From a virus: a DNA stretch of 64,000 nucleotides. Positions 1 through 64,000 of this stretch are shown here, one piece after another. The position numbers were made by a program, and so were the translations under genes. A model generated the notes under the pieces. It was not told the origin of the DNA, searched no databases, and saw nothing but the letters and a program-made list of their open reading frames with translations. The stretch's first letter is position 1. The number at the start of each line of letters is the position of its first letter. The stretch covers positions 62,001 through 126,000 of the IMG/VR virus record IMGVR_UViG_3300041411_000178. One strand, 5' to 3'.

Positions 1-399
1 GTGTTCTGGGAGAACAAGAACGCCCTGCCGTACCTCACCATGGATGTACCGTCTGATATCACGCCTGAAAAGCTGATCACAGAATTCCACACCTTCATTG
101 CAGCCCGTAAGCTCCCACCTTTCTCGCAGTTGCGTATCCGAGGTGGTAAAGCTGAGATCGTTAACCCGATCGTGGAAGTAATGAAGAAAGACTACCCCAT
201 GTTTGGGATCAAGGCTGAGAACGAAGTCGATAAAAGCGTCAGTGTTGACGAGACGTTGTTTGATGCTAAGGTCTACGAAGGGGTTTCATTAACGAAAGAG
301 AACTTAAACGATTCTCTCATGCCAGAAGTTGCTCCCAGGTTCTTGGAACTGGGGATTGACCTGGAAGAGGCGTTTGAGGTGTTGGAGGAGTTCAAATGA
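1..399 (+). CDS. Hypothetical protein, probably 5-prime truncated
   Basis: The reading frame is open from the first base and ends at a TGA that overlaps the next gene by four bases (ATGA). The GTG at position 1 could be a start, but no upstream sequence is visible to show a ribosome site, so I treat the protein as possibly partial. The 132 visible residues are mixed alpha/beta in character with an acidic C-terminal half. There is no signal peptide, membrane segment or motif I recognise. The overlap implies translational coupling with the following gene. Function unknown; it opens a small run that leads to the SSB gene. Confidence 0.7.
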   Translation: MFWENKNALPYLTMDVPSDITPEKLITEFHTFIAARKLPPFSQLRIRGGKAEIVNPIVEVMKKDYPMFGIKAENEVDKSVSVDETLFDAKVYEGVSLTKENLNDSLMPEVAPRFLELGIDLEEAFEVLEEFK

Positions 400-1190
400 G
401 AGCACTGGGTGCGTTAGGCATGTCGGTGGGAACTTCACTGGCATTAGAACTTGGCGGGGATGCAGTCCGATCGGCGGATACCCTGCTGTTTAATCTCAGG
501 ACTTTGATCCGTAACGCTCAGGCAGCTTACGAGAAGGATGATGCAGGAGCTGACGACGTCAAGCAACTGGTCAAGGATGTTGAAGAGGATTTGGTTAAGT
601 TAGGCCAGTATCTGGAACAGCTGCGTAAAGGCAAGCCTATTCAGATGGTGGTCTACTACCCGTCTTACCGCGGTCTGAAAAGCAAGTACAAACACGCTGA
701 CCTGACCGACTTCATCAACAACGGTACTGAGAAACAGAAGAAGTTTGCCAAGTTGACTAAAGACGTGGCAGAAGGGCTAATGGAGAAACATTCCAAGATC
801 CTCGTGAGCACAGATATCGGCATGCCTGATTTTAAGGGGAATGGCGTTGTCATGACTCACCACGTAGTCGACCTGGCAGATGCACGCGGTATTGGTCGCC
901 TCTTTCTTCTGGAATCTTACACGGGGGTATTAAAACCTTTCACGACTTGGTACACCAAACTGACTGGCGGGGAAGAACTGCACTACATGCCGTTTAACCA
1001 CCTCACCATTCAGATCTTCGGCGATCGCTCTACCAACTTTAAATCGTCTTCCAAGGCGATCAAGGATCTGGTGAAGAAGCTTGCCCTGGACAGTAACTGG
1101 ACGTCAGCCACGTCTATGAGTCGTGTAAGAAACAGTATCGCTGGAATGGACAATCCCGTTGACAAAGCCGGACTCTTGATGATGTTGTAA
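396..1190 (+). CDS. Hypothetical protein, 264 aa
   Basis: The start ATG overlaps the stop of the gene before it (ATGA), and the upstream TTGGAGGAG is a good ribosome site. The product is soluble. Its N-terminal half looks helical, with a charged heptad-like stretch at about residues 35-75 (coiled coil possible). The C-terminal half is more mixed and includes a His-His pair at about residue 152. I do not recognise a family. The position between two small unknown genes and upstream of an SSB suggests a DNA metabolism or expression role, but that is inference only. Confidence 0.75.
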   Translation: MRALGALGMSVGTSLALELGGDAVRSADTLLFNLRTLIRNAQAAYEKDDAGADDVKQLVKDVEEDLVKLGQYLEQLRKGKPIQMVVYYPSYRGLKSKYKHADLTDFINNGTEKQKKFAKLTKDVAEGLMEKHSKILVSTDIGMPDFKGNGVVMTHHVVDLADARGIGRLFLLESYTGVLKPFTTWYTKLTGGEELHYMPFNHLTIQIFGDRSTNFKSSSKAIKDLVKKLALDSNWTSATSMSRVRNSIAGMDNPVDKAGLLMML

Positions 1191-1201
1191 GGGAACAGAC
1201 C

Positions 1202-1435
1202 ATGCTCGAGAACACTATTCGCGATTTGACATCTGAAGTGGATAATCGCATCAGCAGTGCGCAATGTCATGATGTTGATACGGGGCCTTTGGAGGAAGCA
1301 CTGAAAATGCTGCACCTGATCCCTGAACTGTTTGAAAAGATCAAGCATGGTGAGCCGGGACATGAAGCGTGGCTTAAGGAAGCTATCGAATGTCATTTCC
1401 TCGGTAAACCCATGCCGGAGTACGTCGCCAAGTAA
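1202..1435 (+). CDS. Hypothetical small protein, 77 aa
   Basis: A short gene starting 12 bases after the previous stop, with AAGGGA upstream of the ATG. The product is acidic and helical, with two Cys and several His (CHD near residue 22, ECHF near residue 67), and no membrane segment. The spacing and codon use match the two genes before it, so the three form one operon. Function unknown. Confidence 0.65.
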   Translation: MLENTIRDLTSEVDNRISSAQCHDVDTGPLEEALKMLHLIPELFEKIKHGEPGHEAWLKEAIECHFLGKPMPEYVAK

Positions 1436-1515
1436 CTCGTTTAATACCACTGAGTCGCCATTCATATAGACTCAAATCACCAATTTCCCAGTTTGAATAA
1501 AAAGGTAGAATCTCT

Positions 1516-2220
1516 ATGCAACCACAACGCAACGGCGCGCCCTCCGGTCAGAAGCGCAAGAAGACGTTCCTGAACGATTACCGTCAGGCACACCCATCCA
1601 CGGATGGTCCGATCAACGGTGGTAAGTACCCTGCTCAGCTGATGTTCGAGCAGAAGATCACCGGGCAGATCGTGTTGAAGATCAACGACGGCGTGTTCTC
1701 CGAAGGCAAGTCGACTCACAAAGAAGTCGAGCTCGATGCCTACGATCGCGGCCTGCTGTTCGAAGCCCTGAAAGACGCGGCTGATATCGCTGGTAACCCG
1801 AACTTCAAAGCGGCCAAGGTTGTACCGGCTCGTCACCAGTTCGTGTTTCAGGGCGGTTCGGGCCGTATGTCCGAGAAGCCAGTGGTGCAGTGCAACTTCA
1901 CCATCACCCGTGAAGACAACGGCGAGATCACCCTGGGTTACAGCAAGGGCGACTACAAGGCGCTGATCCGCTTCAAGGGTCCTCGCAGCATGAGCGTCAT
2001 GACCCGTACTCCAACCGGTGAAGTGGTTGAAGACAAAGGCATCATGTCCCGCTGGGCTGTGCGCCACTGGTGTGGCTTCATGAAGCCGGTGCTGGAACGT
2101 ATGGAACTGGAAGGCTGGGAACCACCGAAGCCTAAAGGTGACGCCGCTCCACGCAACAATGATTACAACAGCTCCAACGATTCGAGCAGCTCGACTGACT
2201 CCTTCGACGACGACTTCTAA
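1516..2220 (+). CDS. Probable single-stranded DNA-binding protein
   Basis: The product has 234 residues. A basic N-terminus (GQKRKK at about residues 11-16) leads into a compact beta-rich middle of about residues 40-190. It ends in a flexible Asn/Ser-rich linker closing with SFDDDF. A flexible linker with a short acidic tip ending in Phe is the hallmark of bacterial and phage SSBs, where the tip recruits replication and repair partners. The core does not show a textbook OB-fold signature that I can certify by eye, so the call rests mainly on the tail and overall layout. The gene stands alone between an 80-base leader and its own hairpin terminator, suggesting separate high expression. It is a likely partner of the polymerase and helicases in this window. 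Confidence 0.6.
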   Translation: MQPQRNGAPSGQKRKKTFLNDYRQAHPSTDGPINGGKYPAQLMFEQKITGQIVLKINDGVFSEGKSTHKEVELDAYDRGLLFEALKDAADIAGNPNFKAAKVVPARHQFVFQGGSGRMSEKPVVQCNFTITREDNGEITLGYSKGDYKALIRFKGPRSMSVMTRTPTGEVVEDKGIMSRWAVRHWCGFMKPVLERMELEGWEPPKPKGDAAPRNNDYNSSNDSSSSTDSFDDDF

Positions 2221-2237
2221 TCGTCCAAATGCTGATA

Positions 2238-2295
2238 AGAGCGGAGGGTAATCCTCCGTTCTGCTTAACCCTATGGCTGCTAATTGTTTTTTTTT
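2238..2295 (+). terminator. Hairpin terminator after the SSB gene
   Basis: Arms AGAGCGGAGG (2238-2247) and CCTCCGTTCT (2253-2262) pair around a five-base loop with one G-T wobble. A T-run follows at 2287-2295. Between hairpin and T-run lies ATGGCTGC (2273-2280), a sequence that recurs behind many hairpins in this window. Confidence 0.8.
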
Positions 2296-2328
2296 AAGTA
2301 ATTTCTCTATAGGCAAAAAGATTTAAAA

Positions 2329-2340
2329 CCTACATTATTC
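2329..2340 (+). promoter_or_regulatory. Putative phage promoter element CCTACATTATTC
   Basis: This element lies 36 bases upstream of the next start codon, directly after a terminator, and is preceded by TTTAAAA. The same TTTAAA-CCTACATTATT arrangement occurs at 52703, also after a terminator and before a gene, and variants occur at 7352, 39062 and 58021. It resembles the AT-rich TATATTAC element known from phiKZ early promoters. Function is inferred from position and recurrence. Confidence 0.5.
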
Positions 2341-2375
2341 CCTGGTAGACGACATTACTGTTTGGAGTTAGTAAC

Positions 2376-3935
2376 ATGCTTGAGCTTGCGATACGCCGAA
2401 CCTCCAGCAAGAAGTTCGAAGGGATTCTGATTACGTTCAACGATCAGATTATTAAGTTCAACGGCGAAGCGGCCATTAAACTGGAACGCACGATCAAGGA
2501 TCGCAGCGAAGCCACCTACAACCTGTTCGATTGCTTCAATGATTACATTGAAGGCACCATGGACCACGATCAGCAGAAGTATCTGTTCGATCTGTACAAC
2601 AAAGCTTACACCATTGTTGAGAGCGGTAAGTTCCAGGATTACAACGACGACCTGGCCCAAATCAAACCCATCACTGATGAGATCCTCGACTTCATCAACG
2701 TGCCGAAGTACTGCTCGTTCATCCATTACTCCAAGTACATGAAGATCCCCAAAGATCTGAGTGAAGCAGCGAGCAAGGGTGACTATCCAGAACAAACCAC
2801 CATCCGTGACCACGACTACGTCGAGCAGGTTAAGTTGGCGTTTGTGGCACGGACTATCTATCCAATCGTCTTCGGTCTGCAAGCACGATTCGAAGTGTTC
2901 ATGGGCAGTGGTGGTTTCAGCGATCTGGCCTGCGGTAACCTGATCAAGGATAACCCGTGGATCACACAACTGCCGGGTTGGCACAAACTGACCGGTTACG
3001 TCAAGTTCGCGTTTGACAAGCGTGGTATTCCTACCCAGCCTGACAGTGTCACCAGTGTTGAGAACTTTGTTGATAAAGTACTTTTTAACACGGTGTTCAA
3101 TCGTCTATGCTGTGCGGCTATTCCGGAAACGGAAGAAGGCAAGAACATTGCCACTGCTATTAACGCCTCGGTTAAGCAGCACGAGTCGTTGGGTGGTAAC
3201 TTCACGCAACGGGATTATCCAAGCGAGTCGGATGACGACAAGCGCTCGATGCTGGACAAGCACCAGATCAGTGAGGAAGTGCGCTCGACAGATGACACCG
3301 TATCGGCTGAGTTCTTCAGCTTTACGTTGTTTGACGAAGAAGACAATCCTCGTTACAAAGATCGCTTCAAGTACACCTGTGCGGCATTGGGTGTGCAGAA
3401 CGTTGAGCTGGTCGAGAAGATCTACGACAACCTGTCGCCACACTGGGACTTCGAGTTGGAAGATCACATCCTCAAGCTCCTGCAACTGACGTTTGCTTTT
3501 GAGGTGTCTCCATTTACCTTTGAAGCAGCCGGCTATGATCAACTGATGGCAGCGATCTGCATTGCGCAGGTACGACTGCATGAGCAAGGTTACAAGTACT
3601 TGCCGTCGGTGATTGGTGCGATCAAGGATCCGAATGGTGAACTGTCGCTACCAGATGGATTCAACCTGAGCGAAGAAGATCGTCAGTTCATGTCGTCCAT
3701 CTGTGAGATTCAAAACCGTAACAACGAAGGCCGCTCGTTTAACGAAGCAGTCGTCGCCGCCCAATCGTTCCTTGATAAGTTCGGTCGTGGCGTCTGGCAG
3801 TCCAATTTGGAATATGGGGTATTGGATACGCCAGAGACTTATGCATTGGTGGGTCAGGGCAAACTCTTTGCTCTGGAAATCAGCATTGAAGTCAAGAACG
3901 AATTCATGGCGTTGAACCGTAAAGTAAACGCCTAA
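2376..3935 (+). CDS. Conserved phage protein; candidate fifth subunit of the non-virion RNAP
   Basis: The 519-residue soluble protein starts 15 bases after TTTGGAG. It is mostly helical and acidic, with no catalytic motif, signal peptide or membrane segment that I can see. The reason to suspect an RNAP role is position: it begins a block that leads, after two more plus-strand genes, to the RNAP beta C-terminal and beta-prime C-terminal genes. In phiKZ the gene for the lineage-specific subunit gp68 sits in the same relative place before gp71-73 and gp74. That is inference from gene order, not from a motif. It could equally be another early or structural protein. It has its own promoter-like element upstream and is followed 31 bases later by the next gene. 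Confidence 0.6.
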   Translation: MLELAIRRTSSKKFEGILITFNDQIIKFNGEAAIKLERTIKDRSEATYNLFDCFNDYIEGTMDHDQQKYLFDLYNKAYTIVESGKFQDYNDDLAQIKPITDEILDFINVPKYCSFIHYSKYMKIPKDLSEAASKGDYPEQTTIRDHDYVEQVKLAFVARTIYPIVFGLQARFEVFMGSGGFSDLACGNLIKDNPWITQLPGWHKLTGYVKFAFDKRGIPTQPDSVTSVENFVDKVLFNTVFNRLCCAAIPETEEGKNIATAINASVKQHESLGGNFTQRDYPSESDDDKRSMLDKHQISEEVRSTDDTVSAEFFSFTLFDEEDNPRYKDRFKYTCAALGVQNVELVEKIYDNLSPHWDFELEDHILKLLQLTFAFEVSPFTFEAAGYDQLMAAICIAQVRLHEQGYKYLPSVIGAIKDPNGELSLPDGFNLSEEDRQFMSSICEIQNRNNEGRSFNEAVVAAQSFLDKFGRGVWQSNLEYGVLDTPETYALVGQGKLFALEISIEVKNEFMALNRKVNA

Positions 3936-3966
3936 GCAACTGAACTATCTTCGAGGTTAAAGCAAC

Positions 3967-5403
3967 ATGGCAGAAATTACGCTGATCAAAGCAATCTTCG
4001 GTATGGGTAACATGAACCATACCCACGTCCATCGGCACAACATCCTGGACATGTCGACGATGAACATCGACACCATCAAGATGGAGCAGCATCAAGGTGG
4101 TGTAACCCCTAACACACTGAATGCCATTGCTGCTCAGTCGGGCGGTCTGACCACGCGTCCATCCGGTGCGGTCAACATCGAAGATGACTGGAACATCCGT
4201 CGCGGTCTGGGGATGTTTACTTTCCTCATTACCAGCAACTCGGTTGAACAAGCCGAACTCGCAGTACTGGGTTACATGACCGGCGGTCAAGCCAGCCATG
4301 AAGGTATCGAACCTCAGACCATGTTCGTGCCGGTGCGTTGCTGGGATACCCGCACTACGCAGAAGTTCGACAACATGGGTCTGCCAATGGCGTCGACTGT
4401 TATTGCGTCGTCTCACCAGTTCCTGATGGGTGACCCAACCGGCCGTGACGAACTGAAGTCGGTACGTCCGCTGGACATGGCGCAAGAAGTGCTGGGCTAC
4501 ATGGCCAGTTCTGCGGATGGCATGCAAGATGGCTTTGACGGCATCCTGGCGGCTGACCTGCGTCAGAACGTAGTCATGTCCAAGACTGACAACCTCAACC
4601 CAACACACCACGCTCGTGAGCTGTTGAAGATTGCGGCAGCCACTACCACCGAAGGCCAGTACACCGGTATCGCAAATGCCATCGGTGATGCAATGGTCGG
4701 TCCTGGTATTGGTGAAGCACCTCTGACCAGCAACGAGTTCTTCAAAACCATGATGGCGGCAGGTGGTAGCTTCTCCATGAGCAACTTCATGGGCTGGAGC
4801 ATGGCGGAGATCAACTCGGTCTTCACCAACCTGCCAGACGTGATGAACATCACGCTGCTTAACCCAAGCGCCACGGTAGCTGTTGACAACACGCTGATCT
4901 CTCACGAGCACGGCGGTGCCAACAGCTTTGAAACCATCGCGGCTGAGCTGGCTTACCTGACGGTTCACATGCTGATCCGTTGCGGCCTGACTCACCTGGT
5001 GTTCTCTGCAACCAACAACCCACATCACTTCAGCGGTCTGGAAGGTTCGGACTCGGGTGTGGAAGTGGTGACTGGTACGTTCGGTTCGGTACTCGACCAC
5101 GACGAACACGCGATCAATCGGGTAGAACGCTTCAAGGAAATGCTGCGGGGCTTGTTCTTCAGCAAGTACTCGACGCAGTTCGTTCACACCTCGACGATCA
5201 TCAGCGTTCAGGTCAGCTGCCACCTGTTCGGTGAAACCGACGTGACGGTGTTCTTCAACGGGGAGGAAGGTCTCCAACGGAAGTACACCAATGCTACGTA
5301 CGCGGTTAACCGGACCAGTACCAACATCACCAACAGCCAAGACGGTCTGAATGAGGCTCAAAACTTCATGACGAACATCACCGAATACTTCACAAAGAAC
5401 TAA
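3967..5403 (+). CDS. Conserved phage protein of unknown function, 478 aa
   Basis: The start ATG follows GAGGTTAAAGCAAC. The N-terminal 60 residues are rich in Met, His and Asn. The rest looks like a globular mixed fold with many short beta segments and a Thr/Asn-rich C-terminus, without membrane segments. I recognise no family motif. It lies between the candidate RNAP subunit gene and the Asn-rich protein gene, with only 9 bases to the latter, so all three are co-transcribed. In phiKZ the gene after gp68 is gp69, reported to act in protein import into the phage nucleus; only gene order suggests the comparison, so I do not name it. The codon use is that of a well expressed gene. Confidence 0.6.
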   Translation: MAEITLIKAIFGMGNMNHTHVHRHNILDMSTMNIDTIKMEQHQGGVTPNTLNAIAAQSGGLTTRPSGAVNIEDDWNIRRGLGMFTFLITSNSVEQAELAVLGYMTGGQASHEGIEPQTMFVPVRCWDTRTTQKFDNMGLPMASTVIASSHQFLMGDPTGRDELKSVRPLDMAQEVLGYMASSADGMQDGFDGILAADLRQNVVMSKTDNLNPTHHARELLKIAAATTTEGQYTGIANAIGDAMVGPGIGEAPLTSNEFFKTMMAAGGSFSMSNFMGWSMAEINSVFTNLPDVMNITLLNPSATVAVDNTLISHEHGGANSFETIAAELAYLTVHMLIRCGLTHLVFSATNNPHHFSGLEGSDSGVEVVTGTFGSVLDHDEHAINRVERFKEMLRGLFFSKYSTQFVHTSTIISVQVSCHLFGETDVTVFFNGEEGLQRKYTNATYAVNRTSTNITNSQDGLNEAQNFMTNITEYFTKN

Positions 5404-5412
5404 GGACCTGCC

Positions 5413-6885
5413 ATGAATGAATTGAACAAGTTGTACAAAGCCATGTTGATGTCATGGGGTTCCGTAATCAAAGATGACGCCCGTATTGTGGTGTCCATCA
5501 ATGGTGACGAGATTCCGGTCCGCATCGACGACATGGACATGCACCTGCCGCTGTCCGAAGTCCTCGACGGCAATTGCATCGACAAGGTGTTCTTCCATCC
5601 GGCCTGCGAAAACGTGACCTCCAAGGAAACTGAAGTGTTCAAGGTGATTCGTCGCCTGTCCACCCTCAAGCTCCTGACCACGTTCACCGAGTACGTGCCG
5701 ATCATGTTCGGCGTGGCGAGCAAGACCACCAAGCAAGCCTGGCGTCAGAACATCCTCGACATGCTCGAGCCTCTGAAGTCGGCCAAGCGTACCTTCCGTG
5801 ATGAGCTGAAGAAACTGTTCAGCCAGATGCAAGTGGAAGTCAACGACAACGGCGTCGACAACCGTTTCCTGCACATCAAGGTCACCAAGGGTGGTGGTCG
5901 TGGCAAGAGCGGTGAGAAGGTCTACTACAAAGCCAAGCCGGTGTTCCCGTTCTACAACGAGATCATCAAGCGTCTGGCTCGCTCCGAAGGTCAGTCTGAC
6001 AACCAGACGGTTGAACTGAACGGCTTCAGCGTATCGATCGGCGCACTGAAGTTGGCGGCTCACCTGTTCCAGCAGATCCTGCCAATCGTGGAATCGCCGG
6101 ACGATCTGGAAATCGAATCGACCAGTCAAGTCGGCGCGCGTCTGTGTGCATACCTGGGTTGCTACTACGAGTTGGCTGAACAGCTGAACCGTATCCAGAA
6201 CACCTTCCGTGCAGACTTCGACAAGGCCGGTGTCTACCCAATCGACACCAACTGGTACGAACACCTGGAAGAGCTGCCGGAAATCTACCGTCAGGTGCCT
6301 ACGCTGGATTACAACAGCCACAACACCCAGGACGAAGAAGTCCAGCAGACCACCAACCAGCGCAACAACACCAACCTGTTCTCGGTCAGCGGCAATCGCA
6401 ACCAGAACAATAACAACAACCAAAACAACAACAGCAATAACAACAACAATAACGGCGGTAATAACAATAACCGTGCGAATGTTGTTGGCGGTAATGACGG
6501 TAGCTTCGACACCACCGTTCCAGCAATGGAATATGGCGACAACTACGTCAAGACCGAAATCGATTACATGAACGGCCACGTGATGCACTACGCCGTGAAC
6601 AACAATGGCAACCAGGTCATCTACCAGTGCACCCGCCACGGTAACCTGCTGCGTCGTATCGAAAGCAGCATGATGAACAACATGGGCGCCATGAACATGA
6701 TGGGCATGGGCGGTATGGGTGGCATGGGCGGTAACATGATGGGTGGTCAGCAATTGGCCAACGGCATGATCCTGCTGCCTAACGGTATGACCGTAATGCC
6801 GCAACAACTGCAACAAATGATGCGCCCAAGCACAAGCCAAGGCGCACCGGCTGGCACGTCGGACTATTCGGTTTCGACTTTCTAA
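5413..6885 (+). CDS. Unknown protein with prion-like low-complexity C-terminus
   Basis: The product has 490 residues and starts after TAAGGACCTGCC. Residues 1 to about 310 are a folded domain with a Gly-rich basic loop at about 158-166 (KGGGRGKSG), which could bind nucleic acid. Residues of about 320-355 are an almost pure Asn/Gln tract encoded by AAC/AAT repeats. A short ordered stretch follows, then a Met/Gly-rich repeat at about 415-445 (MGMGGMGGMGG), then a Gln-rich tail. Asn/Gln and Gly-rich tracts of this kind drive self-association or phase separation in other proteins; that is inference here. It closes the block that starts with the candidate RNAP subunit, and is followed by a strong hairpin shared with the convergent minus-strand gene. 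Confidence 0.65.
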   Translation: MNELNKLYKAMLMSWGSVIKDDARIVVSINGDEIPVRIDDMDMHLPLSEVLDGNCIDKVFFHPACENVTSKETEVFKVIRRLSTLKLLTTFTEYVPIMFGVASKTTKQAWRQNILDMLEPLKSAKRTFRDELKKLFSQMQVEVNDNGVDNRFLHIKVTKGGGRGKSGEKVYYKAKPVFPFYNEIIKRLARSEGQSDNQTVELNGFSVSIGALKLAAHLFQQILPIVESPDDLEIESTSQVGARLCAYLGCYYELAEQLNRIQNTFRADFDKAGVYPIDTNWYEHLEELPEIYRQVPTLDYNSHNTQDEEVQQTTNQRNNTNLFSVSGNRNQNNNNNQNNNSNNNNNNGGNNNNRANVVGGNDGSFDTTVPAMEYGDNYVKTEIDYMNGHVMHYAVNNNGNQVIYQCTRHGNLLRRIESSMMNNMGAMNMMGMGGMGGMGGNMMGGQQLANGMILLPNGMTVMPQQLQQMMRPSTSQGAPAGTSDYSVSTF

Positions 6886-6899
6886 GCAGCCATAAGGCT

Positions 6900-6943
6900 A
6901 GCAGGCTGGGGAATTCCCCAGCCTGCTATACCTTTCTTTTTTA
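6900..6943 (+). terminator. Bidirectional hairpin terminator
   Basis: A perfect 14-bp inverted repeat with no unpaired bases at the centre (6900-6913 with 6914-6927) is followed by CTTTCTTTTTT on the plus strand. It separates convergent genes. On the minus strand the hairpin is followed by TTATGGCTGCTTA (6898 down to 6886), the recurring tail sequence. Confidence 0.85.
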
Positions 6944-7270
6944 GGCTTTAACGGTATTACTGCGGGATATGGCTTTGTTCAAATCGCTCTCGTTGATCAT
7001 CTGAAACGAATGCATCTCAGACACATCCTGGTTGGGATCAGAGATGTCGTTGATAAATGCAGTGGCCCAACGCAAGTGAGCCGGGATGTTCATGACACGC
7101 ATCACCCGATAGAAGTCGTTACGGAATGCGTAGAGCATCGCTCGGTCCACAATGGGCATCAACTGAGAACCGCGCAGCAGGATTTCTTTTTCAGAACGAA
7201 CCAAAGTCTTGAAGGCTTCGGTGTAGTAAATGTCTTTACCGTTATCCGATTCGTTGTTTGGAATTGGCAT
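6941..7270 (-). CDS. Hypothetical small protein, 109 aa
   Basis: I place the start at 7270, because GGAGAGGACA lies just upstream and the ATG at 7282 overlaps that ribosome site. The protein is soluble, charged and mostly helical. It has a Ser/Asn/Asp-rich N-terminus and an RNDFYRVMRVM stretch near the middle. No family recognised. It is the only minus-strand gene inside an otherwise plus-strand expression block, and it diverges from the RNAP beta gene, so the 138-base gap to that gene carries promoters for both directions. It ends 16 bases beyond the shared hairpin. Confidence 0.7.
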   Translation of the reverse strand: MPIPNNESDNGKDIYYTEAFKTLVRSEKEILLRGSQLMPIVDRAMLYAFRNDFYRVMRVMNIPAHLRWATAFINDISDPNQDVSEMHSFQMINESDLNKAISRSNTVKA

Positions 7271-7351
7271 TGTCCTCTCCAAGCTAATTGTTAACTGGCG
7301 GCCCTATCCTTTATTGCTATAAGCGATATGGCAACCCTAATAAAACTTAAA

Positions 7352-7363
7352 CCTATATCATCC
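7352..7363 (+). promoter_or_regulatory. Putative phage promoter element CCTATATCATCC
   Basis: This element lies 46 bases upstream of the RNAP beta gene start and is preceded by CTTAAA. It matches the elements at 2329 and 52703 in form (CCTAYATYATY). The flanking gap of 138 bases holds no other gene. Inference from recurrence. Confidence 0.45.
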
Positions 7364-7408
7364 TTTTGAGTAGGTAGTACAAAGTTTAAGATAATAGGAG
7401 AAAGCATT

Positions 7409-9586
7409 GTGAGTGATAAGAGTAAAGATTCTCCTGATGAGGTCAAAGTTCCCGAAGTGGGACTCGGCCGATTTAAGAAGTGGGCTTACCTAGGCGAGAA
7501 CCAACTGCATCCGGCTGTAATGGGTGTTTGTGCAAACCTGGTAGTGTTCCCATGGGTATCGTCACCTACCCGTATTTACATGGTAGGCAACATGATCCCG
7601 AAGTCTGTTGTGACTTCGGGTGCAAGTGAGCGTAAACTTAAATCTGGCAACGAATACCAATATGCCAAACGCGCTCGCTGTGTTGAAGCTCCATCCAACA
7701 TGACGATTGAGGAAATCTTCTACGCCCAAGCTGTTAACGGAGGAGAAGGCGACACTGACAAATGGGCGCCGGTGTATGTGGTGTTCCGCAACGAGGAGAA
7801 GGGCAAGTACGATATCATGGAGTTTCCACGGTATAACGTACAAAACTCCTACGTTGGCTTTGAATATGTGTATGACATGAATGTCATGCGCAAGCTGAAG
7901 AAAGGTGCAACGTTCCCTAAAGGTACGATCTTTGCCAAATCCCCACGCATCAGTAAAGATGGCGAATGGATGTTTGGTATGGACCTCAAGGTAGCGCCGG
8001 CATCGTTCCACTATACCGAGGAGGACGGCATCGGCATTACCGAGAGCTGTGCTCGTGATAAGCTGCGTTGCATGTTTGAACATGTACGCGCTCACGGTTG
8101 GAACGAAGACGAGTGGGTTCCGCTGACGCTGTACGGAGATAGCCCATTCCCGCAAAGTGGTGAACGTATTCGTGAAGATGGCATTGTGATGGGTTTCCGT
8201 CGTCGTGTCTCTGCGAACGCGTTGGTGTCGCTCACCAAGAAAGCTTTGACCATTCCAGACGAGACACACGACATCCTGTTCAGGGCACCGGTGGACTCTG
8301 AGGTCATGTCGGTTGAAGTGATCAGTGAGCGCATGAAGAACAAGTCGAATAACCGTTCGACTGATTATATCAAACAGGCCCACACGAACATGCTGGAACG
8401 CTACGAGCGTCGCCAGAACGACATGTGGAACGAGGTGATCCGTTGGCACAGTGGTCGTGTATCGGCTAACCGTGGTAACCCAATCGCCATGACCCGTCCT
8501 TTGAATCGGTTTATCCGCTTCGCTAAGGGCAACTACACCATCAATGCGAATACCGGTAAACCCAACCCGCTGTTCCGTGCTGTGAAGCGTGTACGTGTTA
8601 AAGACTGGAGCATTACGATCCGGTTGCGTGAAATCGTTTCGGGCCGTGCAAAGTTCAAGATGTCGGGTATGAACGGCGACAAGGGTGTAATCGTTCGGAT
8701 CATCCCAGACGAAGATGCTCCGCGTTATGACGATGGTACTGTGTGTGACGTTGTGGTTAACAACACACCAGCCTTCCGTCGTCAGATCTTCTCGATGCTG
8801 ATGGAACAGTCGATCAACTTTATCAACGTCAACGTCCACAAGGAAGTTGTCAAGTTGCATAAGGAAGGCGACTACATTGGTGCCATGGAAAAACTGATGC
8901 TGTTCTACGAGACTGGGTTCCCAGAGTTCGCAGAGCTGGTACAGCAGACCATGGTGACCCGTGAGGACATCGTCGAGTACGTCAACGACATCGCGGCTAC
9001 GCAGATCAGTGTGCATGTGCGTAGCGACACCAAGCTCTACGGCGTTGAGATCATCAAAGCCCTGCGTAAGGTGTACAGCTACAAGCCTGAGCAAATCACT
9101 TTCCGAGATTCCCTCGGCGAGATGGTTCGGTCTGTCAACCCAGTACTGATCACGAACCAGCACTTCATGCTGTTGGACAAGTTCGGTACTGACATGTCGG
9201 CTCAGTCGCTGCCAATGTCTAACCCGTTCGGTATGCCAGCCAAACTTAACGAGGCCAACAAGTATTCCAGTTGGCTGCGGATGGTCTGGAACCGGAACAA
9301 GGGTGAAACAGAAGCACGGCTTACATTGAGCCAGGCAGGTGCTAAAGAAACGGTCAAGCAATTGGCCATGGGGTATGCACCTGAACTCCGTACGCGGATG
9401 GCACAGCGTGTGGTGCGGGCTGAGGATGGGTTTAACATCAACCAGATCATCAAGCCTGACGAGTATGGGTTAAACCGAGCAGTACAAATGTCGCAGAGCA
9501 TGCTCAGTGACTCCGGCTACACCCTGCGTCGTGAACTACCGTCTGACCGTTCAGATTATGAACCGCCTGTTAAGGAGTCCCTGTAA
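7409..9586 (+). CDS. RNA polymerase beta subunit, C-terminal fragment (phiKZ gp71-73 type)
   Basis: The start is GTG, preceded by AGGAG at nine bases. The 725-residue protein is one piece of a split multisubunit RNA polymerase. Residues 417-428 read KMSGMNGDKGVI, matching the beta motif KMAGRHGNKGVI; K417 and K425 correspond to the two catalytic-centre lysines of bacterial beta, while the Arg-His pair between them is replaced by Met-Asn. The following EDAPRYDDGTVCDVV matches the beta segment EDMPYDENGTPVDIV. An earlier GIGITESCARDKLR segment also fits beta. The next gene starts within the stop codon and encodes the beta-prime C-terminal part, so the two are made in step. By order this is the non-virion polymerase, used after early transcription. 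The N-terminal beta piece is probably the gene at 53917. Confidence 0.9.
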   Translation: MSDKSKDSPDEVKVPEVGLGRFKKWAYLGENQLHPAVMGVCANLVVFPWVSSPTRIYMVGNMIPKSVVTSGASERKLKSGNEYQYAKRARCVEAPSNMTIEEIFYAQAVNGGEGDTDKWAPVYVVFRNEEKGKYDIMEFPRYNVQNSYVGFEYVYDMNVMRKLKKGATFPKGTIFAKSPRISKDGEWMFGMDLKVAPASFHYTEEDGIGITESCARDKLRCMFEHVRAHGWNEDEWVPLTLYGDSPFPQSGERIREDGIVMGFRRRVSANALVSLTKKALTIPDETHDILFRAPVDSEVMSVEVISERMKNKSNNRSTDYIKQAHTNMLERYERRQNDMWNEVIRWHSGRVSANRGNPIAMTRPLNRFIRFAKGNYTINANTGKPNPLFRAVKRVRVKDWSITIRLREIVSGRAKFKMSGMNGDKGVIVRIIPDEDAPRYDDGTVCDVVVNNTPAFRRQIFSMLMEQSINFINVNVHKEVVKLHKEGDYIGAMEKLMLFYETGFPEFAELVQQTMVTREDIVEYVNDIAATQISVHVRSDTKLYGVEIIKALRKVYSYKPEQITFRDSLGEMVRSVNPVLITNQHFMLLDKFGTDMSAQSLPMSNPFGMPAKLNEANKYSSWLRMVWNRNKGETEARLTLSQAGAKETVKQLAMGYAPELRTRMAQRVVRAEDGFNINQIIKPDEYGLNRAVQMSQSMLSDSGYTLRRELPSDRSDYEPPVKESL

Positions 9587-11580
9587 TGGCCTTGCAAATT
9601 AACCTACGGGAGTTTGCTAACCTGCCTGAACACCAGGTATTGCGTTGGCGTGGTTTCCGTATGGCCGTTGAGGTCACGGATGACCAAGGGGAAAAGGTGC
9701 TGAGTGATAGTTATGCCATGCTGCTAACCTGGCAAGGCATGATGATTCACCGGCAATACAACAACGTACCGTACTCCGTTAAAGAGATCATCCCAACTGG
9801 CAAGAGCGTCGTGTATAACAACAAGACGCTCGCTATTCCGATGAACTGGATCATGGGTGAGATTGGACCCACCATTCATGATCCAGTGGAATGGGATTCA
9901 ATCAAGATGACCATTCACATGTGGCAGACCAAGCTTAACAACTTGATCGTGGTCATGAGTGAGACGTCGGTTATCTCGGCGATGGCGGAATCGGTAGACG
10001 ACCTGATCGAAGATCCGGGTATCCGCGAGATCCACCGCAAGGTACTCGATCGGGAAGTTACGATTGACGAAGGGGAAGAACTGTTCTCTGTTTACCTGAA
10101 GACGTCCGAGACATTGGATTACAACACGGTAGCCTTGCTGGCACGTACGGGTGGTGTGAGTATCAACCAAGCGTATCAAACGGCGATCATTCGAGGTGCA
10201 GTATTCGACCTTGATAACACCATCATGCCAAACGCTGTTATGGCGCGGTATGCGGATGGTGTGACCAACCTGGCAGACGCCATTGGTGATAACCGTGGTG
10301 CGGGTAAGGCACTCAACAGTAACGGTCGTGCACTGAAAGACTCGGAATGGTTTCACCGGAAGATTCACTTGTTCACGGCGATTATCCATTCCATCGGTCA
10401 CATGGAAGACTGCGGCTCGCTCGACACCGTGCCGCTGCGCATTGCGTCGACTGAGATGGCTAAGAGCCTGCTGGGTTCTTATCGTGTCCTGGAAGACGGC
10501 GCACTGGATCTGATCACAGCGCATAACTTCAAGTTGATCAAAGCAGGCGAGATCGTCAACCTGCGTAACGTGGGCTTCTGTAACAGTCCAAGTGGCACAC
10601 CGTGTGGCGTGTGTTATGGCATGATGAAGTCCGCCATCCCGTACAACCGGATGATGAAGAAGGATGCCAACATCGGCATGTTTGCCGGCACCACGATCTG
10701 TAACCCATTGGGTCAGAAAATGCTGTCGACCAAACACTTCATCCGTAACGCCACGAGCAAGAAGTTTGTACCTCATCACCGGGACAAGGAGATCATCCGT
10801 TCCAACGGCGATCAAATCTTCCTGGAGAAAGAGCTCTGCAAGGAAGGGACGCGACTGATTCTTAAGTCGACCATTGTGAAAGATTTGTCTGACCTGCGTT
10901 CCTTGGACATCATGGACGAGATCGCACTCAGCAAGTTGCCTTACTTTGGTGAAGTCACCTTCCAATATGAGGTGGAAGACATCATGGTGGGCGGTACCAC
11001 CACTCAGCAACATCCAGCGCAGACATCTGTATCGTCTCGCCGTGCCCGCTTTTCTATGGGATTCCTCCAGTATATACTGGACAATGGCTGGACCAACCAG
11101 GATAAGAAGTTTATCTCGGTTGATCTGTCCAAATGGAACAGTGAAGACCCTATGTTCGTGTTGCCCTATGTCCGTGAGGACTTGGACGCACACCGGGCTC
11201 GGGTGGAAAACTTCCTTACGTTCAACAAACGTAACGCGGCGTGGAAGAAGCAAGTTGTTACTCCGAAAGTCTTCGGGGAAGTCCTGGCCGAGTTCTGGTC
11301 GTTGATCGATGCTGAAACTAAAGGCATCAACATGATCTACGTCTCTGTGATCTTGGCTTGTGCGCTGACTAAGGATCCAGCGAATCATTCGTATAAGCTG
11401 GCAACCGGTCCTGGTGATAAGTACTTCACCAGTTTTGTAACCTGTGTGGACAACCGCGGTTCGGGTACGATGTCGATCTTTGAACGGCAGCAAAACATCC
11501 TGAACCTTCCGAAAACCTTTGCGGTTAAAGACCGTCAACCAAGTGTGCTGGAGTGCTTCCTGCAACACGCGGTGTCATAA
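9586..11580 (+). CDS. RNA polymerase beta-prime subunit, C-terminal fragment (phiKZ gp74 type)
   Basis: The 664-residue protein starts on the last base of the preceding stop codon (TAATG) with AAGGAG upstream. It carries the four cysteines of the beta-prime C-terminal zinc site: C276 in HMEDCGS (bacterial EEDCGT) and C332, C340 and C343 in [14 protein letters not shown]. These are followed by [19 protein letters not shown], which aligns with the beta-prime segment beginning [35 protein letters not shown] at about residue 243 corresponds to the GARGSKGQ region. The catalytic DFDGD motif is absent, as expected for the C-terminal half; the N-terminal half must lie outside this window. A hairpin with a UUCG loop ends the pair. 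Confidence 0.9.
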   Translation: [664 protein letters not shown]

Positions 11581-11593
11581 CTCGAAGTCTCCC

Positions 11594-11626
11594 TTAGGGG
11601 GGACTTCGGTCCTCCCCTAATGTTTT
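11594..11626 (+). terminator. Hairpin terminator after the RNAP gene pair
   Basis: TTAGGGGGGAC and GTCCTCCCCTAA pair with one bulged base around a TTCG tetraloop, followed by TGTTTTTG. The helicase gene begins 14 bases later, so it is expressed by read-through or from its own weak promoter. Confidence 0.75.
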
Positions 11627-11639
11627 TGAGGCTTTTGGT

Positions 11640-13976
11640 ATGAGGCATTCCGCCACGTTATCCACGGGTCACACTTATCTGCGAATCTTTGGGTACTACG
11701 GCGATTTCTGTGCAAAGGTAATCATCCCTTTTTGCCGCGCTCATCTGTACAAGACTGGTAAGGTTCCACTGCCAGGCACCAATAAACAGGTTTGGAAAGT
11801 GACCCACGTGTTCGCTCAGTCTAACCACGACAAAACTGAGTACCGCATTCCCGTGAGCTTAATGAAGGAATTCATTGAGTTTGCACAATACCGGGGTTAC
11901 AACACTTCCCGGATTGCTATTCAAACAGAACCAGAGATCGAAGGTGCAGATTGTGAGTTTCAACTGCGCCCTGAAATGTCCACTCCCCTGCCTGAACAGG
12001 AAGAGTGGATTGAGTACCAGTTAGCAGAAGGTGCCATCAAGATCAACAACGCCCCTACGGGCGGTGGTAAGGCGCTGGCCAATGATACACCGGTCAGAAC
12101 CATCCACGGTTGGCGTCCTATTGGTCAGATCAAGGTTAATGACCTTGTCATGGCCCCTGACGGCTCCCACACGTACGTTACAGGCGTTTTCCCACAAGGG
12201 AGAACACGGACTTACCATCTGATGTTTGAGGACCGCAGATCGATTGTGGCGTGCCCTGAGCATCAGTGGGAAGTTCGGGCTGAAGGTGAGACCGAATGGC
12301 AGGTACTGACTACGCAACAATTGGTAGACAGTGGCAAGACTTGGTACATTCCGTTAACCGCCAGCGAACGCAATCCTGACCGTGGGGATATCATCGAGCC
12401 TTACCTGATTGGCAAGACTGATCGGATTCTCGGTGAGAAGTATTTGGAAGGTTCTCACTCTCAGCGGATGGCGTTGTTACGCGGTTTGCTGGACAATGGG
12501 GGTGAACCACAACGTGACGGTTCGATTGTCTTCAAGACCGAATACGGTATCACTGCCAAGATGGTTCGTGATCTGGTTCGGAGCATTGGGGGGATTGCAG
12601 AAGCCAAGTTCAAGAAGTTTAAGAACTCGGTTATCCTGCGGCATCGGACTCCGGAGATCCTCTTCACTGATGAAGCGAAGCAGGACAAGTTGCGGAACTC
12701 GGAGAATCGGGATCTGGCATTAAAGATCCTGCAAATCACCGAGGGTAATCCAACCGAGACCACCTGCATCGCTGTAGAGCACCCTAGCCACTGTTTCGTG
12801 GTAAAGGACTACATTGTTACCCACAACACCTACATGAGTCTCTACACGGCCGTGCAGCTCGGCAAGCGGATCCTCATTACGGTACAGCCACGTTACATCA
12901 CCACCTGGATCAATGACATCGAGAAAACGTTGATCACGAAGCCAGGCGACATCGTGGTGTGGGAAAACGCTTCGCTACCGTTGCTGGGGGAGAACATCGA
13001 GAAGGGGATCCTCAATCCCAAGATCGTTATTGTTCCATTCTCTCGGATCTCGGGCTACCTGCGTAACAATCGCAAGGATCCTCATGCAGTACCGCTTGGC
13101 AAGATCTTTGAACAGATCAACCCGGGCCTGCGTATTGTGGATGAGGGACACGAATCGTTCCACGAGATCTGTCTGTCGCTGTTCCATGGCAACGTTAAGA
13201 AGTTGATTACCAACTCGGCTACATTGAGTGGTGATGATCCGTTCATGAACCGGATGTACAACTTGATGCTGCCAATCAGTCTCAGGCTTAAGGAACCTGA
13301 TCCCGAGAACTACATCGACATTGTTGCTTACATGTATCACTTGTGTCAGCGCAAGTACTTCTTGAAGACGATGCAGTTTGGCAGTTATAACGACATGGCG
13401 CTGGAGGCGTCGATTCTGCGCAGTCCGGTGTTAACGGAGTTCTACTTCAAGATTGCGGACAAGATGTTCCAGGAGTATTACATTGGGGTAGGTAATCCCG
13501 GTGAGTACGGCTACATTCCTCCCATACGGGAAGAGGGTACCAAAGCGTTGTTCTTCTTCTCACGGATTGAGATGTGTGAAACCATGCTGGCTATGTTCCA
13601 GCGGAAGTACCCACACTTGGACTTCTGTACCTTCCTCGGTACCAAGGACAAGAAGACACCAACGAAGTACCTGGAGCACGAGATCGTTATTACCACACCG
13701 GGCAGTTGCGGTACGGGTAAGGACATCCCAGGTCTGGTCAGGACGTTCTGTTTCCACACGGTCTTCTCGACGCAACGGAACAAACAAATGATCGGGCGCT
13801 TGCGTCAGTTCCGTGGGAAGTTCTCTCACTTCATTGGTCGGATCACCCCAATGTTTATCTTTGCGTTCTGTAACGACATCGGTAAGCACCAGGAGTGTTT
13901 CCAGAAGAGACGCATTGCTTTTGCCAGTAAGGAAAAGGACTTCAAACTTATTGAATCTAACTGCTCGCTCAATTAA
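11640..13976 (+). CDS. Superfamily 2 DNA helicase with an intein in the Walker A motif
   Basis: The start follows GAGGCTTTTGGT. The precursor has 778 residues; residues 145-396 are an intein and the spliced helicase would have 526. The P-loop is APTGGGK followed, after the intein, by TYMSL. Motif II is DEGHE (DEAH-like), motif III is NSATLS and motif VI is QMIGRLRQ, together marking an SF2 helicase or translocase of the UvsW/restriction-helicase kind. The N-terminal 100 residues are a separate domain. The protein would unwind or remodel phage DNA in replication or recombination. It follows the RNAP pair, as a helicase gene does in phiKZ relatives. Without splicing the ATPase site is split, so the enzyme should be inactive until the intein is removed. 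Confidence 0.9.
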   Translation: MRHSATLSTGHTYLRIFGYYGDFCAKVIIPFCRAHLYKTGKVPLPGTNKQVWKVTHVFAQSNHDKTEYRIPVSLMKEFIEFAQYRGYNTSRIAIQTEPEIEGADCEFQLRPEMSTPLPEQEEWIEYQLAEGAIKINNAPTGGGKALANDTPVRTIHGWRPIGQIKVNDLVMAPDGSHTYVTGVFPQGRTRTYHLMFEDRRSIVACPEHQWEVRAEGETEWQVLTTQQLVDSGKTWYIPLTASERNPDRGDIIEPYLIGKTDRILGEKYLEGSHSQRMALLRGLLDNGGEPQRDGSIVFKTEYGITAKMVRDLVRSIGGIAEAKFKKFKNSVILRHRTPEILFTDEAKQDKLRNSENRDLALKILQITEGNPTETTCIAVEHPSHCFVVKDYIVTHNTYMSLYTAVQLGKRILITVQPRYITTWINDIEKTLITKPGDIVVWENASLPLLGENIEKGILNPKIVIVPFSRISGYLRNNRKDPHAVPLGKIFEQINPGLRIVDEGHESFHEICLSLFHGNVKKLITNSATLSGDDPFMNRMYNLMLPISLRLKEPDPENYIDIVAYMYHLCQRKYFLKTMQFGSYNDMALEASILRSPVLTEFYFKIADKMFQEYYIGVGNPGEYGYIPPIREEGTKALFFFSRIEMCETMLAMFQRKYPHLDFCTFLGTKDKKTPTKYLEHEIVITTPGSCGTGKDIPGLVRTFCFHTVFSTQRNKQMIGRLRQFRGKFSHFIGRITPMFIFAFCNDIGKHQECFQKRRIAFASKEKDFKLIESNCSLN
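12072..12827 (+). mobile_element. Intein, 252 aa, class 3 type
   Basis: The element lies exactly between Lys and Thr of the helicase P-loop. Block A starts ALANDTPVRTIHGW, so residue 1 is Ala rather than Cys or Ser. Block B reads SIVACPEHQWEV with His64 and Trp66. Block F has Cys232 in TTCIAVEHPSHCF at the place usually held by Asp. Block G is IVTHN with Thr250, His251 and Asn252, and the +1 extein residue is Thr. Ala1 plus the Trp/Cys/Thr triplet is the definition of class 3 inteins, in which Cys of block F replaces the first nucleophile. A middle segment has one LAGLIDADG-like block (MALLRGLLDNGG, 133-144) with the acidic positions changed and is short, so the homing endonuclease is probably degenerate. 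Confidence 0.9.
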
Positions 13977-14008
13977 TATGGGCGAGTATCCCTAAACGGA
14001 CAGTTGAT

Positions 14009-14449
14009 ATGCACAAATACGCAAGCGGTAAAAAGACTGTCACCAAGGCTGTGATACTGGAGTGCCACTGCCTTGGGTTAGCCGGGGATCTGGTGCGTAC
14101 AGTTGTTGGTGAATCCATTTCTGATTTTCTGCTGAACCTAACCGACGTTGATGCTCGCATCGATGACGAGTGGTACTATTCGCTTCTGAGAGATCGTCTT
14201 TACAACGACGACGGAGAAGTGATCTCCTGGTGGTATTCCGAACAGGAGAAGTTGATGTTTGAACGGGACCCACACGGGCACCTGATGTTGTACGGAAACC
14301 AGGTAAGTGGGTATCTGGAATCCATCGCGGCTGATAACGAGGACACTATTAACATGATCTACGCCAGCATGTCGCTGGAGGAAATCACTGTGAGTAGCAT
14401 TGCCCTCAAAGATAAGCTTATCCTTCTTGTGAGAGGAAAACAACCATGA
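14009..14449 (+). CDS. Hypothetical protein, 146 aa
   Basis: The gene starts 32 bases after the helicase stop with a weak ribosome site (GGACAGT). The protein is acidic with a Trp/Tyr-rich middle (EWYYSLLRDRLY and ISWWYSEQEK at about residues 52-81). No recognised domain or membrane segment. The stop overlaps the start of the following gene (ATGATGA), so these small genes are translationally coupled. Function unknown. Confidence 0.65.
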   Translation: MHKYASGKKTVTKAVILECHCLGLAGDLVRTVVGESISDFLLNLTDVDARIDDEWYYSLLRDRLYNDDGEVISWWYSEQEKLMFERDPHGHLMLYGNQVSGYLESIAADNEDTINMIYASMSLEEITVSSIALKDKLILLVRGKQP

Positions 14450-14823
14450 TGACGAAAAGTCACTTCATTCCTACCCCGGGCATTGAGCAACTCCCGCACT
14501 ACTTCATTATCCAGAAGTTGATCGAAGAACGCATTCGGTCGATTCTCCAGGGTGACAGTTTTGTGGACAAGTCGCACTTCCTGGTGGGCCACTACACCAC
14601 GATCCCGACGAACCTGACCACGCCGGAGCAGGTGACCAGCTACACCAACGAGATGGCGAAGACGGTGCTGGATACCTTCAAGGAGTTCGAGAAGAATCCG
14701 GAATACCACGATGCCATCCTCCAGCTCAAGCCGTACGAGAACACGATGTTCCAGATCATCAGCACGACCTACGTGGGCGTTCAGGTCCTGCTGAAATTCG
14801 AAGATAAGGACATGGCGAGTTAA
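14446..14823 (+). CDS. Hypothetical protein, 125 aa
   Basis: Starts with GAGAGGAAAACAACC upstream, overlaps the gene before it and shares one base with the gene after it. The product is soluble, mostly helical and slightly acidic, with no recognised motif. It is the middle member of a three-gene coupled set between the helicase and a convergent minus-strand RNAP fragment. Function unknown. Confidence 0.65.
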   Translation: MMTKSHFIPTPGIEQLPHYFIIQKLIEERIRSILQGDSFVDKSHFLVGHYTTIPTNLTTPEQVTSYTNEMAKTVLDTFKEFEKNPEYHDAILQLKPYENTMFQIISTTYVGVQVLLKFEDKDMAS

Positions 14824-15383
14824 TGCTCTCATTCATCCTTAAGCTAGACCCTGAAACCCGAGAGGAGCTTTACTCAGATGTTGCGGTAGAGTTCCTCGAC
14901 TTGATTATGTTGGAGGCAATCTTTGTCATCTTTCAGATGGCGAACCCGTACGACTATCCACTGGTAGACGATATCGAATACCTGGCGGATGATCCGGACT
15001 CACAGTTCGAGGCTTCAGTAGAGTATCTGCTGGGCGTCTTGGCGGAAACGAATCCGATGGACGGGGTGCTAACGCCCAACGTGGAAGACTTGGTCGAATA
15101 TGACCCGGGTTACCGCGATGCCATCATGATCAAGTTGGGTGCAGCGGTTGATGCGATTAACGCCATGAACGATCCTTCTGAAATGGCAGCCATCAAGAAT
15201 ATCTTGTCGCAGCCTGGTTTCCAGAAGCGATTCAAATTCAACTCCCTGCATTTGAACGATCGAGTGGTTTACAGCATTTCTCCTGACGCGCTGGACTCGT
15301 TGGGGTTGCCGACCATTCCTCGGATAGGCTCTTTGATCGGTGGTGTGACCGCTGATGGATTGCCTGTTTTGCCTTTATGCTGA
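14823..15383 (+). CDS. Hypothetical acidic protein, 186 aa
   Basis: The ATG overlaps the preceding stop (TAATG). The product is strongly acidic, with a hydrophobic helical stretch at about residues 24-40 (LDLIMLEAIFVIFQM) that might pack in a core or touch a membrane. The C-terminus is Gly/Leu/Pro-rich. It ends just before a perfect hairpin shared with the convergent RNAP fragment gene. No recognised family. Confidence 0.65.
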   Translation: MLSFILKLDPETREELYSDVAVEFLDLIMLEAIFVIFQMANPYDYPLVDDIEYLADDPDSQFEASVEYLLGVLAETNPMDGVLTPNVEDLVEYDPGYRDAIMIKLGAAVDAINAMNDPSEMAAIKNILSQPGFQKRFKFNSLHLNDRVVYSISPDALDSLGLPTIPRIGSLIGGVTADGLPVLPLC

Positions 15384-15388
15384 TACTG

Positions 15389-15430
15389 TATAACCCTACC
15401 CATCCCCGCGAAGGGATGGGTAGGGTTATA
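15389..15430. terminator. Bidirectional hairpin terminator
   Basis: Perfect 18-bp arms (15389-15406 and 15413-15430) enclose the loop CGCGAA. The plus strand continues with ATTTTTTG at 15441. It separates convergent transcription units. Confidence 0.85.
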
Positions 15431-15448
15431 TAACAGCTTTATTTTTTG

Positions 15449-16750
15449 CTACTTGATCGCAGTGGCCAGGTTCAGCTTGGTGCGCTTACGACCCGCCTGG
15501 TGGTGAGCCTTCATACGTTGCAACATGAACTCGGTTGGTACCCGTACAACTTCTGCCGAGAGACGGGAAGCGAACTTCGCCAAGCCTTCACCCAAACAGA
15601 TCTTGCAGTAGTTACCCTCAGGGGTCATGCAGAACTGAGGCACACGCATCAGGATTGGTTTACCGATCAGCTTCTCGGCGTCTTCAGGAGTGATAAGGAC
15701 AGCTTCCTTACCCTTCATGTAGTAACCGCCCACCCAGCTGAAGGCGTTCTCTTTAACCAGGGTCATCTCTTCAGTACGAGGAGTGCCACAGTCAACACCT
15801 TCGACCTTACCACGACCCACAAGACGCAGGGTTTCTTTTACCTGGCTACCACCTTCACCGGTTGCCATGGAACGCGAGTACGCACCGGCTACCGCGGCGT
15901 TGGTCTGTACCACGACCTGCTCAGGGTCAAGCCCTTCATCCAGACTACGAGGCAGTGCGATCCATTCACCAGTCTCTTCGTCTTGTTCAATGCCGAACGC
16001 AATGAACATCCGTTTACGCGCAGTGTTGATGAACTTGTCATTGATGAAGAAGTTCTTGCTCTCTCCTTTGAGCATTTCCTCCCGGTCCATTTGAACCAGT
16101 TCTTCAACAGCCGCTGTAAAGGCCACAGGGTCGTTTATCTTGCCTTCGGCCCTGAGCTTGGAGAAGAGCTCGTCTTTACGCTTAAGGACCGCTGGAGAGA
16201 TCGACAGGGCGTCTACGCCACCTGGCTTAACGAAGAACGAACCCAACCCTTCCAGGTAGTAGCAGTTCTCGGTAAACTTCAGGCAGTCATCGACAGAAGC
16301 CTTGTCATCCGGAATGGTTTCCCCTTCCTTGGGGTTATCGACCATCAGACGATTGATGTGACCCTCAATGATCTTCTTGGTGAAGAACTGATTGACGTAG
16401 TCCACCTTACCCATGAAAGGTTCCCACCACAGCACGATGTTGAACAACATCAGGCCGAAGGTAGAGTCAATAGGCTGGCCCTTGAGCATTGGGTGAAAGT
16501 CGCCCGGGAACGAATACTTATCGTCCATCACCGCAAAGGGTTGGTTCACATCACCGTCGAGTACAACCGTGTTACCCTCGATAATGGCATGAAACTTACC
16601 CTTCTCTACGAAGACCGTCCAGGGAATCTTCTTGAAGGCCCCAGAAGACTCCTCGTCCTCGAATTGAATCGAGATGATGGACTGTACCGCTGCCTTGTTG
16701 GCATAGCCCAGGTTGTTAAACCAGAGCTTCAGAAACTCGATCTTATTCAT
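15449..16750 (-). CDS. RNA polymerase beta-prime subunit, C-terminal fragment, second polymerase (phiKZ gp80 type)
   Basis: The 433-residue protein has the same signature as the gene at 9586 but a different sequence. Cysteines C321 (VDCGTPR) and C374, C382, C385 (FCMTPEGNYCKICLG) form the beta-prime C-terminal zinc site. The segment SMATGEGGSQVKETLRL (294-310) corresponds to the bacterial GARGSKGQ region. Jumbo phages of this group carry two polymerases, one packaged in the virion and one made after infection. Two non-identical beta-prime C-termini in one window are direct evidence for both. By gene order (after the helicase and small genes) this one is probably the virion enzyme fragment. 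It overlaps the gene upstream of it by 8 bases. It ends at the shared hairpin. Confidence 0.85.
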   Translation of the reverse strand: MNKIEFLKLWFNNLGYANKAAVQSIISIQFEDEESSGAFKKIPWTVFVEKGKFHAIIEGNTVVLDGDVNQPFAVMDDKYSFPGDFHPMLKGQPIDSTFGLMLFNIVLWWEPFMGKVDYVNQFFTKKIIEGHINRLMVDNPKEGETIPDDKASVDDCLKFTENCYYLEGLGSFFVKPGGVDALSISPAVLKRKDELFSKLRAEGKINDPVAFTAAVEELVQMDREEMLKGESKNFFINDKFINTARKRMFIAFGIEQDEETGEWIALPRSLDEGLDPEQVVVQTNAAVAGAYSRSMATGEGGSQVKETLRLVGRGKVEGVDCGTPRTEEMTLVKENAFSWVGGYYMKGKEAVLITPEDAEKLIGKPILMRVPQFCMTPEGNYCKICLGEGLAKFASRLSAEVVRVPTEFMLQRMKAHHQAGRKRTKLNLATAIK

Positions 16751-17648
16751 TGGTCAGGTCCAGTTGCCCGATCATCTTCTCAATGGCCAACAACGCCAAG
16801 TGATCCGTTGTGATCTCGTTAACGAGGTCCAGGAGTTCGTCACGAAGGGTATCGCTGTTCAACTCACTGATGAGATAGAGGGCCATGACCTCCTTACCGT
16901 AGAGGATTTGATTATCCATCGACGGGTAATCGAGGAGCTTAACCAAGTCCGTCTTGAAGAACGTCAGGTACGTCTCTACAGGGCTGCCTACGGCGCCGTT
17001 GTTGATAACGTGCTCATAGGCCAAGGTTCCATCAATCAGTGCTCTGTTGGCCCTTACACGCTTGATGATGTTAATAGGAATCCCTTCATCGACGTCGCCA
17101 GTCAAGAGGCTGTCACGGATGGCCTTTAAAGTCACCTCGCTAACATCTTGTAGTAGCAACTCGTAATTGACGAGGGACACATCGTCACCCATGTATTTCT
17201 GGAAAATCAGGAGGAAGCGGTCAACAGGGGGAATATCAAAAGAGTCCAGAATGTTACCCAGACCAATGACGTCTTCATATTGCTCCATCTCGTGGAAGAA
17301 TTTGCCAACATGGATAAGTTCCTCCGCTCGCTCGTGAGTCACTTCGTCGAGGTTGATGATAAACCCCAGACGGGACAACACGTCGATTATATTGTTGGTA
17401 ATCAACTCGTAGATTTGTTTCTTTTTGAGGGGGGTATCAAAAGTCTCATCCACGAGGATTTCGGTAATTACGTTTTGCAGCAATGACTCGGGAACATCAG
17501 ACAGAATTAAATTGAACCCGTCGGTCAATATTTTAGCTTGGGGGTCGGGTATAGAGGCCTTGAAGTCAACCCAGATACCACCGATGAGCGTGGCGGCGAG
17601 GTCTTCTTCCGCTGGCGTCATCGCCACTTCGTCAGTCTCAGTAAGCAT
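16743..17648 (-). CDS. Conserved protein of unknown function, partner of the RNAP fragment
   Basis: I choose the start at 17648, because AGGAAAGTCCCA lies directly upstream; the in-frame ATG at 17684 has no ribosome site. The 301-residue product is acidic and almost entirely helical (long Leu/Ile/Val-rich helices), with no membrane segment. Its stop overlaps the start of the RNAP fragment gene by 8 bases, so the two are translationally coupled, which suggests a shared complex such as a virion RNAP accessory or structural protein. That is inference. It diverges from the gene at 17690 across 41 bases that must contain promoters in both directions. Confidence 0.75.
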   Translation of the reverse strand: MLTETDEVAMTPAEEDLAATLIGGIWVDFKASIPDPQAKILTDGFNLILSDVPESLLQNVITEILVDETFDTPLKKKQIYELITNNIIDVLSRLGFIINLDEVTHERAEELIHVGKFFHEMEQYEDVIGLGNILDSFDIPPVDRFLLIFQKYMGDDVSLVNYELLLQDVSEVTLKAIRDSLLTGDVDEGIPINIIKRVRANRALIDGTLAYEHVINNGAVGSPVETYLTFFKTDLVKLLDYPSMDNQILYGKEVMALYLISELNSDTLRDELLDLVNEITTDHLALLAIEKMIGQLDLTNE

Positions 17649-17689
17649 TGGGACTTTCCTAACGTTAGTTAAACAGGGAATCATAGCAT

Positions 17690-18499
17690 ATGTCTACCAA
17701 ACAAGCACACAAGAAAGCAAAGCGTGCTGCGGCCTCGAAACAGAAAAGAAAGCAGGCTAACGTTGAACGCAACACTACCCAGTTCCTGATGGGTCGTCGT
17801 GAAACGGCTCGTTTCGAAAAGTCACCTGAAGGCAAGGAAGCATCCGAAGCGCGTCTGCGCTATGACATCGCTACCAAAGGTGTCGTGCAGACCGCTCTGG
17901 ACCTGAAGAAAGACATCGACGCAGTCAAGTCGGAACTGAACAACATCGAGGTGCTGAAAGGCATCAACGAAATGATCCCGATCCTGGGCAACATTCACGG
18001 CGTTCTCGAAGTCGTCACCAAACTGGTCGACATGAAGAAGACCGAGCTGACCGAAGAAGAAATGGCACTCGTTGTTCACTTCGACCGTCAGATCGTTGCG
18101 GTGGCCGAAGACGTTCACGCGATCTTCGAGTTCATCAACAAAGAACAAGAAGTGGACGAGTACATCTCCATCTTTGTTCACTACACCGACACCCTCGCCG
18201 AAATCATGCAGTTCGATATCCCGGCTCTGATGGACGGCGTACTGCGTCCGCGTGAACTGCTGATCAACGAATACGTTGCTGAGCACAAACACGAAGGCGA
18301 AAACAACTACGACTTCGGCATGCGCCTGCACGGCGAACGTATCAGCCGCGTGCAAGTCCTGTACCGCACTATCCCAGTCAGCGACGCCGCTCCTGCCGGT
18401 GTGCCTGTTGAGCCACCAGACGCTTACGAAGATGTAGCTGCTGGTGTGTTGCTCGAAAAGGATTCGTTCGAAGACGTCTCCGCCCGGCAAGTTAACTGA
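17690..18499 (+). CDS. Hypothetical protein with basic N-terminus, 269 aa
   Basis: The first 25 residues are extremely rich in Lys, Arg, Ala and Gln (KKAKRAAASKQKRK), which could bind nucleic acid or an acidic partner. Residues of about 60-190 are helical and acidic with coiled-coil character. The C-terminal 35 residues are Pro/Val/Asp-rich and look disordered. Ribosome site AGGGA. It is followed 23 bases later by the large frameshift-candidate gene, so they share an operon. A scaffold or tail-assembly role would fit the layout, but there is no motif to support it. Confidence 0.65.
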   Translation: MSTKQAHKKAKRAAASKQKRKQANVERNTTQFLMGRRETARFEKSPEGKEASEARLRYDIATKGVVQTALDLKKDIDAVKSELNNIEVLKGINEMIPILGNIHGVLEVVTKLVDMKKTELTEEEMALVVHFDRQIVAVAEDVHAIFEFINKEQEVDEYISIFVHYTDTLAEIMQFDIPALMDGVLRPRELLINEYVAEHKHEGENNYDFGMRLHGERISRVQVLYRTIPVSDAAPAGVPVEPPDAYEDVAAGVLLEKDSFEDVSARQVN

Positions 18500-18522
18500 T
18501 CCCTTACGCAAGGAAGTAGTAC

Positions 18523-20250
18523 ATGAGTACCGAACCTCAAGATCCACTCGAGCAACAATCAGCTGCTCAGGCGCCGGTTACTGCTGCTCCAGCGGCACCG
18601 GCTCCAACGCACCACGATGTGCACACCGCTCAAAACACTACCATGACCAAAGTCCTGCCTCCTGAAGATGAAGTCCTTCGTGACCTCACTCAAGAAGAGC
18701 AGCAGGACGGTGGTTTCCTGACAGTCTTCCTGGGTAACCGTAAAGAAGACGTTGTCAAAGCTCAGAGCATTATCGGGCGCTGGCTGACCTACACCGGTTC
18801 CAAGGCCATGTTCGATGAAGAGCGGCTGCCTGAATCGGTCTTCCGTAAAGCTGAGACTGATTGGCTCGGCTATATCGAAGAGAAGTTCCCGGGCAAGACG
18901 TCTGACCAGGTAGCGACCCATGCGGCCGACCTGTACGCGTTCATGTCGGAGATCCAGGACGAGCTGAAGATTCGTACCTCGATCCTGAACGAGCCGAACA
19001 TCAGCAACACCTTCGACCGTGGTGGCGTCAATACCGGTGACATCGTCGGTAAGCGTCCGTCTGCATCGACCCAGGGTTTCTCGAACCGTGAGAACATGCG
19101 TCGTCGTGCTGCACGTAAAACCGGTTCGGGTGCTGACAAGCTGGCCTTCGATGTACTGTGCCGTGACTCGTTTGCCACGTTCTCCTTCTCGCGTACCAAC
19201 CATACCGAGATGGGCTCGCTGATGAACGACATCCGTCGTACCATCACCGGTTATGTTCAGCAGATCGGTAACAACAGTGCCGTGCTGGCACGTATCGCGT
19301 CGATCCGGGTTATCTGGAACTTCATTGCGAAGCGTATCAACAACACCAGCGTTACTGACGTGGCGGACTTCAACCAGTTGGCCAACGTGATCCTGCTGAC
19401 CGACATGGATACCATCATCACGGCGTTGATCGAATCGACCAACACCAAGGGTATCAACCTGAACCTGCGTTGCTTCTCCGGTAGCTGTGACTGGGAAGCC
19501 TTCAAGCTGGTACAGGCGTCGAAGCTGCTGCGTCAGCGGCACCACATCACCACCCCGGCCGATGAGGCGATCTACGCCAACCTGATCAACGGTCATGCCA
19601 AGTACACCATGGAAGAGACGCGTGCCATGAGCCGTGCTTCGACCTACGGTCTGGAAAGCAACCGTGTGTATAACGACGAGAAGTCGATGTACCTGGAATG
19701 CGCTCCTCCTACTCTGGCCGAAGCTTTCGCTGCGTTTGACTTCTTCATCGGCGAGATCAACCCAGAGCTGGCTGAGCTGCGTACCAAACTCGTAGACCCT
19801 GCTGAGTACCAGACTCAGGTCACGATGGTGCACAACAACCTCGGCTCGACTGAGTTCATCCACTGGGTGCAGCGTCAGGTTGACCTGCCGGCAGAGAACA
19901 CCGATGAAGTTGAAACGGTTTTTGCCCGTAGCGAGATGGACCCGAACGACTTCAACGGCGGTATCCTGGATGTTCTGCGCGACCAGGAAGACCTCAACCG
20001 TAACCTCGTCAAGTTCGTGCTCAACAAGACGCCGTACATGTCGCGTACCTTTATGGGTGTGCGTAACTACGTGTGTCCAAAGTGCCGCAAGAACATGGGT
20101 GATCTGGAAGATCCTGAAAACCTGCTGGATCGGAAGTTGGGTTACACCCCAATTGACCCAGTGATGAGTTTTTTTACCCTCACCCAGTGGTCGATACTCA
20201 AGCAGACGGCCGTCCAAAACAAAATCAGGTCCGAAGCCCTCTCGGAATAA
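18523..20250 (+). CDS. Virion or assembly protein with CxxC motif, zero-frame product
   Basis: The 575-residue zero-frame product starts after AAGGAAGTAGTAC. The first 45 residues are Ala/Pro/Gln-rich and disordered; the rest looks globular and helical. Two cysteine pairs, C317/C322 (CFSGSC) and C518/C521 (CPKC), could form a zinc site. Just before the end, at 20169-20175, the frame crosses T TTT TTT in perfect phase for -1 slippage, and an open -1 frame follows to 20723. Without slippage only 24 more residues are added. Cys-rich tail assembly and hub proteins of myophages are possible relatives, but I cannot assign a family. The gene uses abundant codons like its structural neighbours. Confidence 0.75.
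   Translation: MSTEPQDPLEQQSAAQAPVTAAPAAPAPTHHDVHTAQNTTMTKVLPPEDEVLRDLTQEEQQDGGFLTVFLGNRKEDVVKAQSIIGRWLTYTGSKAMFDEERLPESVFRKAETDWLGYIEEKFPGKTSDQVATHAADLYAFMSEIQDELKIRTSILNEPNISNTFDRGGVNTGDIVGKRPSASTQGFSNRENMRRRAARKTGSGADKLAFDVLCRDSFATFSFSRTNHTEMGSLMNDIRRTITGYVQQIGNNSAVLARIASIRVIWNFIAKRINNTSVTDVADFNQLANVILLTDMDTIITALIESTNTKGINLNLRCFSGSCDWEAFKLVQASKLLRQRHHITTPADEAIYANLINGHAKYTMEETRAMSRASTYGLESNRVYNDEKSMYLECAPPTLAEAFAAFDFFIGEINPELAELRTKLVDPAEYQTQVTMVHNNLGSTEFIHWVQRQVDLPAENTDEVETVFARSEMDPNDFNGGILDVLRDQEDLNRNLVKFVLNKTPYMSRTFMGVRNYVCPKCRKNMGDLEDPENLLDRKLGYTPIDPVMSFFTLTQWSILKQTAVQNKIRSEALSE
20169..20175 (+). promoter_or_regulatory. Candidate -1 ribosomal frameshift site T TTT TTT
   Basis: Codons AGT TTT TTT ACC place the heptamer T TTT TTT in the X XXY YYZ phase used for -1 slippage. 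The -1 frame is open and reads on through TAC CCT CAC CCA GTG. No ribosome site precedes the first possible start (GTG 20187) of the downstream frame, so slippage would be its main route of expression. A homopolymer sequencing error is the alternative. Confidence 0.6.
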
Positions 20251-20723
20251 TCCCCCGGGTCGACAATCGGATTGTCTTCAGTCCTACGTTCAATCAGGTT
20301 AACAACTCGCTTCTAGGGAAGTCCCTTAAAGATGTCACCCCAGAAGCGATGTCGTTTAACGAGTCCATGTTGCATGATTTGAACATGAACTACTACACCC
20401 CGGCTACTATGGATCCGTTCTCTTCAGTTGCTTACATCCCTGCTGAGAACGAGTTCATTCACGAGTGGTCGATCAAGTCTGTCGCTAAGAAGTACGGCTT
20501 CTACAAACTTCATGAGGTCATGTCGTTACGTGACTACATGGAAATGCCGATGTTCCTGATCGACGATTTGATTGCGGGTGTGGGTGAAGGACGTAGTCAG
20601 CGAGACAAGGCGGACAACCCTCCAGATCAGGACGGCAAAAGCAAGATGCCTAATGTGAAGGACAGTAACAAAGACTTGACAGAAATCATGCGACAACTGG
20701 GTTTGGATAAGAAAATGTTTTAA
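20175..20723 (+). CDS. C-terminal extension made by -1 frameshift from the 18523 gene
   Basis: This frame continues from the slippery site and encodes 182 residues, giving a fused product of 733 residues with the first 551 of the upstream gene. An independent start would be GTG at 20187, but it has no ribosome site and lies inside the upstream gene. The segment has a folded middle (YYTPATMDPFSSVAYIPAEN region at about 85 residues in) and a charged, disordered C-terminus rich in Asp, Lys and Asn. Fusion to the upstream protein, or a natural contiguous gene broken by a base-call error, are both compatible. It ends before a hairpin terminator. Confidence 0.65.
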   Translation, partial: YPHPVVDTQADGRPKQNQVRSPLGIIPRVDNRIVFSPTFNQVNNSLLGKSLKDVTPEAMSFNESMLHDLNMNYYTPATMDPFSSVAYIPAENEFIHEWSIKSVAKKYGFYKLHEVMSLRDYMEMPMFLIDDLIAGVGEGRSQRDKADNPPDQDGKSKMPNVKDSNKDLTEIMRQLGLDKKMF

Positions 20724-20733
20724 GTACTGCTAG

Positions 20734-20775
20734 CCTCTAGGGTCCCAACGGGCCCTAGGGGTTAAGCCGTATTTT
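20734..20775 (+). terminator. Hairpin terminator
   Basis: CCTCTAGGGTCCC pairs with GGGCCCTAGGGG around a short loop, with a wobble and small bulge, followed by GTATTTTATGC. It closes the frameshift operon before the gene at 20829. Confidence 0.65.
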
Positions 20776-20828
20776 ATGCTGAAACCATATTCATGGTCGC
20801 ATACAACTCTCTACGAAAGGGCCCTTTC

Positions 20829-21461
20829 ATGAGCAAACAAGATTACACGCCACCTGAGAGCGAAAATCTCAGTGGTGATGCCGCAGAGGAGGTTGTTAAA
20901 ACTACCGCCCAAGCCCCTGCTGTACTCACTGCACCTGCCAAAGAAGAAGCTGCTCCGGCTGAGGCTACTTTCCAGGTAGAACCCATCGTCATCAGCATCG
21001 CGAAGATGATCAACGCCAAGGGCGATACCACCACTGATGTCATGGTGGCTCGTATCAGTCGTCACATCGAATTCCTCGCCGGGCGTAAGCGCTTCAAGGA
21101 TAAGAAGGACGAGCAGGATGAGCAGATCAGTTTCATCGAAACGATCGGTAACTCCATGCGCCTCGATTTCGAACAGTTCGCCGTCGTTACCGACGACCTG
21201 CTGACCGCTATCCGTGCCAACGCTGACGTGTTCTCCTCCGGTCTGGCTTTCCGCTACACCGTAGGCCTGGACCGCAAGTACCCGGCACAAACCATCCGCG
21301 TGTACCACACGTACATCTCGTTCCTGACCATGGTCGCCAAGAACTGGGAAGCGCGGTACAAGCTGCACTCGCTGATCGATCTGGCCAGTGTTATCACTGA
21401 GCTGAATCGCAAGGGTAAGGAAAACGTTACCCAGTACTTCCGCTATCTGACCAACGTGTAA
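20829..21461 (+). CDS. Probable virion-associated protein, 210 aa
   Basis: I choose ATG 20829 because GAAAGG lies eight bases upstream; the earlier in-frame ATG at 20793 has none. Residues 1-50 are Ala/Pro/Glu-rich and disordered, and the remainder is a helical, charged domain with several aromatic residues (FRYTVGLDRKYPAQTIRVYH at about 145-165). It precedes the internal head protein gene by 47 bases and shares its codon style, so it is probably made at the same time. No recognised domain. Confidence 0.65.
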   Translation: MSKQDYTPPESENLSGDAAEEVVKTTAQAPAVLTAPAKEEAAPAEATFQVEPIVISIAKMINAKGDTTTDVMVARISRHIEFLAGRKRFKDKKDEQDEQISFIETIGNSMRLDFEQFAVVTDDLLTAIRANADVFSSGLAFRYTVGLDRKYPAQTIRVYHTYISFLTMVAKNWEARYKLHSLIDLASVITELNRKGKENVTQYFRYLTNV

Positions 21462-21508
21462 CCCACCGCCGTCATTCACACCACCCCCTCCTCGCAAGGA
21501 CTGAACAA

Positions 21509-22582
21509 ATGGAATACGTAGAAGGCTCTTTCCAACCTGACGGCGACGGCTTTGGTCTCCCTGACGCACCCCACGTCGAGATCATGTTTGACTCCCTGAA
21601 CGACACTGCTGAGCAGATGGACGTTGCAGGTACCGAATCCATCTCCCTCACCGCTGCTCAACAGTACGCTCAAGGCGTTCTGATGGCCGCTGGTGTCTTT
21701 TCTGGCTCCCAGGTAACCGGTAACGAAGGTGTGTTCTCCGCTATCGGCGACGGCTTCAAGGCAGTTTGGGATTACATCTCCAAAACCTTCAAGTCGATCT
21801 GGGACTTCTTCTTCAACCGTGACAGCGCCAAAGACGCTGAAGTGGCGAAAGAAGCCTGCAAAGAAAACGCCGACGCTCTGGCTGCCGCGAATGCCGGTAC
21901 TCAGGACGAAGCCACCGCCGACAAGCAACTGAACGCAATGGCTGCTGCCGGTGTTGACGGTGAAGAAATCGCCAAGGCGAAGAAAGGCACTCTGGCCGAG
22001 AAGAAGAAAGCGGTCAAAGACGCCCTGAAAGAAATGGGCAAGATGAACAAGAAGGGTCAAGCTGCTTTGGCCACTGTTGTTGCCAATGCCGTCAAAGCCA
22101 AGAAAGCATTCCTGGCCCTCGCTACCTCCCATGGCAGCGAGAAAGAAAACAAAGCGGCCGGTCACCTGGCTGGCAAGACTGACTTCGCTGACAACGCCAT
22201 CGACATGGCCGGCATGGTTCTGAAGTTCACCAACCGTGACGCTCAGTTCCTCAGCAAGCTGGAAAAAGCCACCAGCATCACCGACGTCGGCGCTGCGATT
22301 CAATTCAGCAAAGACTGCGCGGCCAACATCGACTCCCTGAAATCGTTCTCCGACGAATTCAAGAACAAGAAAGCGGCCATCGAGAAAATGCTGACCAGCG
22401 CTGAAGCCAAGATGAAGAAGGCCAAAGACGCGAAGGACAAAGCTGAACTCCAGAAAGACATCGGCGCTCTGCGTGTGATCGTCGGTACTGGCGTGAAAGC
22501 GTCCAAGCTGATCGAAGCCAACTACACCCGCGTATCCGAAGCGTCCACTGCCCTTAACAAGGTCTTTGGTATCGCCGCTTAA
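21509..22582 (+). CDS. Internal head protein with propeptide
   Basis: The 357-residue product starts after AAGGACTGAACAA. Residues 1-73 are acidic and end in VTGNE, then GVFSAIGDGFKAVWDYISK begins an amphipathic, Trp/Phe-rich helix. The remainder is a Lys/Ala-rich helical protein. The Gly-x-Glu tag followed by Gly/Ser and a bulky residue recurs at the matching place in at least six other proteins here. phiKZ-type prohead protease (gp175) cuts after Ser/Ala/Gly-x-Glu in capsid and inner-body proteins, so this should be processed inside the prohead to about 284 residues. A second possible site is AGTE at 41-44. Packaged inside the head with DNA or in the inner body. Confidence 0.75.
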   Translation: MEYVEGSFQPDGDGFGLPDAPHVEIMFDSLNDTAEQMDVAGTESISLTAAQQYAQGVLMAAGVFSGSQVTGNEGVFSAIGDGFKAVWDYISKTFKSIWDFFFNRDSAKDAEVAKEACKENADALAAANAGTQDEATADKQLNAMAAAGVDGEEIAKAKKGTLAEKKKAVKDALKEMGKMNKKGQAALATVVANAVKAKKAFLALATSHGSEKENKAAGHLAGKTDFADNAIDMAGMVLKFTNRDAQFLSKLEKATSITDVGAAIQFSKDCAANIDSLKSFSDEFKNKKAAIEKMLTSAEAKMKKAKDAKDKAELQKDIGALRVIVGTGVKASKLIEANYTRVSEASTALNKVFGIAA

Positions 22583-22618
22583 TAACGCCCGTAAGGCGTT
22601 CTGAGCATCGATCGTGAA

Positions 22619-22660
22619 TATAAGCCCTCCTACTCCTTTGCGGGAGTAGGAGGGCTTATA
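22619..22660. terminator. Bidirectional hairpin terminator
   Basis: Perfect 18-bp arms (22619-22636 and 22643-22660) flank the loop TTTGCG. The plus strand continues with GCTGCTTTACGC, the recurring tail, which also overlaps the end of the convergent polymerase gene. The identical loop is found at 28741, and its reverse complement at 60499. Confidence 0.85.
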
Positions 22661-22666
22661 GCTGCT

Positions 22667-24538
22667 TTACGCTGCTTTCTTCAATGCTTCTGGTAGTACT
22701 GCTGCTTCTCTTGCTTCACGTTCTGCTTTTGCTTTAGCTGCACTTTCACGCAGTTGTTTCAACATATCCGCGTAACCCAGTTCTTCCAGACCTTTCTCGA
22801 AGTCGGATTGCAGTTTGTCTGCTTGTGGGAAACGGAACAGGTCGTGACTCAGACCCATGGCATTCGCTTGAGTACTGCTGGCATAGTTCACGGCGATCTC
22901 CCGGAACTTCATGTCATTAGCACCCTGAATGGCATAGACTTCCATCTGAGTCGTTTTGTTACTGGTGTTGGCTGCCAGTGTACCATGTGGGTAAGCACCC
23001 TCAACGTCAAGGTCAGATACACCACTGCGACCAGAGCTGATAACGTCATCCAGCCCAATGAACATCGCACGACCCATATCGGAGTTCTTCTCGGTATCGA
23101 GGAGAGCAATCCAGTTATCAAGAGTCGGCAGACGATCACTGAAGGTCTTATCACGTTTAGCCGGAGTACTGCCCCAGACATAACCGTGCTCACGTGCAAG
23201 GAAGGACAAGGTGTCCGAAATCAAACGTGGCTGTGAAACAAAGTTGAAGTATTCCGAATAACGCAACAACATCGGAATCGACAGCGAGAAGTCAAAAGTC
23301 TGCTCGTTGATTTCTTCAATAGGCCAGTTGTCTGCAATGTTGTACATCGAATACAGGTACGGATGTTCCTGCTGCATGTATCGATGCCACTGACCCGAGC
23401 CTGGACCTTTGCTCATGCCTTCCTCGGTATACAGCTTACCCTTTACCCCTTCACGGGTTGCAATCGATTCCAGCGAGTAACTCTCGAGCTTACCGGACGA
23501 GAATCGTTTAATGGCGTAACCTGACATGGCGTCAGCCCACTGCCACCTAGCCGGAGTACGAACTGTAGGAAACTTCTCCTGTGGTTCCAGTGGTGTCTTG
23601 TCGCCGTTCTCCTTAACCTTGTGTGTTCGACCCAGGTTCAGTTCATAACTGCGATACTCTCTCGGTACCGATGGATCACTGTACACGTCTGCGAGGTTAT
23701 AGCCTTCAGACCTGAGAGCGCGTTCACAGGCTTCCATGTCATAACCGGCATTCCAGCTCAACACCCAGTCAGGCGACCACTCGTGGAACTTCTGAATACA
23801 CGCAAACGCAATCTGACCTGGAGTATCGAACAATTCGTAAACAATCTCACATTTACGACGGTCAACGTGTTCCTGAATGTATTTCTTTTCGGCTGCTTTT
23901 AATTCAGCCAAGATGGCGAAGTCAGTTAAACGAACCTTCGGGTCAATTCTGTCCTGACGACTCTGGAACCAGCTACGTTGTCCTGCCCAGTACGCCTTAC
24001 CCTTCATGGTAACCGAAGCCATCATGATCGGTTTAACTTCACCAAAGGCTTCCATGTCTGCTTCAACGTCGAATGCCGCTACCGAGTAAGGTTCCTTTTC
24101 CTGATACTCAGCGTACTTCTTGAAGAACTGTTGCTTAAAGTGAACCGGTGTGGTCTGGTCCAAACCAAACACATACTGAATACCTTTACCTGACTTGACG
24201 TCATAGATCGTTGCATTGCGGTCAGCTACCCCAAATAGCTGCTTGCGCACTTCAAACGGAATGTCACGACGGGTACTACGGTATTCACGACAGAACCGTT
24301 CTTCCAGATAGTCCTTCGGCTGCATGAACTTACGGTGCTGCTCTTTGACCAGATGCCAAGGCTGCTTGTAGTTTTCAATCGAGATAAATGAATCGCTTCG
24401 CGAGTTGTCCTCGTGAATGTTGGTAATCTTTGCGGTCAGCAAGTCTTTGCTCTTGTCAAAACGATGCTCTGTATAGACGGCATGTTTGCAGACACGAGCA
24501 ATAATCGGTGATAGGTTTTGTGCTGTGGGTTGTGTCAT
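22667..24538 (-). CDS. Family B DNA polymerase, exonuclease part with motif A
   Basis: Start 24538 is chosen for the AGGATAAAAAC ribosome site; the ATG at 24553 lacks one. The 623-residue protein shows the 3-prime to 5-prime exonuclease motifs in order: ExoI AAFDVEAD (D157, E159), ExoII SWNAGYDM (N263, D267) and ExoIII YNIAD (Y399, D403). Then DLDVEGAYPHG (D511) matches polymerase motif A. It stops about 110 residues later with a Lys/Ala/Glu-rich helical tail. Motifs B (KxxxNSxYG) and C (DTD) are missing, so the polymerase is split and its C-terminal half is encoded elsewhere, as in other phiKZ-like phages. It replicates and proofreads phage DNA. It opposes the structural genes on both sides. 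Confidence 0.9.
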   Translation of the reverse strand: MTQPTAQNLSPIIARVCKHAVYTEHRFDKSKDLLTAKITNIHEDNSRSDSFISIENYKQPWHLVKEQHRKFMQPKDYLEERFCREYRSTRRDIPFEVRKQLFGVADRNATIYDVKSGKGIQYVFGLDQTTPVHFKQQFFKKYAEYQEKEPYSVAAFDVEADMEAFGEVKPIMMASVTMKGKAYWAGQRSWFQSRQDRIDPKVRLTDFAILAELKAAEKKYIQEHVDRRKCEIVYELFDTPGQIAFACIQKFHEWSPDWVLSWNAGYDMEACERALRSEGYNLADVYSDPSVPREYRSYELNLGRTHKVKENGDKTPLEPQEKFPTVRTPARWQWADAMSGYAIKRFSSGKLESYSLESIATREGVKGKLYTEEGMSKGPGSGQWHRYMQQEHPYLYSMYNIADNWPIEEINEQTFDFSLSIPMLLRYSEYFNFVSQPRLISDTLSFLAREHGYVWGSTPAKRDKTFSDRLPTLDNWIALLDTEKNSDMGRAMFIGLDDVISSGRSGVSDLDVEGAYPHGTLAANTSNKTTQMEVYAIQGANDMKFREIAVNYASSTQANAMGLSHDLFRFPQADKLQSDFEKGLEELGYADMLKQLRESAAKAKAEREAREAAVLPEALKKAA

Positions 24539-24621
24539 GTTTTTATCCTGCATTTTATGCCCGCTTTTAGCGCTATATCAATGGCGTCCCAGTATTAAAT
24601 ATCTTTGAGGAGTACAGGTGC

Positions 24622-26028
24622 ATGATCTCGATGGATTTTTTGAAACGACCCGTCGGAGGGTTGGAGTTCATTAACTTCCAGTCCACTGACTTCTACCGCA
24701 AGCAGGTGCTGTTCCTTGAAAGTCAGATCGGTCCCGACGGTGTTCTGAGTAAAGAAGCCATCCCAGGCATCAAAACCCTCATCGAAGAGTTCACTGGCTT
24801 TAAGAACGTGGACCTGAAGTTCTCGAGCAGCGGTAACCTGTCGGTTGACACCGGTTACTTCTCGCCTAACCACGTGCTGAACAACGCATTGGTAGACGAC
24901 CTGCTCAAGCCGACCCAGACCACCCTGTACCGCTGGTTTACCCAGAACAAGGACAAGGTGTTCAAAGGCGGTATCGATTACACCACCGGTAAAGTCCTCG
25001 GTAGTTTCCAGACCGTTCCTGTTACCTTTCAGATCAATCCTAATCTGAATGCCACCTTTCCTGCTGAGAAGGTGAAGAAGTTCGGCGTTCCCCTGGCTGG
25101 TATCCTGGCCGGTGCAATTGCCCATGAACTGGGCCATGTGTTCAGTGGCTGCATGATGCTGCTCACAGTCGCTTCTGACAACATCTATCTGAAAGCCTCT
25201 CTACGGTACTACCGTGAAGCCAAAGACGTCTCAGATCGCGTTGTAGTGCTCAAGGACATCGCTTCGCTGCTGGACGTTCCAGCGGCCAAACAGGGTGACC
25301 TGCAAAAGCTTGCACAGGACCAGGACGATAAAACCCTCTTCCTCTACTTCGATAAATTAATCGCCCAACGTAATATGCGACGCAGTTTGTCAGTAGGTGT
25401 GGAATCGATGTCGTCGGAAGTTGTAGCCGACATGTACGCTATCCGCATGGGTTGCGAGAAGGGTATTATCGCTGCTATCAGTATCCTGACTGACCAGGGT
25501 TGCATCCAGACCGTGGTTAACAGCCTGCTGATCGCCGCAGTGACTACCATCATTGCCCTGCCAGGTTTCATCGCCCTCACGGTGTCTATGGGCGTGGCGG
25601 GTGCAATGTTCATGGCCATGATCTTCTACATGTTCATCTTTGTCCTGAATTACTTCAGCAAGGGTTACTCGGGGGTCTACAACGCCGACCATCGTCGTTT
25701 CGAAGATGCGGTGCGTCAGCTGATCCAGAAGCTGAAAGAAGACACCACCATGCCAACCTCTGAAAAGAATGCGTTGGCGGATGAAGTACAGCAACTGTTG
25801 GCTCACGCTAATTGGCTGCGTCCTTGGTACGAGAGTACTGTGATCCACCGCTTCATGGGTTGGGTGTTCAGCCAGGCTGACTTCAAAGCTCAAGAAGTTG
25901 AACACTACACTTCCGTGATTGCCAACCACGAAGTGAACACCATTTCCGTTAAACTGGCGCGTCTTAAAAACCGCCGTGATGGCACGGACACTTCTCCGGA
26001 AGAAACCAACAAAACTTACGAAGCCTAA
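24622..26028 (+). CDS. Membrane zinc metalloprotease (HELGH, M48-like)
   Basis: The 468-residue protein starts after GAGGAGTACAGGTGC. HELGH at residues 168-172 (context AIAHELGHVF) supplies two zinc-binding His and the catalytic Glu. SSEVVADMYAIRMG (E266, D270) fits the third ligand and the ExxxD signature of M48-type peptidases. Two hydrophobic segments at about 300-322 and 324-344 are likely transmembrane helices after the catalytic domain, and the C-terminus is charged. It is followed 24 bases later by a small gene and then an internal head protein gene, so it is expressed with virion components. It may be a structural or injected protease, or may cleave host envelope proteins; the substrate is unknown. 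It is not obviously the prohead protease, which is of a serine type in this group. Confidence 0.8.
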   Translation: MISMDFLKRPVGGLEFINFQSTDFYRKQVLFLESQIGPDGVLSKEAIPGIKTLIEEFTGFKNVDLKFSSSGNLSVDTGYFSPNHVLNNALVDDLLKPTQTTLYRWFTQNKDKVFKGGIDYTTGKVLGSFQTVPVTFQINPNLNATFPAEKVKKFGVPLAGILAGAIAHELGHVFSGCMMLLTVASDNIYLKASLRYYREAKDVSDRVVVLKDIASLLDVPAAKQGDLQKLAQDQDDKTLFLYFDKLIAQRNMRRSLSVGVESMSSEVVADMYAIRMGCEKGIIAAISILTDQGCIQTVVNSLLIAAVTTIIALPGFIALTVSMGVAGAMFMAMIFYMFIFVLNYFSKGYSGVYNADHRRFEDAVRQLIQKLKEDTTMPTSEKNALADEVQQLLAHANWLRPWYESTVIHRFMGWVFSQADFKAQEVEHYTSVIANHEVNTISVKLARLKNRRDGTDTSPEETNKTYEA

Positions 26029-26052
26029 CCCTACCCATAAAGGAACTCCACC

Positions 26053-26448
26053 ATGTCGCATTTGATACATGTACTCGCTTTCAAGAAAGAGCTGACCGAA
26101 AAGGGTATTACTTGCCCGATCGAACAAAGCAAGCTGCTGGCCGAACCGTTCACTCGTGCACTGATCCGTCGCTCGTACCGCCTGGGTGGCTGGACCTCCG
26201 AGATGGATGAGAAAGCCTGGGCCATGCTCGACAAGTGGAACAAAGTGTCGCCTATCCCTGCCGCGCTGATCCACAAGGGTGCTCAGGTTCGTATCGGCGC
26301 ACTCAACGGCGCCATGCTGAACACCGGCTCCCTGCCGTGCAAGAAAGAATTCACCTGCATCGTGAACGACGTAGACGTTGGCGATCTGCCGACCTGCACC
26401 GTTCTGACCGATTACCTGGTACGTGAACTGGAGGCTAACCGTGAGTGA
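26053..26448 (+). CDS. Hypothetical protein, 131 aa
   Basis: Starts after AAAGGAACTCCACC. Soluble mixed alpha/beta protein with a compact C-terminal half containing two Cys (LPCKKEFTCIV at about 98-108). No recognised motif. It lies between the metalloprotease and an internal head protein gene whose GTG start overlaps its stop, so all three are coupled. A partner or chaperone role is only an inference. Confidence 0.65.
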   Translation: MSHLIHVLAFKKELTEKGITCPIEQSKLLAEPFTRALIRRSYRLGGWTSEMDEKAWAMLDKWNKVSPIPAALIHKGAQVRIGALNGAMLNTGSLPCKKEFTCIVNDVDVGDLPTCTVLTDYLVRELEANRE

Positions 26449-27955
26449 CTCGGCAACCACCCAGATCGATGATTACCAGCAGATTGGTAACTCGAGCCCT
26501 GTTGACTCGTATCAGCCGGGCGAAAACAAACAACGTGTCGACCTGACGGAATACTACCAGGTTAGCGAACAGAACAACGCCACCGTTATGGTGATGGGTT
26601 CTGAACAGCTGAACCTCGGTATGTTCTCCAAGCAGGTTGCCCGTCACCTCAAACTGCAAGGCGTCGAGAAGTACGACCCGTTCCCTTCCGAGCGTAATGC
26701 TCGTATGGGTGCTGAAGGTTTCTTCAGTGCGGTATACAACGGCTTCAAGGACTTCATCGAAGCGATCATCAAGTACATCCGCATGGCCATTGACTGGGTT
26801 GTCGACATGGTCAAGGGTATCTTCGGGTTCCGTAAGAGCGCTCGCATCACCAAGGCGATCGACGATGACCTCGGGAACCTGAAGAAAGAGTTCGAAGACA
26901 CGATGATCAGCTTTGGTTTCAACATTGCTGAGTACAACGTAGAGAACTTCCTCGGTACGCTGCCGGCGGGTCAGGATCGTGTGGCTCAAATCCATTTGCT
27001 GAAGAACCGTCTCGACAGCGATGTGGATCAGATCAAGAAGCTGGAAGCGTGCGTCCCACTGATCCAGCAGATCAACGCCAAGATCCTGCAAGCCGGTGAG
27101 AAAGTCAACACCGCCCAGAAGCGCCTGAAACGCGTTATCCTGGACGAGTACAACCGTTCCCGTGTTCGCTATAAAGGCGGTAACCACGTCGACGGTGCGA
27201 ACTCCAGCGAAGTCACAGTGGTGCTCAAGGCTATTCAGGAAACCTCGCTCGCCCTGGATACCAAGGAAATTGCCAGCTTGATGCAGAAGCTGTACAAGGA
27301 CCTTTACAGCATCGAGTTTGCAAACGAGGAACTGACGCACAAGTTCGATCAGGTGCAGAACCGCCTGAAGACCGAAGTGCAGGCCAGCACCAGTGTTGTC
27401 CGCGGTGTAGACGTCAGCGCTACCATGACCAGCATCCAGGCCCTCAACCTGCGCTACCAGAGTCTGGTGGACAGCGAGATCGACATCTCCAAGGTCAACT
27501 GGAAAGCGCTGGGTGAGATCGTTGACAAGTCTGACGGTGAGAAGCTGTCATCCATGTCGACCTATTACAACGCTCCTGCACTGCTGGCGGCTTACCAGGA
27601 ACTGTCGGTCGATATTCGCAACTTCGTTCAGTGCTCTTATGGCATCAGCAAGGAAGTCCTGCGGGTAGAGAAGCAGATCACCAGCCTGGTGGAGTGGTAC
27701 GGTCGTATCCACGCCTATTACTACGCCGGTGTCCTGGGTGACGCTGAAGGGATCGCGAAGGTTGTTGACGACGCGGTTAAACGGGGACTGAGCCCAATCG
27801 TCGAGGGTCGTGTCTTTATCAAGGATGCGGACGCCAAGACTTTTGGTGAGAAGCTGACGGCAAACGTTAACTTCGCCATCCAGAACGATATTGGTGGGGT
27901 GAAATCCAGCCTCAACAACTTCACCAAGCAAATCGGGGTAGGTAAATTGCTATGA
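26441..27955 (+). CDS. Internal head protein with propeptide, 504 aa
   Basis: GTG 26441 is preferred because GGAGG stands six bases upstream; the in-frame GTG at 26423 would put that site inside the gene. Residues 1-92 are a Gln/Asn/Asp-rich propeptide ending in RMGAE. GFFSAVYNGFKDFIEAIIKY follows, a long amphipathic helix reaching a hydrophobic KGIFGF. The rest is helical with coiled-coil character. Predicted cleavage by the phage prohead protease would leave about 412 residues. The start overlaps the upstream stop and the gene end overlaps the next start (ATGA). It is one of a family of proteins with the same tag and helix layout in this window. Confidence 0.75.
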   Translation: MSDSATTQIDDYQQIGNSSPVDSYQPGENKQRVDLTEYYQVSEQNNATVMVMGSEQLNLGMFSKQVARHLKLQGVEKYDPFPSERNARMGAEGFFSAVYNGFKDFIEAIIKYIRMAIDWVVDMVKGIFGFRKSARITKAIDDDLGNLKKEFEDTMISFGFNIAEYNVENFLGTLPAGQDRVAQIHLLKNRLDSDVDQIKKLEACVPLIQQINAKILQAGEKVNTAQKRLKRVILDEYNRSRVRYKGGNHVDGANSSEVTVVLKAIQETSLALDTKEIASLMQKLYKDLYSIEFANEELTHKFDQVQNRLKTEVQASTSVVRGVDVSATMTSIQALNLRYQSLVDSEIDISKVNWKALGEIVDKSDGEKLSSMSTYYNAPALLAAYQELSVDIRNFVQCSYGISKEVLRVEKQITSLVEWYGRIHAYYYAGVLGDAEGIAKVVDDAVKRGLSPIVEGRVFIKDADAKTFGEKLTANVNFAIQNDIGGVKSSLNNFTKQIGVGKLL

Positions 27956-28710
27956 GCCGAGCAGCTATGTGGGAAGAGGTCGTTAAACTGAAGGGCGTGG
28001 CTGAAGTCACTACCCAGACGTATATCGACGAACTCGAGTCGCTTATCAGTGCAATGGAAGACGATGGTCTGCCACTCACTGTTGCAACAAAGATCATCCG
28101 CGGTATCTGGGGTAACACTTCCCGGGCTAACGCCTTGCTGGTACAGCTGTCGGAATGCTTCCCGGAGACTAACAAGTCTGTGGTGCTGTACGCCGGCTTG
28201 CCTGCTGATGAAGCGCGTAAGCAGTTGGGTGAGCTGGAAGAAACCCGCGAGTACTTCAAGGTGATCTACGACTACATCAACGAAGTAGTCGACACCACGT
28301 TCAAGACACTGCTGGCCGCCGAATTTACCGTCGAAAGCCAGGACTGCCTGAATGAGTTCCGTTGTGAAGTGCTGAAGTATGTCGCCTACACGGGTGATTA
28401 CTTCTACGAAGCCGAGCAGAAGTTGAAAGACGGCTCGCTGACTTCGTGGGATCAACTCAACCGTGTGCCGGACATCGTGATCAACGGTGACTACATGTTC
28501 GTTACCGACTTCAAGGAATCCCTGGCCAAAGCTCACGTCGAATATCTGAAGGGAACTTTCCATCCAGATCTGCGCTCGTCGGGTTACAGCCTGAAGGACT
28601 TCTCGTGGCGCACCAGCGACATGTGCAACAAACTGAAGCTGCCGTTCATGTTTGCGGAATACCTGAACTCCAAGTACCCAGGTACGCCGTTGGAACAGCC
28701 TGCTGAATAA
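27952..28710 (+). CDS. Hypothetical virion-operon protein, 252 aa
   Basis: The ATG overlaps the stop of the internal head protein gene (ATGA). The product is acidic, helical and soluble, with several aromatic clusters (YDYINEVV, GDYFYEAE). No Gly-x-Glu cleavage tag followed by an amphipathic helix is evident, so it is not an obvious member of the processed family. It ends the operon before a strong hairpin. Function unknown. Confidence 0.65.
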   Translation: MSRAAMWEEVVKLKGVAEVTTQTYIDELESLISAMEDDGLPLTVATKIIRGIWGNTSRANALLVQLSECFPETNKSVVLYAGLPADEARKQLGELEETREYFKVIYDYINEVVDTTFKTLLAAEFTVESQDCLNEFRCEVLKYVAYTGDYFYEAEQKLKDGSLTSWDQLNRVPDIVINGDYMFVTDFKESLAKAHVEYLKGTFHPDLRSSGYSLKDFSWRTSDMCNKLKLPFMFAEYLNSKYPGTPLEQPAE

Positions 28711-28726
28711 GTTGTACCGGCTATAA

Positions 28727-28760
28727 CCTACCCTACCTCCTTTGCGGGAGGTAGGGTAGG
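28727..28760. terminator. Bidirectional hairpin terminator
   Basis: Arms CCTACCCTACCTCC (28727-28740) and GGAGGTAGGGTAGG (28747-28760) flank the loop TTTGCG. The plus strand continues ATTATGGCTGCTTTAT, the recurring tail, and the minus-strand virion gene ends within it. Confidence 0.85.
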
Positions 28761-28772
28761 ATTATGGCTGCT

Positions 28773-31709
28773 TTATACCGGACCCATGTTTACCATGGAC
28801 ACGTCATGCGGCAGGAAGACGATATCAATGTCTTCCTTAATCGACAACAGACCATCAGAACTCTGTTGCAGCAGTTTACGGATACTGAACCCGGTAAGGT
28901 CATCCGCGTTACTGATTACATCAACCGTACTGTCACCGGCTACGGCACTCAGCTTAACCGCCACCACTTCACTCGATGTCCCGTCTTTCAACTGCCAGGC
29001 GAGATCGTTAGCACTGAACGTCCGGGCTCCGAACAGACCTTCGTTAAGCGTCTGCGGGGTACTGGTTTCCAGAGCACTTTTCAGGCTTTGGTTCTTCATG
29101 CCAGAAGCCGTCAGGTAATACGTCACGACAAAACTCAGATCCTGACGCAGATACGACGTGTAGTTGCTGTTGACCACCACCTTCTGATAGCCCAGCTTGT
29201 TACGCGGCTGGTACACCAGACTCGTCTGATCCAGAGCGGACGATGCGAAGTAAGCCATGTCCTGACTGATAACGTCGACGAAGTAGTCTTTGGTTTCTTG
29301 AGCGAACTGTACGTCGTACTCATCATGACTGAAGAAGTACGCACCATCAAACCCGATGAAGTCCCAGTGATAGAGTTTCTCACGAGGAGCCACTTCGATG
29401 TAATTGCCATCGGCATCGAGCATGTAGTCGTCTTTGGTGTATTCCAGCCGAACCCGAGGAGGTACGTTGTTATCGTACATCAGGTCGCCTGCATGGTGCT
29501 CTACTTGAGCCACACCATCCACGAAGATGATTTCCTTAAATTCATCATCCGTACGTTTGTAGATCGTTTCTGGATAAGTGAACGGAACATCCACACCATA
29601 CTTCTTGTACTGTGCTTCACCGACCAGAGGACGGATACGGCTGTACAGGTTACCCAGCTTCTTGCCCAGTACAACGTTGTACTGAGTTTCGATGATCGCC
29701 ACCATTGGCACACGGAACAGGCTCTGGTCGATCTTCTCGTCCGAGTCAGTCGCCGTGTTTGCCTTATCACCCTGGAAGGTGAAGATGAACGTCATGTCCA
29801 GATCCAGAGGCACACCGGTAGTCGGCTGGGTGCTACCGAACTGCGAGAAGTTGGTGAAGTACATTACGTCATTCACGTCAACATCAAAACGGCTGTCCAA
29901 TGCGAACTGCCAGATGCGCTCACCCGATTCCGTCAGGCCGTACAACGTACCCGCAATGCTTGCCAGGCTGTTGGTGTCTTCCGGCTGTACCGACAGCTGA
30001 ACACCCAGGGTGGAGTCATCCAGTTCCTGGTAGCTCTTGCCAGAGGCCGTTACGATGGTGATCAGGTAACCCGAGTCGTTCTGTTCAATCGCAACAGTCC
30101 CAACCCCCACGTCAATACCCAACAGACTGTTCTCGGCCTTAAACGTCTGGCTCTTGAACTTGGGTTCATCCAGGTGATAGGTCCGCAACACCGCTTGGGA
30201 GTTGGTGAGGTCCATCACGTAGTAGAACGGGGTGTACACCAGCGTAGTGCTGGCTACCAAGTCAACCTTGCCTTCATTGCTTCGGGCTTCGTAGCTGTTC
30301 TTGGTAATCTGGTTAATCAGAACCGTAGTTGGCTGACTGATGTCAAACAATACGTTGTGTGGAACAGTAATGCGCTGACCGTTGTCAATCACCACACCGC
30401 TGCCGATCAGGTCATTGACCGACGCCAGATAACTACCGACAAAGCAACCCATCGGAGCAAACAGCTTCTTGTTATCCTGGATACGAAGTTCCTTGGTCAA
30501 CGAGTAGCTACGCTTGGTCATGTAGTCGATGGATTTAACCGAGTTGTAACCGTAGTTCTCCACGGTACCCACCAGGTTGTTTTCCGTGATCGGCAGGTTA
30601 CGCTGACGGCGACCCGAGATAAAGGAAGCCTTCATCTGAGCAAACGGGATAGCGTTGCTACCGCCCGATGTCGAGGTCATTGCACGCCAAGCCATACCAC
30701 CCGAAGACTTCAGTGCGTTGGAGAACGGACCCAGGGTACCAGCACCGTAACGATAGTCCTGGTAGTTCACCCCCACGTCACCCAGAGCGGTCTGTGTGAA
30801 GTCTTTCAGCAGCTCACCCTTCGTGGTGTAGGTATAGATGTCGATCGAACCGATACCCAGACCGTTGGCAATGTAGACATCAGGAATCTTGAAACCGTAC
30901 TTCTGATTGCTGACATCCAGGTTCAAAGCCAGGGTGACAGTGTTCGGGTCAAACACGTCCTGGTCATAACTCACCCGAATCTCAGACTTGACGCCACCAA
31001 CCGTTAGGAACGCACGCACGGCGAACAGGTAGTCAGGGAACACAACATCACCACTGCAACCCGAACTCTGGTTGGAGGTCAGGTTCTCCGTTGGCATGCA
31101 GACCAGCTGCCGGCACGGAATAACGATCGTCAGGTAACCGTTAGGGGTCACCACACGCTTCAGCAGGTTGTTGGCAATCGGATTGAGCGGGTTGTTGGTG
31201 GAATCGTCGTAAACCACCTGGTAACCGGTCTGCTCGCTGTAACGGATTTCAATACCGTTCTCGATAGCAAACGTGTAACCGCCAAAGGTCAGTTCAGTGT
31301 CCTTCGGCAACAGTAGCATTTTGTACGTGAAGGTACTCTTGCCCAGCGTAACCGTAACGTCCTTAGCTAGCGCTCTGAAGACGTCAGTGTTGATGGCGTA
31401 TTGCAGGTCCATGATCGACGGTGTGCCGAACATGCCAACCTGTTCTTCCTCAGACATGTGACGACTGAGGTCAGCTGTGCTACGCGCATGAGCTGGGAAC
31501 ATTTTCGCCACAGCGTCATCGATGCGAAGCAGGAGACCGTGAGCAGTACCCAGGATGATGTCAGTACCGAAAACAAACGGGTGAGTCTTGCTGTTGAGTT
31601 TTACCGACTTATTGAAGTAGTCGTTCTCAACCTGGTTGACCACACGGTTTACCCCACGGATAGGGTTGTTGGCCAGTGCGATCAATTCGTTCTGTGTAAT
31701 GTCGGCCAT
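28773..31709 (-). CDS. Large virion structural protein, probably baseplate or tail
   Basis: The 978-residue protein is rich in beta strands, Thr, Ser and Asn with few charged clusters, the composition usual for baseplate and fibre-associated proteins. The N-terminal 110 residues are helical. Cys is rare (CSGDV and CMPTEN near residues 208-222, CFVG near 420). There is no signal peptide or membrane segment. It follows the 31710 gene with no gap, so the two form a minus-strand operon and are probably neighbours in the particle. The plus strand also shows a long open frame here, but its composition is not protein-like. I cannot name a family. Confidence 0.65.
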   Translation of the reverse strand: MADITQNELIALANNPIRGVNRVVNQVENDYFNKSVKLNSKTHPFVFGTDIILGTAHGLLLRIDDAVAKMFPAHARSTADLSRHMSEEEQVGMFGTPSIMDLQYAINTDVFRALAKDVTVTLGKSTFTYKMLLLPKDTELTFGGYTFAIENGIEIRYSEQTGYQVVYDDSTNNPLNPIANNLLKRVVTPNGYLTIVIPCRQLVCMPTENLTSNQSSGCSGDVVFPDYLFAVRAFLTVGGVKSEIRVSYDQDVFDPNTVTLALNLDVSNQKYGFKIPDVYIANGLGIGSIDIYTYTTKGELLKDFTQTALGDVGVNYQDYRYGAGTLGPFSNALKSSGGMAWRAMTSTSGGSNAIPFAQMKASFISGRRQRNLPITENNLVGTVENYGYNSVKSIDYMTKRSYSLTKELRIQDNKKLFAPMGCFVGSYLASVNDLIGSGVVIDNGQRITVPHNVLFDISQPTTVLINQITKNSYEARSNEGKVDLVASTTLVYTPFYYVMDLTNSQAVLRTYHLDEPKFKSQTFKAENSLLGIDVGVGTVAIEQNDSGYLITIVTASGKSYQELDDSTLGVQLSVQPEDTNSLASIAGTLYGLTESGERIWQFALDSRFDVDVNDVMYFTNFSQFGSTQPTTGVPLDLDMTFIFTFQGDKANTATDSDEKIDQSLFRVPMVAIIETQYNVVLGKKLGNLYSRIRPLVGEAQYKKYGVDVPFTYPETIYKRTDDEFKEIIFVDGVAQVEHHAGDLMYDNNVPPRVRLEYTKDDYMLDADGNYIEVAPREKLYHWDFIGFDGAYFFSHDEYDVQFAQETKDYFVDVISQDMAYFASSALDQTSLVYQPRNKLGYQKVVVNSNYTSYLRQDLSFVVTYYLTASGMKNQSLKSALETSTPQTLNEGLFGARTFSANDLAWQLKDGTSSEVVAVKLSAVAGDSTVDVISNADDLTGFSIRKLLQQSSDGLLSIKEDIDIVFLPHDVSMVNMGPV

Positions 31710-32786
31710 TTACTTAGCACCCCAGTATTCCATTTCCATCGAGTTCAGGTTGATCCAGGGATAGCACAACGCATAGTTCGCTTTGTAGTACTCACTGAAC
31801 TTCAACTTGCGGTAGTTGTTTTCCCGAACACTTGGGTTCATGTTTGGATTGAAGAACAACGTCGTGCGGTTAAACATGTCCGCGAGACGCAGGTTGTTGT
31901 AACGGAAGACCACACTTGGGAAGTTGATCTCCACTTCGTCCTGACCCTGACCCCGCAAACTGTTCTGCGTACGGTCAATGGTACTGAATGCACCCGATGG
32001 GTACGTGTTAGGCCAGGAGTAGCCGTTGCAGTAGATACCCTCGATACTCCGCATGTTCTTGTTCATGATGATGTGATAGATCCGCACATCATAATCGCGG
32101 TAGTTCTGGATCAACGCTTCGGCGTAAGGTTCCATCCCCTCATCACCCAGTGTTACACCCTCGATGTAGTGGTTGATCACATCGAAGATAAAGGGAACAA
32201 CGTTGGGCTTGGGGTTGTGGAAGGTCAGACGCATGTCGTAGTCGTAGTTAACCTTCAGAATCCCGTTGGGGTACTGATAGACTTCCTTACGAATACCCGG
32301 AGTGGATTTCTCTACTGGCATGTTCACATCGGGGAAACCCGACGACACCTTAACCAGGTTAGTCAAACACCCCATCCATGGATACAGCGGATCGAGCATT
32401 TCACTGTTACCACTGTTGGCTCTTCCCCATACCGGATCGAGCAACCCCTTAACGTAATGTTGTAGGGTGTTTCGAGTTGGGTTGTACAACGGCAACATTT
32501 GAGGATGTTTTATCACGTTTTCGTCGGATAAGTTCAACAACGGCCGGTTAATAAAGACTAATCCTATGGTGTCGTCGGGGATGGGAGCCAACTGGTTCCC
32601 AGGGCCTAGAATTCGTACCCCTTTCAGCATGCTGATCAGAGCACTCGAGTAACCGGGTCCGCCGTTTTCTCGAAATGCGTACTCAAGCCAGTCATCATAC
32701 GACTGGGAGTTCAGATCTTCTGCGGGTTCTTCATTCCCTGGGGTCTTGTCGTACCACCCGTTATACTGATTCGGATCATCCGCCAT
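31710..32786 (-). CDS. Virion structural protein, 358 aa
   Basis: ATG 32786 is preferred because GGGAGCCAGAGAA precedes it; the ATG at 32801 has no ribosome site. The protein has an acidic Asn/Asp-rich N-terminus and a Tyr-, Asn- and Pro-rich mixed body (for example YPWMGCLTNL, EGIYCNGYSWPNTYPSGAF), typical of tail or neck proteins. It directly abuts the large gene at 31709. It diverges from the 32820 operon over 33 bases. Family not recognised; the tail/baseplate idea is inference from composition and pairing. Confidence 0.6.
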   Translation of the reverse strand: MADDPNQYNGWYDKTPGNEEPAEDLNSQSYDDWLEYAFRENGGPGYSSALISMLKGVRILGPGNQLAPIPDDTIGLVFINRPLLNLSDENVIKHPQMLPLYNPTRNTLQHYVKGLLDPVWGRANSGNSEMLDPLYPWMGCLTNLVKVSSGFPDVNMPVEKSTPGIRKEVYQYPNGILKVNYDYDMRLTFHNPKPNVVPFIFDVINHYIEGVTLGDEGMEPYAEALIQNYRDYDVRIYHIIMNKNMRSIEGIYCNGYSWPNTYPSGAFSTIDRTQNSLRGQGQDEVEINFPSVVFRYNNLRLADMFNRTTLFFNPNMNPSVRENNYRKLKFSEYYKANYALCYPWINLNSMEMEYWGAK

Positions 32787-32819
32787 TTCTCTGGCTCCCA
32801 TTAATGAAGGTAATTAAAA

Positions 32820-33926
32820 ATGATTGGTAACGTATTAGGTCTGGGGTCTTACCTGCTGGATATTGCTGGTAAGTTTTATCCCGATAGCAAAGACATAAAC
32901 TCCGCCGCCAAGGTGGCGGGCCAGGTTCAACGTTCATACAATGTGGTCTCTACCACATCGGTTCACCAGAGTGCCAACCGCGCCATCATTGCTCCAATGG
33001 TGGGTGTTGAGCAGTCGCTTCTGCATCAAGAATTCATGGCCGACCTCATGCAGATCATTATGCTGCGTGACGTAGTCGCTACTCTGACTCACCTGGCGCT
33101 TGAAGGCACCGTGGCAATGGGTGTTCAGATCAAGGACGTTATCGGTTCGATCAACCCAAACCGTGCAGGCATGATGGCGTTGATGGGCTGCGAAGCTTTC
33201 GACAACAACATCCCGAACGGCGACAAGCCTGACGACAAGGCACCGGAACAAGCCTTCGTTCAAATCGGTGGCAAGTCCATGCCGGATCTGAACGAGTACA
33301 CGCCTCTGGCCGTGGGTAAAGTGGTTAACGCCACCCTGACCACCGAGCGCGGTACCAAGATCGACTTCCCGTTGACCTTCCGCCAAATCCCCGTTCCTAT
33401 GTCCGTCAAGGATCTGAAGCGCACCTTCTCGGCCGCCAAGATCGAAGAGGGCTTCTTCGCTCGCCTGACCATGGCGAAGACAGGTGAGATCACTTACCCT
33501 GAATTCCTCAGTGGTAAGGATGTCATCAAAGAACGCTTCAACATCAAGAACGAAGAGATGTCGGGCTACTACAAAGAAGCCCTGCGTCGTGAAACCGGTA
33601 ACAAGCTCACCGCTGTTCGCACCGGCGTGGTCAGCTTCAACAGCATGGCCAACTCGTTCATCATGTCCCAGGAATCGGCTACCCAGCTGGAACTGGACAT
33701 CGGTAAGCGTTTCCGCGACCCACGTTCGCGTGAAGGGATCTTCAAGGCTGTGGTGGCAAACACCATCGTAGTCTGCAATGAAGACCGCGGCATTTACACC
33801 TTCTACACCCACGGCAGCGATATGCCTGAAGTCTACACCCGCAAGGATATCGCCGTTAAATCGAAGAAAGATTCCGGTTCCAACACTCTGGCGGACCTGG
33901 TCAAGTTGCTCAACGGAGGCATGTGA
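32820..33926 (+). CDS. Virion structural protein with internal cleavage tag, 368 aa
   Basis: Starts after GAAGGTAATTAAAA. Residues 1-125 are a mostly hydrophobic or helical N-terminal part ending in ALMGCE, followed by AFDNNIPNGDKPDD, which resembles the GAESFD tag of the capsid and portal proteins. The remainder is a mixed alpha/beta domain. Cleavage after E125 is predicted but unproved. The stop overlaps the next start (TGATG). The gene opens an operon of at least seven structural genes and uses the abundant-codon style of the capsid gene, implying high expression. Confidence 0.65.
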   Translation: MIGNVLGLGSYLLDIAGKFYPDSKDINSAAKVAGQVQRSYNVVSTTSVHQSANRAIIAPMVGVEQSLLHQEFMADLMQIIMLRDVVATLTHLALEGTVAMGVQIKDVIGSINPNRAGMMALMGCEAFDNNIPNGDKPDDKAPEQAFVQIGGKSMPDLNEYTPLAVGKVVNATLTTERGTKIDFPLTFRQIPVPMSVKDLKRTFSAAKIEEGFFARLTMAKTGEITYPEFLSGKDVIKERFNIKNEEMSGYYKEALRRETGNKLTAVRTGVVSFNSMANSFIMSQESATQLELDIGKRFRDPRSREGIFKAVVANTIVVCNEDRGIYTFYTHGSDMPEVYTRKDIAVKSKKDSGSNTLADLVKLLNGGM

Positions 33927-34807
33927 TGGATATTTTCTCCTACGTCGGGAAAGTAAAGGCGGTAAAGAAGAACGAGATCCTGGCGACCATCATCAACGTT
34001 AAGGTAGCCGGCGACGACCTCAAGGCGAGCCTGGAAAACCTCCAGAGTAATAACATCGACCTGAGCGATCAGATCGAGCACTGGGCGATTACCCGTAGCC
34101 TGAAGAAGTCGATCACCAGTGCTGGCTTCAATGCCCGTGACCTGGTCGGCGTCTCCATGCACAACCTCAGCGCTATCGATGCACTGACCACTGAACTGAC
34201 CAAGGCTGTTAACAGCTACAAGGAAAGTCTGTGGGACGGTAAGCTCATGACTGTTAAGCAGGCTAACCTGTTGAACGTCATCGAGTTCCTGAACTTCTGG
34301 CTGCGCTATACCCGCATGGTCTACGATGTTCTGCTGACCATGAACAACCAGAAAGTTGATCCGGCGCGTTACCTGCAACCGATCGACCTGAAGTTCATCA
34401 ACGGGACGGCTTCGTTCTACACCAACTTCAGTATCGACCTGCTGCGCGGTGCAGCTGTGATCATGAAGAACATGAACGACCTGCCGGACATCGAGATCAC
34501 TCAGACCTCGCTGGACGTCATGGAAAGCACCGGTGGTAAGACCCAGGTCGACCTGCTGAACAAAGGCTTCGGTATCCACCTGGTGAACCCTGTCTTCTGG
34601 TGGGGTCTGGGCTGGAGCAAGATCCAGGGTCTGCGTATCGAAAGAATGCGCAGCGACAACGAGCACTTCGCCATGAAGATCTCGCAAGCGATCAACCTAC
34701 GTAACGGCACGAATGACCCGAGTCTCGATCGTCGCATCGAGATCTACCAGGACAAGATCATTCGCAACGACCACACCATTTCCGAGATCGAGGCCGACTA
34801 TGCCTGA
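33926..34807 (+). CDS. Virion-operon protein, 293 aa
   Basis: ATG 33926 overlaps the preceding TGA, with GGAGG six bases upstream. The protein is helical, charged and soluble, with an aromatic stretch at about residues 247-260 (NPVFWWGLGWSKIQG) that could pack against partners or a membrane. No domain recognised. It is coupled to genes on both sides, so it probably belongs to the same head or neck assembly. Confidence 0.65.
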   Translation: MDIFSYVGKVKAVKKNEILATIINVKVAGDDLKASLENLQSNNIDLSDQIEHWAITRSLKKSITSAGFNARDLVGVSMHNLSAIDALTTELTKAVNSYKESLWDGKLMTVKQANLLNVIEFLNFWLRYTRMVYDVLLTMNNQKVDPARYLQPIDLKFINGTASFYTNFSIDLLRGAAVIMKNMNDLPDIEITQTSLDVMESTGGKTQVDLLNKGFGIHLVNPVFWWGLGWSKIQGLRIERMRSDNEHFAMKISQAINLRNGTNDPSLDRRIEIYQDKIIRNDHTISEIEADYA

Positions 34808-35318
34808 ATTTCGCCGGGGTAACAACGGGTACGTCAGCGCTCACCTCGGTGATGGCGAACTGGCTGCGATGTTCAAGAACCTTAAGTACCTCCGTCAGGA
34901 TGCGTACCAGGACTTCGAACTGATCATGAAGGGTGACGTAACCATCGAAACCCTGCGCGAGGTTACTGCCCTGTGCGGTACTTCCTTCGCAGGGTGGATG
35001 GAAGTCAACTTCGATAACGGCAAAGGTCCGTTGGCTGATTTGGTCCGTGACATCATTCACTTCCTGAATGGTCGTTGTGGTCACCGTCAGTTGATCACGT
35101 CAGTTGGTATCCAGGAGAACAAACTCCAGGACGCTAACAGTACCCGTTACGGTACATACACGCCCACCTCTCGTCAAGGCGGTCATGCCGCTTTCTTGCA
35201 GGATGGGGACATGGTCTACGACAACGACCTCTATCGCCTGATGGCTGGCGTAGGAGCAGGCGTCGTCGGACGCATTTTCTTGCTCCTTGGAGGAGAGACC
35301 TACTATGGGTCAAATTAA
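34800..35318 (+). CDS. Virion-operon protein with C-terminal hydrophobic segment, 172 aa
   Basis: The real start is ATG 34800 (GAGG upstream, overlapping the stop of the gene before). The longer in-frame start at 34713 lies inside the coding part of that gene. The N-terminal half is charged; the last 30 residues include LMAGVGAGVVGRIFLLLGG, a Gly-rich hydrophobic stretch that could span a membrane. The stop overlaps the next start by 14 bases. Function unknown. Confidence 0.6.
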   Translation: MPEFRRGNNGYVSAHLGDGELAAMFKNLKYLRQDAYQDFELIMKGDVTIETLREVTALCGTSFAGWMEVNFDNGKGPLADLVRDIIHFLNGRCGHRQLITSVGIQENKLQDANSTRYGTYTPTSRQGGHAAFLQDGDMVYDNDLYRLMAGVGAGVVGRIFLLLGGETYYGSN

Positions 35319-36618
35319 CCAGGAACTCCAACTGGCCGCTGAAATGGCTGCAATCTCCGCGGTGAAGTCTGCCGAGATTGTCAGCCTGGCCAAAGATACC
35401 GGCGACCTTGATCGTTTCCAGAACCGTCTGGAGAACAGCAAGGATCGGGTGAACATGGTTAAGGCGGTGCTGGAAAGCGCTGAGCCTCACCACGTCACGC
35501 CTGAGCTGGCCACCGTCATGGATGCCTCTCTTGCACGTTCCAGTGTCGACATTCCGCCTGCAAGCGGTCTGGACGCCGTTGAGGGCGCTGAGGCGCTCGG
35601 ACGAACCCTGATGCCGGAAGATTACCTTCTGACGCGTCTGATGGGCTGTGAGAGCTTCCTGGCGGACTTCTTCCGCAAGTCAAAGGAAGTAGTGGTCCGT
35701 ATCAACGACGGTTTCCGCGAAGCCTACATCGTCTTTACCCAAAACCACGACAGTCTGATTGATGCCGTGGATGCTTTGGAACGTGGGATTGAATCCACTC
35801 CGAAGTTTGACGAAGGCCGTGAGAACCTGTTGCTGGGCGCCCGTCTGTTCAACCTGTTCAAGGTGAACGGTCAGGTCAGCGGTGACTGGGTCGGTGATGT
35901 AAGCAAGCTGAGCCGTACTGTTTCTGCGTTGAGTTCGAACTACTACCTCAACAGCAAGAACAACATGAATGCAGTCCTGAGCTTCTTCGGCGGGTTTGCA
36001 GGATTGGATCAGCAGACCGGTCTGGAACGTTTCCTCGATCTGCCGTCTCAGTTGCCATCGACTCCGTTCAAGGAATGCAACAAACCCAACAAAGACTTCT
36101 CCACTGGTCGTGTTACTGCGAAACAGTCGGTTGAGTTGATGGGCGGTGCGTACTTCATTGACATCCGTCAGACCAAACCGAACTACCGCATGCACACCCC
36201 GGACGATGTGGATCAATTCCTCTACATCTACCTCAACGAAGAAAAGACCGGCTTCGAGAACAGTTCCGAAATCGTTTACCCGAAACTGGGTAACGAAGTT
36301 AAGAGCCTCTCGACTCAGCAGATCAAGGTGATTGCGAAACACCTGAAAGAACTGCTGAAGGAATGGAGCAAGGTATTCGAAGCGGGTGATAAGTACAAGC
36401 TCGCTGACAGCGATTACAACGATGTCGCCAAAGGCATCTACGAGTCGCAGATGGACGATGAACTGAAAGACAAGGTACTCAGTGCCTTCTCCTCGATTGT
36501 TCGTCGCAACCAGATCGAGCTGCTGACGCTGCGGGCCACCCTGACCAATTACCTGACCTTGGTCATCCACGGCTTGATCGAAGTATCCAACCTTTCGGTT
36601 AAGGCCAACACGCCGTAA
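35305..36618 (+). CDS. Internal head protein with propeptide, 437 aa
   Basis: ATG 35305 follows GGAGGAGAGACCTACT; the TTG at 35287 would lie on that ribosome site. Residues 1-116 are an acidic helical propeptide ending in LMGCE, then SFLADFFRKSKEVVVRINDG begins an amphipathic helix. The body is helical with Tyr/Phe clusters (SSNYYLNSKNNMN). It belongs to the tag-bearing set shared with 36630, 37695, 39094 and 40655. Predicted mature size is about 321 residues. The Cys two places after the Gly of the tag is shared with the 32820 gene. Confidence 0.7.
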   Translation: MGQINQELQLAAEMAAISAVKSAEIVSLAKDTGDLDRFQNRLENSKDRVNMVKAVLESAEPHHVTPELATVMDASLARSSVDIPPASGLDAVEGAEALGRTLMPEDYLLTRLMGCESFLADFFRKSKEVVVRINDGFREAYIVFTQNHDSLIDAVDALERGIESTPKFDEGRENLLLGARLFNLFKVNGQVSGDWVGDVSKLSRTVSALSSNYYLNSKNNMNAVLSFFGGFAGLDQQTGLERFLDLPSQLPSTPFKECNKPNKDFSTGRVTAKQSVELMGGAYFIDIRQTKPNYRMHTPDDVDQFLYIYLNEEKTGFENSSEIVYPKLGNEVKSLSTQQIKVIAKHLKELLKEWSKVFEAGDKYKLADSDYNDVAKGIYESQMDDELKDKVLSAFSSIVRRNQIELLTLRATLTNYLTLVIHGLIEVSNLSVKANTP

Positions 36619-36629
36619 GGAGGCTCGTC

Positions 36630-37643
36630 ATGAGCAGTTCTAAGAGTCTGTACCGCCACTGTCTGGACAATCACCTGGACATGATTGATAACCAGCATGT
36701 TATCAGTCTGGCGGGCGGTCAGTTGTTGGCCTTGCCTCACCGCCTGAAGATTCAGGTTGAGGGTAACGAGGACTTTATGGAGAACGTTAAGGAGCTTGGC
36801 TCTGGTATGTTCGAAGTAAGCAAGTGGGTGGGTGGCAAGACCATCGATCTGTTTGGTAAGGCTCTCGGTGCCGCAGGCTCTGGTCTGTATCGTGCCTTCA
36901 GTGACAACGACACGTTGATCCGCAAGCTGTCGCAAAACTTCAGCAAGATCGACGATCACGAGTTGAACCTCAGCAAAACCACGATTGCCCTGATTACCGC
37001 CAATGGCGATATCGGCCATATTGGGCATGATATGGACACTCTGCTGAGCACGTTGGATGCACTGGATAAGCACAGCAAAGAGATTCTGAGTTACCTGGAC
37101 AAGCAGCTTCTGGTTGCCCGTAAGCTCAAAGGCGCTTCTTCGTCTGAGAACATCTTCGCCATTGTGGAGGAGTTTGAAGCCTTGAAGTACCCTGCGTTTA
37201 AGTTGCCGCACTCCAAGGGCACTTCGACGTACTCAGATACCCTGCCGGGTGGCAAGGTCTGGGAATGTGTATACGGTGATGGCAAGAGCCCGAAATATGT
37301 TATAGGTGGTGACGCACCTGCTGAGGCTGGGTCCACTGTGACTTTGTCCAAGTCTGAAGTCAGTGCTTTGCTGACCAAGCTGGACAAGATCAACTCTATG
37401 CACAAACGCTTGAAGACGTCCTATGACGGCTACTTGAGCTTTATCAAGAGCTGGGCAGAGATGGTGAAAACTGTCGACGCTAACCTTAGCAAGCTGGATA
37501 AGGTTAGTTCAAGTGCACGAGCAGAGGGTGAGAAACTCCTCAACGGCGAAGCCAATGCCTTGGCATTCTATAGCGGATTCACTCCTCGGGTGGTCAGCTA
37601 CACCGACAGGTACATTCATGGTGTGCTTGGTGTTTTCGCTTGA
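36630..37643 (+). CDS. Internal head protein with short propeptide, 337 aa
   Basis: The start follows GGAGGCTCGTC. The propeptide is short (residues 1-47), His/Leu-rich, and ends in VEGNE. DFMENVKELGSGMFEVSKWV then opens the mature part. The body is a helical, Lys/Ser-rich protein with a central Gly/Pro-containing region (about 190-235) and a helical C-terminal third. The tag is the same as in neighbouring genes. Mature size would be about 290 residues. Lower GC in this gene than in the next suggests weaker translation selection. Confidence 0.7.
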   Translation: MSSSKSLYRHCLDNHLDMIDNQHVISLAGGQLLALPHRLKIQVEGNEDFMENVKELGSGMFEVSKWVGGKTIDLFGKALGAAGSGLYRAFSDNDTLIRKLSQNFSKIDDHELNLSKTTIALITANGDIGHIGHDMDTLLSTLDALDKHSKEILSYLDKQLLVARKLKGASSSENIFAIVEEFEALKYPAFKLPHSKGTSTYSDTLPGGKVWECVYGDGKSPKYVIGGDAPAEAGSTVTLSKSEVSALLTKLDKINSMHKRLKTSYDGYLSFIKSWAEMVKTVDANLSKLDKVSSSARAEGEKLLNGEANALAFYSGFTPRVVSYTDRYIHGVLGVFA

Positions 37644-37694
37644 TGTTTAATTAAACACTCAAATTTCCTTCGTTAACGAAAAAGGATACATGTG

Positions 37695-38951
37695 ATGCAC
37701 GATATTCTCGATATGTACAAAGGCGCCGAAGAACTGGGTCTGGACGGTGCAGGCGGCGAAGCCGTTGTCGACGCAGTTGAAGACGTCGTAAAGACCGAAA
37801 TCGCCGAAGTGACCGTGGCGATCGAAGAGCAATCGACTGCTGTTGAGCAGCTGGTTGCCAAGGTCGACGACCTGGAAGAAGCCGTGGAAGAAGCGACCGA
37901 AGTCGTTGAAGGCATGGAATCCCTGATCAACTCCGGCAACTTCAACCCACTGGCTTTCGCACAGCTGTACAACCGCGGCGTTAAGCTCGGTAACAAGCTG
38001 GGCGCGAACATCCAGGGCGACCGCATGGGCGCCGAGTCGATCACCGACGCTTCGACCGCTCAGATGTATGCTCGCCAAGGCATGGAAAGCATCATGGACT
38101 CCATCAAGGAGTACGGCAAGAAGGCCGTCGAGTTCATCAAGCACATCTTCAACACCGTCATCAACTTCTTCGTGTCGATCTTCGACAAGGCCACTGGCCT
38201 GGAACGTCGTTGCGACCAGCTGAAGAAGCGCCTGGAAGACAGCACCAAGCTGAAAGAAACCGTCAAGCTGGGCGGCTGGAACGTCTACGTCGACTACGCC
38301 AAAGGCGGCCTGGGCAGCGCGAAAACCGCTGGCTTCGAAGCCACTCAAGGCGCGATCGCCAAACTGACCGAGCTGGGCAAGAACGTTACCGGCATCAGCC
38401 TGGAAGACTTCAAGTCGGCTTACAGCGGCCTGATCTCTGCCATCAAAACCGACGCCAAGGCGGCCGGCAAGTACAACGAGAAGAAAGCTGGTACCCATGA
38501 CGTCCTGATCGGCGTGATGAACGGTATCCGCATTCAGGTCTCGTACATCGACAGCGAAATCAAGACCATGGCAGAAGCTGCCGCGGCCGCTCGTTCGCTG
38601 AAGATGGTTGTGATGAAAGACCCAGAAGCCAAGAAACTGACCTCGGGCGAAGTCAAAGCCAAAGCCGACAAGTCGGCTCTGCTGAAGGCGATCTCCGAAG
38701 TGCGTGGCACCGGTGCGTTCATCCGCAACACCAAAGTGGCCAAAGCTTTCAGCGCTGCTGAGCGTGACCGCGTTGTGGGTTCCCTGAACTCGATCAAAGC
38801 TGGCGACGCCGACAAGTCGGCTGAAGTCAACGGTCAAGTGAACCTGGTCAAAGCTGTTTACAGCTCGACTTCCACCATGGCCACCAACGTGACCAAAGTG
38901 GCAATCAACACCGCCGGCGCCGTGCTGGACTGCGTTGCTGCTCACTTGTAA
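37695..38951 (+). CDS. Major internal head protein with long acidic propeptide
   Basis: ATG 37695 has AAAGGATACATGTG upstream. The first 114 residues are very acidic (Glu/Val repeats such as EEAVEEATEVVEG) and end in RMGAE. A second tag, RQGME at 127-131, is followed directly by SIMDSIKEYGKKAVEFIKHI, an amphipathic helix running into FNTVINFFVSIF. The mature part is Lys/Ala-rich and helical. Strongly biased codon use, comparable with the capsid gene, points to high copy number. An acidic propeptide could mask a basic DNA-facing mature domain until cleavage. The gene ends in a structured 3-prime region and a hairpin terminator. Confidence 0.75.
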   Translation: MHDILDMYKGAEELGLDGAGGEAVVDAVEDVVKTEIAEVTVAIEEQSTAVEQLVAKVDDLEEAVEEATEVVEGMESLINSGNFNPLAFAQLYNRGVKLGNKLGANIQGDRMGAESITDASTAQMYARQGMESIMDSIKEYGKKAVEFIKHIFNTVINFFVSIFDKATGLERRCDQLKKRLEDSTKLKETVKLGGWNVYVDYAKGGLGSAKTAGFEATQGAIAKLTELGKNVTGISLEDFKSAYSGLISAIKTDAKAAGKYNEKKAGTHDVLIGVMNGIRIQVSYIDSEIKTMAEAAAAARSLKMVVMKDPEAKKLTSGEVKAKADKSALLKAISEVRGTGAFIRNTKVAKAFSAAERDRVVGSLNSIKAGDADKSAEVNGQVNLVKAVYSSTSTMATNVTKVAINTAGAVLDCVAAHL

Positions 38952-38987
38952 GGGTGCTGTAGCAGTTGCCGTAATACCGTAAGGTAG

Positions 38988-39037
38988 CTACTAAGGGCGA
39001 GCAATCGCCCTTAGTAGTCTTATGGCCGCATTTTGTT
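38988..39037 (+). terminator. Hairpin terminator with recurring tail
   Basis: Perfect 13-bp arms (38988-39000 and 39005-39017) enclose a GCAA tetraloop, followed by CTTATGGCCGCATTTTGTTTTTTC. The 36 bases between the stop codon and the arms contain short inverted repeats (CTGTAGCAG). Confidence 0.85.
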
Positions 39038-39061
39038 TTTTCAAGGGATGCTATAGGTTTT

Positions 39062-39073
39062 GCTACATATCCT
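39062..39073 (+). promoter_or_regulatory. Putative phage promoter element GCTACATATCCT
   Basis: The element sits between a terminator and the start at 39094 and resembles CCTACATTATTC at 2329. It is the weakest member of the set and closest to its start codon (20 bases). Confidence 0.35.
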
Positions 39074-39093
39074 TTTTAACAGGTACTTTAACC

Positions 39094-40152
39094 ATGACGC
39101 AGCCAGTGCTTGCTCGACGTTTTATCAATACACCCACTGTTGAAGCACTCTACAACGCCGAGAATCCTGAGAGCGTTGTGGATGCTCCAGATGACAAGAT
39201 CGACGACCTGTCGGACGAATACGACCAGGTGTCCGGTACGGAGTCGCTGTACTACCAATACATCTTCTCGCACATCCCTCGCAAACAGGATCTTGACAGT
39301 GTCCAAGGGACTGAAGGTTTCATGAGCTGGGTTAAAGACATGGTCGGTTCTTTGATCACGGCTGTGAAGAACTTCTTCAAGTGGGTCTTCAGCTTCTTCA
39401 CTGGCAAGAAAGAAGTAGCGGCTCGCAAGAACAAGAACCTCATCGAGAAACTGGACAAGAATGGGGTTAAGCATCACTTCACCCATTACCCTGCTGGCTA
39501 TGTTAGCGTGTGGGCCAGCAAGGCCAAGATCCCAGCTAACCTGGACTGGATGAAGAAGGCCGGTGAAGACTGGAAGAAAGCCAACGCCAAGACCGTTGAG
39601 TATATCAACGAAATCAAGAAGACCATTCAGACAGCCGAAAGCACTTACCTGAAGAAAGGTCAGTTGAGCAAAGGCAAGGATGAACTGGAGAAGCTCTTCA
39701 AGGCTCACCACGACGCCATTGTCCGTATCTTCGGCAAAGAGCCTGCTCTCTTTATCGGCGGTTGCACTGTGTCGGTTACAGCGCACGGTAAGCTGTCCCT
39801 GAAGCCCGATCCTGATCTGCTCGAAGCAGACAAGAACGCCGGCTTTATCAGCAGCGAAACCACCACCCGTACTTTGGCTGGTGACCTGACTGCAATGAAC
39901 ACCACGTTCCAAGGCACGATCAACAAATCGACTGAACTGGAAAGTGTCTTCATTAAAGGTCTCAACAACAGCCTGTCTTTTGCCAATACGGTTGAAGTCA
40001 ATGATGAAGCTGTGGCCAAGCAACTGACCAACAGTCTGAATGAGATCGTGCGTAACAGTATGGCCGGCGTTAAGGCGCTGGAGACTCTGTTGTTCAAGGT
40101 CTACAACTCTCACACCGCTATTGTTGAAAGCAGCGTAGAAACCAAAGGGTAA
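39094..40152 (+). CDS. Internal head protein with propeptide, 352 aa
   Basis: I start at ATG 39094 (MTQPVLARRF); the longer in-frame reading from 39022 would begin inside the terminator tail. Propeptide residues 1-74 are acidic and hold two tags, SGTE at 47-50 and VQGTE at 70-74. GFMSWVKDMVGSLITAVKNF follows, an amphipathic helix running into FKWVFSFF. The mature part is Lys-rich and helical. It has a beta-like segment at about 220-245. Predicted mature size is 278 residues. It follows its own promoter-like element and lies 6 bases before a small partner gene. Confidence 0.7.
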   Translation: MTQPVLARRFINTPTVEALYNAENPESVVDAPDDKIDDLSDEYDQVSGTESLYYQYIFSHIPRKQDLDSVQGTEGFMSWVKDMVGSLITAVKNFFKWVFSFFTGKKEVAARKNKNLIEKLDKNGVKHHFTHYPAGYVSVWASKAKIPANLDWMKKAGEDWKKANAKTVEYINEIKKTIQTAESTYLKKGQLSKGKDELEKLFKAHHDAIVRIFGKEPALFIGGCTVSVTAHGKLSLKPDPDLLEADKNAGFISSETTTRTLAGDLTAMNTTFQGTINKSTELESVFIKGLNNSLSFANTVEVNDEAVAKQLTNSLNEIVRNSMAGVKALETLLFKVYNSHTAIVESSVETKG

Positions 40153-40158
40153 TCCATT

Positions 40159-40644
40159 ATGCGCTTGAATTGCTTTAACAAAACTTTGTTGGTTGCCACT
40201 GCCATGGAGCAACAGGGTATTGATGGATTGAACCCACGTTTCGGTGTTGGACGTTCTGTCAGTGATGACGCGTTCAGTTACGTTGAGCAAGGCGCTGTAG
40301 GTGCTGGCTTGATTATCGAAAAGGTTGACCTGGGGGAGCTGTTTAAAGGTATCCCTCAGGACATCAGTGGTTTGACCTTTGGCATGCCTGAGCAAGCCGA
40401 CCTGCAAGCCGTAGACGCTCTCGTAGACGGCTGTGTAGAAGAAAGTATCGTGACCTTGTCCGCCATTGATCAAACGGGCGGTGGCGACGACCTCAGCATT
40501 CTGTTCTTTAACTGGATGCGGCTCGTTGGTCTGAGTGACCTGACCCGATTTGAAGTAGAGCTGGGTACGAGTGAGGGGTTCCTCTACGTAACAGCCCGTC
40601 GGGCCACGTACTACCGTGGTACCGTCGTCATCAAGTATTTGTAA
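40159..40644 (+). CDS. Hypothetical virion-operon protein, 161 aa
   Basis: Starts 6 bases after the previous stop, with AAAGGGTAATCCATT upstream. The product is a mixed, mildly acidic soluble protein with a beta-rich C-terminus (TSEGFLYVTARRATYYRG). A GTSEG stretch near the end is too far from the N-terminus to be a propeptide tag. It lies between two internal head protein genes. No family recognised. Confidence 0.6.
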   Translation: MRLNCFNKTLLVATAMEQQGIDGLNPRFGVGRSVSDDAFSYVEQGAVGAGLIIEKVDLGELFKGIPQDISGLTFGMPEQADLQAVDALVDGCVEESIVTLSAIDQTGGGDDLSILFFNWMRLVGLSDLTRFEVELGTSEGFLYVTARRATYYRGTVVIKYL

Positions 40645-40654
40645 GGAGAAGGGA

Positions 40655-42088
40655 ATGAATTTGTATTTCGAGCTGGGGCTTGTCAGTCTGTTGCTGACGG
40701 GTAAAGCAGGAAACCTGGATCCTGAAAAGAATCCGGTGATGGTTGAGCTTCTCCGTTCCATGGGTTTGGACTACGTCGTTGATCACGACGCTGATGCTGA
40801 CAGCTCTCCTGCAAAGGAACGTCTGTTCAGCATCGTCGCTGCTCTGGAAGACCGTCTGGCGTATTACGACGGTAGCGAGCTGGAAGTTAACTGGCCGGTG
40901 AACCAGTACCTGAACGAACTGTTGAAAGACGCTCAGAACGGCACCTTTACTCAAGAGCGCATTGTGGCCATGCAGGTCTGCGCTCTGGGTAACAAGACCA
41001 TGGACAACATGTCGGGGTCTGCTGTTGAAGAGTGGATTGAATTTGCTCACAACAAGCTTCAGTACTTCATCGAAGTGTATGAAGGTCATGAAGCACCTAA
41101 CCTCGTGGGTGCTCAGGTTCATATCCGCGCCATCGAATACGCTGAGAAGGTGTTGAACATCATCGATGTGTTCGTGACCAGTCGTCTGGGCATGTTCATG
41201 GGTGCGGAAGAGTTCTCTCCTGCACAACTCGAAGACCTGCCAGAACCACAGGCGGTTAACTTCGACGAGCCTGAAGACTGCCGTAAGGACGCTGACTGTG
41301 ATTGTGGCTGTGTGGTGGATCACACCATGAACCTGATCCAGGGCATGGAAGACTACCTGAACGGTCAGAATACGCCTGCGGCCAACTACCTCATCGGTGT
41401 GGCCAGTGCTAACAACGTGCGTCTGAGCTCCGTAGAGGGTGCAGAAGGTGCGATCCTTGACGGCATCAAGGATATGGCCATGAAGGCCTGGACGGCGATC
41501 ACAGAGTCTTTCTCTGCTATTAAGGAGTGGTTCACTTCGAACGATGGCGAGGCAGACACCAAAGCGATCAAAGATTCGGCGGAAAACAACAAGAAAGATC
41601 TGGCGGCCTCTAAAGAAGGCAGCGGTGATCAAATCAACCCAGCGGCTAAAGCGGGTTTGGTTAAGTTGGCGGCTGAGGCCGATCCATCGGGTGCGTTCAG
41701 CGCTATCGTGGGTGGTCTCAACTCGAAGTCTGACGCGGCCTCTTGCCTCGACAAGCTGTTGGGTCTCCTGCAAAAGCAACAGGGTCCTGCGGCTGGTTTG
41801 CAAGAGCTCATGAACCTTGCTCAAAAACGCCTGGCCGATCTGAAAGCGGCAGCCAGTGCAACAGCGGGCAAGGATGAGAAAAACAAGGAAGTTGTAGGCA
41901 CTGCCAAGAAGACGGTTCAGGAAAGCATTGCTGCTACGAAAGAATCGATCAAGCAGGTAAAAGAGAAAGTCACTGCCCACAAGAAACTGGTGTCAGGTAT
42001 CCGCAAAGCGGTTAGCGGTATCAATACTCAGATCTTCCCAGCCGCAGAGCCTAAAGAGAAAGCACCTAAAGGCGATAAGAAGGAGTAA
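40655..42088 (+). CDS. Internal head protein with very long propeptide, 477 aa
   Basis: ATG 40655 follows AAGGAGAAGGGA. The N-terminal 264 residues form a folded acidic domain, not a short leader. A Cys-rich stretch at 209-219 (CRKDADCDCGC) lies in it, and it ends in SSVEGAE. GAILDGIKDMAMKAWTAITE begins the amphipathic helix and leads to FSAIKEWF. The mature part is a Lys/Ala/Gln-rich helical protein of about 213 residues ending KGDKKE. An earlier MGAE at 182-185 may be another cut site. If cut, more than half of the product would be released, so the N-terminal domain may have its own role in assembly. Confidence 0.7.
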   Translation: MNLYFELGLVSLLLTGKAGNLDPEKNPVMVELLRSMGLDYVVDHDADADSSPAKERLFSIVAALEDRLAYYDGSELEVNWPVNQYLNELLKDAQNGTFTQERIVAMQVCALGNKTMDNMSGSAVEEWIEFAHNKLQYFIEVYEGHEAPNLVGAQVHIRAIEYAEKVLNIIDVFVTSRLGMFMGAEEFSPAQLEDLPEPQAVNFDEPEDCRKDADCDCGCVVDHTMNLIQGMEDYLNGQNTPAANYLIGVASANNVRLSSVEGAEGAILDGIKDMAMKAWTAITESFSAIKEWFTSNDGEADTKAIKDSAENNKKDLAASKEGSGDQINPAAKAGLVKLAAEADPSGAFSAIVGGLNSKSDAASCLDKLLGLLQKQQGPAAGLQELMNLAQKRLADLKAAASATAGKDEKNKEVVGTAKKTVQESIAATKESIKQVKEKVTAHKKLVSGIRKAVSGINTQIFPAAEPKEKAPKGDKKE

Positions 42089-42093
42089 CGGCA

Positions 42094-42792
42094 ATGTCCT
42101 TGGAAAACGTACATCCGGAGTTTCTTGCACGCATCAAGAAACAGCTTCCCGAAGGCTACACGGTTCTGAGTGCCGAGCCTGAGTCTGAATCCGTTGCAGC
42201 CTTTACGGTTGAAAAGGACGGCATCCGCCAACAAGCCAAGATGAGCAAGGGCAATCTCCTGCGCGTCATGGTTCACAAGGCTCCTGAAGTCTCTGCCAAT
42301 GAAGGTGACCCTCTGGGCCTGGTTATCCAGGAACTGTCGGATGCGTACAACCTTCACCTGCTGGACAAGGTGGACTACAACGTCGAAGACACCAAGGTTG
42401 CTTTCGGTGGTCGTCCTCAGTATCAGGTCTCTGTACCTATCCTGGCAACCAGCATCAGTCTGAGCGGTGTGTTGATCTTCACCGTCAAGAACAAAGAAGC
42501 CCCGGTACGTTCAACTGAATGTGTCGCGGTGGATCTGGAAGAGCAGCGTGTGCGTATGGCGCTGGCAGGTAAAGTGTTCCAGGCGGCCGATGCGGTTAAT
42601 GATGATCAGTCCCTCTCCCAAGAGTACGCTGAACAGCTGTCGACCTTTGTTAACTCCCTGGGGTTCAAACTGCGTCTTGCAGCAGAAGACTTCCAGGAAG
42701 CAACGATTGTCAGCCAGTTGAATGACGGTATCTCGAACCTGATCATTCTTCAGTTCGCCGATGGCCTGGTTGCACCTGTGCGCTGGAACTAA
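42094..42792 (+). CDS. Hypothetical protein, 232 aa
   Basis: Starts 6 bases after the previous gene with AAGGAGTAACGGCA. Mixed alpha/beta soluble protein with alternating hydrophobic beta segments in the middle (SVPILATSISLSGVLIFTV at about 113-131) that might be membrane-associated. No tag or known motif. It closes the internal head operon before a hairpin. Function unknown. Confidence 0.65.
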   Translation: MSLENVHPEFLARIKKQLPEGYTVLSAEPESESVAAFTVEKDGIRQQAKMSKGNLLRVMVHKAPEVSANEGDPLGLVIQELSDAYNLHLLDKVDYNVEDTKVAFGGRPQYQVSVPILATSISLSGVLIFTVKNKEAPVRSTECVAVDLEEQRVRMALAGKVFQAADAVNDDQSLSQEYAEQLSTFVNSLGFKLRLAAEDFQEATIVSQLNDGISNLIILQFADGLVAPVRWN

Positions 42793-42809
42793 CACCCCTT
42801 ACGGTTAGT

Positions 42810-42850
42810 AGTGGAAGGTAACCCCTTCCACTGCTTATCTTTTTATTTCT
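42810..42850 (+). terminator. Hairpin terminator
   Basis: AGTGGAAGG (42810-42818) pairs with CCTTCCACT (42824-42832) around TAACC, followed by ATCTTTTTATTTCTTTT. It ends the internal head operon. Confidence 0.75.
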
Positions 42851-42869
42851 TTTATTGAGCATAATCCCC

Positions 42870-44393
42870 ATGATGCTGAAATCGATGGTTATGTCTGAAG
42901 ATGATTATGCATCGTTCTTTCGTCCTGCGGTGCTGGACTCCCTCAGACAAGTTCTAAAGTACTACGGCTTGGACAACGCTTCGCAGATCATTTACAACGG
43001 TGAGAACGACGTTACCAAGTTGATCGGCAGCAACAGCGATGACGGTCTGCGTGGCGATATGTTCACCGACGGCACCTTCCGTAACAAACTGTACATCGTG
43101 GTAGAGAAAGAAGACACCCCATTTAACACCGGTTATTCCAACCAGCGTCGTGAACCGACCGAACGCCCGGTATGGTTAACCGATGACGAAGAGCCTATGG
43201 GTCTGTACCCGGCCTTCTCCGGTGTAAAGGTTAACGTATCCGTCGTGGCCTCGTTTAACAGCCAAAAGCTGGCGGACCACTACGTACGCCGTATTAACCG
43301 TCTGCGTGATAACCAGATGGCAGACATGGCTTTCAGTGCCACAGTTCACCTGGGCGTTAACAACGGCATCCTCGCTTGCATGCAGGACATCCACGCACTG
43401 ATCCTCAAGAACGAACCGACTACGCCTGATTTCGGGACGTGGTTCAACAAGTATTGTCAGGTACCCTTTACCACTATTTCCAACGTGGCAGGCAAGAACA
43501 AACGCCTGGTGGTTCCTCAGCGTCTGGACTACATCGGTATCCAGTGGGAAGGCGCAGAGATCCAACGTGCACGTAAAGGTTCTACCATTGGCAAGTATGA
43601 AGTGGAGATGAAGTACTTCTTCTATTTCAACGAGTTCACCAACTGGGAGTTCTTTTACCCGTTGGACGTTTATCAGGATGAGATCCCGGCTAAGTGGATT
43701 CCTATCCCCAACGAACAGTTCACACGTCCGTTCAACGTACGGGTAGCGCCTGAGGTGGCATGGGGTCTGTCTAACCAGATCACGCGTCAGCAGGAAGCCC
43801 CCTACTTCATGAAGTTGCCTAAACACGATCCTTGGGTCATGGCGCGGGTGCCGTTTGTACAGCCGATCATTCAGGCACGGTTGGCGGTGGAGAATATCGA
43901 GAACCAAGAGCTGGTCAACATCTTCGACATTCCAGGCTTTAAATGGAACGAGCAGGTGAAGGCTTATATGCTCCGTCGTCACAAGGTAGCCTTTACTCAG
44001 TTCTCCACGCCGTTCCTGATCTGGGTGTACAGCAACAACCTGCGCATCCTACCCACTCAGTTGAGTATGGATGAGACAGGCTCTGTAAGGCTCTCCAGGC
44101 TGCCTACGATGAAGAATGTGCATCACATCGTGGTAACGCTCGATTATTCCATCCGCGACTACACAGACGACTTCTGGGCCGATCTGCAAAAGAACCCCCA
44201 GGACCTCAATCTGTTGCCAGCTATTTTCCCGTGGTATCGCTGGGACTTGTTGCCTGAGCCATGGCTCGCACACATTCCGCAGATCCGTAAGGACATCGAT
44301 AAAGGCTTAGGCCTGCCAGGTCATAACCCGACCCGGTACATGATGAACCTTGGGCTTAATGCATATGTATTGATAGAGGACAAACGCAAATGA
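42870..44393 (+). CDS. Virion structural protein, 507 aa
   Basis: I start at ATG 42870 (a second ATG follows at once); the TTG at 42855 has no ribosome site. The protein is rich in aromatic residues, Pro and Asn, with a mixed fold and no membrane segment. WEFFYPLDVYQDEIPAKWIP is a typical stretch. Such composition fits tail, neck or baseplate proteins. It begins a run of four genes with overlaps or gaps of only a few bases, all of similar style, so they probably form one sub-assembly of the particle. The stop overlaps the next start (ATGA). No family recognised. Confidence 0.6.
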   Translation: MMLKSMVMSEDDYASFFRPAVLDSLRQVLKYYGLDNASQIIYNGENDVTKLIGSNSDDGLRGDMFTDGTFRNKLYIVVEKEDTPFNTGYSNQRREPTERPVWLTDDEEPMGLYPAFSGVKVNVSVVASFNSQKLADHYVRRINRLRDNQMADMAFSATVHLGVNNGILACMQDIHALILKNEPTTPDFGTWFNKYCQVPFTTISNVAGKNKRLVVPQRLDYIGIQWEGAEIQRARKGSTIGKYEVEMKYFFYFNEFTNWEFFYPLDVYQDEIPAKWIPIPNEQFTRPFNVRVAPEVAWGLSNQITRQQEAPYFMKLPKHDPWVMARVPFVQPIIQARLAVENIENQELVNIFDIPGFKWNEQVKAYMLRRHKVAFTQFSTPFLIWVYSNNLRILPTQLSMDETGSVRLSRLPTMKNVHHIVVTLDYSIRDYTDDFWADLQKNPQDLNLLPAIFPWYRWDLLPEPWLAHIPQIRKDIDKGLGLPGHNPTRYMMNLGLNAYVLIEDKRK

Positions 44394-45679
44394 GCCTGAA
44401 GACAACACCGCTGGGACAGGAGCTTCCGCCAGAACCGGAACGTCCCAAGATTTACAGCAATACGTACAAGCACACCATCGTAGACTCGGCTTATACACCT
44501 GAGACGTCGTTGCTGACGATGGTAGACGGTACTCCGCGACTGATGGAGTACTACCGTCGAGAGTTGGGTGCCGACGAAGAGGTCTCCACCTTCCAGCCGG
44601 ATAACTCGGCGGTGTATCAAAGCTACGCCCGTATCAAGAACCTGATCGGTAAACAGGACGGTGCAGGGGCTTACGCCTTTGACCCCACTACTGGCGAGTC
44701 GTCGGGTACGTTCGAGATGTGGCTGGCGTTCGACTTGGCTCCGTTGCAGTATGACGTGGCCATCATGGACATTGGTGAAGGGCGCGCGGGCTTGTTCCAC
44801 ATTACCCAGCAACCTGAGATCCGTAACGACACCTCGAACAAGGTCTACCTGTGTACCTTTGAGAAACTCGGTATCCTGACCGAGCAGATCTTTGCACAGC
44901 TGGATATCCGTGTGGTTAAGGAGTGGGTCTACTCCAAGGACTCTGCGTTGCATGGTGGTATCTCCATCATCACCGACACAGAGTTCACCACGGCCAAGGA
45001 ACTGTTCAACTGGCGGTTAACGATTGCCAACTTCATCATGAACACGTTCTATTGGAACCCGGAGCGGACCATTTGCTGGGAAGACCAACACAAGCGGAAG
45101 ATCTACGACCAGTACCTGGTTAAGTTCCTCGCAGCGCAAATGCCGTCTGATCTGCGAACCTCCTACCCGCCGATCAATCAGTTCTCCACGCAATACGGTG
45201 GACGGGAATACGGTGGCTTTGGCGACATCAACATTTGGGAAGTTCTGATGCGGGGAGACTTCAACCTGCTCCCTGTAGCCAAGAACTCGGACGTAACGAT
45301 CGTATCCACCAACCGTCTGATCAATAGCCGTCAATACGGTAACCTGCGTTCCAGCAAGTTTGATTGGGTGGTGGTGGTCGATCCAGAACGTTACCAGATC
45401 CAGCGTGCGTATTTCAACATGGATGGTTTCCCGCTGTTAGCCTCCAGCCCGCAATACAAAACGACCTACTTGTTCACCCCTGAGTTCTACGAGGGTCAAC
45501 CCCAGAATGAGTTTGAACATCTGGTGGTCGACGCCCTGAAGAACCAGATGGTAGACCGGGAGAGACTCTTGAACTACTGCAAGGGTTACTTCCAACTGGA
45601 CAAGTGGAAACAACTTTACCACGGCGCTATCCTGCTGCTGTTGATTCAGGTGAGCCGTAAGTTCGGACCCCCTCTATGA
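44390..45679 (+). CDS. Virion structural protein, 429 aa
   Basis: The ATG overlaps the preceding stop, with GAGGACAAACGCAA upstream. The protein has a Pro-rich N-terminus (LPPEPERPK) and a body rich in Tyr, Trp and Phe with many short beta segments (FDWVVVVDPERYQIQRAYF). No signal peptide. The end overlaps the next gene. Similar in texture to its neighbours at 42870 and 46419, which supports a shared structural role, but there is no diagnostic motif. Confidence 0.6.
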   Translation: MSLKTTPLGQELPPEPERPKIYSNTYKHTIVDSAYTPETSLLTMVDGTPRLMEYYRRELGADEEVSTFQPDNSAVYQSYARIKNLIGKQDGAGAYAFDPTTGESSGTFEMWLAFDLAPLQYDVAIMDIGEGRAGLFHITQQPEIRNDTSNKVYLCTFEKLGILTEQIFAQLDIRVVKEWVYSKDSALHGGISIITDTEFTTAKELFNWRLTIANFIMNTFYWNPERTICWEDQHKRKIYDQYLVKFLAAQMPSDLRTSYPPINQFSTQYGGREYGGFGDINIWEVLMRGDFNLLPVAKNSDVTIVSTNRLINSRQYGNLRSSKFDWVVVVDPERYQIQRAYFNMDGFPLLASSPQYKTTYLFTPEFYEGQPQNEFEHLVVDALKNQMVDRERLLNYCKGYFQLDKWKQLYHGAILLLLIQVSRKFGPPL

Positions 45680-46416
45680 AAATGCTCTATCCTCGTTATG
45701 GTGCCGTACGGAATCGGTTGATTGAACTGTACGGCATTTTGAATCACAACGTCTTTGGGGTCTGGGTGGCCCCTAAGAGTTTGATGACTCTCGAAGACTT
45801 GCGTGGACGTTATCACAACAACCAGGCTGGGTTCGCCAATGATCACAACTATTACGACGAACCCCAGCTGCGTCAGATGAAGATCCCGCAGGTGTTGCAC
45901 TTCTTGCCCAACATCACCCACCCTGACGAATTGGGTTTCAACAAGGCCAACGAAACTGTACCGCTTATCTACGAATCCATTCAGGAGTACTTGAGCCTGT
46001 GGTGTGAGATGATTCGTACGGTGCCTGAGTTCAAGTCTCCTCCTCGTGAGGAACTGCGGCAGTTGGAGAACCTGGCGTACATGTTGTTCAGGACGTATGA
46101 ACGGATTAAACCGTTTGTAATTAACCAGGCTATTCGAGAAGCCGGTAAGGACGATCGTCGACAGGAAGGTCAAGGTCTGGCTTCTCTGGGTATGCTGTTT
46201 ACCATGACCCCAATGTTGAACAAGGGCGTGGGGCAGGAGATCAGCTTTGTCAGTCACCTGGATGACCTCGAAGGTCATGAGAACTCTGCGTACATGGTGG
46301 ACCATGGTGTGACGTCGCCGGGTAACTTCTTCCCGACGCGTATCTCTTCGGACAGCCTGACCCATGTGGAAGTCCATCAGGAACCCAATGACTGGATCTT
46401 CCGAGGGGATAACTAA
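45676..46416 (+). CDS. Virion-operon protein, 246 aa
   Basis: The ATG overlaps the stop of the previous gene; no clear ribosome site is visible, so translation probably depends on coupling. The product is helical and charged, with a His/Asn-rich stretch (RYHNNQAGFANDHNYYDE at about 30-47). It ends 2 bases before the next start. No family recognised. Confidence 0.6.
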   Translation: MKMLYPRYGAVRNRLIELYGILNHNVFGVWVAPKSLMTLEDLRGRYHNNQAGFANDHNYYDEPQLRQMKIPQVLHFLPNITHPDELGFNKANETVPLIYESIQEYLSLWCEMIRTVPEFKSPPREELRQLENLAYMLFRTYERIKPFVINQAIREAGKDDRRQEGQGLASLGMLFTMTPMLNKGVGQEISFVSHLDDLEGHENSAYMVDHGVTSPGNFFPTRISSDSLTHVEVHQEPNDWIFRGDN

Positions 46417-46418
46417 TC

Positions 46419-47777
46419 ATGGAGATGCCAAAGCCAATAGCCAACATCATTGCGCACGCGAATGCCATTGATGCCGTGGGCTACGAGCGAGTCTTTACTG
46501 TTGATGCCATGATCGTCACCCCGACTGAGCAAGTCCCCCTGTTGATCCCTAATGGGTTTGCTTGCTTGTCGCTGTTTGGTCCTGCCCATGGTGGTGGTAT
46601 CTCGCACAGCGATAACGCACGCATTAAAGCTCAGATCCAGCCCGGCGTGTACATGCGTCGCATATTGCCCCATAAGGACAACCTCTTTATCGAGGTGACC
46701 GAACGGGTAGGGATCACGCAGATCATGCGCCGGTGGCGTGCTGTGCCTCTGGGAGACGCTGACCCGGAGATGCAGGGTGGTAACTCGGCTCTGGCTGACT
46801 TGACCACCAAAGACGAAACCAACATGATCACGGTGACCTTCCAGTTGTTTGAGACAGGCTATGCCTTGCTCAGGAACGAACTGGTCTCTGACACTGTGTT
46901 GATGACTACGCTGAAGGATCTGTTGCATGGGATTCTTACTGCGTATGGTCAGGGCGTTGCACTGACAGGTGCTGATGCTTTTAAAGGTGTCAACATCGAA
47001 GAGCCAGTGGACAACGCACGGGTATTCAGTCATGTGGCGATTCCTGCTGCTGTACCGCTAGTTAAACTGGCGATGTGGTTGCAGGAGCATGACGAGTTCG
47101 GTTTCTACAACACGGGGTTGGGGTGCTACTACCGGAAGGGAATGTGGTGGATCTATCCACTGTATCGCACAGGGCGCTATGAGCGGGCTCCAAAGGTACT
47201 GAACGTATATCGGGTACCCGAAGACGTGATTCCGTCTCTAAAGCGCTCGTACTACCTGGAAGGGAAGGTATTGACCGTACTGTCAACAGGTGGAGGGGCT
47301 ACGAAGGACGGCTCTGACATCAAGAAGCAGAACGTCGGTACTGGTAAGCGGATTATCACCGCGGATGCTGCCATGGGTGAGACCGGTGTGTACTACAACA
47401 AAGGTCAGGCCATGACAACACGTGCTGACTCCCTGTCGGAGTACCAGACGTCTAAGCGAGCCAGTGGTGAGGAAATGATGGGCTACCATGCAGAGCCTAC
47501 CAACAACCTCTGTAAGCACCTGTCTGAGAATGCTCGGAACGACGGTAACCTGGTACAGGTTGCTTGGCACAACTCTGATGCCTCTCAGATTGAACCGGGG
47601 ATGGCTGTTCGTTACTTCTACATGAGTGGGAGTAATAACCTGGTGTACAAGGAAGGTACAGTGCACTTCATCAAGTCTGAATGGCAGATGGATACACAGA
47701 GCGTAGGACAACCTACTTTCAGGGAGAAGGCTCTTTTAGGTTTGTTCATTTCTGACGAAGAGATTGCTGCGGAATAA
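46419..47777 (+). CDS. Virion structural protein, 452 aa
   Basis: Starts after GAGGGGATAACTAATC. The N-terminal 150 residues are beta-rich (NLFIEVTERVG), followed by a helical domain at about 150-215. A Gly/Ser/Thr-rich region of about 285-350 looks exposed. The C-terminal part resembles a beta sandwich. No membrane segment. It ends the four-gene block and is followed by a 150-base gap with a terminator and a 47-residue gene. A baseplate or tail role is a guess from composition. Confidence 0.6.
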   Translation: MEMPKPIANIIAHANAIDAVGYERVFTVDAMIVTPTEQVPLLIPNGFACLSLFGPAHGGGISHSDNARIKAQIQPGVYMRRILPHKDNLFIEVTERVGITQIMRRWRAVPLGDADPEMQGGNSALADLTTKDETNMITVTFQLFETGYALLRNELVSDTVLMTTLKDLLHGILTAYGQGVALTGADAFKGVNIEEPVDNARVFSHVAIPAAVPLVKLAMWLQEHDEFGFYNTGLGCYYRKGMWWIYPLYRTGRYERAPKVLNVYRVPEDVIPSLKRSYYLEGKVLTVLSTGGGATKDGSDIKKQNVGTGKRIITADAAMGETGVYYNKGQAMTTRADSLSEYQTSKRASGEEMMGYHAEPTNNLCKHLSENARNDGNLVQVAWHNSDASQIEPGMAVRYFYMSGSNNLVYKEGTVHFIKSEWQMDTQSVGQPTFREKALLGLFISDEEIAAE

Positions 47778-47870
47778 ATCTTCAGCCGCTTCCCTATGCC
47801 TATGTTCGAAAGGACTAACTCTTGGGAGACCAGGGGGGAGGGTGAGGGGAGTTGGCTGATATTAACTAGC

Positions 47871-47895
47871 CCCTTAGCGTAGCTAAGGGTTTCCT
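47871..47895 (+). terminator. Hairpin terminator
   Basis: CCCTTAGC, loop GTA, GCTAAGGG, followed by TTTCCTT. A purine-rich G-run stretch (47824-47851) precedes it. It separates the structural block from the small gene at 47927. Confidence 0.65.
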
Positions 47896-47926
47896 TGTTC
47901 TGCTGTACAAAGGGGAATAGGCAATA

Positions 47927-48070
47927 ATGTTAAATGACCTTACCAAGAAAAAGATCAACATTTTGGGGCTGTTGCTTCCAAAGCCCTCCAAAGAGCAGAA
48001 GGAGGCGCGCGACGCACTCGCCAAGCCAGAACACGACAAACTGATTGAAAGCGCTCTGCGCGTGTTGTAG
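47927..48070 (+). CDS. Small basic protein, 47 aa
   Basis: A complete frame of 47 residues (MLNDLTKKKINILGLLLPKP at the N-terminus) with AGGGGAATAGG upstream and its own terminator on either side. It is highly charged, with a short Leu-rich patch and a Lys/Glu-rich C-terminal helix. Nothing in it suggests a function. Placement between two hairpins and correct codon style are the reasons to call it real. Confidence 0.5.
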   Translation: MLNDLTKKKINILGLLLPKPSKEQKEARDALAKPEHDKLIESALRVL

Positions 48071-48088
48071 ACGGTTATAGCGGCTATA

Positions 48089-48128
48089 TTAATACCCTAA
48101 CCGCTCCTAGGAGCGGTTAGGGTATTAA
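48089..48128. terminator. Bidirectional hairpin, perfect 40-base palindrome
   Basis: Bases 48089-48108 are exactly complementary to 48109-48128, centred on CCTAGG. It lies between the small plus-strand gene and the convergent helicase gene. On the minus strand it is followed by AATATAGCCGCTATAA, a variant of the recurring terminator tail. Confidence 0.8.
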
Positions 48129-48144
48129 GCTCCATTCTAGTTCT

Positions 48145-49692
48145 TTATGCTGCTACACCGAAGTGATCGAAATCGTTCTCTAGATCGCCATTCTCATTTA
48201 GACGCTGTGTCAAACTGCGACGGAAAGCTGCTTTCTTGCCAATGTCGTGTTCCAAGCCTTTCTCAGGATGCAAATCGTAGATCCCAAAGCGTTCTTCTGG
48301 CAAACATCCTTCGCCCCGTTGTTTACCTACGCAGAACGTGAAGTAAACCTTGAAGGTTGTTTTGGCCACATGGATGGTGATGACCACATCCACTTCGTTG
48401 GTGATTTTCGTCGAGGTTTCAGTAAGCGACTTACCGGACACTTCTCGAGCAAAGTACACCTCAGACTCTTCGTCCGATTCCTGTAGCTTCATCTTGGCTG
48501 CTGGAGACAATTGATGAGGCGTCAAGAAGCAGATACCGCGAGCAATAATGAAACCCCTGATCTTCCGGAAGTGCATTTGCAGCTTGTCGGACTTTGTTTC
48601 GCCAGGGATCTTGTCGATGTTTTGCAGACCGCAGTAGTCGTAGGCCCAGAAGATGATCTCGTGACCTTTGAGTTCCAGTTGACGGCAACGAGCAAACATG
48701 GTATTCGCCGAGTCTTTACTGGAATCAATTTGGTTGATGATGAGATACCAACCATTTTCTTTAAAGCAGCTAACGATGGCATCAACGATGTCCATGTTCT
48801 CAGCAGTCTGGAAGTCAGAGGTAATCCCGTGACGTGCAGAGAGCGCCAGCTTGTACATGCGCATGATGATCAGATCCATGGTGTCTTCAGCAGACTCCAG
48901 GAGGATCGTAGGGATCTTGGCCTTGTCACGCAGCATAGGCTTGTTGTAGAGACCGATACTGGCAACCATGTGACTCGTAGCGAGAGACTTACCCCGGTTA
49001 GTCAACGCTTCGATCATGTACATCTTGCCACGGCGGAAACCACCATCAGGATTCAAGGCAATGTTCAAGCCCTGGATACCTGACTTCATGATGCCTTCAA
49101 GACTGTTCTCGCGCTTAGCCATGTCGATGATGGCATTAAACGAGTCAGGAGCTTCAGACGTCACCTGAGCAACGATTTCAGATTGACGTTCTTCCATGCC
49201 CTGGTTGACACCGGCTTGGACCAAATCGATCAGGTTAGCCCAATCGTCTTTGCCCATGTCATTGATGTCTTTGAAGTAGAAGTCCTTAATTGCCTTCTTG
49301 AACTTCTTGGCAAACTCTTCACCTTCCGAGTTAAGCCGGATCTCAGAAATGTGCTGGTAGATAACTTTACGAGTCATCTCATCACTGGCTTGATCTTCCA
49401 GACCATGCTGGATTGCTTCTTTCAAGCTCTCATCATTCTTGACGAACATGCTCACACGTTGCATCAAAGATGATTTTATGACCAGTACATCTTCTTCGGG
49501 CTGTTCCAACAGCCAGCGGATAGTTGCGCGAATGCTATCCCGGATCCCTTTGTCCTGAGTAAAGACGTCGGAGTTGGGGACGGGCAGTTCGTTTAACGTA
49601 TCTACCAGTTCCGTGATTAGGTTAGTGTCTTTCAGCTTCTTAGCCTGATACAACGCAGACAACAACTTAACCAGTACCAATAAATCGTTCAT
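48145..49692 (-). CDS. DnaB-like replicative helicase
   Basis: The 515-residue protein has an N-terminal helical domain (about 1-195) and a RecA-like ATPase domain. ALTNRGKS at 229-236 is the Walker A motif. A hydrophobic strand before an acidic residue, EIIFWAYDY, matches Walker B of DnaB-type helicases. LLESAEDTMDLIIMRMYKL fits the DnaB motif that follows Walker A. A C-terminal region with basic residues (RSLTQRLNENGD) completes it. It would act as the hexameric fork helicase for the split family B polymerase. It stands alone on the minus strand between the structural block and the capsid genes, and diverges by 23 bases from the 49716 gene. Confidence 0.8.
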   Translation of the reverse strand: MNDLLVLVKLLSALYQAKKLKDTNLITELVDTLNELPVPNSDVFTQDKGIRDSIRATIRWLLEQPEEDVLVIKSSLMQRVSMFVKNDESLKEAIQHGLEDQASDEMTRKVIYQHISEIRLNSEGEEFAKKFKKAIKDFYFKDINDMGKDDWANLIDLVQAGVNQGMEERQSEIVAQVTSEAPDSFNAIIDMAKRENSLEGIMKSGIQGLNIALNPDGGFRRGKMYMIEALTNRGKSLATSHMVASIGLYNKPMLRDKAKIPTILLESAEDTMDLIIMRMYKLALSARHGITSDFQTAENMDIVDAIVSCFKENGWYLIINQIDSSKDSANTMFARCRQLELKGHEIIFWAYDYCGLQNIDKIPGETKSDKLQMHFRKIRGFIIARGICFLTPHQLSPAAKMKLQESDEESEVYFAREVSGKSLTETSTKITNEVDVVITIHVAKTTFKVYFTFCVGKQRGEGCLPEERFGIYDLHPEKGLEHDIGKKAAFRRSLTQRLNENGDLENDFDHFGVAA

Positions 49693-49715
49693 TAGGAAAC
49701 CCCTAGGAGCTGAAA

Positions 49716-50264
49716 ATGATTCTTAAGACCCCTCAAGGGAAGTCAGTCCGTATTTTTTATCTGACCAGCGAGATGCAACGTTTGCTGGCCAGTCAAGCAA
49801 TTCCGTTCAGCGATCTTTCTAAGCTGTCAACATATCATCAGAAGTTGACGTTCGGTGAAATCGCAAACATTCTCAAGTTCCAATACCTCGTTGCTCAAGA
49901 GCTGGGTGTTCTGCTCATCGACCCGAAACATCTGTTCGGTGAAGGGTACAACGCGGGCATGGTCGAGGCTGCATTTAATAGCCTGGACGGTGAAAGCTTA
50001 TCCGCAATTGTTAAGGACACCAAGTCCTTCAGTTGCATCGACGCGGGCATGAACACCATTATCTTTCTATTTAATGGGGAGAACGCTCCAAAGGCTCCTG
50101 GCTTCGACACGCTAGAGTGTGTCACTTTCTCTGGCGCTTTGCTGGAAACAATTTTTGCTAAGGTGGGATACATGGAATCCCACAACGGTAAAATCCCAAA
50201 ACCTAACCAGGGTGAATTTACCTTGGCAGAGGTTTACAAACTGGTTAGTATACAAAACCCGTAA
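49716..50264 (+). CDS. Hypothetical protein, 182 aa
   Basis: Starts after TAGGAGCTGAAA. Soluble mixed alpha/beta protein with a hydrophobic, slightly aromatic N-terminal half and no tag or membrane segment. It lies 76 bases before the capsid gene, whose promoter is probably in that gap (AT-rich ACAAATATATTTGT at about 50300). Its codon use is ordinary, unlike the capsid gene, so it is unlikely to be an abundant capsid component. Confidence 0.6.
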   Translation: MILKTPQGKSVRIFYLTSEMQRLLASQAIPFSDLSKLSTYHQKLTFGEIANILKFQYLVAQELGVLLIDPKHLFGEGYNAGMVEAAFNSLDGESLSAIVKDTKSFSCIDAGMNTIIFLFNGENAPKAPGFDTLECVTFSGALLETIFAKVGYMESHNGKIPKPNQGEFTLAEVYKLVSIQNP

Positions 50265-50340
50265 CTTCACTGTATTTTATGTGTAGCGCTAATACACAGA
50301 CAAATATATTTGTTCACATCCTCAGTAAAGGATTCGAGTC

Positions 50341-52533
50341 ATGGCCTTTAAACAAGTCACCGCGTCTCTGAAGAATACCGGAAACCTCTTCAGCGCCGTT
50401 CGTACCGCCCTGGGCAACAACCAACTCAACACCGTGATCGGGGCTGAAAGCTTCGATACCTTCGCTGACGGCGTGAAAAGCATTGCCGGCGTTGAAAGTC
50501 ACCAGCTGACCACGCTGTTCAACAACGTCACTCCAAAGCAGTTCGACGCGTTCGCTGGCTCCCTGAACCGCTCCGGCGTTCCTGGCACCGAAATGGCGAT
50601 CATGGGCGAAGCAGCCAAGGCTCTGGCCGAAGTCACTGGTATCGAGGGTTTCTCGCTCCAGAACTTCAAAGGCAGCGAGATGGACATCAAGGCAGCCAAC
50701 CTGACCTTGAACGCCCAGTCGCACCTGCAAACTCCTGGCGCTGAAGCGCTGTTCTCCACCATCACCGTTCGTTACGAAGACGAAGGCGCCAACCTGGTAG
50801 TCCGCGCTGCGGGTATCGGTTCGTACGCCTACGGCAACTCGGCATGGCAGTCGGCTTCCGAACTGCGTCCGATCTTCGGCCTGCTGCGTACCGGCGACAT
50901 GTTCAAGGACGAAGTCCTGGCCGTACATCCGGTATACCCGGAAAACGCCAACGACGACAACCGCGACTTCTTCGTTGATACCGCGATCGTTCCAGCCGGC
51001 ACTGCTACCTACCCGGAAGCAGACGCCTACAACCGTAGCTCCCACGCTACTCAGTTCCTGAAAGTTCCGAACACCATTCCGAACTACCTGGCACTGACCC
51101 AGGTTCCTGGCCAGCGTCCATGGACCAGCACCGATGAACTCGAGTCCAACTCGCTGGTCATCAAAGAAGTTCTCGCTTCCGCTAAACTGGGCGCGACCAA
51201 CATCAACTTCTTCATCAACACCGTTGCGATCTCGAACAACACCTTCGGCCCTACCAGCCAAGGCCAGTCGTCCGACGACCGTGAAGTAAACCTGCACCTG
51301 CGCGCTCTGCCAGGCTTCTCGGTTCTGGACAAAGATGGCGCACCGGTCGGCGAGACCCTGTTCGCTGCTTTCAAAACCGCCGGTTACGAGCCTCTGCTGA
51401 ACATCAGCATGAACGGCAACTACCAGCGCCAGAGCAACGAGCTGCGTCTGAACTCCGGTCAAGTGACCGTGCACGGCCTGCGTGACCTGACCAACGGCAA
51501 CGTTGTCACCATGCACAAAGCCGACGCTACCCAAAAGGGCCTGATCAAGTCCCTGACTGCTGGCGCCGTTACCGGTGTCGACATGGGCGGCAACGTGTCC
51601 AACACCTCCCGCGGTAACTTCGGCTACCGTATCGAAGTGTTCGATGCTGACAAGCGTCTGAGCGTACGTCGCAACAGCCCGGTCTCGGTCAAGTACCCAG
51701 TATCGGCTGACGACGTGAACCAAGCGTCCCTGGACTTCGCGATTCAGCAAATGTCCATCGCCATCAACAACCAGTGCTCGAAGAAAGCGTTCGATGTGGC
51801 TCAGGAACACCTGAAGTACATCACCTCGATCGACGGCTCTCCAGTTGTTGGTAACCAACAGGGCTCCAACGTCCTGCCAGGTCAGCACTACGTTTCGGCT
51901 GCGGCCGTTAACCGTTCGTTCAAGATCAAGGACCGTGTATCGTCCCTGGACTCGGCTGACGTGTTCGACAACGTTGCTGCTGTGTTCCTGAACGAGCTCA
52001 GCGACATCACTGCTGCCCTGAACACCAAGTCGGGTCTGGCTGCGATCGCTGAATACGGCGGCACCGACAAGATCGAATGGACCGTCGTGGTTCACCAGAA
52101 CTTGGCGCGCTTCCTGATGCGCTCGGGCGACGCTCGCTCCCTGGGTCCAGTGACCCCGATGACCATCGTTGAGACCAACTTCGACAGCCAAATCGGCCAA
52201 CTGCTGATCGTTCCGAAGAACACGTCCACCAACGACTTCATCAACCCGCTGGGCGGCATCGGCGTGAACATCTCGAAAGAGAACATCGTCGTACAGGGTA
52301 ACGTGACTCGTGACCAGCAGGACTTCGGTGTGGTCATGACCATGCCTACCTACCGTCACTGGCCGCTGAACGTCATCATCGGCTCGCTGATCATCGAAGA
52401 TGCTCACGAGTTCCTGGGTGACGATGGCCTGCTGACCAAGCTGGCGAAGCAGATCGTTCAGGTTGAAGGTCTGAACGAAGGTATCGCTGCGCTGGTTACC
52501 GCGACTGAAGGTAACGCACCTGTAAACCCGTAA
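50341..52533 (+). CDS. Major capsid protein, phiKZ gp120 type, with N-terminal delta part
   Basis: The 730-residue protein starts after AAAGGATTCGAGTC. It has the most biased codon use in the window, as expected for the most abundant virion protein. Four Gly-x-Glu or related sites occur in the first 140 residues: GAE36-SFD, GVE52-S, GIE102-GF and GAE135-ALF. The last is followed by ALFSTITVRYEDEG, a good mature N-terminus, so about 135 residues would be removed by the prohead protease. The body is a mixed alpha/beta shell protein with Asn/Thr-rich loops. The GAESFD tag at 34-39 is identical to one inside the portal. It is followed by a long structured 3-prime untranslated region. Confidence 0.85.
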   Translation: MAFKQVTASLKNTGNLFSAVRTALGNNQLNTVIGAESFDTFADGVKSIAGVESHQLTTLFNNVTPKQFDAFAGSLNRSGVPGTEMAIMGEAAKALAEVTGIEGFSLQNFKGSEMDIKAANLTLNAQSHLQTPGAEALFSTITVRYEDEGANLVVRAAGIGSYAYGNSAWQSASELRPIFGLLRTGDMFKDEVLAVHPVYPENANDDNRDFFVDTAIVPAGTATYPEADAYNRSSHATQFLKVPNTIPNYLALTQVPGQRPWTSTDELESNSLVIKEVLASAKLGATNINFFINTVAISNNTFGPTSQGQSSDDREVNLHLRALPGFSVLDKDGAPVGETLFAAFKTAGYEPLLNISMNGNYQRQSNELRLNSGQVTVHGLRDLTNGNVVTMHKADATQKGLIKSLTAGAVTGVDMGGNVSNTSRGNFGYRIEVFDADKRLSVRRNSPVSVKYPVSADDVNQASLDFAIQQMSIAINNQCSKKAFDVAQEHLKYITSIDGSPVVGNQQGSNVLPGQHYVSAAAVNRSFKIKDRVSSLDSADVFDNVAAVFLNELSDITAALNTKSGLAAIAEYGGTDKIEWTVVVHQNLARFLMRSGDARSLGPVTPMTIVETNFDSQIGQLLIVPKNTSTNDFINPLGGIGVNISKENIVVQGNVTRDQQDFGVVMTMPTYRHWPLNVIIGSLIIEDAHEFLGDDGLLTKLAKQIVQVEGLNEGIAALVTATEGNAPVNP

Positions 52534-52536
52534 TAA

Positions 52537-52608
52537 GGGTTGCGGCAGCTTACTACGGGGTTCTTGATCCTGAGTAAGCTCCGTGGTGTCGTAGTGCTGC
52601 GGTAACCC
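52537..52608 (+). ncRNA. Long structured hairpin in the 3-prime untranslated region of the capsid gene
   Basis: Bases 52537-52549 pair with 52596-52608 over 13 positions with one mismatch and one wobble. After a TT bulge, ACTACG (52552-52557) pairs with CGTAGT (52590-52595). A competing stem, GCTTACT (52548-52554) with AGTAAGC (52573-52579), would break the upper part. It begins three bases after the second stop codon and 21 bases before the terminator arms. No T-run follows, so it is not the terminator itself. Confidence 0.55.
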
Positions 52609-52629
52609 CTTCACAGGGATACAAACCTA

Positions 52630-52680
52630 AACCCCCTCTCCTGGCTTCGGTTGGGAGAGGGGGTTATGGCTGCATTTTCA
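52630..52680 (+). terminator. Hairpin terminator with recurring tail
   Basis: AACCCCCTCTCC (52630-52641) pairs with GGAGAGGGGGTT (52654-52665), with an inner GGC-TTCG-GTT loop, followed by ATGGCTGCATTTTC. Confidence 0.85.
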
Positions 52681-52702
52681 TTATTTGTTGTAATTTTTTA
52701 AA

Positions 52703-52714
52703 CCTACATTATTA
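52703..52714 (+). promoter_or_regulatory. Putative phage promoter element CCTACATTATTA
   Basis: Preceded by TTTTTTAAA and placed 56 bases before the next start. The 11 bases CCTACATTATT are identical to those at 2329, also with TTTAAA before it. Two near-identical copies 50 kb apart, both between terminator and gene, make a promoter likely. Confidence 0.5.
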
Positions 52715-52769
52715 GAGCAGACTACGTATTACAGATTGGCTTTTAAGGAAGTCGGCAGAGGTTCTAATC

Positions 52770-53906
52770 ATGACTACTGAATTGAATTGCTTCCAACTTA
52801 ACTACCGAATTACCAATATCTCCAGCAAAGAGATTATTGTGAAGATCAAAGGTGGGTTGAGTTACATTGTGCAACGTGGTAGTGAAGCCACGTATATCAA
52901 TGAACAACAAATCCACGTAGTCATCGAGAATGTCTTCTTGGACAATCTCATGATTGACGTGAACGCTGCTCTGACTAAACTGGACAAAGCCGTTTTGGTA
53001 GAGTTGAGTAAAGAACACGAACGTCTGAAGAAGACCAACAACGAATACCATCTTCGTATGCCGGTCAGTCTGCGTGTTTCGTTGGACCTGCACAAAGGCT
53101 TGGTGGAACGCAACAATGCGATCCATAGCGAGCTGATGGGCATTACCATGTACGTGGGTAGCGAGAACCTGAATCAACCCTGTCTCAATACCCCCGCGTT
53201 CACCATGCAGGAGCTCTTCGAGAATCCTGGTGACGAATCCATGCAGAGTAAAGGAGGACTGCACTACTTTGTTTATGTAAACGACCCACAACGGGTTAAT
53301 AAGCCACTCTATACGAACATCATGGGTGAATCGACTGAGGTACCGGTTGACTATGATGCTAACAAACAACCCGGATTGTATGTTGGTATTTCCCGCGGTA
53401 TTGAACCACGGGGGACCCAATATTACGCCTTCGGTGAATTGAATGACCAGAAACTAACACAGCTGGGATTATTCAAGACAAAAGCCGAGTGTGATTTAGG
53501 AGGCAATACAGAACGATTCTTGACGGCAGAGAGCAAGAATCGAGACCTTATTAAAGACGCCAACAGCATGCGTACCCAGATCCAAAACCTGACAGAGGCG
53601 TTGGGGAAATCTGAAACCAACGTTTTTCGCCTGAACACTGAGTTGATTAAAGTGAAAGACGAGCATAAGCTCGAGATAAATGCTATCAAGATGGAGCACC
53701 GCATGGAGGCTAACACCTTGAAGCATAGCGGCAAAATGGCATCGGACTTGTTCAAGTTCGAGAGCCGCATCAAGGATACAGTGAATAAGGCGAACACTGA
53801 GCTTGTAAAGCAAAAGGGCGCGCAGAATTCCTGGGGGGACTTTGCGAAAGCCGTAGGCACCTTGGCAGGTGTGGCAATCACGGGGTATAAGCTGCTAACA
53901 GCATAA
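52770..53906 (+). CDS. Hypothetical protein with coiled coil and hydrophobic C-terminus, 378 aa
   Basis: Starts after GAGGTTCTAATC. The N-terminal 240 residues look globular, with beta segments. Residues of about 255-345 are a long charged helix with heptad spacing (coiled coil). The last 20 residues (VGTLAGVAITGYKLL) are hydrophobic and may insert in a membrane. Codon use is lower in GC than in the capsid gene before it, suggesting lower expression and a separate unit. No family recognised. It precedes the RNAP beta N-terminal candidate by 10 bases, so it is co-transcribed with it. Confidence 0.65.
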   Translation: MTTELNCFQLNYRITNISSKEIIVKIKGGLSYIVQRGSEATYINEQQIHVVIENVFLDNLMIDVNAALTKLDKAVLVELSKEHERLKKTNNEYHLRMPVSLRVSLDLHKGLVERNNAIHSELMGITMYVGSENLNQPCLNTPAFTMQELFENPGDESMQSKGGLHYFVYVNDPQRVNKPLYTNIMGESTEVPVDYDANKQPGLYVGISRGIEPRGTQYYAFGELNDQKLTQLGLFKTKAECDLGGNTERFLTAESKNRDLIKDANSMRTQIQNLTEALGKSETNVFRLNTELIKVKDEHKLEINAIKMEHRMEANTLKHSGKMASDLFKFESRIKDTVNKANTELVKQKGAQNSWGDFAKAVGTLAGVAITGYKLLTA

Positions 53907-53916
53907 CGGAGCATCC

Positions 53917-55578
53917 ATGTCAGGTAAACTAGCCAGAGCCATTGATAACTCAATGCCACGGTTCAACTCAACGATCACAGAGGGGTTTCATCAGAACGAG
54001 TTCGAAGGTGCCGTACACTATTACGAGAATGCTCTACGGATGATCTTTAAGAGCATCGAAAAGCGTGGCGTCTTCTTTAAAGGTGTGGATGAGGTCGACC
54101 CTGATGAATATATCAATCACCTGATTCAAAGCAGTACGAAGTTGTTCGATATCCACAAGGAAACACTCTACCCGGTTAAGCTGAAGTTTGAATACCGTAA
54201 TCGGGCGGGTGACATCATCGAGATGCAGCAGTACACCATGTTGGCGTACACTGACGTTTACGGCGACCTGTGGTTGCGTGGTACGCAATACAGCTTGCAG
54301 ATCGTGCTGGCTGAACGCGGTCTACCGGTCACTAAAGAGAATGCCTTGTTTGTTAAGGTGTTGGGCTTTAAGTTCAAGATCGGTACCGAACACTTCAAGT
54401 TCTCCCAGGTTTTCACCGACACGGGTAACTTGACGTACAAGACCACCGAGCTGAACCTGGCGGCTAACCGCTTCTACAGCCCGACTGAGTCTCGCAAGAT
54501 CAACGACACCAAAACCCCAATGCCATTGCTGGCGTGGTACACGTTTGCGGACATGGGGTTCAGTAAGGCGATTGACATCTTTGGGGAATGCGACTATGAG
54601 ATCGCACCTATTGAAGTACTGATCGCTGAGTGTCGTCCGGAAGACCGCTGGGAGATCTTTACCCGCGCCAGCCGTTCTGGGAATGCCAAGTACCTGGGGG
54701 AGTTTGTTCCTCACGACTACGGCATTGCAATACGTAACAAATCGAGCAAGCGTAAAGAACTCAGCGCAATGGGCTTGCAGTATGCCAGTGCGCTGTTGTT
54801 CGTAGTTGACTGCCTTTCGTCGTACTTCGATATTGACAACATCGATAACCCGGATTATTGGAAGTTGATCATTGGTCGTTGCTCGGTTAAGTCCGGTGAC
54901 AGCAATGATTACATCATGCGCTTGATGAATGAGCACTTTGATTCCATTAACGAGTACCTCGACGAAGATTCGATCAAGAAGTTTGCCAGCCAGTCGATCG
55001 TAGTAAGCAACATGTTCGAGTTGTTTAACTACATCATTGCTAACCGCAGTGAGATTGTGCAAACCACGGATCGCGCAGACATGTTCCACAAGGAACTGGC
55101 GAGTTTGGAGTTTACGTTGGACAAGCTGATTACAGCCGCCAACAAGTTCAAGCACGAGATCAAAAACAACTCCGAGCTTAACCAGAAAAAGGTTGCTCGT
55201 TTCCTGACCAACAACTTTCACATTAAGGAGATTGACAATTCACGTACAACCAATCTCATTCAGGAAGCGACACCAACCGATTGCCCGTATGTGGACTATG
55301 TGTTGGGTTGTATGCCTCAGCATCGTGTTTATACGAATTCGACCAAAGCGAAGAAGCGCGGTGAGTTTGATCCCACCGACAGTGCAGGCAGCGCGCATGC
55401 GAGCATTGCATTTGTAAACAGCTTCCTCCGGGTAACTGGACCCTATCCGGACGGTCGAGGCTATCTCAATCCATGTGTATATCTCATTCAAGGCAAAACA
55501 ACAGCGTTGGATCCATCGCTGAAGTGGCTGTTCGAGAAGACGGATAAACGCCTACGCTACCGCGAGCCCTTTGCTTAA
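53917..55578 (+). CDS. RNA polymerase beta subunit, N-terminal fragment candidate (phiKZ gp123 type)
   Basis: The 553-residue protein follows the capsid gene region, where phiKZ keeps gp123, the N-terminal beta part of the non-virion polymerase. DLWLRGTQYSLQIVLAERGL at about 111-130 resembles the beta segment in which a GTERVIVSQ-like motif is followed by the rest of the N-terminal core. YPVKLKFEYRNRAGD precedes it in the expected order. No beta C-terminal motif is present, as fits a split subunit. The match is weak by eye and depends partly on gene order. If right, it pairs with the 7409 protein. The alternative is an unrelated structural protein. Confidence 0.6.
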   Translation: MSGKLARAIDNSMPRFNSTITEGFHQNEFEGAVHYYENALRMIFKSIEKRGVFFKGVDEVDPDEYINHLIQSSTKLFDIHKETLYPVKLKFEYRNRAGDIIEMQQYTMLAYTDVYGDLWLRGTQYSLQIVLAERGLPVTKENALFVKVLGFKFKIGTEHFKFSQVFTDTGNLTYKTTELNLAANRFYSPTESRKINDTKTPMPLLAWYTFADMGFSKAIDIFGECDYEIAPIEVLIAECRPEDRWEIFTRASRSGNAKYLGEFVPHDYGIAIRNKSSKRKELSAMGLQYASALLFVVDCLSSYFDIDNIDNPDYWKLIIGRCSVKSGDSNDYIMRLMNEHFDSINEYLDEDSIKKFASQSIVVSNMFELFNYIIANRSEIVQTTDRADMFHKELASLEFTLDKLITAANKFKHEIKNNSELNQKKVARFLTNNFHIKEIDNSRTTNLIQEATPTDCPYVDYVLGCMPQHRVYTNSTKAKKRGEFDPTDSAGSAHASIAFVNSFLRVTGPYPDGRGYLNPCVYLIQGKTTALDPSLKWLFEKTDKRLRYREPFA

Positions 55579-55602
55579 TCCAGGGGGTGTTAGGAGTGTG
55601 TA

Positions 55603-57930
55603 ATGATTAAACCATCAAACCCAGCTGCTGTGCAGATTCCAGACGGGAACAACATGGGCGGTAACAACCCCATGAACCCGATGAATCGCACAGGTTATCA
55701 AAACCCGCTGCAAAACAATAACGCCAACCTGTCTCCAGGCGACGTTATTCGCAACATCATGTCGCAAAACCTGAACAACACCAATGCTCAGAGCGGCGGT
55801 GGTTTTAACTGGGGCGGTGTGGCTGGCAGCCTTTATGAAGATGATGCGCTGCGGTCACTCCGTACCAGTCAGGAAAACGATCCAACCAGCAACGCGTACT
55901 TGATTGACCGGGTCGCTGGTGCAATGCAGATGTTCTTGCAACAAGTGTATCACCGTGCTGGTCCTTTCTTTGAAGAGTACCGCAAAGCTCGTGAAGACTT
56001 CCGTCAGAACGAGATGCAACAGATCGATGAAGTTCGCAATGCGTTTATTGAAGACGTTAACAAGCAGCACGAGTTTACTCGCGTTATCGCGATCAATGCC
56101 ATGCCGTTCTTTGGCAAGGGGTTGATTGAGCTGCTGCGTAATGGTAACCGTGATCAGCTGCAACAGGCTGAGTATTTGAACACGGCGTTCATTGCGTGCC
56201 GCAACGTTTTGTTCTTTGAAATGGTTAACTGGTTGATGAAGTCGCCTAACGGGCGTCGTTTCACTAACCGTCTGCCGAAAGCTATTACTGCGCGTATCGC
56301 TAACTTGGAGAACTTCAAGGAAGCGGCTGCTGCTGTATACGACGTCTTTAACCAGACCTCGCCATACAACAACCTGGAGTTCAAACGTCCAGAGTCTACC
56401 CGTACCGATTACAACATGCTTTATGGTCCGGCGTCAGATTACGTTCAACGTTCGTTTGAGCCGCAGGCGCCTCAATCCTCGACGTATCAGGATGAGGCCA
56501 TGCAGGATATCTACCGCATGATCAGTATTAACGCAAACAACCGGGGACAGTTCTCTCGCCCCACACAAGACAGATCACTTGTTATTGGAGGTGAGGTTAT
56601 GCAAAGTTGGGATGAAGTTCGTCAAGATTTCAACAACCTGAACCCGGGCAACCGCGGTGAGTTCCGACTCAACCGGTTCTTCTACAACATCGGTAAACCG
56701 AATCACTACTTCATCCCGGAGAGTGACTGGAAGAAGATCCAACACGCGTATCGTCGTCACGAGGAACAGAAGGCAGAGGAAACGGTTCTCAAAGACTGCT
56801 TCCGTATTGTCATCATCGACCTCGACAACGACAGCGGTTGGTTCAGTACCATCGTCCGCAAAGAGGGGCTCGATATGCAAACTGTCCTCACGGACCCAGC
56901 CAAGCTGTTACCACTGCTGGAAAACCCAGACGAGTTGGACGACTCCTGGGTAGTTAAACCGTTCCCGCTGGAAGACGTCGTGGTTGAAAAGACCATGGAC
57001 ATTCCAATCGAAACGGTTGAGAAGATGGAAAAGGCTGTTCCACTGATTGCTGTTGCCGATCCAATCATCAGCAACTCCAGCAAACAACTGGAAAGCATCA
57101 TGGACACCGCCAACGATCGCCTGACCAAGAACTTCACCAAGGTCAACGCCGTCGGCTTCCACGCTGTCAACTGGGACACGTACAAGTGTGTGTCGAAGGA
57201 AGAGAAAGACACGCTGCGTGAAGATCTGATGTTCCTGTTCAAGGACAACGACGATCGCGCAAGCTTTGTCAATGCGGTAGCTGCTGTTGGTCGTTATGAT
57301 GTGCAGAACAAAGTCAGCAACGAGCTGATCCGGTTCATCGGTACACATCTGACCCAAGTGCTCAACAACTGGCTGATCAACTGCGCGGGTTACAACCCGA
57401 ACAAGAACGGCCGCGGTCATCTGTCGGTTAACAACATCCTGACCGACTACCGTGATCTGATTGACTGGCTCAAGCAACACGATCCAGAAACCATGCTCCA
57501 CCTGGTGGAAGTTGAGAAAGCAAACTATCTCAACGAGTCGGTTCGTATGTTCGACTACATCAACCCGTATGTACTGGCTGAAGGACAAGAACCTTCGATT
57601 ATTGATCTGATCAATACCGAACTGGAACTGGTTGTCGGCCGTCACATGTACGTCAATGTGATCAACAAGCGTACGGGTCCTGCTTACACCGAAGCCAATG
57701 TGCCGGTGCGTATCAAGCGCAGCAAGTGGCCTGAATACTTCAAGATGGTTGAAGATGGCTTCGACGAAACGATGACCGAAGACGATGATGTCATGGTCAC
57801 CGACAAACTGCTGCGTTTCACCGAATCCGGTGGCACGTGGTTGTTCAGCTATTCCACGATCGACCGCAACGTTGCGACGCTGCGTTTTGTATCGCGTGAA
57901 AAGCCGCTGTGCCTGCTGTCCCTGAGCTAA
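55603..57930 (+). CDS. Large protein of unknown function with Asn-rich N-terminus, 775 aa
   Basis: Starts after TTAGGAGTGTGTA. The first 70 residues are Asn/Gly/Pro/Met-rich and disordered (NNMGGNNPMNPMN), echoing the 5413 protein. The rest is a large helical body with an acidic central stretch at about 455-500 and a beta-rich C-terminus. No membrane segment or enzymatic motif is seen. It is co-transcribed with the RNAP candidate 24 bases upstream and ends at a hairpin. It could be a large structural or expression protein; I cannot decide. Confidence 0.6.
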   Translation: MIKPSNPAAVQIPDGNNMGGNNPMNPMNRTGYQNPLQNNNANLSPGDVIRNIMSQNLNNTNAQSGGGFNWGGVAGSLYEDDALRSLRTSQENDPTSNAYLIDRVAGAMQMFLQQVYHRAGPFFEEYRKAREDFRQNEMQQIDEVRNAFIEDVNKQHEFTRVIAINAMPFFGKGLIELLRNGNRDQLQQAEYLNTAFIACRNVLFFEMVNWLMKSPNGRRFTNRLPKAITARIANLENFKEAAAAVYDVFNQTSPYNNLEFKRPESTRTDYNMLYGPASDYVQRSFEPQAPQSSTYQDEAMQDIYRMISINANNRGQFSRPTQDRSLVIGGEVMQSWDEVRQDFNNLNPGNRGEFRLNRFFYNIGKPNHYFIPESDWKKIQHAYRRHEEQKAEETVLKDCFRIVIIDLDNDSGWFSTIVRKEGLDMQTVLTDPAKLLPLLENPDELDDSWVVKPFPLEDVVVEKTMDIPIETVEKMEKAVPLIAVADPIISNSSKQLESIMDTANDRLTKNFTKVNAVGFHAVNWDTYKCVSKEEKDTLREDLMFLFKDNDDRASFVNAVAAVGRYDVQNKVSNELIRFIGTHLTQVLNNWLINCAGYNPNKNGRGHLSVNNILTDYRDLIDWLKQHDPETMLHLVEVEKANYLNESVRMFDYINPYVLAEGQEPSIIDLINTELELVVGRHMYVNVINKRTGPAYTEANVPVRIKRSKWPEYFKMVEDGFDETMTEDDDVMVTDKLLRFTESGGTWLFSYSTIDRNVATLRFVSREKPLCLLSLS

Positions 57931-57944
57931 GTCTCTAGATAGAA

Positions 57945-57997
57945 GTAACCTACCGGGGCTACCCGGTAGGTTACGGTCTATTACGCATTTTGTTTTT
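57945..57997 (+). terminator. Hairpin terminator with variant tail
   Basis: Perfect 13-bp arms (57945-57957 and 57962-57974) with loop GCTA, followed by GGTCTATTACGCATTTTGTTTTTTTA. Confidence 0.85.
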
Positions 57998-58021
57998 TTA
58001 AGATACAGCCGGTTTCACGTC

Positions 58022-58029
58022 TATATTAC
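58022..58029 (+). promoter_or_regulatory. Putative early promoter element TATATTAC
   Basis: TATATTAC is exactly the conserved element described for phiKZ early promoters, which are read by the virion RNA polymerase. It is preceded by C and stands 56 bases before the next start, after a terminator. The assignment uses published knowledge of phiKZ promoters; its function in this phage is inferred. Confidence 0.6.
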
Positions 58030-58085
58030 TTGGGTGATTAAGACAATTAAGTCTTTCATAATTAAACCCAATGGGAGTTACAACT

Positions 58086-58418
58086 ATGTCCACTATGTCT
58101 CAAGCAGATCGCGCAGCAGCAATGAAAGCATTCAGCGGCGAACGTGATACTGGCGTACGCGTTGGTCAAATTGCCGGCGTAGCTGGTGCACTGGTTGGTG
58201 CAGCGGCATGTGTATCCCAGGGTAGTTCTCTGGGCAGTGGCCTCGCAGGTGGTGTAGCCGGTGCAGTAGCCGGTTATGCAGTTGGTACCCTGTGGGGTGT
58301 AGCAGAACTGAACGCTACTGGCAAGATCATCAGCGGCACCATGTCTGGTCTGTTCGGTGTAGCAGTAGCCAGCTCGGTCTGCTCGATCGTTGATTGTTTC
58401 GTTAACGAGCCTCAGTAA
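58086..58418 (+). CDS. Small glycine-zipper membrane protein, 110 aa
   Basis: ATG 58086 (GGGAGTTACAACT upstream) is preferred over 58071. After a 25-residue charged N-terminus, there are two Gly/Ala-rich hydrophobic segments with small-residue spacing (VGQIAGVAGALVGAAACV and GLAGGVAGAVAGYAVGTLW), then a third, weaker one (ISGTMSGLFGVAVASSV). Such glycine zippers pack helices in membranes. The exact early promoter element upstream suggests early expression. A membrane or holin-like role is possible but unproved; early timing argues against lysis. Confidence 0.7.
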   Translation: MSTMSQADRAAAMKAFSGERDTGVRVGQIAGVAGALVGAAACVSQGSSLGSGLAGGVAGAVAGYAVGTLWGVAELNATGKIISGTMSGLFGVAVASSVCSIVDCFVNEPQ

Positions 58419-58453
58419 TTCCACTAGGCTCTTATTAAAGGAGTTTTAAAAAG

Positions 58454-58714
58454 ATGGTCGCTAAGATCTTTGACAAGCTGATGGGTTTCTCCACCAGCGA
58501 CTTTCCTAAGTCTGAAGTCGAGTTGGTTCGGTTTCGCACTATGTTGGAAGTTCTGCGGAACAGTGCAGTTGCAGATCGCGACCAGGAACTCCTGGAGAAC
58601 CGCCTCTACAACCCACTGGTTAAAATGGAAGTTCAGCAATTTCCGAAGACACTGAAAGATCACATGGTGTTCAACGGCAATCTGCTGAACCTGTTCACGG
58701 CCAGAGCGGCCTAA
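58454..58714 (+). CDS. Hypothetical small protein, 86 aa
   Basis: Starts after AAAGGAGTTTTAAAAAG, 35 bases behind the membrane protein gene, and ends at a hairpin with a T-run. Soluble helical protein with a few aromatic residues. No motif. Probably co-transcribed with the 58086 gene from the early promoter-like element. Confidence 0.6.
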   Translation: MVAKIFDKLMGFSTSDFPKSEVELVRFRTMLEVLRNSAVADRDQELLENRLYNPLVKMEVQQFPKTLKDHMVFNGNLLNLFTARAA

Positions 58715-58720
58715 GCGGTG

Positions 58721-58757
58721 AATAAAGGGGAGGTCACACTTCCCTTTATTTTTTCTC
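58721..58757 (+). terminator. Hairpin terminator
   Basis: AATAAAGGGGA pairs with TCCCTTTATT around GGTCACAC, followed by TTTTCTC. The A-rich left arm also lets the hairpin act in reverse. Confidence 0.75.
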
Positions 58758-58776
58758 TCCTTATAAGGAAGCAGCC

Positions 58777-59142
58777 ATGTTACTTAAACTTCATCACCCA
58801 GCTGTAATGGGCGCATCGGTGATTGACCAGATTCTGGACTATGTAACAGGGATGATCGTCGTGAATGCGTGGCCAGATGATATCCGTAACTCCAAGGATA
58901 TTATCACTGAGCTACGTATTGTAGTAAGTGAAGATGATTTTCTTGCTACACTGAATCACTATCACGCTTTCCTCTATGTAGGAACGCCTGAGACACTCCC
59001 CAGGACGTTTGCAAGCTTCTACCGGCACCAGCCCTTTAAGGATTGGGTCATCCTCCTTAAACCTAAGGATAATCGCCTAGCCGATCCTGTCTACATTTTC
59101 TCGGCTAACAACCCTACTCCTCCATCCCCTACGCTTCATTAG
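58777..59142 (+). CDS. Hypothetical protein, 121 aa
   Basis: Starts after AAGGAAGCAGCC, close behind a terminator, and ends 9 bases before the next gene. Mixed alpha/beta protein with a Pro-rich C-terminus (NNPTPPSPTLH). No domain recognised. Part of a small-gene cluster between the large unknown gene and the portal. Confidence 0.6.
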   Translation: MLLKLHHPAVMGASVIDQILDYVTGMIVVNAWPDDIRNSKDIITELRIVVSEDDFLATLNHYHAFLYVGTPETLPRTFASFYRHQPFKDWVILLKPKDNRLADPVYIFSANNPTPPSPTLH

Positions 59143-59151
59143 GAGAACTGC

Positions 59152-59739
59152 ATGACTGACATGAGCGAAGTACCAGAAAAGTGCTACAAGCATTTGACTG
59201 ATGAAGACCTGGCGATTCTGCTGGGAGGCTATCGGGTTATCAATTACAAGGATACCCCAGATCGGCTGAAAGGTGTTGACGTGCCTACTGGGCTGGAACT
59301 TGTTTACGAGATCCAGCGTCGTCTGAAGTTGTCGGGTCCTAACATCAGTTGGGATCAGGCGGTCGATCGTCGAGCACCTGTGGTAGAGGAAGAACCATAC
59401 GGCCTGCCACAGTCGTTTTCCTTGGCAGGATTACTCACAGATGAAGGTCGCTTACTTAAACAGTTCAAGCTGATTCTTCATGGACTGACGCTTTATAAAA
59501 CATACCCTGATTCGTGGCCTGACAGCATACAGGTGTTTGAGCAGTTCAAACAATTCCTGACGGATCAGCGTGAGGGTGCCATAAGAGTTAATAAGCCTAC
59601 TGTTGATCTGGTGGTTGTTATTCCAAAGGAAGATAACGCGGTCCTGCAAGAGATCAACCGTCTCAACAGTGAAAGCGGTCTACCGCGAGCGTTCTGTTTT
59701 GTGGCTTACCGTTATAACCTCGAAGAAGTTATGTACTGA
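59152..59739 (+). CDS. Hypothetical protein, 195 aa, related to the next gene
   Basis: Starts after TAGGAGAACTGC. The N-terminal part KHLTDEDLAILLGGYRVINY and VPTGLELVYEIQRRL resemble LNNGDVANLLANHRLVQV and FPTGDGLIAEIKERL of the 59836 protein, so the two look like paralogues with different C-termini. No membrane segment. Function unknown. Confidence 0.65.
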   Translation: MTDMSEVPEKCYKHLTDEDLAILLGGYRVINYKDTPDRLKGVDVPTGLELVYEIQRRLKLSGPNISWDQAVDRRAPVVEEEPYGLPQSFSLAGLLTDEGRLLKQFKLILHGLTLYKTYPDSWPDSIQVFEQFKQFLTDQREGAIRVNKPTVDLVVVIPKEDNAVLQEINRLNSESGLPRAFCFVAYRYNLEEVMY

Positions 59740-59744
59740 GATAA

Positions 59745-59788
59745 CTGTGCCGGGTGACCGGCACAGCAAGTCTTCTTTATTTTTTGCA
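59745..59788 (+). terminator. Hairpin terminator
   Basis: CTGTGCCGG (59745-59753), loop GTGA, CCGGCACAG (59758-59766), then CTTCTTTATTTTTTG. Confidence 0.85.
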
Positions 59789-59835
59789 TTAACATCCTTT
59801 GTAGAAACCCATCCGTAACCAAAGAGAGAGAACCG

Positions 59836-60471
59836 ATGTCTAATACTTATCCGCATCTCAACAATGGTGACGTGGCCAACCTGCTGGCTAACCATCGTCT
59901 CGTGCAAGTGAACCCGGTCGAGCAGCGTTACGCTAACGATCCGTTCCCGACTGGCGATGGCCTGATCGCAGAGATCAAAGAGCGTCTGAACTCGGCCCCT
60001 GGTGATCTGGGTGGCCTGCCATCCGAAAACGAGCCGGTTGTTCAGCGTATGACGCCTGAAGCCGCTCTGAACAACGTCACCTCGATCTCCGACCTGGACA
60101 CCCTGACCGATCACTACTCGGCTCTGCTCATCGAAGCAGCCCCACTGGTGGAAGGCAACGAACTCGCTGATGCCATCGGTGACCTGAAGTCCCGCGTGCT
60201 GACCGTGGTATCTGAAGGTCTCGAACCAGTGCGTATCGAAACTCCGGCCAAAGGCCAGAGCGATGCTGAACTGGTAACCCTGTATAACGGCATCAAAAGC
60301 CTCGAAGACCTCGAAGCTGCACTGAGCGCCGAACACGGTGAAGAAGTTCTGCTGGCTATCGTTGGCATGACTGACCGCATCCGTGCTTCCGTCATCGCCG
60401 CACTGCCCCCTGCTGAGAAAGTAGCAGAAGAACCTGCACCTGAGCAAGAACAAGCTTCTGACCAAGCGTAA
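59836..60471 (+). CDS. Acidic protein, 211 aa, paralogue of the 59152 gene
   Basis: Starts after AAAGAGAGAGAACCG. The protein is acidic, with codon use as biased as the capsid gene, so it may be abundant. Its N-terminus resembles the previous gene (see 59152), while residues 80-210 are helical and end in a Glu/Pro/Ala-rich disordered tail (EEPAPEQEQASDQA). No motif. It ends at the hairpin shared with the portal gene. A virion or assembly role is suggested by expression style and position only. Confidence 0.65.
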   Translation: MSNTYPHLNNGDVANLLANHRLVQVNPVEQRYANDPFPTGDGLIAEIKERLNSAPGDLGGLPSENEPVVQRMTPEAALNNVTSISDLDTLTDHYSALLIEAAPLVEGNELADAIGDLKSRVLTVVSEGLEPVRIETPAKGQSDAELVTLYNGIKSLEDLEAALSAEHGEEVLLAIVGMTDRIRASVIAALPPAEKVAEEPAPEQEQASDQA

Positions 60472-60482
60472 GCAGCCATAAG

Positions 60483-60538
60483 GCTAACCCTCCTACCCCG
60501 CAAAGGGTAGGAGGGTTAGCTATGTGGTTTTTCTTTTT
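60483..60538. terminator. Bidirectional hairpin terminator
   Basis: Perfect 16-bp arms (60483-60498 and 60505-60520) with loop CGCAAA, followed by GTGGTTTTTCTTTTTTG. On the minus strand the portal gene transcript continues through CCTTATGGCTGCTTA, the recurring tail. Confidence 0.85.
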
Positions 60539-60544
60539 TGCTAC

Positions 60545-63500
60545 TTACTCGTCTTTCGATCCGTTGAACGGATTGTACGCTTTGCCACCTGGATCTTTAT
60601 CACCAGCTGGTTTATCAGCGTCTTCTTCCGCTGGAGGATTGTCCGCATCATCAGCCGCAGGCGGCGAATCAGCCGGTTCATCACCAGGCATTGGAGGACC
60701 GAGATCGTCACCAGTGCCAAGATCCCCGTCACTAGTATCAAGGCTTTGATCGTCGGTACCCGTACCCGGCTCCACAGGAGCATCATCAGGTCCGCCACCA
60801 AGGCCACCATCAGTATCAAGCCCATTAGCACCTTCCTCAGGTTCTGGTTCAGGAGGCGCCAGTTTCTTCGCCAACTTCTCACCGTACTGCGAGTTGAGTT
60901 TCTTGTTGGAGTCGGTAATCCCTTCAATGAGGTCAGCAACAAAGGTTGCGGTGTTGATACGTTGGTGGATCATCTGTTGTACAAACGACGCGATACCACC
61001 ACCTTTACCTTCGTTAACAATATCATCAAACGGCATCGGCAAGTTAAACCGACGGAATGCTTCAGACGTCAATGCCGACTTAACCATCGATTTGATTTCG
61101 ACGTCAGTGAAGTCTTCAGATTGAATATTCAGCGCCTTCAAGATCTGAGGCAGCACACCGTTGTTACCCGCGGCCTCTTCCCAAGCCGATACCAGTGCTG
61201 TTACAGCGTCCAAGCTATCCTTCAGCTTGTTAGTCGACTCAGTGCTGGTAGGTACTGGTAGGTAGACGTAGATCGAGGTAAAGAAGTCCGCCAAGATAAC
61301 CTTGACCTTTTCCTCGTCAGTGCCTTCCAGTAATTCCTTGCTATCAGGCTTCCAGAGTTTCTTGTTGTCCAGAATACACTGAACAAGGTCTTGCATCAGA
61401 GGACCGTTGACTCGGGTATGCTTGCGCATGAAGTCAATCAAGAAGTCGCAGATCATTTCCTGCCAGTTGATCGCCTGGTTAAACACCATCTCGTATTCAG
61501 TCACCGCTTCAATCTTGAAGTTGTTCTGATCGTCCGCCACATCCAGCCATGCACGAGGCAGGTTGAAGTAGTTGGAAATGGAGTTCATTACAGCATCCCG
61601 GCTGGCCGGATCAACGGGCTTGAAGTTATCCTTCTGTTTACCCTGGGTACTGATGTCCGGTGTAGGCAAGTGAACGTTGTCACCGGCGTTAACCTTAACC
61701 GACAGAGACGCTTCTCGCAGCGCATCCACAACCTGGGGTACGGATAGTTGAGCCGTCGACAGGATGGAGTGCAACTTAGGGTTGGTGTCGAAGAAGGTAG
61801 CCCGCGCAATTGCAATGGTTTGTTCTGGGTCAGAGTCCTCCTTCTCGATGTTAATAACCATCTCGGTGTGAGGCTGAGCTGCTTCCAGGTTGGCCAAGGC
61901 GTCAGCGACGTCGTAGGCTGCCAGACGAGCGATGTGAGTTTTAGCCGCTTGAGTCAGAGACTGACCAATGCCCAGACGGTTGTACTTGATAGCGCCGTAC
62001 GAAACAGCTTCGCCCGGTACGTACAAGCAACGCACACCTTGTTTACGGAAGATACGGGATAGGAAGATCTTGTTGACCTCTTCATCCAGCGTGATACTGA
62101 CGCTGTTACCCTTGTCGCTATAAACAGAAGAGATGAACTGACGAACAATGCTCTTCTCAGCCATGTCCGCGAACTCAGACATATCGAAGTCACAAGGGTT
62201 ACCCGACTGCACAGCCCGCAAGGAAGAGATCAGCGAGTTCTCGCTACCCATCTTGTTCTTGTTGGCGATGCTGTCCTTGTTCTTCTTCAGGGACTGGTAG
62301 AACTCTGGGTCATCAGTGTTCTTGAGGAACGCACCGGTCTCTGGGTCCAGCAGAATGATGTAGTCATCGATCTTGCCGTTACTGCCGTTGAAGTGAATCG
62401 GGAAGATCGCTTCGGAAGGGATGTGCCAGCTCAGACCACGACCGTAAGGCGCCACGCTCAGCGAGTCATTCGACTTGATGAACTGCAACGACTGAGAACG
62501 AATGTTGCGCGACTTGAATACCGAAGCATTCAGGTTGTTCAACTGTTCCTCATTCAGGTTCATGGTGGTGGCTTGTTCAGGCTTGTCCTTGCCAGCCTTA
62601 GCTGCCTTCTTAGGTTTTCCGTCCTTACCCGCGTTCTTCTCATCTTCTTCCTGCTGCTTAGCCAGGTCGGCGTCCCGTTCCTTCTGGGACTTCATAGCCG
62701 AGGAGATGATGTTGTCAAAGCTTTCTGCACCCATCACCGACTTGATGTCACGATCGCGCTTAGCCTCCTGGAACTTCTGGAGGTACAGTACGGCCGGGTT
62801 GTCGGTGATGGTGATCCCCCATTCGTTCTCGGTGTCTACTGCTGGGTCAAAGATAGGGAACTCTTCTTCGACGAAATCAGACCCGGTGGTGAACAATGCT
62901 TCCAAACCACTGACCGCACCGGCATTAGGTGTTTTCGGAGCATGAGGGTTACGAACAAAGCGACCCTTGTTCTTGACCTTGGTCTTACCATCAGCGAAAA
63001 CGAACTCGGCATCCAGCTCGCTTTTGGCCTTGTTGAACTCTTCGTTACCAGTCCGTTTGGATGGGTCAACTTCGGAGCCGTTGATCAAGTAATCCAGGCC
63101 AGGACGACTCAGGTTAAAGATCGCGTAGGAGCCCGTATTCCACATGATATCGTCGAGCATCTTCTTCAGAAGCGACTCGATCTTATAGTCATTGGTGTAA
63201 TAATCGTCCCAGATGGCCAGCAGGCTGGTGTGCAGAGCCGCGTTTTTAATTTTTGTGCTCTGGGTATCGTAGGTCAACATTTTGTCCTGTTTCCCGTTAG
63301 GGTACAGGATGATCGTGTTCCAGATCAAGTTGGCCTTATCAATCATCGGTGTAATGGCCCGCAGGTCATATGCCGAGTTGATGTTATTACTGATAATGTT
63401 GCTCAAGCGATTAAGCTTATATTCGTTGATGGTTTTTGTACCACCAACCTCCTCACGATCAGGAGCGACCCCATTTTTAGGCGTTGCATTACGCAAGGTA

Positions 63501-63598
63501 GCTGCAATCGCTGGCGACACATTCTTGATGTTTTCACGAATCTTGGTGTAGTCGACTGACCGGTTACCACGAGTCGCGGTGCGCGTTTCGAACCCCAT
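60545..63598 (-). CDS. Portal protein, phiKZ gp129 type
   Basis: Start 63598 has GTGAGGTTCAT directly upstream; the ATG at 63649 has no site. The protein has 1017 residues. The N-terminal two thirds follow the layout of large myophage portals, with a wing domain rich in Asn and Asp, a helical clip/stem region near 640-800, and several Trp/Tyr. Residues of about 289-298 read MGAESFDNII, with the same GAESFD as the capsid propeptide, followed by a Lys/Glu-rich disordered stretch of about 50 residues. The last 105 residues are an extreme Pro/Gly/Asp/Glu tail. It is expressed alone on the minus strand and diverges by 21 bases from the next gene. The portal docks the terminase and the neck. Confidence 0.75.
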   Translation of the reverse strand: MGFETRTATRGNRSVDYTKIRENIKNVSPAIAATLRNATPKNGVAPDREEVGGTKTINEYKLNRLSNIISNNINSAYDLRAITPMIDKANLIWNTIILYPNGKQDKMLTYDTQSTKIKNAALHTSLLAIWDDYYTNDYKIESLLKKMLDDIMWNTGSYAIFNLSRPGLDYLINGSEVDPSKRTGNEEFNKAKSELDAEFVFADGKTKVKNKGRFVRNPHAPKTPNAGAVSGLEALFTTGSDFVEEEFPIFDPAVDTENEWGITITDNPAVLYLQKFQEAKRDRDIKSVMGAESFDNIISSAMKSQKERDADLAKQQEEDEKNAGKDGKPKKAAKAGKDKPEQATTMNLNEEQLNNLNASVFKSRNIRSQSLQFIKSNDSLSVAPYGRGLSWHIPSEAIFPIHFNGSNGKIDDYIILLDPETGAFLKNTDDPEFYQSLKKNKDSIANKNKMGSENSLISSLRAVQSGNPCDFDMSEFADMAEKSIVRQFISSVYSDKGNSVSITLDEEVNKIFLSRIFRKQGVRCLYVPGEAVSYGAIKYNRLGIGQSLTQAAKTHIARLAAYDVADALANLEAAQPHTEMVINIEKEDSDPEQTIAIARATFFDTNPKLHSILSTAQLSVPQVVDALREASLSVKVNAGDNVHLPTPDISTQGKQKDNFKPVDPASRDAVMNSISNYFNLPRAWLDVADDQNNFKIEAVTEYEMVFNQAINWQEMICDFLIDFMRKHTRVNGPLMQDLVQCILDNKKLWKPDSKELLEGTDEEKVKVILADFFTSIYVYLPVPTSTESTNKLKDSLDAVTALVSAWEEAAGNNGVLPQILKALNIQSEDFTDVEIKSMVKSALTSEAFRRFNLPMPFDDIVNEGKGGGIASFVQQMIHQRINTATFVADLIEGITDSNKKLNSQYGEKLAKKLAPPEPEPEEGANGLDTDGGLGGGPDDAPVEPGTGTDDQSLDTSDGDLGTGDDLGPPMPGDEPADSPPAADDADNPPAEEDADKPAGDKDPGGKAYNPFNGSKDE

Positions 63599-63619
63599 AT
63601 GAACCTCACGAGTTAAACT

Positions 63620-64000
63620 ATGAATAGTGTCGATCTGGATAAGTATCACTCGGACACTTTCAGCCTAGTTCGCACCATGGTTATCAAAATCGAGGCCTTG
63701 GCCGAACGAGATAACCTAGTGTTGACACAAGCTGGGGAATCCGTCTCTTCGGACAAAACGACATGGCGTTATTACATGAACCTCAATGGGGATTACCACC
63801 CTACTGATGAAGTAATGTGGATCAACTCCATTGATACTGGTGAACGGATTATCTTTAACAAGGATAATCTGAAGTTGCACCTCGCGACAAATCGAGAGTA
63901 CAGCAAAGGCGGGTATTGGTTTAACCGTCTTGCCGACGTATACCCAGGGCAGACTGCCTTGATTAACGGCATACTTGCACCGATCCCGTACTCTGAAACC
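63620..64000 (+). CDS. Hypothetical protein, 3-prime end outside the window
   Basis: A frame from ATG 63620 (MNSVDLDKYHSDTFSLVRTM) runs open to the last base, 127 codons without stop. The upstream gap of 21 bases to the divergent portal start leaves room for only a weak ribosome site (CACGAG). The protein is soluble and mixed, with a WRYYMNLNGDYHPTDEV stretch. Its position after the portal gene, as for phiKZ gp130, suggests a head or neck protein; the motif evidence is nil. Confidence 0.6.
   Translation, partial: MNSVDLDKYHSDTFSLVRTMVIKIEALAERDNLVLTQAGESVSSDKTTWRYYMNLNGDYHPTDEVMWINSIDTGERIIFNKDNLKLHLATNREYSKGGYWFNRLADVYPGQTALINGILAPIPYSET

Follow-up and report, generated by a model that had tools for sequence, protein, structure and literature searches.

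The window analysed here, a stretch of 64,000 bases, carries a gene in which a programmed -1 frameshift at the heptamer T TTT TTT is, from its sequence, near certain, and which would provide a short and a long form of one protein. The window spans positions 62001-126000 in a virus record of 224,004 bases. Its genes include those for a multisubunit RNA polymerase, a DNA polymerase of phiKZ type and a major head protein; the source virus is a phiKZ/EL-type jumbo phage. The features of the two reading frames are:

18523..20250, plus strand: 0-frame gene, short form of 575 aa; homologue of phiKZ PHIKZ077, EL ORF047, OBP_093 and RAY gp267; PHROG 4585 (unknown function)
20169..20175, plus strand: in-phase slippery heptamer T TTT TTT with two Phe codons (F550, F551), as read in the sequence
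20176..20250, plus strand: end of the short form in the 0 frame past the slip codons, comprising 24 codons plus stop; predicted to prolong a C-terminal helix, with strongly reduced synonymous variation
20175..20723, plus strand: part of the long form encoded in the -1 frame, with 182 codons (20175-20720) before the stop; PHROG 19747 / 24181; in the annotation, most GenBank relatives show it as a gene of its own

At the T run the codons of ORF 18523-20250 read AGT TTT TTT ACC with F550 and F551 at 20170-20175, and the heptamer has the X XXY YYZ phase of the 0 frame. The first codon after a -1 slip is TAC at 20175 and the stop of the -1 frame lies at 20721-20723, giving a predicted fusion of 551 + 182 = 733 residues. 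Upstream, the -1 frame is closed until 20157, 12 bases before the T run, and GTG 20187 is its sole start-like codon (ATG, GTG, TTG or CTG) ahead of ATG 20349; this GTG is preceded by TTTTTACCCTCACCCA, which holds no Shine-Dalgarno-like run. On all these points the original prediction was accurate: it had named the exact phase of the heptamer, the 182 open codons, the 733-residue fusion alongside a 575-residue short form, and GTG 20187 as the only possible independent start, lacking a ribosome site. Ordinary termination would yield the short form, and in the rarer event tRNA-Phe in both the P and the A site would re-pair one base back on the U run, leading to a long form in which the 182-residue extension takes the place of the 24-residue tail.

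The combination of slip site and long -1 frame exceeds what chance would give. Among 26 window genes examined equally far ahead of their stops, 25 have a -1 frame that stays open for 0-44 codons, compared with 182 codons in the slip-site gene. TTT makes up 25% of the Phe codons in 39 window genes (180/727), and T TTT TTY occurs at 2 of the 33 Phe-Phe pairs in these genes, the slip-site gene counted. Behind two control heptamers that are likewise in phase, TTTTTTG at window position 24636 and TTTTTTC at 39036, the -1 frame closes after 10 and 4 codons, respectively. The window also contains a T9 run (2287-2295) and a T7 run (57993-57999) between long ORFs, possibly terminator or promoter-like.

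Conservation was assessed in a non-redundant set of 36 loci from phiKZ/EL/OBP-type jumbo phages, comprising the window and 35 IMG/VR loci; ten of 45 IMG/VR loci (L043, L047, L049, L050, L054, L058, L065, L070, L080 and L082) were left out as redundant copies, near-copies or truncated. The peptide pattern of the IMG/VR scan had Phe-Phe at its end, which conditions the loci on amino acids and not on codons. The canonical heptamer T TTT TT(T/C/G) is present in 32 of the 36 loci (TTTTTTT in 23, TTTTTTC in 8, TTTTTTG in 1), and the first T is absent from the other four, i.e. a PhiPA3-like locus, two related ones and Noxifer (G TTT TTC). Counting all 46 rows, redundant loci included, 40 have the canonical form and 6 another. 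None of the 21 other Phe-Phe pairs in the genes of the 36 loci is encoded by TTT TTY. In every locus the -1 frame runs on without a stop for 160-183 codons beyond the slip codons, and the short-form stop follows 9-27 codons past the slip. A comparison of homologues for a conserved slip site or a single contiguous gene had been proposed together with the original prediction, and it came out for the former: an uninterrupted single gene was found at 0/36 loci.

The GenBank phages, some of which are also in IMG/VR so that the two sets overlap, gave the same picture. Searches with tblastn retrieved 69 records for the 0-frame protein and 48 for the -1 extension, 209 with a phiKZ-type homologue as query, 235 with a homologue of another type, and 70 and 75 in further searches; the slip site was inspected in 26 GenBank records overall. 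The canonical heptamer is in phase in 13 of 14 records of a first batch, the exception being vB_PQ1, a fragmented record that is unscorable for the heptamer, and in 8 of 9 of a second, the exception being Noxifer with G TTT TTC. By eye, phiKZ, SPFM17 and RAY all have the site (3/3), and across the records it is present in phiKZ (PHIKZ077), EL, OBP and RAY. The SPFM17 homologue (L097, 1865-3832), which is of the Seoulvirus type, is 655 aa long and has ~100 extra N-terminal residues rich in Pro, Ala and Glu. The vB_PQ1 record (L021, PQ516283.1) shows many short CDS from apparent indels and a tandem repeat just upstream of the slip site, and looks poorly assembled.

These data bear on two alternatives to ribosomal slippage. 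A homopolymer is a classic error site and the vB_PQ1 record is broken up near it, as might be cited for a sequencing error or a decayed gene, but the probability of either is negligible because many phages sequenced independently of one another share the site and its phase, down to ~20% protein identity and with TTTTTTC forms included; in-phase conservation across relatives rules out a homopolymer error. Alternatively, the phage RNA polymerase could add a U in the T run, so that ordinary translation of the altered transcript would produce the long form. Many members have seven or eight T in a row, which would suit such transcriptional slippage, but the run comprises six T in the TTTTTTC and A/G-TTTTTT members and five in Noxifer, and six or five T is short for this process. 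Moreover, the slip phase is kept and the last base is variable, as ribosomal slippage predicts, and we regard a transcriptional origin as improbable. Variation of the last heptamer base (T, C or G) fits slippage of the P- and A-site tRNAs on U UUU UUN, and since the loci without the first T, which would depend on the P site alone, retain UUUUC or more behind a non-U base, a shift of the P-site tRNA-Phe may be possible there.

A signal at the slip codons themselves comes from synonymous variation among six close relatives. Synonymous differences per comparable pair amount to 0.33-0.73 at codons 542-547 and to 0 at codons 549-555, and the 13-codon window with the minimum of synonymous variation in the whole 575-codon gene begins at codon 548. 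In the -1 frame the synonymous share is 0.04 in the first 26 codons and 0.32 beyond. A drop that starts at the slip codons is the mark of dual coding in the sequence. The extension has F1, P3 and P5 in 27/27 sequences, without exception.

Translation of a second gene from its own start after the first stop, which would correspond to the GenBank annotation, is hard to reconcile with these observations. The annotated starts mostly lie 9 to 237 bases beyond the first stop, but they vary among relatives, and RAY has the start annotated within the first gene, ahead of the slip. In the window, no ribosome site precedes GTG 20187. Both the conserved -1 residues and the reduced synonymous variation start at the slip codons, and on this ground we reject an independent second gene as very improbable. 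The -1 frameshift, in turn, is strongly supported by the conserved site and phase, the conserved -1 frame, the dual-coding constraint from the slip codons, and the lack of an uninterrupted homologue among those examined, and on this central point the original prediction has held up.

A stimulatory RNA structure, usual at such sites although not obligatory, was not seen downstream: the consensus energy of 19 sequences was -0.15 kcal/mol, with no conserved structure, and the fold z-scores of 9 sequences ranged from -1.07 to +1.18. Slippage is therefore probably modest, like that of lambda G/GT. Lambda-type shifts are likewise described as lacking stimulators in passages of a review (PMC5009743). 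Production of the frameshift product in cells and the rate of shifting are predictions from the sequence.

The protein itself is marked by two conserved Cys pairs:

19471..19488, plus strand: first of the two Cys pairs (C317, C322), both residues unchanged throughout alignments A1 and A3
20074..20085, plus strand: second conserved Cys pair, CPKC (C518, C521), 29 residues before F550; both Cys invariant in A1 and A3, and CPxC invariant also in the phiKZ-type alignment A2

The second is the Cys-pair motif that had been pointed out just before the slip site, and together the two pairs probably form a split four-Cys metal site. Pfam gave no match to the slip-site protein, and its PHROGs are families of unknown function only. 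The GenBank label 'putative ZipA-like cell division protein' carried by some relatives (L020, L028; hits H71, H123) found no support in Pfam.

Taking predicted fold and motifs together, the slip-site protein is probably a large baseplate-hub/tail-assembly chaperone of the T4 gp26/gp51 kind. The AlphaFold2 model of the 0-frame protein, based on 27 sequences, has a pLDDT of 85.0 and a pTM of 0.85. A Foldseek search with it against predicted viral structures (BFVD) returned 17 matches at E<=0.001, the named ones being from jumbo phages or unclassified Myoviridae. Ranks 18-20 are two T4-like baseplate hub assembly proteins (E 0.009 and 0.027) and a baseplate hub assembly chaperone (E 0.053), with probabilities of 1.00, 0.99 and 0.98; these hub-chaperone matches are weak, with E ~0.01 or worse and a TM-score by target of ~0.5. 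T4 gp26 contains the Cys pairs CTC and CPEC and has the C-terminus GLKEFFELL. The jumbo protein and T4 gp26 have in common two Cys pairs and, after these, a Phe-Phe close to the C-terminus, as judged by eye and not by a curated family definition; the idea of gp26 was drawn from this motif ahead of the Foldseek search. Fold, motif and the short/long design are the leads suggesting that the protein works like gp26/gp51.

In T4, gp26 and gp51 both match PF12322 over the whole of the Pfam model, and gp51 continues for ~47 residues further; a MAFFT alignment of the two put the C-terminal parts wrongly and was not used. T4 makes no use of the slip, as the Phe-Phe of gp26 reads TTC TTT and the -1 frame there stops at once. 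According to passages of a review, gp26 and gp51 are listed as hub assembly chaperones, gp51 being absent from the final particle and gp26 being placed in the hub by some studies (PMC3004832).

Sequence comparisons do not link the jumbo protein to this family. PF12322 matched none of the 23 proteins in two alignments and none of 3 consensus sequences, and hhalign of the jumbo profile with the small T4 profiles was not significant, so that we do not file the jumbo protein under PF12322. Widening of the PF12322 profile through bacterial genomes yielded 0/398 with the controls silent too, and one weak locus otherwise. No PF12322 gene was found in the window's own virus record, nor in any of 10 jumbo-type records (EL counted twice), whereas both T4-type controls carry two each. 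Absence of a separate PF12322 gene would be expected if the slip-site gene did the hub-chaperone job, and equally if these phages did without one.

Among solved structures, Foldseek with the 0-frame model gave no PDB match at E<=0.001, and a sequence search none below E 0.19. VIA-align against the PDB aligned mostly residues 72-140 to unrelated helical proteins with Z of 7.1 or less and was uninformative. The extension is modelled poorly (pLDDT 62), and its low-E fold matches are only jumbo-phage or unnamed proteins. By eye it resembles the tail of gp51, a likeness for which hhalign gave no support. DUF5420 was dropped as a candidate for the extension, scoring 16.9 bits against a cut-off of 26.

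The gene might instead encode a structural protein of head or baseplate, with a real frameshift whose long form would be a minor copy with an extra domain at a special position. The KPN8 homologue is labelled putative baseplate protein in GenBank, one fold relative is named baseplate protein, and the gene lies next to those of a virion RNA polymerase subunit and of a virion structural protein. In the phiKZ record, however, PHIKZ079-081 are marked structural and PHIKZ077 is not, which also leaves the 'large virion gene' of the original prediction unsupported. The absent solved-structure match might be held against a structural role as well; however, two other phiKZ proteins are equally matchless, so that it says nothing on virion membership. 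Overall, we consider a structural protein unlikely, yet a reading to be kept in mind. The original prediction had also supposed a use different from that in tail assembly chaperones, which is probably wrong, as fold and motifs point to a hub/tail chaperone, although to a much larger protein.

The surroundings of the two parts were compared as well. In the window the two-part gene is followed on its 3' side by genes of 222 aa and 357 aa of unknown function and then by the DNA polymerase gene, and no tape-measure gene recognisably adjoins it, the place directly upstream of the tape measure being that of lambda-type G/GT. In relatives the 0-frame part and the -1 extension are adjacent, and in most annotated ones the gene of a virion RNA polymerase subunit adjoins; in the EL and OBP types the two-part gene is also near the DNA polymerase gene. 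In BONAISHI (L036, 5571-6634) and sm033 (L037, 5751-6742) two small opposite-strand genes lie directly 3' of the two-part gene, one or both annotated as Clp protease subunits.

If the chaperone reading holds, the short form would, by analogy, be gp26-like and the long form gp51-like, with slippage, and not two genes, setting their ratio. We see about even chances for the broader proposal that phiKZ-like jumbo phages, nucleus-forming ones included, make both hub/tail chaperones from one gene via an unrecognised, group-wide -1 frameshift, T4 gp26 and gp51 being the two-gene form of the same short/long pair. Were this true, it would explain why T4 stands as the stated exception to G-GT frameshifting. 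Should the protein be the hub/tail chaperone, the one-gene frameshift and the two-gene T4 solution to one assembly problem would become directly comparable.

The frameshift is kept from phiKZ to EL, OBP and BONAISHI, so that a single conserved gene has been entered as two hypothetical proteins, while databases and proteome searches lack its long product. Within the open-licence literature, the scope of our search, we found no report of a frameshift in PHIKZ077 or its homologues. Passages of a study of nucleus-forming jumbo phages give 53 of 72 core genes as lacking a predicted function and place EL, OBP and phiKZ among the chimallin-encoding phages (PMC10299810).

Chaperone frameshifts are known in long-tailed phages, with T4 as the named exception, as stated in passages of a review (PMC5009743). 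Like lambda G/GT, the jumbo gene is predicted from its sequence to produce short and long forms with a common N-terminal part by frameshifting. It differs from the lambda type, where the protein is small, in the size of its 0-frame protein (~500-655 aa), in its Phe slip site and four conserved Cys, and in having neither a recognised adjoining tape-measure gene nor a Pfam chaperone-family sequence match. To T4 gp26/gp51 it is linked by the weak Foldseek matches to T4-like hub assembly proteins, and gp51, as the gp26 domain plus a C-terminal extension, parallels the jumbo long form; in T4, however, the two products come from distinct genes, and the jumbo protein has over twice their length. The direct homologues of both parts are PHIKZ077 and PHIKZ076.4 of phiKZ, ORF047 and ORF048 of EL, OBP_093 and 094, and gp267 and gp266 of RAY, which lie at the same place and have the slip site, and which differ in being annotated as two proteins, mostly hypothetical.

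Follow-up and report, generated by a model that had tools for sequence, protein, structure and literature searches.

We found that eight proteins encoded by one virus genome, seven of them in a 64,000-nucleotide stretch (hereafter the window), are in all likelihood internal head (inner-body/ejection) proteins of an EL/RisingSun-branch jumbo phage, with propeptides that a gp175-type protease would cut at Gly-x-Glu (G-x-E). The window covers positions 62001-126000 in a virus record of 224,004 bases (G000:C1). A first-pass annotation had proposed at least seven such proteins, and all seven open reading frames exist with the starts it gave: six begin with ATG, and member B begins with GTG at a good ribosome site (GGAGG upstream). 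The seven G-x-E junctions are likewise present, after propeptides of 47-264 residues, and an eighth member, H, was found outside the window (Table 1).

Table 1. Members, candidate cut sites and related head genes. Coordinates are those of the window, or of the whole record where prefixed G000:C1; a slash marks the candidate cut, and "ending" gives the last nucleotide of the site.
Feature	Location	Strand	Length (aa)	Start	G-x-E or candidate sites	Remarks
Member A	21509..22582	+	357	ATG	GTE43/S; GNE73/GVF	Putative inner-head protein, module-bearing; propeptide 1-73; helix 74-111 (nt 21728-21841)
Member B	26441..27955	+	504	GTG	GAE92/GFF (E codon ending 26716)	Helix related to module
Member C	35305..36618	+	437	ATG	GAE96/AL; GCE116/SFL (ending 35652)	phiKZ_IP PF12699, 6e-42; helix non-homologous to module
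Member D	36630..37643	+	337	ATG	GNE47/DFM (ending 36770)	phiKZ_IP PF12699, 1e-6, over cut-off; only the site in common with other members
Member E	37695..38951	+	418	ATG	GAE114/SIT (ending 38036); GME131/SIM (ending 38087)	phiKZ_IP PF12699, 1.5e-37; module-matching helix; junction at either site
Member F	39094..40152	+	352	ATG	GTE50/SLY (ending 39243); GTE74/GFM (ending 39315)	Module-bearing
Member G	40655..42088	+	477	ATG	GME232/D (ending 41350); GAE264/GAI (ending 41446)	Module-bearing; additional N-terminal propeptide region of ~210 residues
Member H	G000:C1:204189-205163	-				Module-bearing; outside the window
Major capsid protein (phrog_3231)	50341..52533	+			Residues 36, 52, 84, 102, 113, 135 (last ending 50745)	
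Portal-like protein (phrog_3004)	60545..63649	-			Residues 21, 193, 203, 250, 309	Similar to phiKZ gp129, E 5e-19
Prohead protease	G000:C1:17512-18135				AGLE/DF	phiKZ gp175 homologue, E 2.5e-21, 32% identity

The closest named relatives of the record are Pseudomonas phage EL and the Erwinia phages RisingSun and Joad, which together with the source phage are distant members of the phiKZ group; a DNA-level search returned short EL/OBP matches and nothing else. Members A-G lie within a head-gene block that keeps the gene order of EL, RisingSun, phiKZ and SPN3US, while H is located elsewhere. This block is syntenic with EL gp50-66 (gp50, gp54, gp61, gp62, gp63, gp64 and gp66) and RisingSun gp59-73 (gp59, gp66-69 and gp73), and its counterparts are phiKZ gp84-97 and the SPN3US gp45-54 block, where the inner-head genes of both phages sit.

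On profile score, C, D and E are inner-head paralogues of the phiKZ_IP family (PF12699), with 144.6, 28.6 and 130.2 bits, respectively, all above the Pfam cut-off of 27. B scored 21.5 bits, under the cut-off, A, F and G were unmatched, and a genome-wide search with the same profile did not find H. For A, F and G the sole PHROG matches were to unnamed families, which cross-match one another around the junction; the orthologues of A include EL gp50 and eight proteins from IMG/VR. Profile searches detected no recognisable enzymatic or other known domain in the body of any member, and a PDB sequence search with E and B gave no relevant match. Mass spectrometry of a RisingSun crude lysate detected gp59 (the B orthologue), gp68, gp71, gp72, gp73 and gp5, with gp66 at low confidence; gp68, the E orthologue, ranks second in the lysate list with 80 peptides, and gp67 and gp69, the orthologues of D and F, are absent from it (PMC6034870). 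Taken together, PF12699, synteny, the RisingSun data, the protease and the shared sites strongly support, by inference, the earlier proposal of cleaved internal head proteins.

G-x-E is concentrated in the propeptides. With the defining junction of each member excluded, the eight propeptides hold 14 G-x-E in 828 residues, threefold the 4.67 expected from composition-preserving shuffles, and none of 2000 shuffles reached 14; the mature parts (12 vs 11.0 expected) and 40 other window proteins (58 vs 60.8) stand at chance level. The strict pattern G-x-E-[GSDA]-[FILMVWY] occurs 15 times in 852 propeptide residues, compared with none in 2362 mature residues and six in 15068 residues of other proteins. 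In the 10-18 orthologues of each member (EL, RisingSun and IMG/VR), P3 Gly and P1 Glu are near-invariant and P2 is variable, bearing out the conserved junction of the first-pass annotation; P1' is mostly Ser, Gly or Ala and P2' Phe or Leu. The sole exception concerns A and comes from a shifted alignment of one orthologue (L029), which reads AGNE/EGVF.

The same sites recur in other head proteins. The major capsid protein carries six G-x-E, likely protease sites, in residues 1-135 vs one in the remaining 595, and five lie in the N-terminal 309 residues of the portal-like protein; the N-terminal sites of both proteins are present in their EL and RisingSun versions too. The phiKZ gp175-type protease itself ends in AGLE/DF, which aligns by eye with PALE/NY of phiKZ gp175. 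These occurrences indicate that the supposed tag is mainly a protease recognition site and is not private to the members. Judging from the sequences, the front ends are very probably cut at Gly-x-Glu by the phage's own head-maturation protease, whose site preference we infer to be nearly Gly-only. The capsid proteins of EL and RisingSun resemble that of the source phage, and RisingSun has S-x-E and A-x-E at two positions; its AAAE at the presumed last site means that the branch does not hold strictly to Gly. If every site were cut, the capsid propeptide would fall into pieces of 11-36 residues and the paralogue propeptides into pieces of 10-96 residues.

Beyond the site itself, A, F, G and H share a homologous module of ~95 residues, consisting of the propeptide tail, two G-x-E sites and an amphipathic Trp/Phe helix (consensus approximately DHxExxxDGxxDTVxGTExLTxAQxYLxxVLxAxG....VxGNEGxxDxIKxGxxKAWxxIKxxFKxIWxFFF). 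In a paralogue search across related phages, which the first-pass annotation had suggested, a profile running from ~60 residues ahead of the second cut to 40 residues behind it matched (E <= 0.01) ten RisingSun proteins, eight from ZPAH34, six each from EL and this genome, four from Miami and three from OBP. One further match, to the portal-like protein of RisingSun, was discarded, its best domain having E 0.26. By hhalign, A, H, F and G join RisingSun gp5, gp8, gp71, gp72 and the ORFs at 165 kb and 134 kb at 86-100%, apart from one weaker pair (F with the 134-kb ORF, 48%), against a maximum of 3.8% in 336 decoy comparisons. E and B, left out of the training sets, were matched in this genome via the helix (9e-8 and 2e-3), and reach up to 93% and 94% by hhalign. 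C and D lack the module: neither matched at E <= 0.01 in this genome, hhalign peaked at 45% (C-F) and 27% (D-F), and their post-cut segments are non-homologous to those of the other members. A shared Trp/Phe helix is supported for A, F, G and H, and for E and B, but not for C and D. The description of the propeptides as unrelated holds for B, C, D, E and largely F; in A, G and H, together with six RisingSun paralogues, the last ~55 propeptide residues are homologous.

The arrangement admits a reading in which recombination placed the module before unrelated proteins, making it a modular targeting tag for head loading. In its favour, the module joins A, H, F, G and the six RisingSun proteins while BLAST leaves the bodies in 18 components, bodies score below 15% by hhalign apart from A-H, and tblastn with A beyond its close relatives matched residues 9-153 or 14-119 and nothing else. 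Deeper profiles point the other way: the A and H bodies can be aligned over their whole length (92%, E 5e-7), and the F body reaches a suggestive 45% with a RisingSun body. The AlphaFold model of A is an all-helical bundle with blocks of pLDDT 72-94 past residue 110, and that of G is also all-helical, at a low pTM of 0.44. In Foldseek the two models retrieved overlapping sets of uncharacterised Joad, RisingSun, PS1 and Miami proteins at poor TM-scores (about 0.2-0.5), and the shared module contributes to these matches because Foldseek also scores amino acids; against the PDB, A gave nothing beyond generic helical bundles, all short of E <= 0.001. Orthologues of A, E and F also show slower change in the helix than in the body (mean helix/body identity 0.87/0.66, 0.82/0.67 and 0.72/0.51), a difference not seen in those of C, D and G. 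Since the bodies appear all-helical, we consider fast divergence within one duplicated helical family more probable than a tag placed on varied cargo. Duplication followed by divergence explains the unrelated-looking bodies at least as well; the modular tag of the first-pass annotation is not established and seems rather doubtful.

A second reading makes the helix, and not the propeptide, the key shared element: cleavage would unmask a membrane-active helix that works after ejection at the host inner membrane, with a role in the entry conduit or the early infection vesicle. This is a stronger form of our preferred explanation and compatible with it, and we hold it only tentatively, as possible but improbable. 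The helix has a hydrophobic moment of 0.5-0.75 with Trp/Phe and Lys; the best moment in the first 36 residues reaches or exceeds the 98th percentile among window proteins in A, B, C, E, F and H, and stands at the 92nd in G and the 91st in D. In A, E and, deep propeptide aside, F, no segment evolves more slowly than this helix. In the model of A the propeptide and helix are of low confidence and the helix is not packed on the body; the low confidence may, however, reflect just a shallow alignment (9 rows). The mature starts of SPN3US gp53 and gp54 and the sequence past the SQE of phiKZ gp86 are alike in character, and early infection vesicles come from host membrane (PMC13282480). Amphipathic helices also mediate protein packing, though, and C and D are without a homologous helix. 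One may speculate that the freed helix either touches the membrane of the host or is packed within the inner body, and its strong amphipathicity would fit both.

A more ambitious combination, which we regard as unlikely, is that throughout the EL/RisingSun/OBP/Miami/ZPAH34 branch the double-cut module is a general head-loading and membrane-activation cassette, present in each virion on as many as ten proteins whose bodies truly differ. The capsid-targeting element would then be the stretch that leads up to the cuts or lies between them, and the second cut would free the membrane-active helix; if this were true, the cassette would be a natural, removable cargo-loading tag. That G-x-E is a chance or compositional motif of acidic N-terminal regions is highly improbable and was rejected: the propeptides are acidic and A-x-E is slightly raised in those of the paralogues (13 vs 7.5, p 0.03), but the shuffles and strict-pattern counts are against it, the capsid and portal-like propeptides show no excess of A-x-E, S-x-E or T-x-E, and P3 and P1 are kept across all orthologue groups.

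Under the preferred reading of protease-processed internal head proteins, each member would be synthesised with a propeptide, and the precursors would assemble with the capsid protein into the prohead, the propeptide keeping the member inside, as the analogy with SPN3US and T4 suggests. The gp175-type protease would then cut after Glu at G-x-E, usually at several sites per propeptide, and would also cut the capsid protein, the portal-like protein and itself. The propeptides would exit as short fragments while the mature proteins stay, most of them with an amphipathic Trp/Phe/Lys helix as the new N-terminus, and, by analogy with phiKZ, the mature proteins would be ejected with the DNA. The module (propeptide tail, first cut, ~20-30 residues, second cut, helix) presumably spread by gene duplication, after which the all-helical bodies may have diverged fast. 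Cleavage, targeting and ejection in the source lineage are thus proposed from related phages.

The cleavage biology itself is already known, and what we describe is a lineage variant of the phiKZ and SPN3US process. Long propeptides cut after x-X-E, with a role like that of a capsid targeting sequence (CTS), have been published for both phages (PMC5694885, PMC10052503, PMC7411985), with motifs A-X-E in SPN3US, S/A/G-X-E in phiKZ and S/A/G/T-X-E in 201phi2-1 (PMC5694885). As Gly falls within this published P3 range, the near Gly-only preference would be a variant of the EL/RisingSun lineage. The inner-head proteins gp93-95, gp162 and gp163 of phiKZ (PF12699, gp175-processed) resemble our members: they are paralogues whose long and variable propeptides are cut after Glu, they come from the same genomic block and are served by the same protease family, and C, D and E belong to their family by score. 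phiKZ differs in using S/A/G-X-E instead of almost only G-x-E, and an earlier module profile (A1) found no counterpart of the A/F/G/H module at E <= 0.1 in either phiKZ or SPN3US. Of the inner-body proteins of phiKZ, some are injected (PMC13282480).

In SPN3US, family A (gp53 and gp54; protease gp245) has propeptides of 124-125 residues with several cut sites, and gp53 is experimentally cut at several of them (PMC10052503). Its maturation cut is AQE125/GWKETLKDLFER, so that the mature protein begins with GWKETLKDLFER (PMC7411985), a Trp-containing amphipathic helix as in most of our members. Protease mutants of SPN3US build an inner T=1 shell from gp53 and gp54 (PMC7552025). The diverged SPN3US paralogues share an identical 15-residue N-terminus; this shared stretch is short and sits right at the N-terminal end, whereas here it lies at the maturation cut, and P3 is Ala instead of Gly with two members instead of eight. 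B resembles phiKZ gp86 and SPN3US gp47 in gene position and in a hydrophobic Trp-containing helix straight after the Glu site, although the three fall in different PHROGs (14541, 14440 and 8131, respectively). SPN3US gp47 is an essential, cleaved ejection protein whose segment is described as transmembrane, and its amber data are the basis for propeptide targeting (PMC5694885). The T4 CTS (IPI-III and Alt; protease gp21) appears alike in that a propeptide directs the protein into the prohead and is removed after Glu, but it has 10-20 residues, the T4 motif is L/I-X-E (P3 Leu/Ile; PMC9026906), and no sequence relation was seen.

Within the open-access literature searched, two features appear new: that substrates and protease of the EL/RisingSun branch seem to use G-x-E almost exclusively, and the putative double-cut module on about ten RisingSun proteins. 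The conserved module offers a defined candidate head-targeting signal of giant phages, ~95 residues long. Beside SPN3US (A-X-E) and phiKZ (S/A/G-X-E), the branch provides a third clear case in which protease specificity apparently narrows in step with its substrates, as the capsid protein, portal-like protein, inner-head proteins and protease appear to have shifted jointly towards P3 Gly.

E, a phiKZ_IP family (PF12699) inner-head protein, carries two candidate maturation cuts, GAE114|SIT and GME131|SIM, which are separated by 17 residues, and each of them is kept in most orthologues. The presumed last site of the major capsid protein (MCP) reads GAE|ALF in both EL and the window phage but AAAE|ALF in RisingSun; the preference for Gly at presumed cut sites may not be absolute in RisingSun.

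The propeptide of G, a probable inner-head protein bearing the Trp/Phe-helix module, contains a Cys cluster at residues 209-222 (C209...C215-x-C217-x-C219, then DH). The cluster was absent from RisingSun gp73 in the orthologue comparison, is invariant among the IMG/VR orthologues and is also present in EL gp66, and it is possibly a metal site within the propeptide that is predicted to be cut off. As for the head-block protein with the metallopeptidase-like motif HELGH, the SPN3US gene in the equivalent position encodes HEVGH.

Coordinates of the features discussed (window positions unless a locus is named)
Feature	Position	Strand	Remarks
Conserved head-block protein, phrog_2767	24622-26028		HELGH metallopeptidase-like motif, hydrophobic stretches
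E	37695-38951	+	
G	40655-42088	+	
H, module protein	G000:C1:204189-205163	-	L006; adjoins SNF2/RapA-like helicase ORF
RisingSun MCP	L019:4365-6548		

The pairing of a module protein with a SNF2/RapA-like helicase ORF is also found in EL (at about 167 kb; L054) and in Aeromonas ZPAH34 (L069); in ZPAH34 the adjoining gene carries the annotation putative virion-associated RapA-like helicase.
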